Source of the DNA: Paramarasmius palmivorus
Lineage: Eukaryota; Basidiomycota; Agaricomycetes; Agaricales; Marasmiaceae
Direction: 5' to 3'
Assembly (NCBI GenBank): GCA_037176845.1
Contig: JAYKXP010000034.1
Coordinates: 474,215-538,214, forward strand
DNA: 64,000 nt
Numbering within the stretch: the first letter of the stretch is position 1; each line of letters begins with the position of its first letter. Below the pieces are notes generated by a model. It did not search any database and had not been told where the DNA came from. It worked only from the letters and a program-made list of their open reading frames with translations. Below are positions 1-64,000 of this stretch, piece after piece. Both the position numbers and the translations under genes were made by a program.

Positions 1-462
1 TCATGTAGATTGCAGTTGGCAAGAAATATCGTGGCACTGGACTATTGTGCTGATTCAGTTAGACTTTCACGAGGAAAATGTAAAGAAAAGCATGCCTTCA
101 GAGCAACACGTTAGATGTGACTTTCCTCATCCTCTGGTCAACGTGAGTGTTTGGATCGGTCGAGAAGAAAAGGATGGGAGGACCTCGGTAAGCTCCCGGC
201 GAAATGTTCCGGATCAAACCACGTGTTTTACGATTTTCCCAAGCTTCCAATCCTGCACTCTTCCACAACGCTCGATACCCGCCTCCGATCAGCTCTGTTC
301 ACATAGATGACGATGGATTTGGGACGCTACCCACATCGTTCCACAACTCTATCCGGTCAGAACCAGACACTATTCGCTTCAGCGACCTGGCAGCAAGCTA
401 CTGAAAATATCAAGATAATCCGGCAAATGGTCCCCAAACGTCTTCCTCCATAATCAACCACC
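1..462. other. no gene recognised at left edge
   Basis: Short open frames only, none with a recognisable domain. It could hold the 3' end of a gene lying to the left of the window, but no conserved C-terminal motif of the neighbouring MYND family is visible here. Confidence 0.4.
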
Positions 463-2387
463 ATGTCAACGCCATCTCAGGCAGACCCTTTCGCCTGGGT
501 GAGGACCTATATACAACTTCACTGGTAGCGATGAACTGATGGTCTTCCATATTAGCTCTTCGATGACAGCATCTCCGAAAGCGAGTGGGACTCAATTTTT
601 GGCCCCAAAATTTTTCAAGTCGCAGATATCAAGAAACCCCTTCTCAAAGAGATACCGGCTGCCGTTGACATATCATTCTCCTCGAACGAAATCCAGCGTA
701 CGGTGGATGCATTGGTTGTATTATTGTCACCCGCCAACCTCTCCCAACGTCCACCATTACGTCGTACTCTCCGCGAACTTCTGCCCTGCGTCTGCCGCTG
801 GTTGACGTTTCTTGTCCAAAACTTTATTTTGGGGAGAACTCCCAGAACCCTTCACGAGATGACGCTTCAAAAACACATGGCGTACCTTTCACAACGCCTT
901 GTGGAGATTGCCGTGGATCCTTCTTTCGAAGCTCTCCACAACCACTCGAAATCAGTCCACTTCTCCCATTTCTTTGCCACGATGCTCCACGTCGCCATTC
1001 ATCTACTCGAGAGCGGAGATCCATGGTTCAGGACCCTCTTCACAGCGCTGAAGCGTGTCATTACGGACGACGATATGTTGGCCATCCTCTCCGAACTTCC
1101 TCATGAGCACGATCTACCAGCAATCTGCGTTCATGCTTTGATTGCCGCTCATGAAACCCGACATCCAGACTTATTGGCTGTGCATGCGACGCTCAGGTTA
1201 CTGAACTCGTTCACCAGAGCCTGTCGATGTGGATCTTCGAACGTTTCGGCAATATCACATTGTCAAGTGGCTAGCGAGGACATTATCGTCTCTGGCAAAG
1301 CGTATTACGGCCATAGAACTCGAGGAACTGAAGGTGGCCTGTGCTAATATGATACTCTGTGCGGAAATGATTACATGTCATATCCTCTCCGGCTATACGT
1401 GGGTCATAGAAGCTTTGGATTCCCATATCCTTCCTTCGATTGCCAAAACGAGATTCCTGGACACACAACTCTATAGAGTCGGCGAACTCGCCGACAGTCC
1501 TTTCCGACTTGCCGTACCATACATGGAGTTGATCAACGCTATACGCCCATTTACGCTCATCCACCCGGTCGCTTTGCGCGTCCCAAGACATGCACAAAGG
1601 GTACTCGCATGTCTTGGTGCCCAGCGCCTTCTTCCAGATGACCCATTCAATAAGGCATTTTCCTCGCTATTAAGAGAAGCGCAGTTGTCACACGAGGATA
1701 TCCGTAGGTTTAGGACGGGATTAGGCGGAACATACTGCGGTAATGCGAAGGTAAAGTACCAAGGCTGAGCATTGAACAATCATGTGTTAACGAGCCTGTT
1801 CATAGTGTCCTGAAACCATCGTATCGAGCACAGATTCGCCCAAGATGAAGAAATGTTCGCAATGCCATGTCGTCGCTTATTGTTCCTCGAAGTGCCAAAA
1901 GCAAGATTGGAAAGCAAATCATCGCGAGGCTTGTCCCCTTCTCAAGCCGGAACATCCGGGTGAGTTCCTGATGTCCACTTGCTCGGCGTCGGAGCTGGGC
2001 TCATCTCACTCTCTTAAAGGCGACGGCTTTCGTTTATCCAGCATCGACAAAGCTTACATCAAGCACATGGTACAACAAAACATATTCCGACTTCGCGCAC
2101 GTCTTTTGCAAGAGAAGGCTACGTGTGAAGTAGGAGTTGCGGCACGTTCAAACGCCGTGACCGTCAGAGTCATGTATAACGTATGGCCGTTCAAGATTTA
2201 TATCGAGAAGGCAAGCAAGAGCCTCGAATCTCTTAATTGTCGACATGCCAGAGAGGAGTTCGAGGTTCAGCTGGGACAATTGGACGTATCGAAGGAGATT
2301 TTGGTCGTTGTCTGGCATCCAGGCTTTACATGCCATTCGGCGATGGTCTACCGTCAATCCCTGTTCGAAAATGGCCAATCACTGTAG
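463..2387 (+). CDS. MYND-type zinc-finger protein with helical N-terminal region (one apparent frameshift)
   Basis: Four exons fit: 463-498, 556-1750, 1806-1959 and 2020-2387. The ATG at 463 opens a 12-codon exon ending at a GTGAGG donor. Exon 2 is a roughly 400-residue helical region with the family signature GYTWVIEALDS. Exon 3 begins with Cys and carries the MYND finger (KKCSQC, AYCSSKCQKQDW, HREAC), a zinc-binding protein-interaction module. Exon 4 is the conserved C-terminal region ending with EILVVVWHPGF and AMVYR. The frame slips by one base near 1213-1228, before the HIVKWLARTL segment. Exon 2 is therefore one base too long, while all other junctions keep phase. Without the extra base the protein would be about 583 residues. 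This is either a recent frameshift or a sequence error. The family is expanded in mushrooms and has no established substrate. Confidence 0.75.
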
Positions 2388-4865
2388 ATACGCTCAGTAT
2401 CCATCATGTAGCGCTCTTGTTTTCGGTGTCAGTCAGGCCCCTCGATTCATGAATATAATGCTGGTATGATGTTATAGTTCTATAGTGCTGTATCCAACAA
2501 AGTGTATCAGCGGCTACGTGCGTATCCCTGGTAGTCATTCCAAGCCGTGGTGCACAAGTAGATGCTCAATAACCAGACCAGACTTAGATGGTACACGCCC
2601 AGGCAACAGATTCGCTTCGCTAGACTGTTGATAATCAGTGAACCGAATAAGCTTTCGTGACGAATCTCGTACCCATCTTGTATCCAACAGGCCAGAGTGG
2701 ACCGCCCCCGTTTGCGACAACCTTTGATAGGATGGCCATGCTTCCGGCCTAGCCCAGAGACACCCACATCATAATCGGACTGTTGAAAGCATACTGTTGT
2801 GGATGGGAAATGAAATAGCAAGCTCAGAAAGCCAACCTAGTGCGACTACTCTTGCCCGAGAACCCCGAGTTCTGTGGCTGTGCTGATTTGAGGAGAGGTC
2901 GGCTTGTCTTGTCAACGAAGAGACGAATTTCCAGCCAAATCGTGATACCTGGGATTGGATATAGTACACAGAAACACATCCCGGTGTGTCCGAGTAGGTG
3001 TCTCGTTAGACCTTTCCATCGTATAGGACTACTTGTGCCTGGGGTCTACGAACGCTCGCCCAGGTATAGGGAGCGCAGTTGTAGCACACAGGAGCAGCCA
3101 TCTGAGGACATGAATGTGAAGATGCCAGAGCTGCTTTTGACATCGTTGTTGGGAGATAAACCGCGTGTTCCACGACACCTTCCTCGACGAACCACTAATG
3201 AGCATAGGTACGTTGAAAGCAACCAATATGGTGTGTGAATGCTGTAAAAGTGGGTTAGGGAACAGCATGATGCTCAAATTCATAATGATACGCACTTATT
3301 GCATTCGACCTGTCCACTGTCAGCTCCTAGAACCCATGAAGCCAATCCCAAAAAAAGTTTCACCAGCATCACCAAAGACTTGCTGAATGAGCGGTGCATT
3401 GGTGAAATGGGCAGTGTCTTTCGAGCTTCGCATCAAAGAACGCAAGCTAGATGACCAAAAACAGTCAGCGAGAGACTCTTTCGATAACCTAGTAAATGTA
3501 CCTCTTCCAATCGAAAAACGAGGTTATAAATCTATGTGCTGCTTACGAATCCTCTTAGCAATTGGTTGACAGGTATACATTAAAGGACTGACAAGATCCC
3601 TGGTTAGGAAGGACTCAGATATGTGCAGGAAAAAGAAGAACAAAGATCTCACCTTGGGAACCGATCAGCATGCGTGGAACATCGCAGCAGCTGAAACGAC
3701 GTCGAGATTGTTCGCGGTCCAAAGTTGTTTGACGGACAGGTCATGCGTGCAGTCTCCAATTACAAAGGGGACCCGTCCCACATAACGCAGTACTGATATG
3801 GCGAGAACGAGGAAGGTCTATCGGTAGAAGTATCCCCAGCTATTGCCCTGGTTCGTTGGCTGCCAGTAACGCTTTCTGCAGGGATGATTACCGAGGAGTC
3901 GGTGCTGAGGTTCCAAGTTTGCGGCAAAAGATAAATGATCTTGTGTCGGGCCTGATAAAGCGAGGAGAGTGCAGGTGCTGATAGGCGTAGCGCCTGGTGA
4001 AAAGAGAAAGGTATGCATCTTTGAACCAATCCTGTCTTAGTTGATGTCTATAGTGTTCAAAGGAGGATCGTCTAAATGACTACCTTCTGGAAATTCAGCT
4101 TGCACGGGTGATATTGCATCGCTCTTCCTTGAATTTCGAAGGCCTGTGAAGGGCTATGAAGGGCCTTTTATGACAAGGTATTCCGAGACAATACAAGGGA
4201 CGCACCTGAAATCCGAAGCCCTATGATATGCTTTCCTCAGCCATTGTTGTGTACTCCTCCTTCCTCCATTGACTGGGTTACCTGGCGATTTTGGTTGACG
4301 CGTAGTAATAGGATGCCGGTATTGCGTGGTATATGGCTATGCCACTTGAAGCAGGATGACAGCAAAGAAAGAAGGTGGGGAAACGTACCCTCAGGGTAGC
4401 ACGTTCGATTCATTCTTCCTAGCCTTCTGTGAGGTGGATGTATGGGTTGAAGAAGGAAGATAATCGAACCCCGGTAGCCTTGCGGCAAAGTGGTCCGAGT
4501 TACGTCCGGTCGCGTAATTTTCCCAAGCCGCCAGCGCTTCACTCTCCCAAGAATCGAGACTCAACATCTGGATCAAGAAGTTCAATCCCAAAAGTTCTTA
4601 AAACGATGTCACCAATAACAAGACGGCAGGTATAAGGAGAATTGACGGTTATATAGTTAGGCCTAAAAGCGGAATTTTTCGAATGTGAAATTTTTGATCC
4701 GAGGTCTGGCGCAGACTGCCATTCTCAGGCTCTCTTTCGTACGCCCATCAGTGATCACTGACGCTGTCTGTGCCTCGAGACTTTTTGAGTTCGCGAACCA
4801 TAGTAAGTTCTCGCCCTGCAAGTTCTTCATATTTGCTTCTCCAAATAACCACCGATTTCACTAGC
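2388..4865. other. 2.5-kb gap, no confident gene
   Basis: No complete gene can be supported. On the minus strand, 3660-4600 has short stretches of protein-like reading (for example around 3760-4029 and 4390-4540) with possible splice signals. The frames do not join into one model and no family is recognised, so it may be a decayed gene. Confidence 0.35.
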
Positions 4866-7475
4866 ATGGACCATCCGCCCTTTCGCAAAATCCCTGTAGA
4901 GGAGATTCGTGAAACCTTGTCTGCGCCTCTTCCATGTCACCTAAACATCCTGCTTCCAGATCATTCTCACCTGCTCGACTGTCTACGAGCAGTTCTTTCC
5001 TTCAATGATCTTCGACATGATCCCGAATTGGTTGCGTTACTACAATCTAATTGGATCAAAGTCTGCCAATGGATCGAACTTCTGGTTCGAACGTCTTTAT
5101 CCGAGGATTCAAAGACGGGTCATATCAAGCCTTCAAGAAGGTCATAAACCTTGGCTTCGATGTACTTAGAGCTTCTGAGGGCTCTGCTCTTGGTTTCCGC
5201 GATAATCGTCGTGCAGCCTACGATGAGACTCCGGATCTTCTTCCCCTCATGCTTCGTCTTTCCATTCATCTCGGTGCTTCGGACAACCACAACTTCCATA
5301 AAGGATTTCCAATTGTATCCAATCTCATGTCCCAGGACGAAATCTATCACCATTTGATGGACATATACCCAAAAAATTCGGATTGCGACATGGCCACGAC
5401 CGCAATCCGTTTCCTCATCAATGCCAATGAGAAGCATGCCTTCGACATCCACAATTTGCACACGACCCTGAAGCTGATCGATATAATGGTCGCTCCTTGT
5501 GAGGATGATTGCTTCTTCCGGCCATTACTAGCAAGGGGCCTGGTTTCGTGGATTGGGATGACCATGTTCAGAATGGCATCAATGAGGGGCAAGTTCCTTC
5601 GAGACTATCTCGAGACTATGCGTTCCTGTCTCTTGATCTGTTGTGGAATCCTTGGGGAGACGTTTCAGGAGGGACACACCTGGGTTATCGACGCATTGGA
5701 CAGCAAGATCATCCTTTCCATGTGGAAAACGATACGCGTGGATCACATATTAGAGGGACGCTGTCGCGGAGTCGATAGGACTCCTGGTAGAAGTGGGACA
5801 TGGGTAGAGGTGCAGTCGTGCACTTCCGGTTTGAGCCTTTTATTCTTTTCTTCAACTTTATATATAAATTACGACTTACTTTATTCTTCTACCTTCGTAA
5901 CAGCTTCATCTCACATTTTCCCTTCCTCTCGCAAACTCTTCATCACATTCCCCTTTTACGCTCACCCTTTTACGATACGACGAACCGTCGAGCGTATCCG
6001 AAGTTCGCCGGTACCACCACGCAGTTAATGCACGCCTCGTAACGGTTTGGGGTCACCGATACGAGAGGGTCTGGTCAACCCTTCAGCAGTGCCTGCGTGT
6101 ACCAGTCTAGTGTACGCCAGCAGACTGAGGAGAAGCGACTCACTTCAAAAATGGACACTTTATTTATCTTATCGTTATCAAGTTTGTTGTACGGCTGTTT
6201 GTATTCGCGCACGGACCACCGTGACGCTTACCTGACAAGCTGTCAGAGAAATGTGACATCTTCCTTCTTTCTTTTCTTCCTCCATCTTCGAGCCCGAGCT
6301 GAGCATTTTCCGAGCATCAAGAGCCATCGAGAACACTCAAGACACAACGCGCTAAGTATTTTTATTCAAATTCTAGTTTGCTTCCGTTTTCGGTCATATC
6401 GGTGCGACATCGCCGGTTGACGCATTGGTTACCGCCTCGTGTTCAACACGTTCCCGGGACCTTTTCATTCTCGAACTACGACGACGACTCGAATCGTCAT
6501 TTTCCTATTCTACGCGTGCTACGTTGGCCGTTCCGACCGTGTCACCTGTACAGTCCTTCCGTGGACTAATACTCTCTTCCTCAACGCACGGACGATACGC
6601 CTTTGACAAAGGCATATAGCGAACTCATCCTTGCGTTGGAACCCTTTACTCTTTTTCGCTCGATCATTTACCGGCTAGCAAAAAAGATAGATGCGCTGAG
6701 GGAAAAAGGTATCCTATCTCTATATCCCGAAGGCCATCCGTTCCGAGACGCCCTGAACACGGTTGTCGCTCGCGCTTTTATCGCTCAGAGGTCGCTTCAC
6801 AATTTTGATGCACAGGGACGATGCCTATCTCGACAAGTAAGCGTTTCATTACCATCTGGACTTGTATTGAATCGAAATTTCATAGTGTCAACAGCAGATT
6901 CGACCTCCATTAAAACTTCGGCGCTGCGCTCACTGTAGAACGGTCGTTTACTGTTCGCGCCAATGCCAAAAGGCTGATTGGAAGGCGGCACATCGAGATG
7001 AATGTCGGTTTTTCATTAGAAATCCCAGTAAGCTTCAAAAACGGAGGTTTTTCATCGTACTGACTCTCGGATAGGCGATCCAGACTTGATTAGTGTTCTT
7101 GACGAAGCTTTTATTCGTTGGGAAATTCGAGGTTGTATCGCAAAGCTTCGGGATGAAATTTTGACGGCGAAGTCTACCGCAGAGATAGGACCAAACCCAA
7201 GAGAGAATGCTCTCGTCGCATATATCAATACTCGAATGATCCCCTACCAGGCCTTCGTGCGACCTATCAAGGACTGTGTCGCGGACTTTACTCGTGAGAG
7301 GGCGTGCGGACGCACCGATAAACGAACCGAGCTTATAACTAATTGGAGGAAGGCTGACTTGTGCAGGGAAATTGTGGTGATGGTAATTTATCCAGGGCCA
7401 GTCTGCCATTCTATGGTGATTTACAGAGTCGACTTGCTTGAAGTCGGCCTCGAGCCTGAAGCGCTGAAGGCCTAG
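4866..7475 (+). pseudogene. MYND-family gene disrupted by frameshifts and an 854-bp insertion
   Basis: All parts of a MYND-family gene are present in order. They include an N-terminal helical region (CQWIELLVRT, LLPLMLRLSIHLGA), then GHTWVIDALDSKIILSMWKT up to about 5737, and ALEPFTLFRSIIYRL resuming at about 6603. A MYND exon follows at 6886-7027 (RRCAHC, VYCSRQCQKADW, HRDEC), and a C-terminal exon at 7075-7475 with EIVVMVIYPGPVCHSMVIYR. A one-base deletion near 5090-5100 shifts the first helical segment. The coding sequence is interrupted at 5738-6591, and the frame does not rejoin when that insert is removed. Splice sites of the last two introns (6837-6885 and 7028-7074) are intact and phase-consistent, so decay looks recent. 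It lies head to tail with the family genes on both sides. Confidence 0.85.
5738..6591. mobile_element. 854-bp insertion flanked by a 9-bp direct repeat (possible solo LTR)
   Basis: The insert splits the MYND pseudogene. The 9-mer ACGATACGC occurs at 5729-5737 and again at 6592-6600, immediately outside the insert, and looks like a target-site duplication. No open frame longer than about 110 codons is present. A TATA-like stretch (TATATAAATTACG) lies near 5860, followed by pyrimidine-rich sequence, which resembles a solo LTR. However, TG...CA ends do not coincide with the repeat boundaries and no terminal inverted repeat was seen, so the class is uncertain. Confidence 0.55.
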
Positions 7476-7884
7476 ACCGTGTCCCCAAATGGGGTAAAAG
7501 CCACATGTTCGATTACAGTAGCCTCTGTCAATGTCATTTTTATGCGGTTGCTTCCCTTCTACGACCACTCTTCCCAGCCAGTCTTCTCGCTGTGTAGTCT
7601 TGCGAGACAGGCCACCACCACAATCCTGACCATTTGACTCAGAGGTTAGCATTGGGACACTGATGTGGTGAATGATGCTGAGCTTCTTTCTAGGGTCCAT
7701 TTCAGTTGTGATTCGTTTGTAGTGGGGTCTGGTCGGTTCATGGAGAAGATGCCCTCGAGTTATGAAGCATCGGACAAGGTACACTCCTGCACTATACTGT
7801 GATTCAAGTACTTATATACTCGATACTCGCAAGCCCTTAAGTTTCTTACGAGGTAGAGAAGACAGGAAGGCGCGTCTTGGTGAG
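7476..7884. other. intergenic gap, no gene seen
   Basis: About 400 bp between the disrupted MYND gene and the next intact one. The upstream region of the next gene presumably includes its promoter. An open frame continues 41 codons upstream of the chosen ATG at 7885, so a longer N-terminus cannot be excluded. Confidence 0.4.
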
Positions 7885-9680
7885 ATGTTCAAGAACATGA
7901 CATCCTCTCTGGTCCGGGTGGATTCATTCCTGGACTTGTCGATTTCGCTGCCTACCGTACTCGATTTAGACATTCCCGGTCCAATATCTCGTAACTTTCT
8001 CGACGCTGTCTACGTCATCACTCAAAACTTCTGCGTCCCCGAACCTCACATCGTCGAAGCTACCAAGAAAATGTGGCCCACTCTATGTGTACGACTCTCT
8101 CAGCTCCTTCACGGGTACATCCTCGATACGGCGGAAACACCAAGGACACCAGATGGCCTCCAATTTCGAGGACGTTTGGTTGAAGCAGCATTGTTGCTTT
8201 TTACCATATTGGACATTATTCCACGCAACCATTCGATTCTCATTCAGAGTACTGGCATATCTTCCACAGCCCAGTTCATTCCTCTCATGGCAGAGCTCGT
8301 CTTCCGTCTTGTCGAGATGGGGGATCCGGTATTCGAACTTATATGGGTTCTGGTAACGAAGTACCAAGGTCGTCTCAATAACTCTATACAGCCTGGTTCC
8401 AAGCAATTCGAGGCTATTCTAGCAAAACAAGGTGTTCCACGTGCTTGCATGCATTTTCTACGCGAGGAGTTGAAGAAGTCAGTACACGGTATTGACGGGC
8501 ATGCCGTGTTGACATCCCTGGATCTCATCCGCTTGTGTCATGTCCCTTCTTTCAGGGCATTCCGTTGCACTATGCTGTCTGACCATGTGGTGACGTTGCT
8601 TACTCAATTGTTGGAGCGGTTCTCGATATCGTTTCAGCACAATTTGGATGGGGAGAATATGGCCCTTGTTTGCGCTGTGCTATCGCAATGCGCCAGGCAC
8701 CTTGAAGTGCGTTTCCTGGAAGGTTTCCATTGGGTTGTAGAAGCCCTCGATGCAGGGTTGCTTTCGCATCTTCCGAATGTTGCCTATACCTTGGAGGCCG
8801 TAAAAGCCTTAAGTGGTGAGGAGGTGGATTCCTTGCGAGAGAACTGCACCGTGCTCTTATCATCCATGAAGCCGTACTTGGTGTTTCGTTCTGTGCTCAA
8901 CAGAGTCTTGAAACAGACGTCATTCAGGAACTCTGAATTCCCCGGGAATCATCGTCAGGATACCACGATACGGTCCGCCTTGCTCGCCTTCCACGACAGC
9001 GCTTGGAACACGAAATGCGTCATGTATCAATTCGACGATCACAACGTTTTGTCTTGCATAAACCCAAGGGTAGGTATGATCCGGAGTTCTGCAGTAGACA
9101 TCGACTGATCTTCTCTACATGGATAGTGCCCAAAAAAGCGTATTAGGAAATATAAGCGCTGCTCCAGATGCCGTACAGCCACTTATTGCTCGCATGAATG
9201 TCAAAAATATGATTGGGTCCATGCTCATCGAGGCATGTGTAAGGAGCTTGGGAAACCTAGCCAAGGTGAACCCTCGTTTTCTCTGAATAACAATGCGTTT
9301 CATCTAAGGAGATGACTTCTATAGGGATGTCCTATAATGTATCATGCCACGACGAAATGTTCATGAAGTTTCTGACACGTCGCGAGATCCTTCCGCGTCG
9401 AGATGAACTTATCCGAGATGGTATAAAAGCGGTCAAGTCTCGAGCCACAGTCTATGCTCAAATGGATTTTTGCAAGTTCCCGGCGGTGTTCTCAGTGAAA
9501 AAGGTGGCCTCCATAACTGGAATCTGCCATTGTGGCTCTACGATGGGATGTCCGGTTCAACATGCCCTTGTAGCTCAACGAAAGCAGTGGAAGCCACAGG
9601 AGGAAGTCTTGGTACAATTGCTGGTACCCCCTACATTTGTGTGCGAGGATAGGTGGATCTATAGACAGGTTGTTGTATGA
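7885..9680 (+). CDS. MYND-type zinc-finger protein with helical N-terminal region
   Basis: Three exons (7885-9069, 9127-9265, 9325-9680) give 559 residues with phases 0 and 1, as in the other family members here. Residues 1-395 are an alpha-helical repeat-like region with the family landmarks FHWVVEALDAG and MKPYLVFRSVLNRVL. The second exon starts with CPKKRIRKYKRCSRC and continues TYCSHECQKYDW and HRGMC, a complete MYND zinc-binding pattern. The C-terminal exon keeps the SYNVSCHDEMFMKF start shared with the gene at 11991-13742, but its EVLVQLLVPP end is less conserved. The start at 7885 was chosen by length comparison with paralogs; the Met at 7897 is an alternative. MYND fingers usually bind proline-containing peptides; the partner and role here are unknown. 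Confidence 0.85.
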
Positions 9681-10499
9681 TTGCGAAGTTAGATTTCTTG
9701 TTTTCTTGTTTCGTTCACGGTCGTGCGCATATTCTTGATGATAATATATACATAAAGCGAGAGTCTGGAGCGATCCGTCAATTTTCGGCTTTATGTAGCC
9801 GAACCGGTTTCTTATGTTAAACGTATCACCCCTTCTCTTGATTCGACCACCACTACGGTCTCTACCGTTTCCTCTCGACGATACATAGGAAACCTGTGCT
9901 CTCGTACTATCGATTCGGGACGATCGAGGAGTCGAACAGTATTCCTGGCGCAACTTTAGCCTTTCCTGATTAGAGTCCACAAAATCGTCGGTGTAGGTCA
10001 TTTTTGAGGACCACATTCGAATCAAATTTTCTCTCCAGCGGTCATCCAGCAACCTTATTTGCAGCCGAAGAACACGGACCTAGAACAAGTCCTTTCCTCT
10101 GCTAAAACGAGTTGGGATATCGTGCACTCCGTTGGTTTTCTTTGCTGCGCGAGTGGAGGGCTCCTTGGCGCAACAATGAGGTTTCTCTCAACGTTCACAA
10201 CCCGAGGATGAGGCAGCAAAGAAGACTAGTTTCCTGCCATATATGTAATGCAATCATCAACTCCCCCTGCCTTGTGCGTTCTTCCACCGCTCCAGATCTT
10301 CATTGAATTTGTTTTGGGGACAATCATGGTTCTGAACTGCTGTGTCCATTTATGGTCAACGGGTCCTAGCACCCATTGTATCTTGACGACACTGCCACGC
10401 AATAGGCCATGATTTCGAGTTCCTGCCACTACTTATGTAATACCTCCATCATCTTTAAAACCGTGGTTTTTTGTTTGAGCTACTCGACACGCACCCACC
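9681..10499. other. intergenic gap, no gene seen
   Basis: A long minus-strand open frame (9492-10052) overlaps the last exon of the preceding gene, has no recognisable domain and is judged a chance frame. The 3' part presumably carries the promoter of the F-box-like gene. Confidence 0.45.
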
Positions 10500-11801
10500 A
10501 TGACTGAAGCTTCCCACCGTCTGTTACCACAGGAGCTCGTCGATAGGATCGTCGATGAGCACTCCCAAGACATCAAAGAGCTCAAAACAATCTCCCTCAC
10601 ATCCAAGGCTTTCCTAATTGCCTCTAGGCGTCACATTTTTTCCCACCTAGTCATTCGCTCCTTCTACATCCCTGCGTTCATCGAAGTCTTCAAGCACAAT
10701 CTCGCCACTACCAATACCCTCAGCATTCACACTCTGACATTGCGCTCTGCATTCTTCGCTCAAATGTCGATGTTCTCAGGAAAAGGAAGCACGTTGCGCG
10801 GGCTCCTTGGTGGTGTCACAACATTAGAGTTACAGGATATCACTCAGCGAAGTTGGTGCCCTACTCCCGAGGCCTTCTTCCGCGTCTTTCCTTCCATTAA
10901 AAACCTTCGGCTCGTTCGCGTAAGCTTCTACGATCTCCCCCAATTCCACACTATCATTTCCAACAGCGCTTTAACTGGCCTCGCATCCATGTCTTGGGAT
11001 GCAGGTGACGATGCCGATCCTTATTTTACGACATCGCTTCTGCCATTTAGAGACACACCAGACGCGCCCTCGAATCTGACTTCCCTCTCCATCAATGCGG
11101 AATGTTTGTGTCTGGCATTCGTTCACTATATCCAAACCCACCACCCTCATATCAACGATTGGCGGATTTCAGGTATCCTTTCTTTTAACCTTTTTCTTGT
11201 TGGGGAACTATTCCAACACGCCGGGGCAGAGGCCCAGCGGTGGCACCTGTGTCTCGAGCCTGGGACTTTCGAGATCGAAGCGTTGAGGTACCGCTCCGCA
11301 TTCATAGATCCGATCCGCGTAGAGATGGCGAATGCAGTAAACATGGAAAGGAATTCCAACGTGAAGGCAATCACACTAGAAGGTGAAATGTGGTGGTTGG
11401 CAATTGAGGAAATCTTTCACCGTATCGTCTGCCTCTCCGAACCGCCACTATTGGACACCCGGGCCGTCGGCCTGTCATGGATCGGCTTACGGACAGCTGA
11501 TCTGGCTCGTATCGTCGCCAGAGAGGTGCTCGGGGAAGAGAGAATGGCGCTTCGGTCTGAATGCGATAAACTGCTGGATGAGCTGAAGGTCACGACCGTG
11601 CATGTGCTGATTGCGGTCAAGTTGAGGACTAGTGTTAACACTCGCAAGCAGACGAAGAATCCTCCGATTCGTAGAGGCACTGCAGAGTGGAAATACGTGC
11701 AGGAATCATACGAAGAGATTCAGGATGTGTTTGTCAAGGCAAAAGAGAGGGGCGCATTGGTTACGAGTGTTCATGGGGAACAATTTGACTTGGACGCATA
11801 G
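10500..11801 (+). CDS. F-box-like protein, intronless
   Basis: A 433-residue single-exon frame opening with CCACC-ATG-A, a good eukaryotic start context. Residues 8-48 resemble an F-box (LLPQELVDRIVDEHSQDIKE, then SLTSKAFLIASRRHIF), the segment that docks to Skp1 in SCF ubiquitin ligases. The remainder has scattered leucine-rich-like helices and strands (LTSLSINAECL, WRISGILSFNLF) of the kind found in the large mushroom family of F-box-like proteins. Substrates of these proteins are unknown. It sits between two MYND genes of opposite orientation and shares nothing with them. The lack of introns contrasts with its neighbours. Confidence 0.75.
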   Translation: MTEASHRLLPQELVDRIVDEHSQDIKELKTISLTSKAFLIASRRHIFSHLVIRSFYIPAFIEVFKHNLATTNTLSIHTLTLRSAFFAQMSMFSGKGSTLRGLLGGVTTLELQDITQRSWCPTPEAFFRVFPSIKNLRLVRVSFYDLPQFHTIISNSALTGLASMSWDAGDDADPYFTTSLLPFRDTPDAPSNLTSLSINAECLCLAFVHYIQTHHPHINDWRISGILSFNLFLVGELFQHAGAEAQRWHLCLEPGTFEIEALRYRSAFIDPIRVEMANAVNMERNSNVKAITLEGEMWWLAIEEIFHRIVCLSEPPLLDTRAVGLSWIGLRTADLARIVAREVLGEERMALRSECDKLLDELKVTTVHVLIAVKLRTSVNTRKQTKNPPIRRGTAEWKYVQESYEEIQDVFVKAKERGALVTSVHGEQFDLDA

Positions 11802-11990
11802 TGATCTACCCACTGGTACAACCTTTTGTATTACGAAGTATATTCGGATGTATAGTAGCAGTTTTGACCACAGGCAGTATGTATCTACATATCACACCTT
11901 TAATCATTTGTGACTCTTAGTGTATTAAGCTTCGAACGGCATCAATACATGGTAAATTATCGCGTATGAAGGTACACTTTTCTGGCTATT

Positions 11991-13742
11991 CTAGCCAAAC
12001 AGCCTTTCCCGGTACACCAGAGGCTGTCTTCCTGATCCTGGGTAGTGTAATAGAACCAGAACTTCCTCCGATTCATCCATACAATCTTTTTCGGAGCGGA
12101 GCTGGATGTCAACAGTTGATTCGCGAAACTGTCCAATGGTTTCTTCGAACGACAACGAAATGACTTTTGGTCGAGTGTGGGAATAATCGACATGAATGAC
12201 CATTGATTGAGGTTGAGATTGAATATCTTCGTGCATCTGTATCATGTCCCGGTGAGCGCGAAACTTCATGAACGCTTCGTCTCGTACGGAAATGTGATAG
12301 GAGCAGCCTATTATATACTTTATGAACAATGGAGATCACGCGAGTGCCGCTGAAAACGTACCTGACACTGGAGTTGGATATCTTGAGCACTGATTCCGAT
12401 GATTAATACACCAGTCATGGCGTTGACATTCGACACTGCAGTACATGGCAACTCGGCACTTGGAACATTGCTTGAGTGTGATGATTGGACGCTTTTCGGG
12501 AGGCGTGTTACACTGAAGGCAGGGACATCAATCTTAGGACAATAATAACAATAATGGCCCACTTACATCTGAGCTACAGCACACCCAATCCTTGCCAGAT
12601 GCGCGGAATGCCGTCCAGTCTCGTTCCATTGACTGAGCATCTTCCAGGAGTCTATCCAATGAACTATTAAGAAGCCCTGCTCTGCGTAAGAAATCGCATT
12701 CTTTCATAACAGCAATGGCAAAGGTCCTAAAGATCAGGAACGGGCTCAGATCCTCGATAAGCCGTGAATAAGACAGAGAAAGCGTAAAAATGTCGCCATC
12801 TGCAGACAAGATCTCATTCAGGCTCAATGTCCTGGCCATGGATCTGAGTGTCCTACCACGAACGACATCAGTTGCAAATGAGTAACCACCTTGTACCACC
12901 TGTTTCAAGCCCGTAGCAATTTCCTTCATACAAAGCTTGGCTAGTCGATAATCATTGGGGAGGATAGTGTGAGAGCGATGAGGTACGATGCGGAAGGCAT
13001 GCGTGAGCCAATGAAGTCCATTATTCGACATGAGAGTCGAGCCTGCCTCTGGGCTAGAGGCGTATACCGCGTTGAAAAATTCGACAGCTGCCAAAAGCGC
13101 CGAGGTATCAATGGTCGCTTTCACGACCTCGGAAACCAATAGCCGTACACCGATCCTAGGTAGATCATATCCTCGGGTAAGATGTGCATGACGCGCGTGA
13201 ACGAGCAAATCGTCCCTCTGATCCTCGTAAAGGACCTCGATTTGAGACCATAATGGTTCGAATAGGGGATGTTGGATATCCGCTAGCGTATAGCAGGTGT
13301 CTACGGCAATGGAAACAAGCTGTGGGTTGGTGGCAAATACGGAGCGATGTTGACTATTCGGCCCATTCCAGATATCGCCGCTACCTTCGGAAGAAGATTT
13401 CAAAACCATCCGAAGCACGATCAGTGATTTATTGCGCATGCGAAAGCCTTCTGGCGTTTCTGGAGAATGATGACGGTCGACGAGTCTTCTGATTATAGCA
13501 GTCATCCATTTGCAAGCATTATTCCAGGTCGAACGAATAATATGCCGCGCAATACTCGGACCAAATGGAAGACCAGTTCCCGACCGTCTACCTATATGAA
13601 GCTTGCCGACGACGTCGAGGATGTGGCACACTTCCTCTGGTGGATAAGATGGATCGAAATGATAGTCTCTAGGAACGGGCCGGGACAACAGCGCTATCAT
13701 CGAATTGGAAGTCCTAAAAAGCTCGCCAGAGTTGACGTTCAT
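11991..13742 (-). CDS. MYND-type zinc-finger protein with helical N-terminal region
   Basis: Exons 12567-13742, 12362-12512 and 11991-12307 join with phases 0 and 1 to give 547 residues. The N-terminal 392 residues are the family helical region (DIQHPLFEPLW, LIEDLSPFLIFRTFAIAV). The second exon begins at Cys and carries LKQCSKC, MYCSVECQRHDW and HRNQC, the complete second half of a MYND finger. The last exon begins GCSYHISVRDEAFMKF, matching the gene at 7885-9680, and ends VLVLLHYPGSG and PLVYRERLFG. These two are the closest pair in the window, in opposite orientation either side of the F-box-like gene, which suggests an inverted duplication. An upstream in-frame ATG at 13811 would add 23 residues. 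Confidence 0.85.
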
Positions 13743-14834
13743 CACCTCAAAGAAAATTGGCGATGTTCGGCGGCCTCTGCTACTATTCTCAAGAGGAAAT
13801 TCACTATGCATAGGAAAAAACTGGGACTCATATCAGTAGATGCGAGAAAGCACTGCAAGGATAGTCACTTGGTTGTCATTGGTGTTTTGATTCTGAAAGA
13901 GGTGAGCGAAACTACAGTCTGTGTAAACAAGGTACAAACCATGAATCTCTCTTGTGGGCGAGATCGATTGCTGTAATGGGCTAAGTCAGATGGCTTAGGT
14001 GAATTTCATACGTCATAGCTCACTTATGGTGTCCGCTGAGGCGCGTATGTGGTGGTTTGGGATCAAGGTGATACAAAGAACGCGCTTACGTCGCCTGACA
14101 CGTCGCCAACACGTGCCCTCGTGGGAACCTGTCGAACAGTCGAAATCTGTCAGCGGTATGAACCTTTCTCTCTGCTTGCTTCGTGCTTGCTTGAACACTT
14201 ATCTTCTCTTTTCAGAGGTTTCAGAAGACTATACGCAATGTATGCGCTCTAGGCCTAGTAGAACGTTGTCAAGGCATTTTAGTAGGCAAGTAGCCTTTCA
14301 TACTATTAGTAGGTTGTTTCGCTAGCTAAGTTCTAAACACAGTTTGAAACGAATTGGAACCGAATGCTATGCCTAAAAGTGATAAAACACCTTTGTAGCC
14401 CCTTTGGCCTTCTCAAGCGGCACATTCGAAAAGATAGTGGCCTTTGCTAGCCTTCATTACGCCGTCAGTAAGATTTTTATGGTTCGCATAGAATTCACAG
14501 GTCAAGATACATCTTTCTCTATCATTGGGACTCGTGGTATCGTATTCTCAAGGTGTTTCAAGGAAGGACGTCTCGTCGTATACACCAGAAAATTTACCGT
14601 TCGCCAATGATAAGCCCACAACAAGTTATATGATCGCTCACACATCTACATGGGATTCCATTATTGTCCTCTTCGTCTACTGAAGGTGGTGCTCTAGTAT
14701 AACCCCCAAGTTATCTCACCATACTTCCTGATTTTCCCTTCCGCCGCATTCGCATATTCAAGGCTACGGCGTGGAATGTAGTAAATCTCGATTCTACGTT
14801 TCAGAGCCTTCTAATATCTTTCCTCTTTCATAGG
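13743..14834. other. 1.1-kb gap, no confident gene
   Basis: There is a possible plus-strand exon pair around 14049-14252, with a plausible intron from GTATGA to CTTTTCAG, but no recognisable product. The 5' exons of the surface-protein gene that follows may also lie here; its start could not be fixed. Confidence 0.35.
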
Positions 14835-16993
14835 TTTAACCGTGCTCATGTAGGTGGACTTCCATATATAGTGGATAATCATCAAGTTTCAGGACCCATC
14901 TATGGCTACTGTATTGCCATCGTGACGAACGATGATCCCAATCAACCGTGCTTTGATAATTCCCAGGCACAAGTACTCAAAAGCTAAGCACATTTATTGG
15001 CCGGTATCACTTTGTATCTTCTCTTTCCTCTTCGCTTCCACAACACGTCGCTCTCTAACCCACACACTCTTTTATTGCAGTAGTCCCAGCAATGGTGCTC
15101 GTTTGGAAAGTACAAATACTAGTCCTGTGAGGTTTTCATTGCTTTCATTTGTGTCTTTTATTTATGCGTCACGTTCAGGATAGTATTACTAACTTTCCTT
15201 CAATGGGCAGAGGCCACTGACCATACGGAAACCCCGTCAAGCTCATTCCCTCCTTCGTCCATTTTGCCGGATCCTACGTCGTTCACAGCGATAAGCACTT
15301 TCACTATCATATCAACTACAAGCTCGGAAACGACGACCACAACCTCATCTTCATCTTCCACCTCTGCCACCTCAAGTTCGATAACTACGAGCTCAGAGAC
15401 GTCCTCATCTTCGTACGTTTACCATAACCCTATTTTTAGCCTATTTGACCTGGTCTCGTAACTGATAGAACCTCGTCATCAACGACTAGCAGTACCTCAT
15501 CAACGACTAGCAGCACCTCACCAACGACTAGTAGTTTTAGTACTTCAACCACCTCTACATCGAGCTTATCGTCTACACCAACCCCCTCTGGCCCGTCGGG
15601 CACCACGACTACGGATTCGACAAGGTGAGGGTTATCATATTGATACAGATCCTGTCATTCATCATGTTCGTATTAGCTCATCAATCACCGGGACCAGTAG
15701 AAGCTCTATCACCAGCAATACCACACCGACGGGGACGTATGTATTGATCTTTATCCTTCTATACACTGATAACATTCAATGTAACAGCACAACTTTCACA
15801 GGCCCTCCGCAGGATAGCACAGCCAGCACTAGCAGAGTATCTTCTGCCTCGAGAACCACTAGCTTTGTGCCTCCAGCTTCAACTACACGCCTGTGAGTCT
15901 TATGTTCCCTAGTTCAATTTAAGATACTCATGTTATCGATAGCGTTGTGTTTCCAGTCGCTGTGAGCTCGGATTCAGCCCTTGACAATGTTGCACCCCCT
16001 TCGATTGTCATTCCTGTCAATAGCGTGTATGTTTCTTCTTTATTTCTCATTTTCTAGTTACCAACTTCCTTCAAGTAGCTCGAACGACAACGTCAACAAT
16101 GCGGCGACACCCAGTGTAGACCAGGTCACAGTCCAGTAGGTCGTTCCTTATACGGATGAATGCAAGGCTGATGTTCATCCAGGAACATCAATGGAGCAGA
16201 TGCTAATCCCACAAATAGGTTTGATGATACCGTCTTTGATCCTTGTTGCGCGGTACAAACATTTTGTTAGTATCGTGGTGCCATCGTCGACCTTCGAGTC
16301 AGTTCCTGGCACGTTAACTGCTTCACCGAGCACGGCTACAAGTGCAAGTACATCGGTTATCAGGTATGCCTTCAGCTTTGAACTGAAACTGGTCTCACTG
16401 ACGCTACGTTCAGTCCTACAAGCATCGGCATACCAGTTCCGCCACTGTCACCAAGCGGATCTCTCAAGAAGGGGTGAGTGCCGTGTAACTCGTTGTAACT
16501 CGTTTGGCAAGTCTGACCTGAAAAACAGCCCAAAAATCGCATTGATCATCGGTCTCATAATCGCCTTCCTCATTCTCTTATTTGTTCTGATCGTATGGCT
16601 CTGTCGGAGGAAGCGCCAACGAGGTACATTCTCATCCATCTCCTTAGTATTCAACCTAACTAACCCTTGAATCCAGAAACCCGGCAATTCATGCGCCGAA
16701 TTCACCCTTTCGCCGAGAAATACTGGTTATACCCCAACGTTGCACAGGAGAAACAACTCGGTCACCAAGCAGGAGATGCTGCTAGTACGCTCGTCGGCTC
16801 AGATCACGGAGAAGGCGATGTGGAGAAGAGTCCTGTTGCGCATGTGCCGCCTCCGATTCAAGTTCCTATATATCGCCCGGAGACGAGGTCAACGTCTGGT
16901 TCTGTATCTACTGTGTTGCCAGAGTACCATGCCTTGATGACGCCCATGCCTCCGGTGTATTCGCGCATGTCAGTCGATCCGTTTAGGGTTTAG
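14835..16993 (+). CDS. Ser/Thr-rich single-pass membrane protein, many small exons (5' end uncertain)
   Basis: From about 15,213 a chain of exons joins in phase: to 15412, 15469-15624, 15677-15736, 15788-15892, 15943-16026, 16079-16135, 16183-16218, 16271-16373, 16414-16473, 16529-16623 and 16677-16993. The extracellular part is dominated by Ser and Thr, a likely O-glycosylated stalk. Exon 16529-16623 encodes one transmembrane helix (IALIIGLIIAFLILLFVLIV) followed by the basic stop-transfer RRKRQR. The last exon encodes a roughly 105-residue cytoplasmic tail rich in Pro and Tyr. Upstream, 14835-14973 reads GGLPYIVDNHQVSGPIYGYC, a plausible part of the ectodomain. The phase into the exon at about 15081-15126 does not match, so the start, signal peptide and one junction are unresolved or damaged. 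A cell-surface sensor or wall-anchoring role is plausible but unproven. Confidence 0.65.
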
Positions 16994-17008
16994 GGCTTAG
17001 GGCTTAGG
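16981..17008. repeat. short telomere-like TTTAGGG/CTTAGGG run
   Basis: Four head-to-tail heptamers (TTTAGGG, then CTTAGGG) overlap the stop codon of the preceding gene. Basidiomycete telomeres are usually TTAGGG hexamers, so this seven-base period is only similar. It lies 26 bp from the transposon's left end. Confidence 0.6.
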
Positions 17009-17034
17009 AATAAATGTATTTGGACCGATACTTA

Positions 17035-17056
17035 CTATGGGGTGCAGGGTAATACA
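17035..17056 (+). repeat. left terminal inverted repeat of pogo-type element
   Basis: It begins CTATGGGGTGCA and continues GGGTAATACAA. Its reverse complement is at 21002-21023 with a single mismatch at position 13. The preceding TA is the target site. Confidence 0.93.
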
Positions 17057-17499
17057 ATCCACAAGGAAGTACAAATGGCAAAGTTTTGGGCTCTGTAGAC
17101 TACGCTATCCCTTCAGTATTTTTTCCAAGGTTATAGACATATATCTGATGCTGCCTTGCTATTTTATTTGGGATCTTTCTATGTTCGACGTGAATGAGAC
17201 TCAAAATGGTGGTAGAATGCACCATCAATTTGACGTGACAACTCCAGGAACATTACCTTTAGGGTATCACAAGGCCAGAAAAATGTACAAATCCTCAAGC
17301 TAGTCATATAGTCATCTCATACTACAAAATACACTGCATATAAACCACGGGAACGACTACAAGAGCTTGAACAAGGAGGACGATGGAGGAGGCGTGACAC
17401 AGGGATCAAAAAGACTTGCCGAAATGAGAATTGCCGAATCGTGCCGCTCCTGACGCAAATTTCGTCTAAGACATTGCAAACCCAGATACGAAATGAGAC

Positions 17500-20183
17500 A
17501 TGCCTCTCAAGCGCAAGAAGAAGCAGCCCCTCAATATGTCTACACCTTCTCCTTCGCCAGCTTCACCGTCTCCAGCAGAGGCACCCAGTCCAGTCACTGA
17601 AGAGAAGATTCAAAAAGCAAAAGAAGGATGGTTGGCAGGAAAATACCGGACAATGAAAGCGGCAGCAAAGGCCTTTCATCTGCCATACGACCGATTCCGT
17701 AGCCGCGCATTAGGTATCACGAAGCCTCGAAAGGAAGCCCATGTCAATCAGCAGCTGCTCAACAAGGATCAGAAACACGCCCTCCTTGATTGGATCCAGT
17801 ATCTCGGCCTGACTGGTCAACCTGTCGATGCGCGCTCAGTGCGACCCAAAGTTCGCGAAATCATGGAGAAAGATGGAAAAACTGTGGACGAAAATACTGT
17901 ATCTGACACATGGGTTCGGAACTTCAAGCGGGAGTACCGAGACGTAATAAAGAGTGCACGAGGTGCTGGCTTGGATCCCTCACGTTCGAGCGCCTTCAAC
18001 TACACTGCCGTGAATGATTACTTCATGAAAGTGGACGAGATCTTGAAGAAGTATGGCATACCTTGGGAAAACGTCTACAACATGGATGAGAAGGGGATCC
18101 AGCTGGGAGGTGGGCGCAGAGGCTCACAGAAGAAGTTTTGGTTTGGCCGGGAAGACAAGTTGATGTATAGGATTCAGAGCGACGACCTGAAACTGGTGAC
18201 GGTTATTGAAACTGTATGTGCAGATGGAACAGCCGAAATCAAACCTGGTTTTGTGTTCAGTGGAAAGACCATGTGCGACGAATGGCTTCAAGTTGACAAG
18301 GACATCCTGTGAGTAATTTTGCAGCTGAAGACGACTATTCGGACTCATTTATCGATTTCAGTGTCGCAACCTCTGACAACGGCTGGACAGACGATGAGAT
18401 TGGGGCCCAATGGTTCCAAAAAACATTCATTCCCCAAAGCGCTGCACGAAACAAGTCAGGAAAACCAATTCTCTTGATTTACGACGGCCACGGATCTCAC
18501 ACTCACGATGGATGGGTTCAAGCAGCTCTCGAGAACAACGTGATTTTACTCTGCCTTCCTCCTCATACTACTCATCGACTTCAGCCTCTCGATGTCGGAT
18601 GCTTTGGGCCACTTCAGACTGCCTGGTTCAACCGTTGTGATCAGATGCTTCACGAGACTGGGTCAGGTATGGAAATGGCCGATGTTGTGAAGGAATATAT
18701 GATAGCGCGGGCAGTGGCATTCAAGGAGAGTAATGTCCTGTCGGCATTCAAAAAGTCAGGAATCAGGCCCCTCAATCCTGAAATCTTCACAGCAGCCGAT
18801 TACGCACCTAGCAAGACCTCATCTACAATACAATATGCTCCTTCATCCTTCCCCACACGACTTCCTGCTGCACCTGACGCATCTTCCGATGATGCCTTCT
18901 TCGATCCCTCGAGCATGGTGGCCAATGGAGGCGAAGAAACCTCTGAGGATGACAGTGGTGACAGTGATGAAGAGGGGAGTGAAGACGAAGATTGGGAGGC
19001 AAGCTCTGATTCCGAGTCAAGTTCTGATGGAAGCCAGAGTGATTCCGAAGACGGGAGTGAGAATTCTCAACGAGGGGAACACGAGGCTTCCGTCACCCCT
19101 GCCATTGAATGCAGCCCCGGATCGCCGAGTCCATCAACTTCCGTCACCTCCTCATCTTTGCAACATTCCCAGGTCATTCTCTCACCAGTTCCCCGTCGAG
19201 TTCTGCCAACTCCGGGTTGGTGGAACTCACAACAGCCATCGTACAGAACACCATCTCCATCAAACACACCCAGGTGCCAGACTCGAAGCATGTGCCGAAC
19301 CCAATCTATGTCCACCGCATCATCCTCTACCAGTACTCCTCTTCCAACATTCTTCACCGATGAACGAAATCTCCCTCCTCATGCTGCAGCCACGATCGCA
19401 TACTATCGCCGGCAAACTGCCATCGCTCGACAAGCTGCAGCTGAGGCAGAAGCTCAACGTGATGCCGCTAATGTTCATGCTATTCTGATGTCGCGCCAGG
19501 CAACTGTTCTCCGTCATCGCTTGTATGGAAAGGAGAAGAAAGGCAAGCGGCAAACTCGAACATTGGCTCGAATCGTTACATCAGAAGAGGGACAGGCGGA
19601 GGCACGGGAACAGAGGATTCGGCGAGAAGAAAAGCAGCAAGCAGCTGAGGAGGCAGCCAGGAGGAAGGCAGCAAAGAGCAAAGAGGACATCGAGAGACGT
19701 TTTGAGCAGACGAGAACACAATCCATCTTTTCGGGCAGTCTCCATAGCAAGGGAAAGCCGGAACTTGGAGACATTGCAGCAGCTATTCCCCTGGTTGTCC
19801 CTGAAAAGGCATTGAAGAAGGATATCCTAGCAGCAATAACAACTCATTTCGACACTCATCCTGATTTAAAGCGGCACCCGCGGTTCTCTGGGCTGTTCAC
19901 AAGAAAACGAACTCGTAATGTACGCGACATTGACGAGAACGGAGACGCGCCTGGACCCTCAGAGGATGTGTCACCTCCTGCTCAAAGACCAAGGCTCAAC
20001 GACGTTACTGTTTCATACCAGCCGCCGCCACCACTGCCATCCACTCTGTTTACCTTACCCCAAACACCTCACCATTCCGGACTTCCTTTCGGTGGCATGT
20101 ACTACACATCTATTCCTCCAAATATGCAAGCAAGCTCCAGTAGAAACACCCTAGATTCACCTAATATGCTGTATAGATATTGA
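17500..20183 (+). CDS. pogo-type DDE transposase (876 aa)
   Basis: Exons 17500-18308 and 18362-20183 join in phase. Residues 34-75 form a psq-type helix-turn-helix (KEGWLAGKYRTMKAAAKAF), and residues 88-145 a CENP-B/Tc5-type second DNA-binding helix set. The DDE endonuclease core follows. The first Asp is D196 in NMDEKGIQLG, the second D311 in LLIYDGHGSH, and the third D347 in LQPLDVG, giving a D35D spacing typical of pogo elements. After the core comes an acidic Ser/Asp/Glu-rich linker (about residues 450-510), then an Ala/Glu/Arg-rich coiled coil and a basic tail. It should cut and paste this element by recognising the 22-bp ends. All catalytic acids are present and the frame is open, so the enzyme looks intact. 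The long C-terminal extension is common in mushroom relatives and is of unknown role. Confidence 0.92.
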
Positions 20184-20191
20184 CATAAGAA

Positions 20192-20716
20192 TTAATATGC
20201 TATCTTGTACTCTACACCCGTGCCCTGTCTTTCGGTGGTCGAGGGGGCCTTGACGGAGTAGCGTAGACCTGTACTGTCATTTAATACACTTGAACAGATC
20301 AATTTCTGGTTGGAACGTACACAGAACTGCCCATTGTCTTCATCTGTACTGTAGTCTTCCGGCCCAAGCCCGTTGGTATGATATTTCACTGGCGGCATGC
20401 TGTTTCGCTTGTACGGTGGTTCTGGTGAGGGAGTAACTTTCTCAGGGCATTTATCCCTTGCAGGTCCTTTCAGGCATTGAACGCGAATAACCTGGGAGTG
20501 CGACGTCAGTGAATAATAGCAAAAATATAAACCATAGGCACGCACCATTGGCTGCTTTTCCAGCTGGGATCCGTCAACATATACTGTGATAAAAGGGGGT
20601 GGTTCTTCTAGCAGTTGATCCAAGACTGGATTTGTGCTTGAGATGGTCAAATCGACAGTGGATTCATCAACATGTTTGACTTGAACGAGGTCGAGATGAA
20701 AATCGGATGAGGACAT
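20192..20716 (-). CDS. second, antisense ORF of the pogo-type transposon
   Basis: An open frame of 174 codons runs antisense towards the transposase and stops 8 bp from the transposase stop. No domain is recognised. A GTGCGT...CCCAG interval of 54 nt in its middle (ending just before VIRVQCLKGPARDKCP) looks like an intron. Because it is a multiple of three without stops, both spliced (156 residues) and unspliced forms are open. The product is polar with Pro/Lys/Cys-rich patches (KCPEKVTPSPEPPYKRN). It lies entirely inside the inverted repeats, so it belongs to the element and may be an accessory transposition or regulatory protein, or a captured host fragment. Confidence 0.6.
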   Translation of the reverse strand: MSSSDFHLDLVQVKHVDESTVDLTISSTNPVLDQLLEEPPPFITVYVDGSQLEKQPMVRAYGLYFCYYSLTSHSQVIRVQCLKGPARDKCPEKVTPSPEPPYKRNSMPPVKYHTNGLGPEDYSTDEDNGQFCVRSNQKLICSSVLNDSTGLRYSVKAPSTTERQGTGVEYKIAY

Positions 20717-21001
20717 GGATTATGATGACGCGTGCACTTGGGTTCTGATGTGGGTTGCGCCGTTTGTGCCGGCGGACTTCAAAAAATCGCTGAAGCCGAG
20801 TGTTGCCATGTGTGACATTTCGTTACTTCACCGTTACATTGCAATTGTACTTCCTTGCTGCCCCTCGGTCATTGCCCGACAGCAGAGGAAAAAATCAGAA
20901 AAATCCAAAAAATTCAGTATAAGGGTTTTGAATAGTGTAGAATAACTTTGTGTAGTCAAATTTACGCAGGGGGATATGTGAGAGGCTGCACCTCAATCAG
21001 T

Positions 21002-21023
21002 TGTATTACCGTGCACCCCATAG
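21002..21023 (-). repeat. right terminal inverted repeat of pogo-type element
   Basis: The reverse complement reads CTATGGGGTGCA then CGGTAATACAA, pairing with the left end with one mismatch. It is followed by TA. Confidence 0.93.
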
Positions 21024-21072
21024 TATCTCAATGCAAGGCGACTCGGGGAGATGGCAAGGCCCAACGTTGTAA

Positions 21073-21165
21073 TCCCCCTTAGCTCAGTGGTAGAGCGCTT
21101 CACTAGTATGGCGATAGGAAACTTCGGCTATGAAGAGGTCAGTCGTTCAAGTCGGCTAGGGAAAA
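21073..21165 (+). pseudogene. tRNA-Thr(AGT)-like sequence with intron, acceptor stem damaged
   Basis: The D arm (GCTCAGTGGTAGAGC), anticodon stem (CTTCA/TGAAG) with AGT anticodon, a 21-nt intron after position 37 and the T arm (AGTCGTTCAAGTCGGCT) are all present. The 3' acceptor strand reads AGGGAAA where AGGGGGA is needed to pair with TCCCCCT, giving two mismatches. A run of eight T follows at 21180-21187. The copy at 23296-23386 has a perfect stem, so this one is probably decayed. Confidence 0.8.
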
Positions 21166-21653
21166 TTATGTGGTTCCCCTTTTTTTTCATATGTCCCAGG
21201 TCTTTCAAAACAGCAGTTACATTCCATATTTTAACGACTGACATTGGCATAAACGAGTGTAGGGGTATTATGAGGATCTACTCTATCATAAGGGTTCGGC
21301 TTGCGACATAATCTGAGGCGGGAGAGGGGATCTGGCCCCCTATAAACCAAGAAGAGAGCCAGCCCATAACGATAAACGAGAAAGCAATATAAAAACCATG
21401 AACCATGGAACGATATACAAGTAAAACCATATGAAAACAAGGAACAAGAGATAACTGAAGCATGCGGAGATGTGTTGATGAGATGATGAATGATGAATAA
21501 ATATGTGTTGTTATGATTCAGATGAAGGGAACAACAATGCAAGCGGGAAGGAAACGTGATATGATTTCGTTGTCGTCGTGATCGCAGTCGCCGTCGACGG
21601 CAACCGCTTTCGGACCTCCATAGTAACGTGGAAGGCTCTTGGGGTCCGAACTC
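21166..21653. other. intergenic gap, no gene seen
   Basis: Oligo-T then AT-rich sequence up to the 3' end of the minus-strand Ser/Pro-rich gene. Nothing with coding structure was found. Confidence 0.45.
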
Positions 21654-22421
21654 CTAATCTTCATCCATCCGTGAAGGTGTTTGAATACCTCTCAACGGCG
21701 CTCGACTCCTCCCGTCAATATTCATCTTCTCTGCAGAGGGTGGTGTAGCCGGAACTGGCGGTAAAGCCAACCCAAACGCAACAGTCATTGACCTAGCACG
21801 TCTAGGTGTAGCAGGAGACTTTGGAGTAGGTGGTAGTGGCGGTAAAGGAAGAGCCGGGGCCGGTACAGGCGCTGGCGGGGGTGGCAGGCGCCGGCGTTGT
21901 GGTCTGGGTAGACAAACATGTAGAGTTAGCGCTGTATAGCATGGACGAGTCAGAAGAGCAATAGCCTACCTCAGCGCTCCGCCCAAACTCCCGCTCCTCA
22001 TCCTTCCTATCCTGCCTACAAGGCTATTCCCCTCTGTGGCCGTCTGCTGGTTCGTTATACTCCCACTCCTCGCTCTCCTGCCCAATGCAATCTCCGCCTT
22101 GTTCGATGGACTCCGTACGTGGTGAATCGTACTAGGCGAAGCTTGGATGCTCAAGCTCGACCGTCTCTTGCGCAACTTGGGTGTCTGGGCCTTGTTGCGG
22201 TTTACATTGGACGAGGACGAGTCTTCGACGTCACTCGTATCATCAAGAACGTCCGATCTCAAAGTAGCAGTAGAGGTGACTGTGCCGACTGAGATGTTTG
22301 AGATGGTTGAAGCGATGGAGGCTGTTGAATCCATCCTAGGACGAGTGTGGTTGTTGTAATGAGACGGAGGAGCAAGGAGGCCAGAGGAAAAGAATGCGCT
22401 GTATTCGAATGTTGTGGCCAT
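21654..22421 (-). CDS. basic Ser/Pro-rich low-complexity protein, function unknown
   Basis: Exons 21970-22421 and 21654-21903 join in phase 2 across a 66-bp intron to about 233 residues. The N-terminus is MATTFEYSAFFSSGLL. A Ser/Thr-rich segment follows (STASIASTISNISVG), then a basic region with repeated RRRSS- or RSGS-type sites (KLRKRRSSLSIQ, GRRARSGS, RMRSGSLGG) that look like basophilic kinase targets. Exon 2 is Pro-rich (RRRLPPPPAPVPAPALPLPP, then LPPTPKSPATPRR), with possible SH3-binding and proline-directed kinase sites. No catalytic domain is visible; a disordered regulatory or scaffold protein is likely. An upstream ATG at 22481 is possible, but the sequence from 22421 looks more protein-like. 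Confidence 0.7.
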
Positions 22422-23290
22422 GTTGTCTTCTTTTGTTAATCGTTTCGTTTCGTGGAGGGAGAGGGAAGGAAGGAAAAACAATGGGGGCGATGTTGTGGTT
22501 GAAAGAAAACAAAAAAGAAACCAGGAACGATGGCACGTGCGCGTGGTTCAAATCGCCCCGCCTGCCGGAGCGCGGGAATTTTGGGAAAAAATTGCCGAGC
22601 GGGATGGGTCGGTGTCGTCACGGAGAACACGTTTTAATTTACGTTTCCCTGAATGGTCGGTGGAAGACGAGTACCGTTTCCAGAGTGTGGGTGTAGGTTA
22701 TGTATTCGAGCAGAAGGATGGTTGACGTGGAAGAATAAGAGGAGGAGCCGCCTTATGTATGGCGCTCGGCTACTAGGTGCGCGACCGTCGTTGAGCAACG
22801 GACACTAAGCGTTTGAGGGTTTGGAGACTCGAAGAAGCGAGAAGGAGTTGGGGTTTATATACTCGAGAAGATGTATGAAAAGGAAAATCCATACTCCTCG
22901 TAACCCACTGCCTTGCCGTGCATACCTCACATAAGCGTTGGTCCAGCGTAGTTGTCGAGGAACCCAAGGCTATGTACCTGGTAACTTGGTGCGGTCTGGT
23001 ATCGGTGTACCTCGGGATCACAATGCAGAAGGGCTAAGAGAGAAATTATCATCCTCTATCGCTATTCACCAAGGAGGCTCGACAGGAAACTTGTGCAGAA
23101 ATAGTTCTTGAGTACTATTCTGATAACTCGTAGCTAATAAAAGAATGAAAAAGTCAAATTTACACACCGTTACGCCCGTCAATCATACTTGAAAAAGGCA
23201 TCGAGATTAGAGTGCGTTCCGCATCCAGTCCGTAAAGTCCGCCAAGAATATGGTGAAAGGGTCGACGGACCGACAAGTGTAATCGTAGCC
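22422..23290. other. intergenic gap, no gene seen
   Basis: GC-rich promoter-proximal sequence followed by unremarkable sequence up to the tRNA terminator. Short open frames only. Confidence 0.45.
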
Positions 23291-23295
23291 AAAAA
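23291..23295 (-). terminator. RNA polymerase III oligo-T terminator
   Basis: On the transcribed strand five T follow directly after the discriminator base of the tRNA-Thr, a standard Pol III stop. Confidence 0.8.
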
Positions 23296-23386
23296 TTCCC
23301 CCTAGCCGACTTGAACGACTGACCTCTTCATAGAATTATTGGAACCGAGATACTAGTGAAGCGCTCTACCGCTGAGCTAAGGGGGA
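23296..23386 (-). tRNA. tRNA-Thr (anticodon AGT) with 19-nt intron
   Basis: A complete cloverleaf. The acceptor strands TCCCCCT and AGGGGGA pair perfectly. The D arm is GCTC...GAGC and the anticodon stem CTTCA/TGAAG, with loop CTAGTA-A carrying AGT. A 19-nt intron follows position 37, and the T arm is AGTCG-TTCAAGT-CGGCT with discriminator A. AGT reads ACU, and ACC/ACA through inosine. Internal A-box (TAGCTCAGCGG) and B-box (GTTCAAGTC) elements are in place. This is the only intact member of three related sequences in the window. Confidence 0.93.
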
Positions 23387-23720
23387 CTATAAAAGGGGTT
23401 GTGTTTGGTTATCAGATTGGGAGCTTGCGAGCTATTGTTTCAATGTTTGACTTCGGCTGTGAACATTACCTATGACGCAAGCGTAGCTGATTCTAAACCC
23501 GGCGAGGTCCGATTCATTTCTCACGGCATGCCAGTGACCCAAATGCGAAGAATGAGACACGAATTTGAGCCAATATGTACAACGATACAAAGTACTAAAC
23601 AGCGTGCTACAGCATTGAAAGTAGAGGGTCTTGTGAATTTAAATACAGATTATGTAGAACTCACATAGGGCTAATCATGATGCTGGAAAGAGATGGAAAG
23701 TAAGGGGCTGGGTACGGAGC

Positions 23721-24329
23721 TTAAATGCCGGGGATGTTTTCAGCCTGAAGCGGTCGATTTTGTCGACGTAAAGCATGGTGGGTTTCCAACGCGCGTTCCA
23801 AGGCGTTATTCTCAATTTCAGCCTCAGCCTGTGACAGAACAATTAATTTTCAGTTTCACTCATCCGGCGGGTAAGCGCGTCGACGTACCAGTATACGCCT
23901 TCGAAGCTTTCCTGCCTTCCAACGAATACCTAGAGGCTCTTTCCACCGCGTCCATATGAGAAATCCTATGTATTCCTTCCACGATGCCTCATCGATTGTG
24001 TAGCATGCTTGTTTTAACGTGGAGATACGAGCCTTGAGCCTAAGTTTATGTCACGTATGCATTAGTGAGATAGCGGTGATGTCGACCAGAATAAAAGACC
24101 TGTCACACGCTTCCTCCAGCTGAGAAAAAGATGGCAGAGGGATCTTTTTATTTTGGGTGGCGACGAGTTCCTTAATTTCTGTACCTAAGGCATCCAAGGC
24201 GTCGAGATCGATGTATCCGAGAAGCCATCTCACAGAGATGATGAATAAAAGGCCGATACCTAACCACAAGGCATACGTGCTGGAAGTGATGTCTTCGGCG
24301 ACTGAAATGGGGGTAGCGGTTGGAGGCAT
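23721..24329 (-). CDS. small membrane protein, array copy A (intact, 162 aa)
   Basis: Exons 24100-24329, 23889-24039 and 23721-23828. Exon 1 encodes one hydrophobic helix (about residues 20-37, ALWLGIGLLFIISVRWLLGY), then an acidic/helical stretch ending LEEACD. Exon 2 is exactly 151 nt and encodes the family core (CYTIDEASWKEYIGFLIW, WKEPLGIRWKAGKLRRRIL). Exon 3 begins AEAEIENNALERALE, a charged helix. Intron phases are 2 and 0. Likely topology is a membrane-anchored protein with a Trp-rich, possibly membrane-apposed second segment and a charged C-terminal helix. The family is not recognised. This is the first member of the same-strand array and lies 0.3 kb from the intact tRNA-Thr. Confidence 0.85.
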
Positions 24330-25242
24330 CGAGATATCAACGAGAAATTGAAGTGTGACAGATTTTGGTGGGAAAAGTGAATTATAAAGGCCGAAGAGGG
24401 GATCTCCTACGCCCGATTTTGTACCACGATTTAATGTAGGCCGTGATAAAGTTTTGACCCTAAAACAGCGAACAGAGCTGTCAAAAACCTTGATTTGGTG
24501 CGTGTGTATCGCTTGAGTAACAATTTGGCCGCATTCTCCCGCCCGATTGGATCCAAATCATCTCAGGAAGATGTTAGAAAAGATGGTTAGTCAATTTTTG
24601 CTGTAACGAATACAAAAGAGCTGTTCAATTAAGCTTCCGCAGCACCACCCATCACTCCTCTTTGACGGGAGAATCCAAAAGAACCCTCGAGAATTTCGAG
24701 AATCACCGGGCGGCAGTGATCATCTTCGGAAATATGGGATCTGGCACGTCCCTAATGCATATACACGTCGTGTATGAGTCGAGAATATGTGTTGAATACC
24801 TGAATATTGAACAACGGACAACGGCTTATGAGAAAAATCAGTAAAGCCAAAAGGGAGGAAATTACTTACCTGCACTTACTTGCTGGCCTTACTGGAGCCG
24901 GCCGAACAGTGTCCCGTACCATCAAAGCACGAACCAGGGGGTTGTCCGCAAGCGGCATAGAGAGAACAGTCACATCAGAAGTTATCTTGGTTGTCACCCT
25001 TCTAACCAAATAACTACAAGCAACCCTTTTCTCAATGGAATTTTCCATGAATTTTGTCCCCCAAGTTCAGCACTCCAGCCAACCTTTCACAGAGCGATTC
25101 TGTCATGTCCCTGAGAATTTCAACCCTCGGCTCTTCAACTTCCAAGTCGATTTCTTGTCGCTGAACACCCTCGAGACTCCGTGACAAGCGAGGTACTTAT
25201 CTTCGCGGGACGCGCGCTTTCGAGTAAGTATAATTTGCATCG

Positions 25243-25385
25243 ATGCTTCCAGACGCCAATCTAGCGTCGACGCCTCAAGAGCTCCGAAGGCCGTGGCTAT
25301 GGGGCGCTTTGATGGGCGCTTGTTTCCTGGCCCTCCTTTTGCTATCCGTCTTTGAATTCACGTGGAACTTGATTAACAGATATAG
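25243..25385 (+). other. possible exon of an unrecognised membrane protein
   Basis: An ATG-initiated stretch reads MLPDANLASTPQELRRPW, then a strong hydrophobic helix (ALMGACFLALLLLSVFEF), and ends at a GTAAGC donor in phase 2. Downstream the sequence still looks protein-like in another frame (ILSNLPGWPRVILL and, near 25690, VPPEYHLVPCALIFGVHAF), but I could not join a model. The paralogous segment at about 26170 has lost the frame. It is probably a decayed gene unrelated to the array family. Confidence 0.4.
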
Positions 25386-25890
25386 GTAAGCCATGGTACC
25401 CTGAACGATATGAGGCTCATCAATCGAGCGCAATACCAAGTTCAAAGCAAAGAATACTGTCTAATTTACCTGGCTGGCCTCGTGTCATCCTACTGGTGAC
25501 TTGATTCTCTTCACCCGAGCACATCGTCGCTCTACAGAATTTGTTGGATATAAGTATTTACACTTAATCTCTTGCTGTTCCCATCCCTGCTATCTATTGA
25601 CGACTATCGTCCCGGACTTTCAAGATAAGGCTACTTAATGGTGCACGAGCATAATAGCAAGGACTCGGACATTGATCCGTATGTGCCTCCAGAATATCAT
25701 CTTGTGCCATGTGCCCTAATATTTGGCGTTCATGCATTCCATGCTCAATTCGTTGCCACACGACTCTGGCCTGTGGGGAGTAATAGATTTTACTTACCGC
25801 ACCCCAATGGATGGGAAGGCGTCTAGGGACAAAAATGTGTTTCAAGAATCGTCGGACACCGATAAGTTCAGAATATTAGTCATGAGATCC
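25290..25890. repeat. local duplication, copy 1 (diverged)
   Basis: Aligns by eye over most of its length with about 26170-26790. Shared blocks include GAGCGCAATACCAAGTTCAA against AATGCAATACCGAGTTCAAC, TCACCCGAGCA, and the end block GTCATGAGATCC. The similarity stops abruptly at GAGATCC, where copy 1 continues directly into a half-tRNA. Confidence 0.6.
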
Positions 25891-25892
25891 TC

Positions 25893-25955
25893 TTCATAGC
25901 CGAAGTTTCCCATTGCCATACTAGTGAAGCGCTCTACCGCTAAGCTAAAGGGGGA
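25893..25955 (-). pseudogene. 5' part of a tRNA-Thr(AGT) with intron, 3' part missing
   Basis: On the minus strand it starts TCCCCC, keeps the D arm, the anticodon stem (CTTCA...TGAAG) with AGT, and an intron almost identical to that of the copy at 21073. After AAGAGG the T arm and acceptor 3' strand are replaced by duplicated-segment sequence. Confidence 0.75.
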
Positions 25956-26169
25956 CGATGCTTGCAAACTCATTGACACATATCAGTCTACAATGGGACA
26001 CTACAACGAGACTGCTCTGTTTGTGAACCATTGAAAGGGCCTTTTCTCCACTTCCGATGCCAAGCGCTCCAAAAGATAATACTCGTGGGGGTGGGATCGA
26101 CCAAGCAACGAATTCACGAATTCACGACTCTTGCGTCGTCAACAGCAGACTCGGGTCGAGGTGTGGATG

Positions 26170-26790
26170 TGTCAGTAGGCGCTTTCACGAGCGCTTGACT
26201 CTCTTGCCCATCTTTGTGCTATACGACCTTTGAATATGCCAGCAGATATATTCAGGGATGTGAACGCACTCCAAAGCCGATGTATACTCCGGATAGTGAG
26301 ATGGGACTTGTCCCACAAATGCAATACCGAGTTCAACATGAAGAATAATTATGGCCCAGTTCACTTACTTGAACTGAAGGTTTCACTTGATGCTGCTTAG
26401 CGGTCTCATTTCTATGGAATCCAGCTGGCCCCGAGTCATCCAGGCGTCGTCTTGGATCTTTCGTCACCCGAGCATCTCGCAGGTCTGCAGAATATACTGG
26501 GTATACATGTACATGTCCTTGTGTGACTGCCTACTGTTCCCTGGCATTTGCCGTATATGGATTCCATGCTCAACGGAATTCTACGCAATACATCGCCATA
26601 CGACAGTGACCCTTGAGGAGTAATAGGATTAGGTTACCACATACCCCTACGCGTTTCTTACCGCCCGTCGATGTTGTCTTGCCCGTCTTTTAGTCATCGA
26701 CCTTGAAGGGGAAGGCGTTTGAGTGCGGAAAGATGTTCCGAGAGTCGTCGGTCACCGATCAGCTCAGAATACCGGTCATGAGATCCAAAA
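26170..26790. repeat. local duplication, copy 2 (diverged)
   Basis: Partner of about 25290-25890 with many substitutions and small gaps; its reading frames are more broken. It lacks the tRNA fragment at the corresponding end. Confidence 0.6.
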
Positions 26791-26899
26791 TGGGCTAGCG
26801 TAAAACATGAGGTACTATTGTATCAGATACCAAATCTCCATTTCCATACAAATGTGGCGTCAGGAAGATTAATGTTGGACTGGTCGTGCCACCGTGACA

Positions 26900-27493
26900 T
26901 CAGTCCGTATGGATGCGATACGGTCTCTGAACCGGACTATGTTGTCGCGATGCCAGATAGCGTTCGAGAGCCGCTTTTTCGACCTCAGCTTCGGCCTGTC
27001 GCAACTATCAGAAAAAATCTGTTATCCAGTCGAGTGAGGCATACCAATATTTCTCTTCGGAGCCTTCCTGCCTGCCAGTTAATAGCAACAGGCTCTTTCC
27101 ATCGTCTCCATAAAATGAAGGAAATGATCGATATCCACGACGCATTGTCGATGGAATAACACACATATTTGAAGTCGGATAGCCGGTGTTTGAGTCTGCG
27201 GAAATTTCAATGAGTAGGCGAGAAAAGAATGCAGAGGAGCTCAAATACCCAAAAAGTGAAGCCTCAAAGGAGCTTTTGGATGGTAGACATAATTTTTCTC
27301 GCTGGTCAGTGAGGAGATCGTGTAGATCTGAGATCAGGGACTCCAGATTGTCGATATTGGTATATTCCAAGAGCCATTTGAGTGGAACGGCAATGACGGT
27401 GGTTAACACCAAGCCAATAGCGATGGCGTTGGCATAGTTCGTCTGTGTGGCTGATAGTGCTTCGAGGGACATGGTGGGGGCTGAAGAAGGCAT
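26900..27493 (-). CDS. small membrane protein, array copy B (intact, 163 aa)
   Basis: Exons 27249-27493, 27045-27195 (151 nt) and 26900-26995, with phases 2 and 0. The N-terminus is MPSSAPTMSLEALSATQ, then a long hydrophobic stretch (NAIAIGLVLTTVIAVPLKWL). Exon 2 carries VCYSIDNASWISIISFILW and WKEPVAINWQAGRLRREIL; exon 3 carries AEAEVEKAALERYLASRQ. The start is placed at 27493 to match paralog lengths; an in-frame ATG at 27577 would add 28 residues and one at 27454 would shorten it. It is diverged from the 40-46 kb copies at most positions outside the core but has identical gene architecture. Confidence 0.85.
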
Positions 27494-28045
27494 GGGAGTG
27501 GGGTTAACATGAGGCGCTGTCACCTGTGAACTGTTTTCTGGGGAATTGAGTGGATACAATGATGGACCTGAATTCAAGTTGGCGTCTAAACACAGCCCAG
27601 AATGATACTCTGCGTCGCGTGGCTCGCTTCGGAACCCAATGAATACATTGCACCGGGAGAAGCTGATGCTTACGTCTGCACTCCAGGTGTGGGGTTGACA
27701 TCCTCAAGACGCTGGAGCTGAACACCGTTCAGCAGAATGGATATACAATATTGTTATTACTCGGTGCATAGATAAAGTTTTGGTATATCCACGCCTTAAC
27801 GCCACAAACAAGACTGTGGCGCATTATTTCCTAGAATGGCACGGAAGAAGCCGGCAGAGCTGTAAAATTGAAAATCCGAGCGCACTTGGCGAACATTCAC
27901 CGAGGTCGCACGATTCTATGGACGACCGCAAATAAAAGATTAGTTTGGTATCATCTGGCTTTCTGCTACTGCTACATTTTCTAGATCCGCCACCAGGAGA
28001 CGGTATTTACCACTGTACAACACGGATACATCGAAACTATCACTA
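27494..28045. other. intergenic gap, no gene seen
   Basis: Between array copy B and the 3' end of the BTB gene. No coding structure is visible. Confidence 0.45.
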
Positions 28046-29220
28046 TTATGCGGAGAACTGCTTCCATACAGGAAATCCTTCAATGATGCGCTCGAGTGCG
28101 CCTTGTGCTTCCGTCAAGCGAGCCCTTGTCGCTGATGACACCGCCCAATCCACGATTAGAGCACGATCTAGTGCACTCCGGACGCACGCCATTGTTGGCA
28201 CCGCTTCTGCTAGTAATTCCGCCTGTATTCTCCTTACCAGTGAGTGGCGGTCCACAGCGTTGACTTGGTCTTTGACAGTGGTGATATAGGTCTTATGGTC
28301 ACGTTGCCACACCTCCCGATACTGTGTCTACAATGAATGAGCGGATGCGATATGAATTTTGGCACGAGCAACAAACGCACCTAGATAGCGTAGACACTCG
28401 GATACCCCCTACATTGTATCACAGCGTCTTTAAGCGATAAAACCATTGAGTGCCTCGCAAATTCGTCGATTCCAGCAAGATTGCCATTCTGAGCTTTGTA
28501 ACAGACGGTGGCAAGCGCATTGCTAGGAGAACACTTTCCAAGGTCCCTGAGGATATTAATTAGCTACTCCATGGATAATAGAACCATAAACTACATACTC
28601 CATGGCCTTTCGACAAGCCTGTATAGCCAACCTATTCCCATACTTCTCCGCCACCGTCGAAAATGCCATAATCGCTCGGGTAGATTTCGAGCGCAGATCT
28701 GGCTGTTCTGCGTTGTGCGAGAATTGTAGAAGAAGATGAAGCGATTCGGAACGGTCGTCAAGTTTGACGTGTGAAGGCTTTCCGTCTGGCTCTGGGGAGA
28801 CGATTTCGAGTGGCGGGAATCCTTCGTTAAACACTGCGAGGTTTCCTTTGTGTGAACCAAACTTTTTGTCATCGGAGGTATAGAGGACAATGTCAATTGG
28901 GAGCGTGCAACCCAGTACTTTTAATAGATGTGTTGTGAGCCTTTGATCAGAAATCGATTGGGAATCGACGAACCTCGACATTGTTTTGACCAATCGCGGC
29001 ATATCTCTTCATACTGTTCCTTTGACATTTTGAGTACCAGCTGAAAGGAAGCTTCTAGTGATTGGCGAAGAGAGTAAGCGAAGAGGACGATGAGAATTAA
29101 GCTAAATAGTTTCTCCGAAAGTGACTGAGAACGCTGAGAGTAAGTAAACCACGGCGTGACAATAAAAAAAACCAAAGTCGACAGTAGGGATTTGGTTTCT
29201 GGCCCGGGGGTAAAGTTCAT
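28046..29220 (-). CDS. membrane-anchored BTB/POZ-domain protein, with in-frame stop at an exon border
   Basis: Exons 28974-29220, 28595-28917, 28381-28533 and 28046-28327 keep phase. Exon 1 encodes two hydrophobic helices (about residues 11-25, SLLSTLVFFIVTPWF, and 38-50, KLFSLILIVLFAY). Exon 2 resembles the mushroom BTB fold (VLYTSDDKKFGSHKGNLAVF, then FPPLEIVSPEPDGK, then RSESLHLLLQFSHNAEQPDL). BTB domains mediate dimerisation and Cullin-3 recruitment. Exon 4 has the usual QYREVWQRDHKTYI helical tail. The last codon of exon 3 is TAG, immediately before the GTGCGT donor. The product would therefore stop at about 240 residues unless this is a sequence error or a different donor is used. Transmembrane anchoring is unusual for BTB proteins. 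The gene sits inside the small-membrane-protein array on the same strand. Confidence 0.65.
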
Positions 29221-30930
29221 TGTGTAGTTCCAGCATAGATGCACGAGCTTTTATAACCGCTTGCCGCGGCGATGGCCGAGATGAAGCTGCATAGAGGACT
29301 GCACAACGATGGATGCGTGGAGTCATGTGTGATGCGCGTGTTTGAAAGTTTGAATGCAGCAACTGAGGTGTGCGAACTAAATTGGGATAAGCTGACTGCC
29401 CCCTCATGCATAGTCGAGACCGCCATCACCTTGAGGAGCGCAGTGACTGTCTACCAAAATATCCCTGTGGGGCACTGCCGTTATCCAATCAATAGCAACT
29501 ACCCCGGTACCGGTCTGTCGTTGTTGCTTGCTCCTGCTTTCACATTCCTTGAAGCACGGTGCAATGTCCGAAAATGGAAGGCCCTGGAGAGGATGGACCC
29601 ATTCATTCTTGCAGTTCCATCGACCAGTTAACTCCCGCTTCACAAACTTAATCAGATGAGTGCAACAGGGTGGGTATTGCGCTAGGTCATATCGTTACAC
29701 AGTCGTTGTTCATCACATCAAGCGTTATTGTCACGTATCTATACAGCTTGATACACATCCATAAGCCTTGATGGTGAGGGCTGTGAGGACTCTGGCTTAG
29801 CAGTGAGAAAGTGGGTTGTAGCATACACATTATTCCGGGTTTCGTCGAATGGATTGACCTAGGGCTTCACTCTCTTTTTTTACGAAGCATGGCTATAACT
29901 AATAAATACCAACTATACTATAGCACTTGCCCTTGCCGAGGAAACAACGAAGTGAATATCACCAACTGACCCTACAGACCTGAAACGATAAATCGATACG
30001 ACTTTTCCTTGACGGGACGCATGACGGATGCAGATGAATTACATTTACGATAGTGATTAGTCGTGAATTGTCTTCGCTGATACTAGTGAATAAGATCTTA
30101 TCAAGTATTGGACAGTTCCAATCATGAGCAGAGACATAAAGGGACAATGACCGCCTAAAAGTGATGACAGCTCATACGGGGACACTAGAAGAAACGATAA
30201 GGACACACCTATACACATTTGTATACGGAAGCAAGTTGGAGCAAGAGCTGAGACTGTAAAATATGTGTACGTACCATGTTTTCCAAGAGGTATTTTTATG
30301 AGGGTTGGAAGATGTGGTACATAGATATAAACAGGACATTGGAAGCGATCAAGTGAGAGCTAGAAGAGGCCCACATGGAGCGACAGAAGACTGGGCGCCA
30401 GAGCGGAGTTTTCAGTACTGTAACGCGTAGTTATGGCCGATGCGGACCTGACAAGAGGATTCATTTCTTTGTTATCGAGAGGTACAGAGAATTGTCAGAG
30501 CATTGGTCGGCCGTTGAGAGGCAACAGGACTGCGGTGATCTAAAGCCACGTGTAATAACAATACCGGCGGCATGTTCTCACAATCAAAAGTGCATACGCT
30601 TCAGAGAAAAGGCCAAGTAATGATTTACCTGTGACCTAAGAGTATATAGATGAACTCCATTTATATACACCCTCAGAGACCATGAAGGCACGACTATGCA
30701 TTGGCCTGAGCCATGGTTGCCATGCAGCTGTACTATGAAACACTTAGCTACCCGCGCCTTTCAGGAAAGCAAAGTCTGTTGAATAACTGGACCGAACTTG
30801 AAGAATGTGGATATGATATCAAGAGTGTGAATGAAAGGATTTCTAATGAAACAGAATATATGGCTGCAGATGTGACAAAATATGGGCCGGGAAAGATGAG
30901 CGTTGCGAACATTAGTGGGGTATTGTGTTT
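29221..30930. other. 1.7-kb gap with a short dispersed-repeat piece
   Basis: No gene. About 30360-30620 contains a diverged piece of the dispersed segment seen at 34.8, 47.3 and 47.9 kb (TGGAGCGACAGAAG, and CACGTGTAATAACAATACCG with CGGCAT). Confidence 0.45.
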
Positions 30931-31519
30931 TTACGGAGTCGAAATTGGATCGGCTGGTATCTGTTGTCGTATTGCATAATAACGTTCAAGAGCTTGTGCC
31001 TCTACTTGAGCTTCAGCCTATAGAAAGACGTAGAAGATGATGATTAGATCTATAGTCCTAAGTTCTGGTGGAACTGACCAAAATTTGCCGCCGAATTCTT
31101 CCTCCATCCCGCTGTATCCCAAAAGGTTCTTTCCATCGTCTCCAAAGGAAGAAGCTAGCATATTCTATCCACGATGCGTTATCCATAGAATAGCGAATAT
31201 ACTTGAAGTCATGAATGCGCTTTTTGAGTCTGGGAAATTACTGAGGTCAAGTAAACCCAATGTAACTGGAAGAATACCGAGAGACAGCTTCCACAAAGTG
31301 AAGTTTCGAACGCAGACGAGCCCTCTCGTGCTGATCGACAATGAGATCACCCAAATCAACGACCAGGGAGTCCAGCCGAGTAAAGGATACATATGCATGA
31401 ATCCACCTCATAATGGAAATGCAGAGAATGGCGGCCAAGAGTTTAAGTAGCGTCGCATGGCTTGACGTCTCTGACAGAGCTGAAGCTGTTTGAAGGGATG
31501 TAGCAGCAGAAGAAGCCAT
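30931..31519 (-). CDS. small membrane protein, array copy C (intact, 159 aa)
   Basis: Exons 31278-31519, 31079-31229 (151 nt) and 30931-31017, phases 2 and 0. The N-terminus is MASSAATSLQTASALSE, followed by the hydrophobic helix LLKLLAAILCISIMRWIHAY and a VVDLGDLIVDQHE segment. Exon 2 core: RYSMDNASWIEYASFFLW, WKEPFGIQ, GRIRRQIL. Exon 3: AEAQVEAQALERYYAIR. It is closest to copy B in style (RRWKEP). No stop or frame problem is visible. Confidence 0.85.
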
Positions 31520-32572
31520 GGGATATTGTATTCCAAGAGCACCCTTCTTAATACTTGTTGTATTTAATTAGAGGTCACCGGGGATTGTGGGGTTCTTGTG
31601 AAAAGCTGTCGACACACCAACGGCTTGTACCTAACCGGAGGTCGTGGGCAGAATGGGAAATATCGTCACTAGTCAGTGAAACACTGTGATATCTGCCACT
31701 GTGGTAGCATCGTTTGAATAATTCGGCAGAGATTGAGACCCCAAGAACCAAACCTGTGCTTAGTGATGTTCTGGGTAAGGACCTGTTCTCTGATGTAGCC
31801 GAACGTCAAGGTTAACTGACCGTGAACTAAATACGCTGGACGCATATACTCACAAACACAAACAATACCCACAAACACTAACATCTAAGAAGCGGCATAA
31901 CCCCGAAAATGGCACTGTGATATCTTGAGGTCTAGGGCTATATGATGTGGCGTTTTGCCCATATATAGCGCCCAGAGAAGCGCACTGTGCTATCGGCGGT
32001 CATGGTGAAATTTGGAATCAACGTTATGTATGATAAAGAGTTCTTTCAGCCAAGCAACTGGATGCTCATGGCACCCGAGAGCTGTATTCCGTCCCTTGAA
32101 TTGTTTCCACAAGATCCACTGCAGGGTTGATGCTATGACGCTCGTTCGGCTTTCGGGAGCATCGAGGAGTGTCCTTGAATGACCGGAAGCGCCGAGCGAT
32201 GGACCGTAAAGGCATTTGTTACAGGAACCTTACCTTTATCCGGAGAACCTTATAAAATAGGAAAAGAACAGCTTTGCTCCAGCAGAAGAATGCGTGAGAC
32301 GGTAAACCGCTGGCAGCAGCCATGGTTGTTAGCCACGTGGTCGACAGATATCAATTTCTCATGCCGTGATCTAAACGCGGTTGGAGCGCGTTGAGCGCTA
32401 AATACAATAGCATCCAGAACAAAATAATACAAAGCACAGAGACAATGGTAGATAGCAAAGAGATATGTGAGACTGAGTAATTCATGGATATAGCAAAGGT
32501 AAGGCAGATCTGTTTTCATGATTTTGGTACAGAGACGTGGAAAAGGATGTGCACGGAAAAATGGTAGACATT
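31520..32572. other. intergenic gap including conserved 3' flank of copy E
   Basis: 31520-32320 shows no coding structure. About 32330-32572 is the conserved sequence found downstream of seven array copies, with blocks such as AATACAAAGCACAGAGACAA and AGATAGCAAAGAGAT. Confidence 0.5.
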
Positions 32573-33165
32573 CTAAATATTGAGTAAAACGTGGTCTTGA
32601 AAGGGAAAATTGCATCGACACGAGGCCCAGTAGTTCTTCACTGCGTGTTCCATCGCGCTCTGCTCAACTTCAGCTTCCGCCTACGTTGAAATTAACACTG
32701 TTGGTTGGATGCGGGAAGTTGTATGAGGACGCACCAAAATTTTCCTTGGAAGCTTTCCCGCCGACCAATGAAGTGCTAGAGGTTCTTCCCACCAAGTCCA
32801 CATAAAGAATCTTCCATGAAGCTCGTCAATCGTGTAACGTGCGTGTTTGAGATATACGGTTGCTAAGTCTGCATTGTAGTATGATTTAGTTGAATAGTTC
32901 GGCAATCAGCGGCATTGCAATTGACAGAACCATAATACCTATCGGAATCTTCCTTGAATCTATGAAAGGACAGTATAAGACCTTTCTCGTCATATTCGAC
33001 GACGAGCTCCTCGATACCCATAAGGAGAGCATCCAAGCGGTCCAATGAGGTGTATCAGAGGAACTACTTCAGGAACACGATGCCCACAGGTGCAGTGATT
33101 AACCGTGAAGCATTTATGCTTGCACCGAGCTCAATCACCGAAAGGATACTTGCAGATTGGGTCAT
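32573..33165 (-). pseudogene. array copy E (dead small membrane-protein gene)
   Basis: All three exons are traceable. Exon 1 starts MTQSASILSVIELGAS but has two stop codons where the intact copies read Trp and Arg (FLK-stop-FL-stop-Y against FLKWFLRY). Exon 2 has frameshifts just before KHARYTIDE and a deletion after it, then recovers FFMWTWWEEPLALHW and AGKLPRKIL. Exon 3 is open (AEAEVEQSAMEHAVKNY). Both stops are explained by single transitions, one of them at a CpG. About 0.65 kb upstream is shared with dead copy K. Confidence 0.85.
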
Positions 33166-33224
33166 GGAATAGCGGTGAGTAGAGGCATGGATTAACGACA
33201 TTTCAAACGCTGTTGAGCCCCGTG

Positions 33225-33850
33225 GGAAAACCATGACGACAGCTCTTTCGGCATCAGCTCAAGCGCTCAAGGTCAGAGAATTCAAAGCAAAGAGAGGACA
33301 ACAAAACCCATACCTAGATGATTGCAGGCTCCAGGATAAATCAAATCTTCGAGGGAAGCAGAGAGGGAAGATATCGTTTAAGTGAAAGCGACCAAGGCTT
33401 ATATATATGCACACGTCCTTAAGAAACAGTTTGGCCTAGATGCCCCAGGAATACTGAGTAGAGATTGAGAGGCATGTTTGCTGAGTGGAGATCATTCAAG
33501 TGCTTCGTTTCCGAGCAAAGACAGAGTGGTATGGATGTTGGGCGTTATCGAGTCTCTCTACGTCAAGGGCAAGATTTAGACTCTCCATAAAATGTTCCAA
33601 ATCTAGCGGCAAGAATGTGCTTTACTGCGAGGAAGTGAGATAAGAGGTGACTGCGGCCCGGTTATGGTTCCTAAGAGTAGTCAGGTTCGACAAGTGTTCC
33701 GCGAATACGAGTCGAAGAGAGCATTCAGCGGTTTGATAATGAAAGACAGACGATCCAGCCGACAGTTCTGATGGACAGAATTCGTTGTTTGATTCAGAGA
33801 GACATAACCGGATGATTGTAGCCTAAAGGCAGCGGAAATGAGCACGGAAA
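33225..33850. repeat. upstream segment shared by array copies E and K (E copy)
   Basis: Matches 43840-44370 by eye, with blocks such as CATCAGCTCAAGCGCTCAAG, AAGCAAAGAGAGGACAAC, GTCCTTAAGAAA and ATCCAGCCGAC...TTCTGATGGACA. Together with the gene and its 3' flank it forms a duplicated unit of about 1.5 kb. Confidence 0.75.
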
Positions 33851-34195
33851 TATTTGCAGAAACGATATGTAAGCGCCTAAACCAATGTAAGAGTGAGCCG
33901 TACGAATATACGGGATGATATTGTACATAACTTAAATTTGAGTCAAGATGCCTAAGTCAATGTACTTATGCCGATTTGAGTAATTCTGCCCTATGAATGT
34001 ACGGCGAAAGGCTAGGCTCACAAAGGAAACCCTCAGTCACGTTCTGAAGGCGAGGTAGGAGCACGAGGATCTTGGAATGAGACTAGGCGAAAGGCTGGAG
34101 AACTCGAAGATATCACTGTCCTTAATGAGGATGTATCTACATATCGAGTCGTGTCAGCGCCTCCTGAGTATAAACGAGTTCAACTCAAGTCAACC

Positions 34196-34297
34196 TCCAG
34201 ACAAGCCTAAGTATCTTCAAGACCAGGTCAAGTAAAGTCCAAGTCATACTTACGTTCAAGTAATATCAAAGTCAAGTCAAGTCAAGTTTGAGTAAAG
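34196..34297. repeat. AAGTC-rich simple sequence
   Basis: Degenerate tandem CAAGT/AAGTC units, including a clean run GTCAAGTCAAGTCAAGT near 34271-34287. Related short AAGTC pieces also occur near 33950. Confidence 0.7.
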
Positions 34298-34799
34298 AAT
34301 AGCATGCATTAACATGTTTTTGACGAAGAAAGCCGGAGAGTATTTGTGAAGGAGCCGTCGATAGTGTCTTGAACGTGATGGAGATTACTTAGTACGGGGA
34401 TGCCGGAAGAAATGATAGCGACGTACCTATATCCTAACTTTGCACCAGTAACAGTGGAACGTACACGGAGTTACTGTTATGCTGGAAGACGGGGTACATG
34501 AAAACGAAGGGCGGACTCGAGAATGGAAGTGATTGAGTGAACCAGAGGATAGTTGGCATGGTGCGGCAAAAGGGTATTACCTGTCGAATGAAAAGTTTCA
34601 GGAGAATAGCGCATGAGTATGTTGGGTATATCGATGAATAGCAGAGATCGCTTTTTGGTTGACAAAGGTGGAAAGCATGCAGTCGTTTAGCTGAGAATAT
34701 CAGGGTATTGGACGGAGTCATTTAAGGGTTCGGCCAGACTGGGATGATCGAGGCCTGAAAGTGTTGGGCATCAATAAGGCAAACGCCAGAGGACGATAC

Positions 34800-35190
34800 A
34801 AACGCACCTGCACCCTTACTTTACACTAACTCAAATAAGGAGTGAGTTATCCTGGGAGCTCGGACTACAATGGATTTGTTCCATGTTGTAAACGGAGACG
34901 GTGTTTTGGCGGAGGCACTGGAAATGATCGACATAGCCTGGATGGAGCGGCAGAAGAGTTCAGCTGCCTAGGCGGACGTTTCAGGACCATAACACACGGG
35001 TGGAGCACAAGACGAGAGAAGGAAGAATTAAAACTGGACAAGAGTCCTCGTCTGCTCGTTGTCAAAAGGCAGGGAATCGATACAGGTGGAGAGCATTCAA
35101 TCGTCATGGCGTGGACCGCGATCACCGAAGATCTTGGACTCACGTGTGATAAAGATCCCGGCGGGATCTCCATTTGGCCTTACCAAACAC
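34800..35190. repeat. dispersed segment R2, copy at 34.8 kb
   Basis: Begins near ACTCAAATAAGGAGTGAG and contains GGAGCGGCAGAAGAG, CTAGGCGGACGTTTCAGGAC, GTGGACCGCGATCACCG and CACGTGTGATAA-GATCCCGGCG. The same blocks in the same order occur across 47250-47440 and 47880-48195, with shorter pieces near 30.4, 40.0 and 46.1 kb. Confidence 0.75.
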
Positions 35191-35265
35191 CAAACAGATA
35201 ACATATCGTAACGCAGTACATCTCAGACGCATAGTACATGGGGCGAGCATATAATAGGTTTAAGG

Positions 35266-35861
35266 CTAATTGCCACGCAGTCGATTATGTACACCCTGTA
35301 TGCGCAATGCACGGTGGTTCTGAAGTGTGTTCTCGAGAGCGTTCATCTCAACTTCAGCCTCCGCCTACAGATGAACGGTCAGCCCTGACCTTCACTTTGC
35401 CAGCACGACGTACCAATACTTCTCGGCGAAGCTTTCCCGCATCCCAACAAACGACAAGAGGTTCCTTCCACCAAGTCCACATGAAGAATGCGATGTAATT
35501 CTTCCATGAGGCTTTGTCAATTGAGTAGCAGGTATGTTTCAGCAAGGAAACACGCCTTTTTAGCCTAAATCATCCATATCAATGGGGGGAGCCGTCGGAA
35601 TCCAAGAACACATCACCTTGTACAAGCTGCTTGAAAGATGCGCCTCGATGGAAGAAGTGCTTTCTCCTGTCGATCACTAATGATAGATTCGATTTCCAAG
35701 ATGAGAGAATCCAAGCGGTCCAGTGCGATATATGCAATGAATTGTTTGACGACGGAGAAAACTATAGAAATAGTAACCAGTGAGGCGACTGTGTTGTTAG
35801 TGATAGAGCAGGCTAACTCCGCTACCACAGAAGAGTTTTTGGGGGATTCATGGGACACCAT
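35266..35861 (-). CDS. small membrane protein, array copy F (intact, 164 aa)
   Basis: Exons 35617-35861, 35414-35564 (151 nt) and 35266-35364, phases 2 and 0. N-terminus MVSHESPKNSSVVAELAC, hydrophobic helix VASLVTISIVFSVVKQFIAY, then LDRLDSLILEIESIISD. Exon 2 core: TCYSIDKASWKNYIAFFMW, WWKEPLVVCWDAGKLRREVL. Exon 3: AEAEVEMNALENTLQNHRAL. No stop or frame problem. A 76-77-bp tandem repeat begins 55 bp upstream of its start codon. Confidence 0.87.
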
Positions 35862-35916
35862 GAGATGAGGGAAAGTAGTATACTGACAAACGTCAGAACG
35901 AAAGTACCTTATATTC

Positions 35917-36143
35917 TTTGCCGCCGGTACCAGTTATGGAAGGTGTTAAGAAGTGCGAAGTCATTGTAATTTGTCAGGAACTGCACTTGCTTCTTCGCCG
36001 CCGGTACCAATTATGGAAGGTGTCAAGAAGTGCTCAGTCATTGCCAGGAACTGCACTCTTGACAGTATTCTTCGCCGCCGGTACCAACTATGGAAAGTGT
36101 CAAGTTCTGAGTCATTGCCAGGAACTGCACTCTCGACAGTATT
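35917..36143. repeat. three-copy minisatellite, about 76-bp unit
   Basis: Units start at 35917, 35993 and 36070, each with GCCGCCGGTACCA, TATGGAA, GTGT(C/T)AAG, TCATTG and CAGGAACTGCACT in order. Units 2 and 3 are more alike, unit 1 more diverged. The array lies just upstream of copy F, where a promoter would be expected. Confidence 0.85.
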
Positions 36144-36440
36144 AGTGCTGATATTAGGTATATCTCTTGCTTACCTACGTTTGTTGCTTCTTGACCATGT
36201 CTCCCGCGTCAACCTAGCTTCTTGTAGCTCTTTCTTCTGTTACTCAAATTCATACGCAGCCGCCGTGTGCGAAATTCACGCAGATGCATTGCACTGTCGG
36301 GAACACATCTATATTGCATCGCCTTGGTTCGGGCAACGGACTTTGAAGGAAAGAAATATTTATGGATTTATCCGCACAAGATACACGACCGATAAGTCTG
36401 TCATAGCAATAGGTCCCTTCAACCAGGTCTAAATGAAAAG

Positions 36441-36523
36441 ATATAAGCCTTCTATGAAGACCTCCTCAATTGCTCAGCACAGATGTTGATGACGAGATAG
36501 ATGTACGATCTTCATGTTTGAGT
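36441..36523 (-). pseudogene. remnant of an array exon 2
   Basis: On the minus strand the sequence follows the beginning of exon 2 of intact copies (CTCAAACATGAAGATCGTAC, then ATCTATCTCGTCATCAACA and a TGGAAG-like TAGAAG block), with no continuous frame and no exon 1. Confidence 0.45.
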
Positions 36524-36959
36524 TTACAACGTGCATACCAGTCGAGTAGCAGATAGGAGGGTAACATCAAACAACGAGGCCGAGAGTGTGTAGGAGTACT
36601 AACGTCAATACCTCATCCAGGCATACAATAACCTTCTCCGTCGAATCAATGGAGCTCAATCAAAGCGCTCTGAACGCGAGCCACCAAACCAACGTTTCAC
36701 AATCAGAATGTTACTGTACACATATGGGATTTCCGAGCGACAGCATGTACTGCGGACCATGGGATGCCGATATCCAATTCAACAGCTCTGAGGTACAGGT
36801 ATAGGAAACCGAATCCAAGAGCGGCCATGAGGCAGATCATTATCACAGCCTGTCGTCGACTTTTTGATAACATGGGATCTTCAACTAAGTTCAAGCAGTT
36901 CTTGCTGCGCGTGTACCATGCCCATGATGGAACTAGCATCATGGTGATTTGAAATGCCG

Positions 36960-37110
36960 TGACAGATTACCAAGTTCCTCACGCCGTGATCTTGATAGGG
37001 TTCAAGTGTGTCGAGCGGTAAATGCAGTAGCATCAGCAATTCCAGAGCAATGACAATATAATACAAATCACAGAGACAACACAAGATAGCAAAGAGTTGC
37101 GCGAGACTGA
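36960..37110. repeat. conserved array 3' flank, without its gene
   Basis: Carries the blocks GCCGTGATCT, AGCAATTCCAGAGCAATGA, AATACAAATCACAGAGACAA and GATAGCAAAGAG found downstream of copies E, H, I, J, K and L. The exon that should be next to it is gone, and only the exon-2 remnant at 37331-37447 follows. Confidence 0.7.
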
Positions 37111-37330
37111 GTGGCTTGTGTTAAGGCCAATCTCAGCTGGTGAGAGAGTATCAGTGGGTGAGGTCATGAAGCCACTGGTGAGAGCAGAGTGCAGAGGGCG
37201 GGGCGACTGATGACGAAGTATCGAATCTGCTCATAGAAGTAACAAAATGCTTACAAGGATCATAGAGAAATTTCGAGAATAAAGGTCCAATGATTCAGAT
37301 AAACGGTCCACAATCTCACGGTTTGACATG

Positions 37331-37447
37331 TGAGGTCGAGATGGTCCTTGCACCAAGTCCAATTGAGAGATGTGTTATACGTCTTCCATGAAGCCTCGTT
37401 GCTCGGGTAGTGCACATGTTTGTGACGAGATATATGGTCTTCGAGTC
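37331..37447 (-). pseudogene. array copy G (exon-2 remnant)
   Basis: The minus strand reads RLEDHISRHKHVHYPSNEAS then WKTYN and WTWCKDHLDL, a recognisable but degraded version of the core (HKRVRYTIDEASWKTYI, WKEPLAI). Neither exon 1 nor exon 3 is found in place. Confidence 0.7.
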
Positions 37448-37917
37448 TACTACCTCACAGTACACGTCAATCAAGTAGTAGAAATAATATCAGAAGTCGA
37501 AGATGAAGTCCCTTTCACGGTATAATGAAGGTAGTAGTGAGTCTGGGGTGAGTCTGGGGTAAAATGAAAGACACATCTGCTGGAGTTCAGGGTCCAGTCT
37601 CAAAGTAGCACAGTGCGGCCTTGAGCTTTCGATTCATGTAGTTCAAGTATAACTAGCTAAAAACCAGTATCAGCGGCTGTTTTACAAACTGAATCGTACC
37701 TTAGGTGCTGAACACACTGTTGGCAGTTCGAACGGTTGACCTTTGACTCGTGCCCACTCTGTAAGCAGTGGAATACCAATGGTATGGCAAATTAAATGCC
37801 AAAATTAGGTCAGCATTGTAGAACGAAGATGAGAGCAGAGCAAGGAGGTGTAGGTGAACGCAGAAGAGGGACAGCAAGGACAGAGGATAATAGGGTCGAA
37901 ATGAAATTCAAGGAACG

Positions 37918-37985
37918 CATACAAGTAACGTTACTGACATGATGTCAGTAATATGTACGTAACATGTCATTACTGAAAGGGAGTT
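37918..37985. repeat. GTAAC/GTTAC motif cluster 1
   Basis: Dense GTAAC, GTTAC and CAGTAA words partly in inverted order (AAGTAACGTTACTGACAT, GTCAGTAATATGTACGTAAC), so several short hairpins are possible. Confidence 0.55.
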
Positions 37986-38479
37986 ACGGGGTAATAATCT
38001 GAAAATTGATTGGGGAACGTTCATAAAAGCATACAACCATTTCAAAACATATCTAGAGCCTTCCAATGTACCCCTACTCCCTGCTCGCAGTGAAGAGGCG
38101 AAGTGACGCCACTGACATGAATTAAGCGCCAAACTAGCGCTGACTTTCTGCGTGATGCAATGACGATTTTTAAGTTGCTTCCACAGATATACATACTCTT
38201 TTATTGCGCAATAGATTTAGCTAACAGAGCTGCAAGCGGCATTCGTAATCACTCACGGCTGAAGGCACCAAATGACATGAAACTTGTTCATTAAGGGCTG
38301 ATATTGTTCACTATACTCGATCTCTGCCCAAGTCGACTCTATATAGAGGAGGGGAGTGTAATTTGGATGGGTAATACTCCGTACTGTGTCGTCCGTTAGG
38401 AACCTTACATGAAAAAGTCTACTATGGCTTAGACTAGCCGAGATATGCTTTAGATGGCACTCGTAGACTCAGTTTACAT

Positions 38480-38630
38480 GATTGAGCATGTAAGTAACAT
38501 GACTTTACTTCAGGCAAACTTGAGGGTACTGTAAGTAACTGTACGGTATATGTCAGTAACTGTGAGGAACGTGTCAGGGGATGCAAGTAACGTGTACGTA
38601 ACTGTAAGGAACGTGTAAGTAACTACTCAA
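38480..38630. repeat. GTAAC motif cluster 2
   Basis: About ten degenerate 10-12-bp units of the form (G/A)TAAGTAAC(T/G)TGT or GTCAGTAACTGTGAGG, interrupted in the middle. Confidence 0.6.
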
Positions 38631-39009
38631 TGTCATTCAAAGTCCCTCAAAGAACTTTCTTAACCTCAAACTGCTTCGTTAACGCTATAGAATGCATAGG
38701 TTACCTAGGAGGCTTGAATCAGGTGAATTATTGCCTTTGGCAGCAAACTCGGCTCAGACTTCTCGTTTATACTTAGTATACATCGCTATATGCTCTATTG
38801 TGCAGTTATACGCTCAAATGAGTCGAAAATACGTTCTCTGGTACTGGGTGATATAACTTCCCTCGCCAGTGATTCGGACTTGCGGGCCATGGGAAACGTT
38901 GAACGCGCACCTTGGGAATGGGTGAATTGTAACTGAAACACGCTTGGAGCACGACATCGCTCAGGGGAGACTCTGAGGATGGTGCAAACATGATCTATGC
39001 TCAGTTTTT

Positions 39010-39080
39010 ATTCGATGTAAGTGACATGCAAGTGACATGTCAGTAACAGTAAGTAATTTCAGTAACGTTACTCACATGCG
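39010..39080. repeat. GTAAC motif cluster 3
   Basis: Units such as GTAAGTGACATGCAAGTGAC and GTCAGTAACAGTAAGTAA, ending in an inverted CAGTAACGTTACTC. Confidence 0.6.
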
Positions 39081-39325
39081 TTATGTGAATTTTCCAACGC
39101 CTGAAGTAGCCGCGTAGAATCGATGAGATTACACAGGAACGGTTTGTGATACAGGGTCCAAGCACGTCGAGCTCTCAACGCAATAGCATTAGCAATTCCG
39201 GAGCAATAAGATAATACAAAGCAAAGAGGCAACAGTAGATATCAAACTGAGTAGCTCGTGGATATAGAACGTAGATATGTTTTCATGATTTCACGGGTGC
39301 TGTGCGCGGAAAAATGGTAGTCGTT

Positions 39326-39433
39326 TCAAACATTCAGCAAAGGGTGCTCTTGAATGACTCGATTGCGTCGACGTGAGACCCTGTAATTCTCTAACGCATG
39401 TTCTAACGCGCTCCGCTCGACTTCAGCTTCCAC
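39326..39433 (-). pseudogene. array copy H (orphan last exon)
   Basis: An acceptor (CAACATAG) followed by a perfectly open last exon: VEAEVERSALEHALENYRVS, then RRRNRVIQEHPLLNV and stop. It matches copies I and L, and the conserved 3' flank follows. Exons 1 and 2 are absent upstream; unrelated sequence begins directly behind the acceptor. Confidence 0.75.
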
Positions 39434-40886
39434 CTATGTTGAAGTTATGATAATAGTTCGCGGGAGGAGCTGTGTAGTTCCCGGGATTAGAATCCCCAGT
39501 AGATATATAGTAGTATCCTCAGGATAGATAGATAGATATACACACACTTCCGTTATGGTACTTGATTCACACTCGCCACGTCCTTCTTCCCAATTACGGA
39601 AGGGATCTAGTAGCGCCGGGTCATGAGCTGTGCCCTGTGCATCCCCTTAGCTGCGAGCAGCTGATTTGGAGGAGATGGGATATTGATGAGCTCAGAGTGC
39701 ATCAATTTGAGATGCACGAAGCGGACGTGTATGCTAAAGCTAAGCTTACTCCACGCTGATTCCCCGGGCCAATGTTTTGATTTGAATACAAAGATGGTGG
39801 CGCTAGTTAGTATGTAGAAAAGAAACGATGCCGACACACATAAACTCCCAGTGTGCACCAAGTGCTTTGGTAAGTGGACACGATTTTTGTGGAGTATATC
39901 AAAATGCTAGTAGGCACAGCTTCCTACCATGTCCGTGTTTTATTCGTAGAAATAAAGGAGGAGGGATGGAAGCAATCAAAGAAGGCTAGATGGAGCTGTA
40001 GAATAGTATTGGCTGCATAGGCGGACGTTTTAGGAGTATAACGCATAAGTGGGGATTGAAGAAATAGAGGAGAGCCTTCGTTGATCATCGTCCGAAGATA
40101 GTAGTCCTGTCGTACTGGTCGTAAAGAAAGAAAATAACATCGAAGGGGTTAGGTGATGATAAATAGGAGTGATGTAGCGTTGGGAAAGGCGATGTGTCGG
40201 TCGGAGACGAACAGCCGAGATGGGCTACTAAATCAATGGAAAGACCTCGATTGCTGGATGTGCTGTCTTCCTTATTCTTTTGTTATTCTTTGCAGATTTC
40301 TAGACGGTACGAGGATATGTAGTCGTGAGCAATGAAAGACACATCTGCTTGAGCTCAGAGTCCAGTCTCGTAGCTTCCCAGTAGCGTAACGCGGCCTTGA
40401 AATTTCGAGTAATGTATCCCAGTTTGCGCTACCCCTTTGCAAACTGAAACGTACCTTTCGCTACTAGTTTGAAGTATTTATCTTTGACTGATGTCCGATC
40501 TGTCAGCAATTGAAGTGAATGCCAAAGCTGAACCTGAGCAAGGAGAGATATACGAGTGGATAAGAGTCTAAGAGTGAATAAGAGTCTAAGAGTGAAACGC
40601 TACATGTCAGCAGTGGTCATCGTCGGTTGAAAGAAGGTTGGGGTGCTCGTGACCGATTCCATTTTCCTACGCCGTGACCGAAATAGGCAAGCGCGTCGAG
40701 TGGTTGGTAAATACGATAGCATTAGCAATTCCAGAGCAATGACACAGAGGCAACAACGGATAGCAAAGGGATGTGCGAAACTGATGGGTCTGTAGATATA
40801 GCAAAGGATGGCATGTATGTTTTCGTGATTTCGGTATGGAGAGGTGGAAAGAATGAGAGCGAGCGCATGGGAAAATGATAGTCATC

Positions 40887-41475
40887 TTAAACGTTAGGTA
40901 AAACGTGGTCTTTAAGGGGAACATTGCGTCGACGCGAGGCCCGGTAACTCTCCAACGCGTGTTCCAACGCGCTCCGTTCGACTTCAGCTTCCGCCTGTGT
41001 CAAATTAACATCAACATAGTTCGCAGACAGAGGTGTATGTATAACGCACCAGAACTCTCCTTCTCAGCTTTCCAGCAGCCCAATGAATTGCTAGAGGCTC
41101 TTTCCACAAGTCCCACATAAAAAAGACGATATATGTCTTCCATGTAGCCTCGTCGATGGTGTAACGGACGCGTTTATGACGAGATACGCGATCCCTGAGT
41201 CTGCTGCCATATTAGACGATATAAAGTGCCATTAACGGTGATAACTACCTATTGTACGCTTCATCAAAAATATTGACGGAGGGAAGATGGTGTTTCTTGT
41301 GTTGGTCGGCAATAAGGTCCTTGATATCGGTACTGAGAGCATTGAGACAGTCGAGTGAGATGTATCGGCGGAACCACTTTAGAAACGCGATGGCGATGAA
41401 TGCAATGATTAACCACGAAGCATTTGTGCTTGTACCAAGCTCAATCGCCGCAATGATATAAGTAGGTTGGGCCAT
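40887..41475 (-). CDS. small membrane protein, array copy I (intact, 161 aa)
   Basis: Exons 41249-41475, 41050-41200 (151 nt) and 40887-40994, phases 2 and 0. N-terminus MAQPTYIIAAIELGTSTN, hydrophobic helix SWLIIAFIAIAFLKWFRRY, then ISLDCLNALSTDIKDLIADQ. Exon 2 core: RYTIDEATWKTYIVFFMW, LWKEPLAIHWAAGKLRRRVL. Exon 3: AEAEVERSALEHALESYRAS then RRRNVPLKDHVLPNV. Close to copies J, K and L, with which it shares the first-exon length (227 nt, I, J and L) and the conserved 3' flank at about 40660-40886. Confidence 0.88.
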
Positions 41476-41995
41476 TGGATAGTGGGTGCTCAGCGGGAGG
41501 AAGCAAAGCCGTGAGAAAGTGGAGCCTCGACGCGTCTCTGTTTGTACATGCTAGGGTCGTGAACCCTATTTACCCACCAAACAACAACACCTCAAGTACA
41601 AACAAAATCACGCACATGGCGAACGCGGTCACGGTATAATTATTAATATAGTATAATTCACAACAGCCAAAATTTGAGAGCCGCGGAGTGTTCCGAGAAC
41701 CAAGTCACAGTTCCAAATTTCCCACGTCACGGTCGTGGTCCAAACAGCGCGTTGAGCGCTAACCACGATAGCAGCGTTTCGAGAGCAATTAGATATCAGG
41801 GAGCACAGAGACAATAGAAGAGAGCAAAGAGATATTCAAGACTGAATGATTTAGTGATATGGTAAAGGGAAAACATGGAGACAGCAAAAGAAAAGAGAAC
41901 AGTAGAAGCAAGTAGCCCATGGCTATACAAAGGGGAAGTAAATTTCGGTACGTGGCTGTTGAAAAGGGTGCGGTAGTGTAAAAAACGGTAACACT

Positions 41996-42572
41996 TTAAA
42001 CGTTGAGTAAAGCGTGTTTATGAAGGGGTAGGTTGCGTCGACGTAGAGCACGATGATTCTCTAGCGCGTCCCCCTCTTCTTCACCTTCCGCCTATGTCAA
42101 ATTCAACACCATTGTTTAAGTATGGGAAGTTATTTGAGAACGCACCAGAACACTCCTTCGAAGTTTCCCCGCAGCCCAATAAATTGCAAGAGGCTCCTTC
42201 CACCAATTCCATATAAAAAACATGGTATAAGTCTTCCACGAAGCCTTGTCGATAGTGTACCATGCGTATTTGTGAAGAGATACACGTCGTTTGAGTCTGT
42301 TCTACGATTCAGTGAACCAATCACATCACAATCATACCACAGTACCTGTCGCAATACATATTGAATATAAAAATGGACGGTAGAAGACCTCTTTCGTCGT
42401 GATCGGCGATGATATCCTCGATATCTGTGCGGAGAGCGTCCAAGCGTTCGAGCGAGATGTATCGAACAAGTTGCTTCAAAAGTACCATGCCGACGAGCCC
42501 ACCGAGTAACCAAGAAGTAGTCGTACTTGTGCCGAGCTCGACCATGGAAAGGATGTTATCAGGTTGGACCAT
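41996..42572 (-). CDS. small membrane protein, array copy J (intact, 157 aa)
   Basis: Exons 42346-42572, 42146-42296 (151 nt) and 41996-42091, phases 2 and 0. N-terminus MVQPDNILSMVELGTST, hydrophobic helix TSWLLGGLVGMVLLKQLVRY, then LERLDALRTDIEDIIADHDE. Exon 2 core: WYTIDKASWKTYTMFFIW, WWKEPLAIYWAAGKLRRSVL. Exon 3 has lost a few residues relative to I (AEGEEEGDALENHRALRRR). Its acceptor region has two usable AGs; the one giving phase 2 was used. The conserved 3' flank lies at about 41700-41995. Confidence 0.88.
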
Positions 42573-43031
42573 GAAGCTACAATGATGGGGGGATAGACAA
42601 GCATATTTGTACTTCAAGTTAAACGTCAAACAATTTTGACTGGACACCACATCACTTTCTATGGCTGTGTTGTCTCGAGAATGTAGCCAGAAGCCGAACG
42701 ACCGGCTTCTGAGCTTTACAGCAAGCATACGTGTCATTTCAGCATGCGTGTCATTTGGAACTCACTGAATCTCACGATCACCCTCCAAGTTTCCCACGTC
42801 GTGATCTAAATAGGGTTCGAGCGCGAAATACGATAGCAGTAGCAATTCCAGAGCAATAGTCTAATACAAAGCACAGAGACAACAGTAGATGACATGCGAG
42901 ACTGAGTAACTCGTGTATATAACAAAGGGGAGGGTTTTTAAGATTTCGGTATATAGATGTGAGTGCATCGGACAATGGCGGACGTTCTAAAAGTTGAGTA
43001 AATTGCGCGGAGATCGCTAATACTAGTTGTG

Positions 43032-43587
43032 TTAAACGTTGAGCGAATGGTCTTCCGGAGGGGTTGCATTGCGCCTACGTAGAGCACGAATGTTCTCCAC
43101 TGCGTGCCCTAACTCATTCTTCGCTTCTTCAGCTTCCGCCTATGTCAAAGCTATCATGATAGTTTTCAGCCATGGTTACATGAGGAATGCACCAGAACCT
43201 TTCTTCTAAGCTTTCCTGCGACCCCATGTATTGATAGAGGCTCCTTCCACCGATTCCACATGAAAAAGACGATATATGCCCTCCAGGAAGCCTCGTCGAT
43301 CTCGAACTCTTTGGTCTTTGAGTTAGTGAAATATATAATACCATGAAAAGTAAGGAATACCTATCACAGGCTTCCTCAAAAATACCAACGGAGAGAAGAT
43401 GGTATTTCTTGTGTTGATCAGCGATCATGTCTGTGAGGTCGGTACTAAGAGCATCGAGACGGTCGAATGAGATGTATTGGAGGAACCACTTCAGAAACAC
43501 GATGCCGACGAGTGCAATGATGAACCATGAAGCTTTTGTGCATGCACCGAGCTCGACCACCGAAAGGATACTTGCAGATTGGGACAT
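43032..43587 (-). pseudogene. array copy K (dead small membrane-protein gene)
   Basis: Exon 1 is fully open: MSQSASILSVVELGACTK, SWFIIALVGIVFLKWFLQY, then LDALSTDLTDMIADQ and FEEACD. Exon 2 is 131 instead of 151 nt, with a 20-nt loss removing the start of the core. The expected acceptor reads CTA in place of CAG, so no phase-correct splice exists. The rest of exon 2 (EIDEASWRAYIVFFMW, WKEPLSIHG, AGKLRRKVL) and exon 3 (AEAEEAKNELGHAVENIRAL) remain readable. Decay looks recent. Shares upstream and downstream sequence with dead copy E. Confidence 0.85.
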
Positions 43588-45134
43588 GGAGCCATGGAAA
43601 TGGTGAGACATGAAAGGGTGACCAGCGCCTAAATATTAGCTCCGTTGCGGCCCAGCGATAACTATTCCAAGGCCCGTAACGGAGCCATATTTGTACATTT
43701 ATACTATATACAGGAGGAGTATTTAAAATACTATTTTTTCGACTTTCTGTCACGCTTGGTCACGTGATGTCCTGGAATCCGCTTGCGGCCTACCTTAAAA
43801 GCTGTTGAGGCCTCCCACGTGGAATACTTATAGAATACGGCAGCTCCTTTGTCATCAGCTCAAGCGCTCAAGGTCGCCACCGTTGAAAGCAAAGAGAGGA
43901 CAACGAAAACCATATCTAGATGGTTTCAAGCTCCAACCTAAAGAAAATCTTTGAGAGTAGGAGAGAGAGGGAAGGTAGTGTACAAGGGAAAGTCACAAGG
44001 TTAGATAATGACATGTCCTTAAGAAATATGTGTTCAGTTTGCCCTAGGTGCTGCAGAAATAGTAGAGATTCAGAGGATTGTTTCCACAGAAAGACAGTCG
44101 TATAGATAGCGAGCGTGAACGAATCTGATCACGTCAAGCGCATGAAGTCTAGCGTCATGAAGGAGTTTGATTGCGAAGGAGATAAGAGATGGCCGTGAAC
44201 CAGTTTTGGTTTCCAAGAGTAACCATGTTCGAGGAGCGTTGAGGGGTTTGATGATGGAAGACAGACGAGTATCCAGCCGACGATTCTGATGGACACAATT
44301 CGCTGTTTGATTAGGAAACATAAACAGATGATGTTTGCCTAAAGGCCAAAGGTACACAACTAACCGCAGAGATACTTTCTCGTTACTGGTTATGGACAAA
44401 TACGACTAAATGAGATTATGATGTATGCCGGGCCTACCGACTACCAATAGGTTTTTGTGGTGCAGGTGTTTGAATGAAAAGAAGGATGAGTCGGGGGTGT
44501 CAGGATGCAAGATGGACGGTGAGCGAAAGTCAACATTGATCTTGAGATGTTGTACCGAGTCATCATCAACATTAAAAAGGATCCGTACAATGAAAAATGG
44601 CGAGTATCTTCACACATGTATACTCGAAATGAAACCAGCGATTCCCGGCCCAAGGGGTTGGAGGTGACCTAGTGTCAGATAGAGTGGAAAAGAGATTTCA
44701 GGGCCATGAGTGGGTTTGACAGATCAAAGAAGAGCATGCATTGTGGTACCCGATGCCAGAAGAGGCGCTGAGAGTGCATGAAAACGTCAGCTGGCGGCGG
44801 ACATCATGGTGGTTTGATTCCGAAAGAAGGCCGGGATCCCACGTGGATCACGATTACCGTGACGGATTCCAAGTTTCTCACGCCGTGATCTACTCGAGTA
44901 AACATGGTGCATGCGCGTCGAGCGCTAAATAGGATAGCATTAGCAATTCCAGAGCAATGAGATGATACAAAGCGCAGAGCCAACAATGGATAGCGGAGAG
45001 ATGTGCAAGACTGATGAGTTTATAGATATAGCAAAGGATCGTAGATATGTTTCCGTGGTAAGATACGTGGAAAAGGACGCGAGCGAGTGCATGAAAAGAA
45101 GATAGTCGTTCTGAACGTTGAGCAAAGGATGTTC
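43588..45134. other. array spacer with E/K-shared segment and 3' flank of copy L
   Basis: No gene. 43840-44370 is the segment shared with 33225-33850. About 44870-45134 is the conserved 3' flank of copy L. 44400-44860 has short frames only. Confidence 0.5.
43840..44370. repeat. upstream segment shared by array copies E and K (K copy)
   Basis: Partner of 33225-33850, same block order, with several small deletions in this copy. Confidence 0.75.
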
Positions 45135-45705
45135 TTAAACAGGAAGAATGCGCCGACGTGAGACTCGGTGGTTCTCTAATGCGCGTTCCAACGCGCTCCG
45201 CTCGATTTCCGCTTCTGCCTGTGTCAAATTAACATCAACATAGTTCGCAGACAGAGAGGTGTATGTATAACGCACCATAACTCTCCTTCTGAGCTTTCCA
45301 GCAGCCCAACGAATTCCTAAAGGTCCCCTCCACCAGTTCCACATAAAGAACGTGATATAATTTCTCCAACAAGCTTCGTCGATCGTATAACGCGCACGCT
45401 TGTGTAGAGATATGCGCCTTTCAAGGCTATCCTGTGGTTCAGTGAACAAGCTGTAACGTCAACGGAAGTCCACAATACGTATTGCACTCCTCCTTGAATT
45501 GATTGAAGGACGGCAGGAGACCTTTCTTGTCATGGTCGGCGACGAGGTCTTCCATATCCATGAGGAGAGCGTCCAAGCGATCGAATGAGATGTATCGGAG
45601 GAACCACTTCAAAAACACCATGCCGACGAGTCCGCCGATTAACCATGGAGTATGCGTACCAGTACCGAGCTCAACCACTGAAAGGACGTTAGCAAGTTGG
45701 GCCAT
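45135..45705 (-). CDS. small membrane protein, array copy L (intact, 153 aa)
   Basis: Exons 45479-45705, 45276-45426 (151 nt) and 45135-45218, phases 2 and 0. N-terminus MAQLANVLSVVELGTGTH, hydrophobic helix PWLIGGLVGMVFLKWFLRY, then FDRLDALLMDMEDLVADHD. Exon 2 core: RYTIDEACWRNYITFFMW, WWRGPLGIRWAAGKLRRRVM, with GP where most copies have EP. Exon 3: AEAEIERSALERALENHRVS then RRRILPV. The start lies in a good context (GCTCC-ATG-G). It is the last array member before about 6 kb without a copy. Confidence 0.88.
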
Positions 45706-47249
45706 GGAGCTGCAAGTAGGGAATTGACTGGAATGGCCTATTGAATACTAAATAGTCAGTACAGGTCGGAGTTCGAGCATCATTTAATTTCGGTAGTCAC
45801 ATGGTTCCCGTTCTTGAAGCTTCGAGAACTTGCTATTTTTGGTGTTTCTCTCGTCGCCTCTCTCGTCGGCGATGCGATCACGTGACAGGAGACTTTTCTG
45901 GTCCCGCCGATCTGCTGCCGTATCCTCAGGGATTGCCTACAAGCTTGCTACCTGGGCTCACTCATTACGCATCCAGTTGGAGTATGAACTAATTTCTGAT
46001 TCAACGTACTATAGCCGATCAAGACGCGAGAAGGCACAATTTCATACCATGTTTGGCCTGTAGTCGTATAAACAAGAGGATTTGCCCTGAGTGGCAGCCT
46101 GAATGGAGTGGTAGCTGCATAAGCCGCGGACGTTCCAGGGGCCTAACTCATGGGTATGATGCAAAAATGGGATCGGTGGAGAAACAAGATGTAAAACTAG
46201 TAGAAGAGAGTTTTAAGAATTAGATTAGGTCGTACTTTCAACCTTTCTTAGCACCGATTCTGATGAGTACTTGAGCTGTGCTGGCAGTTCGGACTACGAT
46301 GGGTGTTTTACGTTTGATCCACACCCAGTCATTGTTGCAAGGTTTACGACCAGCACAGTTTCTCTTGACGGTCTTACCACATTGAGCTGATGCCAGAGGT
46401 CTTCCTGTAGCATGCTGTACCTACTGGCAGGCGAGTCTTCTAGACGGGCCAAATGGGCTGGGATGTGTTGGCTGTCGTCAAACAAAATTGGGAGTTCACT
46501 TTGCAAGATTTTCAGGACACTGTCCTCGATACCTTCGAATCTACGTGGACAACGTCACAGTCCAGAGTTCGTTTGTCTCTCTGGGGTTGATATTGGTGTA
46601 GGAATTGGGTGATATCTACGCACTGTACGCACCCGTGGTCCGAGTCTCTCAACCTCCAAATTTGGCGTGTCTAGAGACGAAAACGCCCCTCTGGCTCAAA
46701 CCAATATCCATCCTCACTCTCATCCCCCAGTCATAACCCACATTGACTGGAATAGCTCTGCCGTTCGACTCTCCGAGCGATATGTACTGAGCTCTGGGAT
46801 TGCAGTCGCTGCGTTGCCATGCTACCTCTACCCTGTTTCAAGTTGGATCAGCTGTTTCGAACAAATTGATGACAGTGCCGATCAATTTGGTATATCCTGT
46901 ATTATGGTAGTTAGTAGATACCCGTAGCATGTACCTATATTCTGTCGGAGTAGATGTAATACGGAAACCTGCACTGATCGAGGTCGGACCACAGCACAAT
47001 ATTATCCAGGGTACTTGAAGGAGGTATTTTTGCGGAGTAGGAGTGATCGAGTGAAGCTGAGGCGAAAGTTTCAGAGGCAGAACATAAGCAGAATCAGTAA
47101 AGAAGCTGGAAAACAGCATTCATTTACTCGTCATCAGAAGTCAGGGGATCCTCGAACAGGCAGAAAGGATTCGATGTCTGGAGAGAGAAACACCGGATCA
47201 TGGCCGAAAGAAAAGACAGGGAACTATAAGAAATGATTGAGACGTACCT

Positions 47250-47440
47250 AAACCTTGACTTTACACCAACTCAAATAAGGAGTGAGCTCAGACTACGATG
47301 GATGTGTTCCACGTTCTCCAGGGTTATTGTTGGCAGGTGTGAGAAGCTTTCTCGGTGGAGTAGAAGCAATCAAGTGAGCGCCAGAAGCGGCAGAGGAGTA
47401 TTAGCTGCCTAGGCGGACGTTTTCGGGACGGACACGAGCA
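47250..47440. repeat. dispersed segment R2, copy at 47.3 kb
   Basis: Starts with ACTCAAATAAGGAGTGAG, followed by CTCAGACTACGATGGATGTG and the CTAGGCGGACGTTTT block, in the same order as at 34800-35190. Confidence 0.7.
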
Positions 47441-47879
47441 AGATTTATAGAGAAAGAGAAGTAAGACAGCGCGAGAGTTTTCGTTTTTGTCGGAATCGAT
47501 AGGGGAAACATCTAGTCGTTGGGCAGAGAACAAAGTGATTGAGCGAGAAGGTAGGTTGGTGGTCTGAACAATATTTCAGGCGAAGGGTGCAGTCGTTTAC
47601 GTGCTTCAGAGAATCATGTAGCGTTCGAAAGGAGAGCGAAAGATCATGACTTGATGGCTTGAACGTGATCAACGTTAGTATGGAGAGATTACACGAAGGG
47701 ATCACGACGCACCTATAGCCCTACTTTCGGTTATCGAAGCGGAGTTGGCATTGAAAGTTTGAACTCTCGAAGGTTGAAGTTGCTGTCAGGGTATAGCAGT
47801 AGCCGAGAGCGTAGCCATCGCTGGTCCGGTGACGAGAGTATGATATACTGTAAAGTTAGAGACAAAATTCACGATTTCC

Positions 47880-50430
<2,551 letters not shown>

Positions 50431-51587
50431 CCGTTGTGGTTTTGGTATGGTTTTTGTTGTCTGTGTGGTTTTCGGTGGTGTTGGGTTTCGGCGTTGGTTG
50501 GTGTTGGGCGATGGGAGTGGTGAGGAAGGCACGGGGAAGAGGAGAGAAAAGAGTGGTAAATACCAGATAATAGTGAGATACCCTGTGTAGGATAGGCGAG
50601 GAACGAAGAGATTGTTTCTGGAATGGAGTTGGGTGTCGTCGCGATGTTGGGCGTAGGGGGAGATGAACACGAGTGCGGGATGGCAATTATAATCATCGAG
50701 TGAACACCTGAAAACGAAGCTAGGAATTCTCGCCACATTACTCTAATCGATGCCGAATAGAATCGTTGAGAACCGTTACTCACAGGACGCCTATGGACGT
50801 GAGGCAGAACGTAATGCTTTCAGGACATTTCGTTGATGAGAAGTCAAAACGGTTGATGTGGGAGTACGGTTTAGAAGATCTTCATTGGGTTTACTTTATA
50901 CCTCCAACCGCACCATTCTTCTTTGAACCGGGACCCTGATAAGCGAGGAACGAAGAACAGGACCAGGGGTGTAGTCGGTTGATCGATCTTTCTTACTATA
51001 ACGATGCGCTAGATAGGTTTATTCGGAAAATACGACGAAAGAATACAGGGCGGGAGAATGAAAGTCACGGTTTAGAACAACTTCGCTGTCTTCATGCCTC
51101 CTAAGCCGTCGAATAGAGGCTTGCACGATTCATCTTCTAGATTTAGCTGGATAATTAGATAGGCGATGATGCGTGGTGTACGTTTGGCGGCGCTTCAAAT
51201 TTTTATGGTGCGGAGTGGCTCGCCGCCTGTAGATGATGGAGTACATAGCTAGTAATCTCGCGGCGTGTCATCGCTTTGTGGAATTAAAGAAAAGCCTTAT
51301 CAGTGATGCGGTTGATTACACGCTTCCGGGACTAGAGCTTTTCTCTCGATCTGCGCATACCGGTGCCATTGTGCGGTACTCCAAACCCATTCCAAGTTTA
51401 GCGCCCATTCAAAAGCGCTGAGAACAGTGACCATCGTGGGTGCACAAGTTCAAAACGATAAATTCTGTATAGCACAGTCAATTACACACACCGGTAAGGT
51501 TGATGCGAGCGCACATTGGTTAGAGGTGGCTTTACCGAAGACAGTACTATAAAAGTCACGGTTTAGAAGATGTTATACACTGTCTTT
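50431..51587. other. 1.2-kb gap holding a truncated array-type gene start
   Basis: No complete gene. 51060-51130 repeats the promoter-proximal and start-codon region of the gene at 51588, listed separately. Otherwise short frames only. Confidence 0.5.
51060..51130 (+). pseudogene. truncated duplicate of the start of copy M
   Basis: AAAGTCACGGTTTAGAA, CTGTCTT(C/T)ATGCCTCCTA and GAGGCTTGCACG appear here in the same order as at 51553-51652, but the internal part of exon 1 is missing. The shared sequence includes the ATG, supporting 51588 as the true start of copy M. Confidence 0.7.
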
Positions 51588-52144
51588 ATGCCTCCTACTG
51601 TACCTCATTATGAAGAAGCCATCGCTTACATTGGAATGGAGGCTTGCACGTCTACAACAGCCTTCACGGTCCTTTTCCTAGCTGTTTCGATGGTACCTGC
51701 TTTGAAATGGTTCTTTTCGTACATCTCTGTCGAACAATTGGACACTGTCATCTCCGAAGTGCGCACTATCATGAACGTTAACGATCAGTGCGTACGCTTT
51801 GGGGCTCAGATAACTCGGTATGCTGGTCTTACCGCCCACGATATGAATCTTGACTGACGATGGGTTCAAAGGCTTGAAAGACGTCTATCTCAATTCAAGT
51901 ACCTGCGATACTCCATTGATAATACTTCATGGACGACATACATCTATTTTTTCCTCTGGATCCGGTGGAGTGAACCTGTCTTGTTACGTTGGGAAATAGG
52001 AAAGGTTAAACGCGGTATATTGGTATGTCACACGATGAGTTTTTTTGCGTGTACTGCGATTTACCGTAGCATTAGGCTGAGATTGAGTTGGAGAAAGGTG
52101 CACTTGATGCTTATCAAAGGAATCGACGTCGTAGGAACGCATGA
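51588..52144 (+). CDS. small membrane protein, copy M (intact, 149 aa, opposite strand to the array)
   Basis: Exons 51588-51817, 51872-52022 (151 nt) and 52076-52144, phases 2 and 0, the same architecture as the array at 23.7-45.7 kb. N-terminus MPPTVPHYEEAIAYIGMEAC, hydrophobic stretch TAFTVLFLAVSMVPALKWF, then SYISVEQLDTVISEVRT. Exon 2 core: RYSIDNTSWTTYIYFFLW, RWSEPVLLRWEIGKVKRGIL. Exon 3: AEIELEKGALDAYQRNRRRR. It is the most diverged intact member, lies beyond the kinase gene and is convergent with the MFS gene 82 bp away. Its start resembles copy A (MPPT). Confidence 0.87.
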
Positions 52145-52226
52145 GAAGCTGGTATTTTTACATACAGCCTGTTACCCTAAAGAAAACATAAAACGTAAAA
52201 TACTTTCGCTCCGAGTCCAATACCAA

Positions 52227-54442
52227 TCAATGATTCAACTCTTCCCTCGAACTCGACTTTTCGCCGGACCCTTTTACGCTATCTTCCACTGCTTTATCTC
52301 GAGAATCCGGGATATCCGATAGGAAAAACACAGTAAGTATGAACGCCACACCAGCCCAAGGGACTAGTGAAATGAAACACCACCTCACACCATCTCTGAA
52401 TGCGTCTCTTACGATCGTTTGCGTGGATGCAGGAAGGGATGCGATGGCGCCTAATCCGGAAACTGAGAAGTCGAGATTGATATCGGAGGAAGAGAGGTGT
52501 GATTTCACACGAGCGTTAAGAATTGCGCCGCATTGTGCAAGACCTACTGTTCCTCCTAGGGAGCGGAACTGGGTGTTCAAGTGAGTGAGAAAAGGAAATA
52601 GGAAAGAAGACGAAACGACGTACGAAAAGGATAAGAGCGGATACGATAGCTACGCGTTCGGATGGTTGGGAGAATCGTGCGTGGACGTTCAAGGAACCAA
52701 GAGTGAGACCACAGCCGACACCTGAAAACGATTGGTTAGACGAAGGGTCTTGAGATCGGAGTGAGACGAACCAGCCATAGCTAGGAATCTGATGAGGGGG
52801 TGAGTCTCAAGGCAATGCTTCGGTAAGGTAATACACTTACCCATTCACTATATTCTGGTTATTCTTCTGTATCGCCATCGAAATAAGACCCAACGAAATC
52901 GGTAGAATCAGTCCGCCAAGTTGTATCGCGTACTTGGGCTATAATCCGAATTTAGTCTACGCAGATCACCAAAGCGCCGAGATAACTTACCTGCCTCAAT
53001 CGTTTTGTCACCCTCACCGCAAGCATCGTTCCAGCCCCACTTCCCGGTGCGAAATACACCAACTGTACACCCGCTTTCGATGGATCCAAGCCAACAGCAA
53101 CAGTCATAAAAATCGCAACAAAGTAAAACATGACGATCATCACCATGCCTCCTGCGAATGAAGCTGCCATCACTGTGCAGATATCCATACTTCGGAAAAG
53201 CTCGAGTGGGATCGTTGGGTATGAGGAGAATATTCCTGATGGAGATGAGGCGATGTTGTTTTGCTTCTTTTCGAGGAGATATAACCACGCGATGCAAATG
53301 AGGAGTACTACGCCACCGACGGTGAAAGATACGATGACTTTGATGGTGTCCCAGTCTTGGGTTGAGCCCCAGTTGAGAGCGAGGAGTATGAGTATACCGG
53401 CAGAAACGAAGAGGAATGTGCCTATCCAGTCGATTTTGGTGATTTTGGATAAGTAGCTGGATGTGCGAGGTTGAGAGGTAGGGAGTTTGGTTCCTTCGAT
53501 GACGAACCCTTTTTTGAGGTCTTTTCGGAGGAGAAGGAAAATGAGGATCATGGATAGAGCTGCGGCTGGGAGGCTGTGGTGCGTTAAGTATTGATTGATA
53601 GGCGGAGAAAAAACACGCACTTGATTGCGAAGACCCATCTGAAGGAAACTTTGGTGAGGTATCCACCTATTAGAGGTCCAACAGAGTATCCGATGGCGTA
53701 GAGTAGGAATAGAATGGAGACCTGCCAGTTGTTGTCGTCGAGAGACCTCGAATCCGATATGATGACTCGAACGACCTGCAGAACGATGAATGAACGGATT
53801 GATGGGGTGTTCAAGATACTTACGGTAAGTAAACCAGCAGCACCAATCCCAGCGATAGCACGACCGGATAACATCATTTCCATGTTTTGTGCGCCGGTGC
53901 TCAACGCGCTTCCGATGATGAAAAAGATCAACGATGTCTGAATTGCAAAGTGACGTCCATAGATGTCGGCTACTGAGGCGAAAAGAGGTAGGAAGACGGT
54001 GGATGTAAGGAGATATAGTGTTCCGATGTAGCTGTACGCAAGCGTCAATGAGATCTATATGTTTGACCAGCGTCAATTTGGGAAGCTCACCTTTGCAGAT
54101 CTAAACGGTGGAACGCCGACTATCAAGTAATCAGAAAGGACAACATGTGAAACATAGAGCTAGACACACAGCTATTTCCGTTTGTGCAGTAGCGACAACT
54201 AGTCCGGTGATGTCAGCTTGAGATCGTCTACCCATAACGTAAAGCTACGTACCAGTATAATCTAGCGTCTCGAGGAATATTGGTATCGCCAGCGCAGATG
54301 CAAGCTTAACTCTGAACCACCACTCGCTGGAGGTGGTTTCTCGCGGGGCCTTCTCTTCCTTCACGATTGGCGTTCCATCGGCCGTCACGGTTTTGGAGTT
54401 TTGATATCTTCGTCTGATGAATCGATAGAGCGTGATGATCAT
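52227..54442 (-). CDS. MFS transporter, drug:H+ antiporter-like (582 aa)
   Basis: Ten exons join in phase: 54253-54442, 54170-54198, 54091-54119, 53824-54031, 53621-53775, 52991-53573, 52841-52938, 52772-52788 (17 nt), 52624-52721 and 52227-52568. The N-terminal LDYTVVATAQTEIASAFH and LLTSTVFLPLFASVADIYGR (motif A-like G-x-x-x-D-x-x-G-R region), GRAIAGIGAAGLL and YAIGYSVGPLIGGYL (motif C-like) match the 14-helix DHA2 branch of fungal multidrug and toxin exporters. Mid-protein loops and YPTIPLELFRS are also typical. The C-terminal part (GVGCGLTLGSLNVHARF, LGGTVGLAQCGAIL) is the usual last helices. It should export small molecules at the plasma or vacuolar membrane; the substrate is unknown. 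No biosynthetic gene is adjacent. Confidence 0.92.
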
Positions 54443-54992
54443 GTTGGGTTTGAAAGAACAAGACCTGGGGGTGGGCTATATTATATAGATGTGATTCATT
54501 CTAAGGCCTGCGTCTGCGTCAAATCTTCGTTCGTGGCGATGCACTGAGTCCTATGCGGCGATCACGAGTCTTATCCAGGTTTCGGAGCTACAGTGCGAAT
54601 GGATGCATTTCGACACTGTGACTGTCCCAGTCGATGAGATATGAACGTACCTTGGACAGAAAGCAGTCGACGCAAAGTGACGGACACGATTCGGATACAC
54701 TCAAAGATACGAGTAAGATATGCCTCAGGGTGCTTTCCTTCAGCAGATCGGCCGGTTTCACCGTAAGGATAGATCCAGACAGTTTGGTTTCGGTTTAGAT
54801 CTAGAGTTGGTCTAGAGATCATGGTGGTGCGGAGTTAAGAAGGAAAAACGCAGTGACCCTGCACGTGAGAAGAATGCTTACCACCGTGGCGAACCATCAC
54901 GTAAAGCGAAAAGTGTGGCGTTCCTCGAAGCAGGATCTCACATCAATATGCTAGTTAGATAACGAGTCTAATGTCTACAGCCAATATATGTG
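54443..54992. other. intergenic gap, no gene seen
   Basis: Upstream of the MFS gene, with a TATATTATATAGA stretch near 54478 that may be its TATA region. Only short frames otherwise. Confidence 0.4.
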
Positions 54993-56787
54993 CTACTCCT
55001 CTTTTTGGTCTACTACTTTAGCTCGATACACGAGCATCGCATGACAACCAGGCCCATGGTAAGCCGCTACGACAAGGATCTCCTGTTGCACATCTACCTT
55101 TTCCCACTCCGCCAAAAATTGCTGCTTTTTATCTTCCCCATGAGCGCATTTCATCTTTCCCAAATTCTCAGAAATTTCCTTCGCTAACCCAGGCCTGATA
55201 GTAAATGGGTAGACACGACAGTCAACACACAACACAGGCAACTACTACATCTTGACGAGGGTCAGGACCAATCTCCAGTTTGGCCTTATCCGCCATGATT
55301 CGGTTGATAATCCCAGAAATTCGACGCATGGTATGGTATTTGATGAGCTCTTCATCGTACGTAGATGGCTCTCCTGAATACGTGGAGTATCAGTACATGG
55401 AATCGAGATGAATGAAAAACGGCATCATGCACCAATTCGCTTGGCGAGCTCCTTGCATTTGATGGAATGCCCGGTGTCCCAATCGGCTTTCTGACACTCA
55501 ATAGTGCAGTATACACCGATCTGACACTGAGAGCATTTTCGGTACTTGATCCGGTTGTAGTATGCATCTGGCGTCATCCTGTGCGGACACTTGGAGAAAC
55601 CTAATGAGCAGAGTATCGAGAAAATACAACAAGATGCTCACATAGCGGCTGATACATCCAACCTCTCGCTCAAAGTCGTGTATTGACTCGGCAAATTTTT
55701 CGGCCTCAGTGGCAACCGACTGAGCTACTTGGAGGAAAGGATGATCTTTCTGGTCTGAATTGGGCATTTCGATGGCCATCCCTTGCTTGAGCACTCCTTG
55801 TAGCTTGCGAAGGCATCGCAGAACTACCGACCGATAGACTAGAAATGGTTCCAATGCGACTATTGTTCTCGCATATTCGTTGAGCAATTCATCGTCGGCA
55901 CCAGACATTGTCTTCCACATCGCATGTATCATTCTGTTGTCAAGCGATTCAACGACCCCGGTATGTCCGTATGCCCAGCATTCACGGGCGATCTGACAAC
56001 AGAAGTACAGGGATGAAAAAAGACCTTGTATGTCGATATTTAGGCGAGAGGATCTGCCGGAAGTTAACGCTAGGAAGCACATAGTTCGTGCAACCCATGC
56101 CGGAAGGTTATTCTTCAGCAAAACACGGCAGAACTCTGGTCTCTTGGAGGAAATGAGAAGATGAATGAGGTGTAGAGACTCGGAAAAGGCGAGCGGTTCG
56201 AAAGGTATCTTCCATCCTTGTAGGGGGATCTGGTTAAGGGAGATGAGATATCGGACGGCATTGAGTGGGACATCGTATTCTTCGATTGTGGCCAATGAAG
56301 CGACAATGTCCTCCTTTGGCATGATTTTTGCCAAGCGCATGAAAAGAAATGCGAACTGGATATCTTGCCTGGCATTCAAGTGCACGCAGAACCTTACCAG
56401 TATTGGAAGTAAGTCTGGCGCTGCATCATATATGTGGTGCCGATCGGGAGGTTGAACCAGTTTCAGGGTAGAGTTTGAAGGTGCCATGAGTATTTCATTG
56501 GCGATCGAAACAAGCTGCTGGAAGCGATCCTTGGGGACATCCAGGAAGGCGTATGTGCGAAGAAAGAGCGAAGCCCATCGACACACTTTATCCCAGTTTA
56601 CCCTGAGAACTCTGGGAAGGAAGGGATTGGCTGCTCGACGGTCGGTAGAAAGAAGGATACTCAAGGAGTTGAAAATATCTATTGGAGAAATGGGCAGCAA
56701 TGGTTCGAGATGTGCTGGAATTGGCTTCGAAAGCTTTTCCTCGACATCCTTGGCGATGAAACGGCATTGGCGATCGAAATGGGCCAT
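54993..56787 (-). CDS. MYND-type zinc-finger protein, C-terminus cut by a 7-bp duplication
   Basis: Exons 55642-56787, 55443-55589 extended to 55433, and from 55373 downwards, with phases 0 and 1 as in its paralogs. The N-terminal 382 residues are the helical region (DLLPILVRFCVHLNA, HTGVVESLDNRMIHAMWKT, ALEPFLVYRSVVLRCL). The MYND exon begins CPHRMTPDAYYNRIKYRKC and continues VYCTIECQKADW with HSIKC. In the last exon the heptamer TGTGTTG is present twice in tandem. The frame then stops at 55222 (484 residues) after QDVVVACV, instead of continuing CVDCRVYP...EILVVAAYHGPGCHAMLVYR to 54993. The lost part is otherwise undamaged, so the mutation is very recent or a sequence error. Its nearest relative is the intact gene next to it. 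Confidence 0.85.
55223..55236. repeat. 7-bp tandem duplication that frameshifts the MYND gene
   Basis: CAACACA occurs twice in direct succession on the plus strand. One copy restores the frame shared with the paralog at 57358-59128 (ACVDYRLYP there). Confidence 0.85.
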
Positions 56788-57357
56788 AATCTGCAGGAGT
56801 GTTGATTTCCATCACATCATATGCATAGAATCTACACATACCGTCCCGGTATCTTATAATGGACACTTGAGTCGATGAGAGTTGCGGTCAAGAAGCAGAG
56901 CTGCGAGGAAAAAAACCCCATGCCATCGTCATAAAGAAGCTTGCAGAGATCCGATTCTGACCGGTAACCTGAGTAAACCGTGCGAAGAAATGAAGGTAAA
57001 AGCGGCGCTTCAATGGTGCTTAATTCTCAAAGTTGAGTAGTCATGTTATTGGTCACTTTGGAGAGTGGGTGCTGTGGATAAGCTTTAGCAAGGGTGTCGT
57101 AACTGCCTGAACATCTTCAGCCGTGGGATGAAGAAAGGTCGATACGGGATTCGGATGAACATAACGAGGCAGGCTTTTCGTTATGACGATATTTTGATGT
57201 GGAACCTTGGTCCGGGGAAGACCAGGGTGGACGACTGAGTCTCATGCCAGCGGGAATTGATGTATTGTTGACCTCTTTCTATGTGGTAACGACATAAGTA
57301 GACTTTGACGGAAAGGCGTTGAAAACAGTTCAAGGGAAGATTCCTTCACCAAGAGTG
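56788..57357. other. intergenic gap, no gene seen
   Basis: Separates the two head-to-tail MYND genes on the minus strand; presumably holds the promoter of the left one. Confidence 0.45.
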
Positions 57358-59128
57358 TCAATCCAACAACTCAATTCGGTAGATCAGCACCGCATGGCAA
57401 CCAGTACCAGGGTGAAACACCACAACGACGATCTCCTTTTTCATGTCCACCCTTTTCCATTCCTCCAGCAGTTCCCTCCTTTTGTCCTCCCCATGTTTAC
57501 ACGTCTCCAATATCACAGACAATGCTTTCAGAGCTTCCTTTGCCGTCTGCGGAGTCACTTGGGCTGGGTATAGACGATAATCGACGCAGGCAATGATAGC
57601 GTTTTGACGAGGATTGGTACCTATCTCTGCTCTGGCTTTTTCATGTAACAGCTTGCGACGGTAGTTGGAGAAATAGGGTTTAAGGGAGTGTTTGATAAGA
57701 GCTTTGTCGTAGGGAGATAGCCGATACTGCATTGCTGTTTTTCCAAGCACATGTTAGCCCAGACTCCTGACGAAGAAGAGAGTAGTGTTTACCAAGCTGT
57801 CTTGTGAGATCTTTACATTCGTGAGAATGTTTGGCTTTCCAGTCAGCCTTCTGACATTGAGCACTACAATACACGCCCAACTGGCAGCTCGAGCACCTCT
57901 GGTACCTCACGCGACTGTCTTTCGATCGTGTTGGGTCCGGACACTAAACATGTCTAAGTAGAATCAAGAGAATCCGAGCAATAAAACGTACATTCAAATT
58001 AACGCAGCCGGACTCTCGCTCGAAATGACGCCTCGAGTCTGCAAACAGGGAGGCGGAGCGAATGACTTGAATGAAGGCTGCCCGGAACGGATGATTTCGG
58101 TCAATAATGTGAGCCTCCAATCCACGTTTTCGCAGCCCTTCCAATTTCGGAATGCAGCGGATGACCACCGAGCGAAAAACCAGTAATGGCATCATTGCAA
58201 GTAATGCCTCTGCACAAAGCTTTACCAAGTCATGATCCTTATCCACCAAATGTAATGCATTCCACATTGATAGAACGATTTTGTTGTCGAGGGAGTCGAC
58301 TAGCCACATATGACCGTGGGACCAGGATCCCTTGGACATATGACAACACAATTCCAAGCACAGGAGCAGTCCTTCACGGTCCATTGAGGCCAAACTAGCT
58401 CTATTGGGTAGCGACGCGAGGTCGAACATGGTTCGTCCAAGCCATTTCACAAGCCCGTGTTCAAGTAGAGGATGAAGAAAGTGTTGATCATTCCCGGAGA
58501 CGAGGATCTGGATGTATCGAAGGGCAACGAAGAAGGGCATAGTGTCGAAACCCGAACGAATATTAGAACCGAGGAGTCGTTGGTTTAGCATAACGAGGTA
58601 ACGGATGGCGTTGAGTGGAATATTGTAGTCGCTGATTGAGAGGAATATAACGATCATATTCTCTTCAACCATGGTGGTCATCAACGTCATAAAAATCGGG
58701 ACAAAGTGGGAGCTTTGGGTCGCATTCAAGTGAACAGATAGCTTAACCAGGAGTGGTAGTAAACCAGGAGTGGATGCATACGCTTTCTCGCGATCCCCAA
58801 CCTGACCGAATTCTAGGGCGAGAATTTCGGAAGCTGCCAGTATATTACGTCCGAGTGACATGACCTGCGTGCACAGGGTCTCAGGGATCTCCGAGAACGC
58901 GTATGTTTGAATGAAGAGGTAAACCCATTGGCAGGCTTTGCTCCAGTTTGCCTTGAGCAATTGTACCAGCATAGGGTTTCTGGAGATGGAATCTGCGGAA
59001 ATAAGAATGCTCAGTGCCTCCAATATATTGAGGTGAGCCGTGGGCGATGGATCGAGACTCGCTGGAATTGGTGTCGAGAGCATCTTCGCGATGTGTTTAG
59101 CCTCGGCTTGACGGTTCAGACGATTCAT
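57358..59128 (-). CDS. MYND-type zinc-finger protein with helical N-terminal region (intact, 554 aa)
   Basis: Exons 57992-59128, 57793-57943 and 57358-57734 join with phases 0 and 1. Residues 1-379 form the helical region (PGLLPLLVKLSVHLNA, LNAIRYLVMLNQ, HGLVKWLGRTM, GHMWLVDSLDNKIVLSMWN, PLLVFRSVVIRCIPKLEGL). The MYND exon reads CPDPTRSKDSRVRYQRCSSC, VYCSAQCQKADW and HSHEC. The last exon is the conserved region LSPYDKALIKHS, ARAEIGTNPRQNAIIACVDY and EIVVVVFHPGTGCHAVLIYR. It is the best-preserved member here and a good reference for the broken ones. The helical part probably serves as a binding platform next to the peptide-binding zinc finger. Confidence 0.9.
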
Positions 59129-59683
59129 GTCCTAGATAAAGTTTGATTAGTTAGAACATTCCGTTCTTTATACGCAACAAACCCTTCCTTTGTCGCCTAC
59201 AGAAACTTGACGTGGAGCAAACGTGGAGGTTGTGTTCAAGAAACTGGTAGTCACATGCAAGGTTGAACTTGATCGGCATTCTCGGAGATTATCGGCTTTC
59301 GGATATAAGCACAAAACAACGGGTCTCTTTTTCTCAGCCTAGGGTTTACAATGAAGCCTAGACACGCGATATTCATTGCACCATATACAAATGTGCTACG
59401 CATAACTTTTGTAGGACGAGGAATGTCGTTATAGGCGAGACAGATACTGGTACATTCCTGGCCTTGCGGCGATAATGGTAATCCGGGTTCGAATGCTGCA
59501 TGGCCTACAGGAAATATGAACAACATTGCTCGTGATGCAAAGACATCAACTCACAAACTTTCCATGTAACGAAGGTTGCTGGCGACTCAATCCCGACCGT
59601 CTGTAAAATTGAATCGACTTCCAAACATGCGGCGAGCTTATATTTAGCACGAAACGTAAATCCTGGTAGAAGGAAGCCATATA
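59129..59683. other. gap with a possible small minus-strand exon pair
   Basis: Frames ending at 59251 (AAFEPGLPLSPQGQECTSIC) and about 59570-59660 (SILQTVGIESPATFVTWK) have a plausible acceptor (TTCCTGTAG) between them but no start, domain or neighbour that supports a gene. Confidence 0.3.
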
Positions 59684-60592
59684 TTATGTCATTACCGACT
59701 TCAAGTCCTCGCCATCTTCAACGTTCTCCGCCTTTGTTCCTTTCCTGTACTCTTTCAGAATACAAGGCTCTCTCGATCCCGCCTTCTTGCATCCCTTGCA
59801 TACCCGTCCATGCTGAATCATCAACACATGAAGCCCGTACTTCACCTCATCCGGAACCCTTTTATCCAGATGTGCTTGAGCCATCACCCTATCCGCTTTC
59901 TCCGGTACCCATCCCAAAAACTTGCTCAACCGAAATACATGCGTATCCACCGCAAACGAATCCCTTCCCAAACAAAACAACAGCACACACGAAGCCGTTT
60001 TAGGACCCACACCATCATACGCTATCAACTCATTCATGATCTCCTCATCCGACTTGTTCTGATCTGCGAGATGCTGTAATGAATATTTGCCATGTTTCTC
60101 TTTGATGGAGCCGAGAAGCTTCTGGATCGTCGCTGCCTTCTTGTTCGCCAATCCACCATGTCGTATAGCTTCTACTACCTTTGCCGTAGACGCTTCAGCG
60201 ATAGCAGCAAAGTTGTGCTTCCCAAACGCTGTATCCAAGCTCGCCTTTGCACTAGACGAGTTCTTTCCCGATGTGTTCTGTGAGAGAATCACACCAATAA
60301 GCGAGTCAATGACGTTGTTCGTGCTGCCGCATGTTTGAGCCGAGTTGTTGGATGCTTTCGGGGGTAATCGGGAGCGTGCATGCTGTGGATGGGCTTTGGC
60401 GAGGACTTCATATACTGCATGAGCATCTTCAGGTGTGGGATGAGGAAACGTCGGATAGGGGGATTCGGATGAATATGAGGCGGCCAGGCGGAGTTTCTTT
60501 TCGCTATGAGAGGATTTAGACGGAGACGAAGGTATAGAAGACGAAAGACTTGGTGAACGACTTCGTTTTAAGCCAGCGCGAATAGAGGTCAT
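59684..60592 (-). CDS. endonuclease III-like DNA glycosylase (HhH-GPD superfamily)
   Basis: A single exon of 302 residues. After a basic Ser-rich leader (residues 1-40) comes the HhH-GPD fold: ILSQNT at 102-107, the helix-hairpin-helix YDGVGPKTA with Lys198 at the position of the catalytic Lys of endonuclease III, and VDTHV with the conserved catalytic Asp216. Such enzymes remove oxidised pyrimidines in base-excision repair and nick the abasic site. The C-terminal cluster region has only three cysteines (C265, C268, C277; spacing x2 and x8), not the C-x6-C-x2-C-x5-C that binds 4Fe-4S in endonuclease III, so it probably lacks the cluster or binds it differently. The leader may contain a nuclear localisation signal (SEKKLRL). 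The absence of introns is unusual for the region. Confidence 0.9.
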   Translation of the reverse strand: MTSIRAGLKRSRSPSLSSSIPSSPSKSSHSEKKLRLAASYSSESPYPTFPHPTPEDAHAVYEVLAKAHPQHARSRLPPKASNNSAQTCGSTNNVIDSLIGVILSQNTSGKNSSSAKASLDTAFGKHNFAAIAEASTAKVVEAIRHGGLANKKAATIQKLLGSIKEKHGKYSLQHLADQNKSDEEIMNELIAYDGVGPKTASCVLLFCLGRDSFAVDTHVFRLSKFLGWVPEKADRVMAQAHLDKRVPDEVKYGLHVLMIQHGRVCKGCKKAGSREPCILKEYRKGTKAENVEDGEDLKSVMT

Positions 60593-61778
60593 TGTGGTAG
60601 CGATTCAAGAAATAAATTGTCACATGCTCACGCCACTGTGACCGAACGCGTCATCATGGAAAGTTTTCAAACTCCGTTCCGATCTGCAGCGTCTATCGTT
60701 AATCTCATTCACATTTTTCTGTGCCTGGACAGCGTGGAGTGCTATCTTCGAGGAGCAACGAGATATAATGCGTAACTCGAATGATCCTAGCGGATTTAGA
60801 GCAAAGAGGACATATTGTTTGTTGCTCGGTGCATACATTGATAGGTGTATGTGATGAGCAGCGTGGAGAATGAAGTAGGAGTACATGGAGCCAGGAACGC
60901 GGAGGGACAGACCCTTACTATATGGGCATCTGGATGACTCGGAGAGCATGGCTTGTTGGCTCGATGATGGTGCGAGGGCATCGACGGGGTAGCGAAGAGG
61001 GAAGTGCAAAGAAGGCGAACGGAATGGATAATACGCCTTGGTGTTGTAAAGGGCGGATAACAGGACGCGAAAGTCGAGGAATGGTGAAAATCTTGCTACG
61101 AACGTCATGGATCCTGACCGGCCTGACCAGTCACAAGAGGACACCATCAATACAGATTTCAAGCTTAACACAATGGAATAGCAACACGTACTGGTAGACC
61201 ATGTCCAAAGAGCACTCTTCTCCAGCTCTTCTCTGTTTTCACCTCGGTTTGCACATCTCGAAACTCAAGCGATTTCAGGTGGTGTCTTCCGATAGCGTTG
61301 GTACTTTGCGAATACCACGGCAGATGTCAAGGGGCAAGTTCACCTTGGATAATGGAGGAAAGCGAATGAGACAGGGAGGGACAGAGTAGATCACCGTTCG
61401 AGAAAGGTCTATTACGAGTCACTCCACGTGGCATGACTTTCATGGGTTTAGTGCATGTCAGCAGTTACGAGTGGACGCTTCCCCAGCGCCAAAGAAAGTT
61501 TCTAATTCCCGATGTACCTTATGCAATTAGAAGGGCGGAACGGAACGCTACGTGTAGTACGACCCCTGCCCTGATCACCTTGGTCCACAGCAGGTTGCTA
61601 ATATCTAATATCTAATACAGACGGACATGAATAACCTGGAACAAGTACGTTAATTGCATATCTCCAGCGGGTCGATACAATTTAGACGGGATAGGAGGAG
61701 CTTCAAAATATGGCCGTTTGCAGAATGGCTCATACACTAAATTAAATAACAAAAGAAGAACTTCAATTCATGTTACAG
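60593..61778. other. 1.2-kb gap, no confident gene
   Basis: A 183-codon minus-strand frame (60620-61171) lies directly upstream of the glycosylase but has no recognisable domain and an erratic composition, so it is not called. Other frames are short. Confidence 0.4.
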
Positions 61779-63437
61779 CTAACGGCTGGAATTCACCACC
61801 GTAATAAGAATCTCCTTCGAATATTCTTCCAAATCTCGAAACAACCTTCCCTTAATGACGATCGAACGGATTTTAAGTCCCAGGAGAAATCCATCCTTGT
61901 TCGGCGGGGAGTACAGTTCTTCAGTGATATGAGGGCGCGGGAACGTGACTGAGTGTCTCATACACTTCTCGTGGATCCCAGGGTTTACCGATACTATGTT
62001 CTCGATGAGACAAATCAAATGAGCCAGCTGAGTTAGGTTCTAAACAAACCGCAAATAAGTATCACATTTCATACTTTGGTCAATCGGGCGACTCACCTCA
62101 TTATCCCTCTTCATTACCATATTATGTCTATCGATATCCATCCGCAAGCATCTAACCTGATTCTCGCACACGTAGAGCAGCTCGCGTAGAATGAAGACAG
62201 GATCCTGCAGAATCGGGTGTCCAGCAGGTACAACAGGTCCTGGATACGCGTGGATATTGGCAACGGATCTCAATACTGAGCAGCGACAACGAAGGGAATC
62301 CAAGCAGCGAACACGAATGACGTCGTTGAACGTAGAGCGATGGAATGTCACGTAAGAAGACATCGAGAAAGTGTGCAACTTTGGAACGAGCACGTCACTC
62401 GTTTCCAATGTTCTGGGGAGTAGTGACCGCAAGAAATGATCTCCGACGTTTCCTGAGAGGTGGAGCTCCTCGATATTTGGTGTGTTATGGAGAATACGTA
62501 GGATTGTACGATCCATCGGTGGGAAATCCTCTAAGGTGAGGCTAGAGATTCTGTTTAGGTCAATCGCCGCAGAGGCAATCAGACCGGCAGTCTCGTAATC
62601 CAGATGATGAATAGCCAAAACGCGAAGTGATTGAGTACCGGATAAGCCTGGCCAGTTATGCAAGGACAATCGCTCGAGTGTTGTTGGTAGATCGATGTGT
62701 CCGGCGGAACCCGAGTCGACAATCTTCGGGAGACGAAGATCTGTAAGCGACTTTGCTTTCACGAGTATGTCTCTCGTGTCAGCATAAGTCATATTGTTTC
62801 GACTGTCAATCTCCAGTGTCCGCAATCGAGGGATGTAGTGCAAAATCGACGAATACAAGTTGGGTATGTATACATCCCTGATATTTGGGAGATGCCCAAA
62901 GCACTCGTTGACAGCCGAGGCCGATTCGTGAACGTCCAAGTAACGAACTTCAAGCCGTTCCAGGTTCTTGAACATATTCGCGTTTTCTGTACCAAGTCCA
63001 AATCGCATGGCGGCCACAAAAGTATGGGAAAGCGGGTTGGCTACGAATGAACGCCATTGCTCGGGTTTGGTGTTGAGAACCAGGGTTTTGCAAGCATGCG
63101 CAATCACCCGTGGCAGGTCAACCCATGCAGAAGAATTGTGGAGCAAGTACGATGGGAAGTCGAAGGAGATGTCGATGGGAAGTCCATTTGCGCGGCTCAT
63201 GGCAAGTGGGAGCATAGAGTTGATCCTGGACATGGTTGCGGTGGCACCGTCAATGTGAACAGTGCGCCAAAGCTCAAAGGTTTCGGATGCGATTGTACGC
63301 CAACTGCGACTGACTTGAGTTAGAGTCCAGGGTGTGTCGTTGGGTGACAGAATTGTTTTGTCACAAGGACAGAAAATAAAGACTTCACGCAGAATCTCGG
63401 TGGGAAGTCGAGATATGGGGGAATCTGTTTTTGACAT
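61779..63437 (-). CDS. F-box protein with LRR-like region (533 aa)
   Basis: Exons 62097-63437 and 61779-62039 join in phase 0 across a 57-bp intron (GTGAGT...GTTTAG). Residues 8-52 are an F-box (ISRLPTEILREVFIFC, WTLTQVSRSWRTIASETFEL), which binds Skp1 in SCF ubiquitin ligases. The rest contains repeated leucine-rich segments (NLERLEVRYLD, PRLRTLEIDS, SLTDLRLPKI, TLERLSLHNW, RISSLTLEDF, NIEELHLSGN), consistent with a curved substrate-recognition surface. Mushroom genomes hold many such genes with this exon-poor layout. The second exon, after HNMVMKRDNE, adds NLTQLAHLICLIENIVSV and a basic tail. The targets cannot be inferred. Confidence 0.82.
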
Positions 63438-63829
63438 CTATTTCCAGAAGCTGCGCGTCAGACCAAGCAGTAAAAGAAGAGTAAATACTCACGTTCAAGT
63501 GATTGAATGTAGGATGGAGATGGTAGAGACGTTCCCCCAGTTGTCTATTTATACAGTGCTGAACGTTAGCCGATGACATCGGGCAAGGACGGCGTGCCAC
63601 AACCGTAATAGCAAAATCCTCTTGTTTTTTCGGTCAATTGGGACAATTGGCGTGATGTGCCACACTAATGATATCACAATGCTTGTTTTCGTGATCAGCG
63701 TTGTGTCACAATAGCTGAGTTATTAAATGCTCCGAGATCAGCTATGAATTTTCGGCACTGTTGGTACTGAAATTGACCTCCAGTTCAAGGTCTAAGAAAG
63801 GATGTTTTGAACCGCAACCGGAGGACTTA
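63438..63829. other. gap, no gene seen
   Basis: Contains the F-box gene's upstream region. The finger and C-terminal exons expected for the MYND-type fragment on its right are not recognisable here. Confidence 0.4.
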
Positions 63830-64000
63830 CACGTCGTTTCACGAATCCACTCTTGTTCAAATCGTTCCCTACATTGCACATGTTGTGACGCCAAGGCAGA
63901 GACCCAGCTTGCCGCTTTCCCAAAAGGATGAGGCTCGTCAGGGACCCCTCGCTTCTTTATGCCTTCTAGTTTAGGAAGAAATCGATACGTGATCGACCGA
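63830..64000 (-). pseudogene. MYND-family fragment at right edge (helical part only)
   Basis: The minus strand reads RSITYRFLPKLEGIKKRGVP, then DEPHPFGKAASWVSALASQH and FEQEWIRETT. It matches the end of the helical exon of the gene at 57358-59128 (IRCIPKLEGLRKRG, NHPFRAAFIQVIRSA, FERESG). A GTAAGT donor follows, but no Cys-rich MYND exon or C-terminal region can be found before the F-box gene. The copy is therefore 3'-truncated, and its 5' part continues off the window. Confidence 0.6.

Follow-up and report, generated by a model that had tools for sequence, protein, structure and literature searches.

The mushroom Paramarasmius palmivorus is associated with palm and cacao. Its assembly comprises 68.3 Mb in 393 contigs, and the window analysed in this study, a stretch of 64,000 nucleotides, corresponds to bases 474215-538214 of contig JAYKXP010000034.1 (538,214 bases; C34 hereafter). 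As listed in Table 1, it was found that the window carries eight intact three-exon genes of one family, seven on the minus strand and one on the plus strand, when gene models were built with a script listing ATG-intron-intron-stop combinations. In all eight genes, intron 1 is in phase 2, intron 2 is in phase 0, and exon 2 is 151 nucleotides in length. The original prediction had placed seven intact genes on one strand and an eighth at 51588 on the other, encoding proteins of 149-164 residues; the models were recovered at these places, and the length range proved exact. At least four members of the family were independently predicted by NCBI, three in the window and one (c14577) on contig C205. 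VNI00_009399 is identical to the g40887 model over 161 of 161 residues, VNI00_009397 covers 156 of the 163 residues of the g26900 protein, beginning at its second Met, VNI00_009400 covers 148 of the 157 residues of the g41996 protein, beginning at a downstream Met, and VNI00_018014 is the c14577 model (160 aa).

Table 1. Family genes and remnants in the window (C34; positions in the window) and on contig C205.
Feature	Contig	Position	Strand	Exons	Length (aa)	State and remarks
g23721	C34	23721..24329	-	24329-24100, 24039-23889, 23828-23721	162	intact
g26900	C34	26900..27493	-	27493-27249, 27195-27045, 26995-26900	163	intact; NCBI VNI00_009397
g30931	C34	30931..31519	-	31519-31278, 31229-31079, 31017-30931	159	intact
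decayed family copy	C34	32573..33165	-			exon 1 split in two pieces, exon 2 partial
g35266	C34	35266..35861	-	35861-35617, 35564-35414, 35364-35266	164	intact
family remnant	C34	37320..37448	-			exon 2 alone (exon profile match)
family remnant	C34	39344..39430	-			exon 3 alone (exon profile match)
g40887	C34	40887..41475	-	41475-41249, 41200-41050, 40994-40887	161	intact; NCBI VNI00_009399
g41996	C34	41996..42572	-	42572-42346, 42296-42146, 42091-41996	157	intact; NCBI VNI00_009400
g43032	C34	43032..43587	-			family copy without the first nine residues of exon 2
g45135	C34	45135..45705	-	45705-45479, 45426-45276, 45218-45135	153	intact
g51588	C34	51588..52144	+	51588-51817, 51872-52022, 52076-52144	149	intact
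c10654	C205					intact
c11685	C205					intact
c14577	C205				160	intact; NCBI VNI00_018014
c12731	C205					same exon-2 deletion as g43032
c8766	C205					5′ end cut off where a fragment 73% similar to the SRPK kinase gene starts
c20818	C205					frame lost near the start; one invariant Trp gone

Exon profiles located four non-intact copies in the window, at 32.6-33.2, 37.3, 39.3, and 43.0 kb. The profile scores of the intact copies (32.8-112 bits) are circular because the profiles were built from those same copies. The six pieces of the three decayed copies lie outside the profile set and scored 15.4-49.6 bits, above the top score of 12.1 bits obtained in 20 shuffled windows. Thus, chance is excluded for these remnants. 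The copy at 43.0 kb, g43032, may be alive, since only the beginning of exon 2 is missing. At least four dead copies had been claimed; four non-intact ones do exist, but this one may not be dead. The array is real, and its one-strand tandem duplication, strongly diverged paralogues, and broken copies are as originally described. A fourth exon hidden in the conserved 3′ flank was also considered and was dropped, as judged by eye, because indels disrupt any common frame.

An N-terminal hydrophobic helix is predicted in all of the intact proteins, with a best 19-residue Kyte-Doolittle mean of 1.40-2.13. Hydropathy alone gives two hydrophobic segments per protein at most; one strong Kyte-Doolittle segment is present in 16 of 16 sequences, and the second-best mean is 0.55-1.28. 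The N-tail before the helix is nearly uncharged or slightly acidic, and Lys/Arg residues lie at the helix end. The Trp-rich core has the pattern Y-x-I/M-D-x-x-W ... F-x-x-W-x-x-W-x-x-P followed by a basic cluster, and holds invariant Y, D, W, F, W, W, P, G, and R positions. The predicted transmembrane (TM) helix, the Y-x-I/M-D core with its invariant Trp, the basic end, and the intron phases 2 and 0 occur in every one of the eight intact genes, which bears out the common plan first proposed for the family. The C-terminus looks coiled-coil-like by eye. As for topology, the near-neutral or acidic tail and the Lys/Arg residues at the helix end suggest that the N-terminus is outside and the C-terminus is in the cytosol, although this is weakened by the 15 residues after the best hydrophobic segment, which are net acidic in seven of the eight intact proteins. 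By the Wimley-White octanol scale, it is the core and not the N-terminal segment that ranks top in five of 16 sequences. Thus, the aromatic core may be a second TM helix.

The family had been called unrecognised, and this agrees with the database searches. Pfam gave no significant match for any of the eight proteins scanned at E ≤10 (best E 0.014, an unrelated family) or in a further scan of four proteins, NCBIfam gave none for four proteins, and PDB sequences gave none for the family. In the eight-protein Pfam scan, the PDB search, and the first protein search, g51588 was entered as a 139-aa version, the 149-aa model being a later one. The protein searches gave five proteins, four from P. palmivorus and one JGI metagenome exon (P0002), which has 81% identity to g30931 over 81 aa and likewise 81% to the C205 version of g30931 over 59 aa. 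The recall of these searches was poor; one missed VNI00_009399, an exact row of its query alignment, and another missed VNI00_009397, so that they exclude close relatives only. Since known members were missed, it is quite possible that the family occurs more widely among mushrooms. IMG/VR and GTDB contigs gave no distant relatives, as expected for a fungal family. In the assembly itself, a distant single paralogue on contig C60 retains the core (splice sites read by hand). A match on contig C155 (E 0.24) was discarded, as nothing family-like was seen by eye in the five long frames listed. Nothing on the family was found among the matches listed for literature on Paramarasmius or Marasmius palmivorus, Marasmiaceae, and VNI00.

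Does the other haplotype carry the same genes? It was revealed that C205 and the window run collinear, with 94.6% identity, between position 47082 and the window end. The divergence is 12.5-14.7% at 47-48 kb (peak of 14.7% at 47 kb), mostly 4-12% up to 54.5 kb (about 7-9% at 51.5-54 kb) with a dip to 0.6-1.0% at 50.5-51.5 kb, 0.2-2.2% at 54.5-59 kb, and 0.0% in ten half-kilobase bins from 59 kb. Since C34 stops at the identical end and C205 continues, they are most likely the versions carried by the two nuclei of a dikaryon. A collapsed overlap of contigs may also account for the identical end at 59-64 kb. In the interval from 29.7 to 52.2 kb, 10 family copies lie in the window (six intact, three decayed, and one with the exon-2 deletion) and six on C205, three of which are fully intact. 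Thus, the kind of presence/absence check suggested with the original prediction, applied here to two haplotypes, revealed that both copy number and integrity differ. No partner of g23721 or g26900 was seen on C205, whose start looks retrotransposon-like by eye; therefore, these missing partners cannot count as absence from the other nucleus. The c14577 gene is a mosaic generated by exchange between paralogues. Its 3′ flank is of the type found at the 45135 position (26:2, 31:0, and 25:2 diagnostic sites in three 60-base bins), and its coding region is mostly of the 40887 type (e.g., 16:0, 25:5, 18:6, and 19:1, with one bin opposite, 5:7).

I estimated selection from the allelic pairs of C34 and C205, two of whose C205 partners are damaged genes. 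The dN/dS values are 0.37 for g30931, 0.28 for g35266, 0.26 for g40887, 0.45 for g41996, 0.35 for g43032, and 0.25 for g51588. The bootstrap upper limit is below 1 in four of the six pairs and above 1 for g41996 and g43032. The non-allelic pair g45135/c14577 has a dN/dS of 0.29. Allelic dS in the array is 0.19-0.32 in four pairs and 0.04-0.07 in the other two. Among the paralogues, dS is at least 0.73 or saturated in all 36 pairs (17 saturated), and dN/dS is 0.15-0.34 in the 19 pairs with finite dS. The pooled allelic dN/dS is 0.51-0.52 for the N-tail and the TM helix, where it is highest, and 0.24-0.30 elsewhere, with the lowest values in the C-terminal part. None of the 20-codon windows (eight per set over alignment columns 1-160, three sets) exceeded 1, the maximum being 0.73. 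Thus, positive selection as the source of divergence was rejected on dN/dS. The paralogues are old, and the intact family is under purifying selection; most of the intact copies are probably functional because selection has preserved them.

The neighbouring genes of the same block are similarly diverged. The MFS gene has a dS of 0.277 and a dN/dS of 0.10 (186 codons), and exon 2 of the SRPK gene has a dS of 0.294 and a dN/dS of 0.05 (59 codons in the sole stop-free frame of three tried); SRPK exon 1 has a dS of 0.056 (84 codons). Farther out, in the low-divergence zone, one MYND-like gene has a dS of 0.024 and a dN/dS of 0.26 from 13 differences, and a second one has a dS of 0.007. As the array dS resembles that of MFS and SRPK exon 2, the array sequence is about as diverged as its block; in these two haplotypes, the array differs from its neighbours by its large structural difference. 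It is more rearranged than its block and less constrained than MFS and SRPK. The original prediction had taken the divergence as a sign of conflict, which is not supported by old paralogues with an allelic dN/dS of 0.25-0.45 and a dS like that of the neighbours.

Five probes were made for other diverged haplotype blocks. One has a 97% partner (the contig pair C10/C343), one is full of repeats and matches contig C87 in part, at 88-94%, and three (two left of the array and one on contig C20) have no partner. The divergence of the C10/C343 pair falls to 0.0% and climbs locally to 8-22%. Thus, a diverged block is not the rule among these probes, yet it is not unique to the array. The heterozygosity peak was withdrawn as proof of balancing selection because its fall is not smooth, the neighbours are equally diverged, and the C10/C343 pair is similarly patchy.

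Birth-and-death evolution is a concept used for lineage-restricted tandem families. Like such families, the array has old diverged paralogues, remnants, copy exchange, and copy-number differences between haplotypes; unlike them, it has a protein plan that matches no family in Pfam, NCBIfam, or PDB. The reading I favour, with slightly less than an even chance of being right as a whole, is an old tandem birth-and-death family of membrane-anchored adaptors kept in diverged versions under purifying selection. The family, so far seen in this lineage alone, would expand in tandem and turn over by birth and death, with copies exchanging sequence and several diverged versions being retained. Each protein would consist of a short near-neutral or slightly acidic N-tail, one TM helix ending in Lys/Arg, an amphipathic linker, an aromatic segment lying on or dipping into the membrane, a basic cluster, and a charged helix resembling a coiled coil. 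The tail would most likely be outside and the remainder cytosolic. It is speculated that the proteins oligomerise and bind partners via the conserved core, acting as membrane-anchored adaptors.

Could the array be an allorecognition locus, at which polymorphic membrane proteins mark self versus nonself and balancing selection keeps their diversity? The haplotypes are strongly unlike at the array (10 versus six copies and a mosaic gene) and identical at 59-64 kb, and the metagenome exon P0002 represents a third version, although it may come from another species. Genes of the het type are varied. Like fungal het loci, the array has strongly different haplotypes within one species; unlike them, its divergence is comparable to that of the neighbouring genes, and a known het-associated domain was not found here (no significant Pfam match, a weak test). 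According to PMC8229728, limited studies point to three to five loci for nonself recognition in basidiomycetes, some perhaps highly polymorphic. Against such a locus, the array dS is comparable to that of MFS and SRPK exon 2, the haplotig pair C10/C343 is likewise patchy with blocks of zero divergence, and the N-tail and the TM helix, which evolve fastest, still have a dN/dS below 1. The structural haplotype difference slightly favours nonself recognition; a divergence no higher than that of the block and the failure to find positive selection speak against it. Overall, I regard an allorecognition locus as unlikely. A specific mechanism, in which either nucleus contributes a separate set of membrane proteins and the cytosolic helices of these proteins assemble with self partners but not with nonself ones, would be a long shot.

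A decaying, largely non-functional tandem array lasting by chance would agree with the damaged or incomplete copies (four of 12 in the window and three of six on C205) and with an array dN/dS above those of MFS and SRPK exon 2, though near that of the MYND-like gene. However, the window has kept eight open reading frames, and this, together with the dN/dS upper limits below 1 in four of the six allele pairs and the low dN/dS among the paralogues, makes such decay improbable. The wtf genes of fission yeast also have broken copies and a variable copy number, and a likeness of style to them had been suggested. It stands for the small multicopy membrane proteins, the broken copies, and the variable copy number of a heterozygous array; it fails for the PY motif (L/P-P-x-Y, in none of 15 models) and the dN/dS below 1, and, with two hydrophobic segments at most by hydropathy, it may also fail for the number of TM helices. 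In PMC10721834, wtf products are described as multi-transmembrane proteins whose antidote tail bears PY motifs and which are made from toxin and antidote transcripts. Given these differences, the purifying selection on the array, and the lack of a Pfam match, a family of killer meiotic drivers acting like wtf genes is very unlikely; drive by other means is possible. The titles and abstract openings retrieved on basidiomycete meiotic drive and spore killing are not on this family, and the literature search found no paper that names Agaricomycetes, a meiotic driver, and a spore killer together. UniRef labels P0001, P0003, and P0004 as ATP synthase protein MI25 or F0 subunit 8. That the family consists of ordinary mitochondrial proteins is hardly credible, as Pfam and NCBIfam gave no ATP synthase family match, and the label seems to have been assigned automatically on the strength of a TM helix plus a charged helix.

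The safest reading is thus a maintained family of membrane proteins that turns over by birth and death. The family is apparently undescribed, and the two nuclei of a single mushroom seem to carry different sets of its genes. The gene models, the allele pairs, and the selection estimates given here allow recognition and ordinary turnover to be tested against each other. If recognition were true, the array would be a molecular candidate for mushroom somatic incompatibility and would bear on nonself recognition in basidiomycetes, a process called poorly understood in the abstract of a 2021 article (PMC8229728). Linkage to mating type was rejected within the assembled contigs; among the best matches, STE3 lies on contigs C22, C100, and C64 and Homeobox_KN on C5 and C6, with none on C34 or C205. 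The STE3 receptors on C22 and C100 would fit a dikaryon.

The truncated 5′ end of c8766, a family copy on C205 (the contig read as the other nucleus's version of the array region), adjoins a fragment matching the array's neighbouring SRPK kinase gene at 73% similarity. Judging from the sequence, this junction is a rearrangement breakpoint. I also found a repeated element with at least three matches in the genome, all of them found at the array locus in the window and on C205; shorter matches of 38 nt lie at 40.0, 46.1, 47.1, and 47.4 kb of the window. Copies of one subgroup, including decayed ones, have in common a 3′ stretch of about 100–300 nt past the stop codon; a common reading frame was looked for in this stretch by eye and none was seen.

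Positions of features in and around the array
Feature	Position	Strand	Source
SRPK-like fragment	C205:9277-9546		
SRPK segment matched	window 48359-48634		
Repeated element	window 34935-35177; window 47860-48200; C205:17067-17368		
Shared 3′ flank (examples)	window 40655-40886, 41701-41995, 42784-43031, 44880-45134		
tRNA gene	window 21073-21165	+	Rfam
tRNA gene	window 23296-23386	-	Rfam
Transposase-like ORFs	window 17500-20183		
Second multicopy family	window 859-9680, 12534-13811, 55498-59128		
ORFs with UstYa/DUF3328-type motif	C205:42380-69324		

To the left of the array lie DDE-type transposase-like ORFs. The two tRNA genes are opposed in orientation and dozens of similar stretches exist genome-wide; they are perhaps a tRNA-derived repeat. 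A second multicopy gene family, MYND-finger-like as judged by eye, has members on either side of the array and further members upstream on the window's contig. Downstream of the locus on C205, several ORFs have a motif which is typical of UstYa/DUF3328 proteins.
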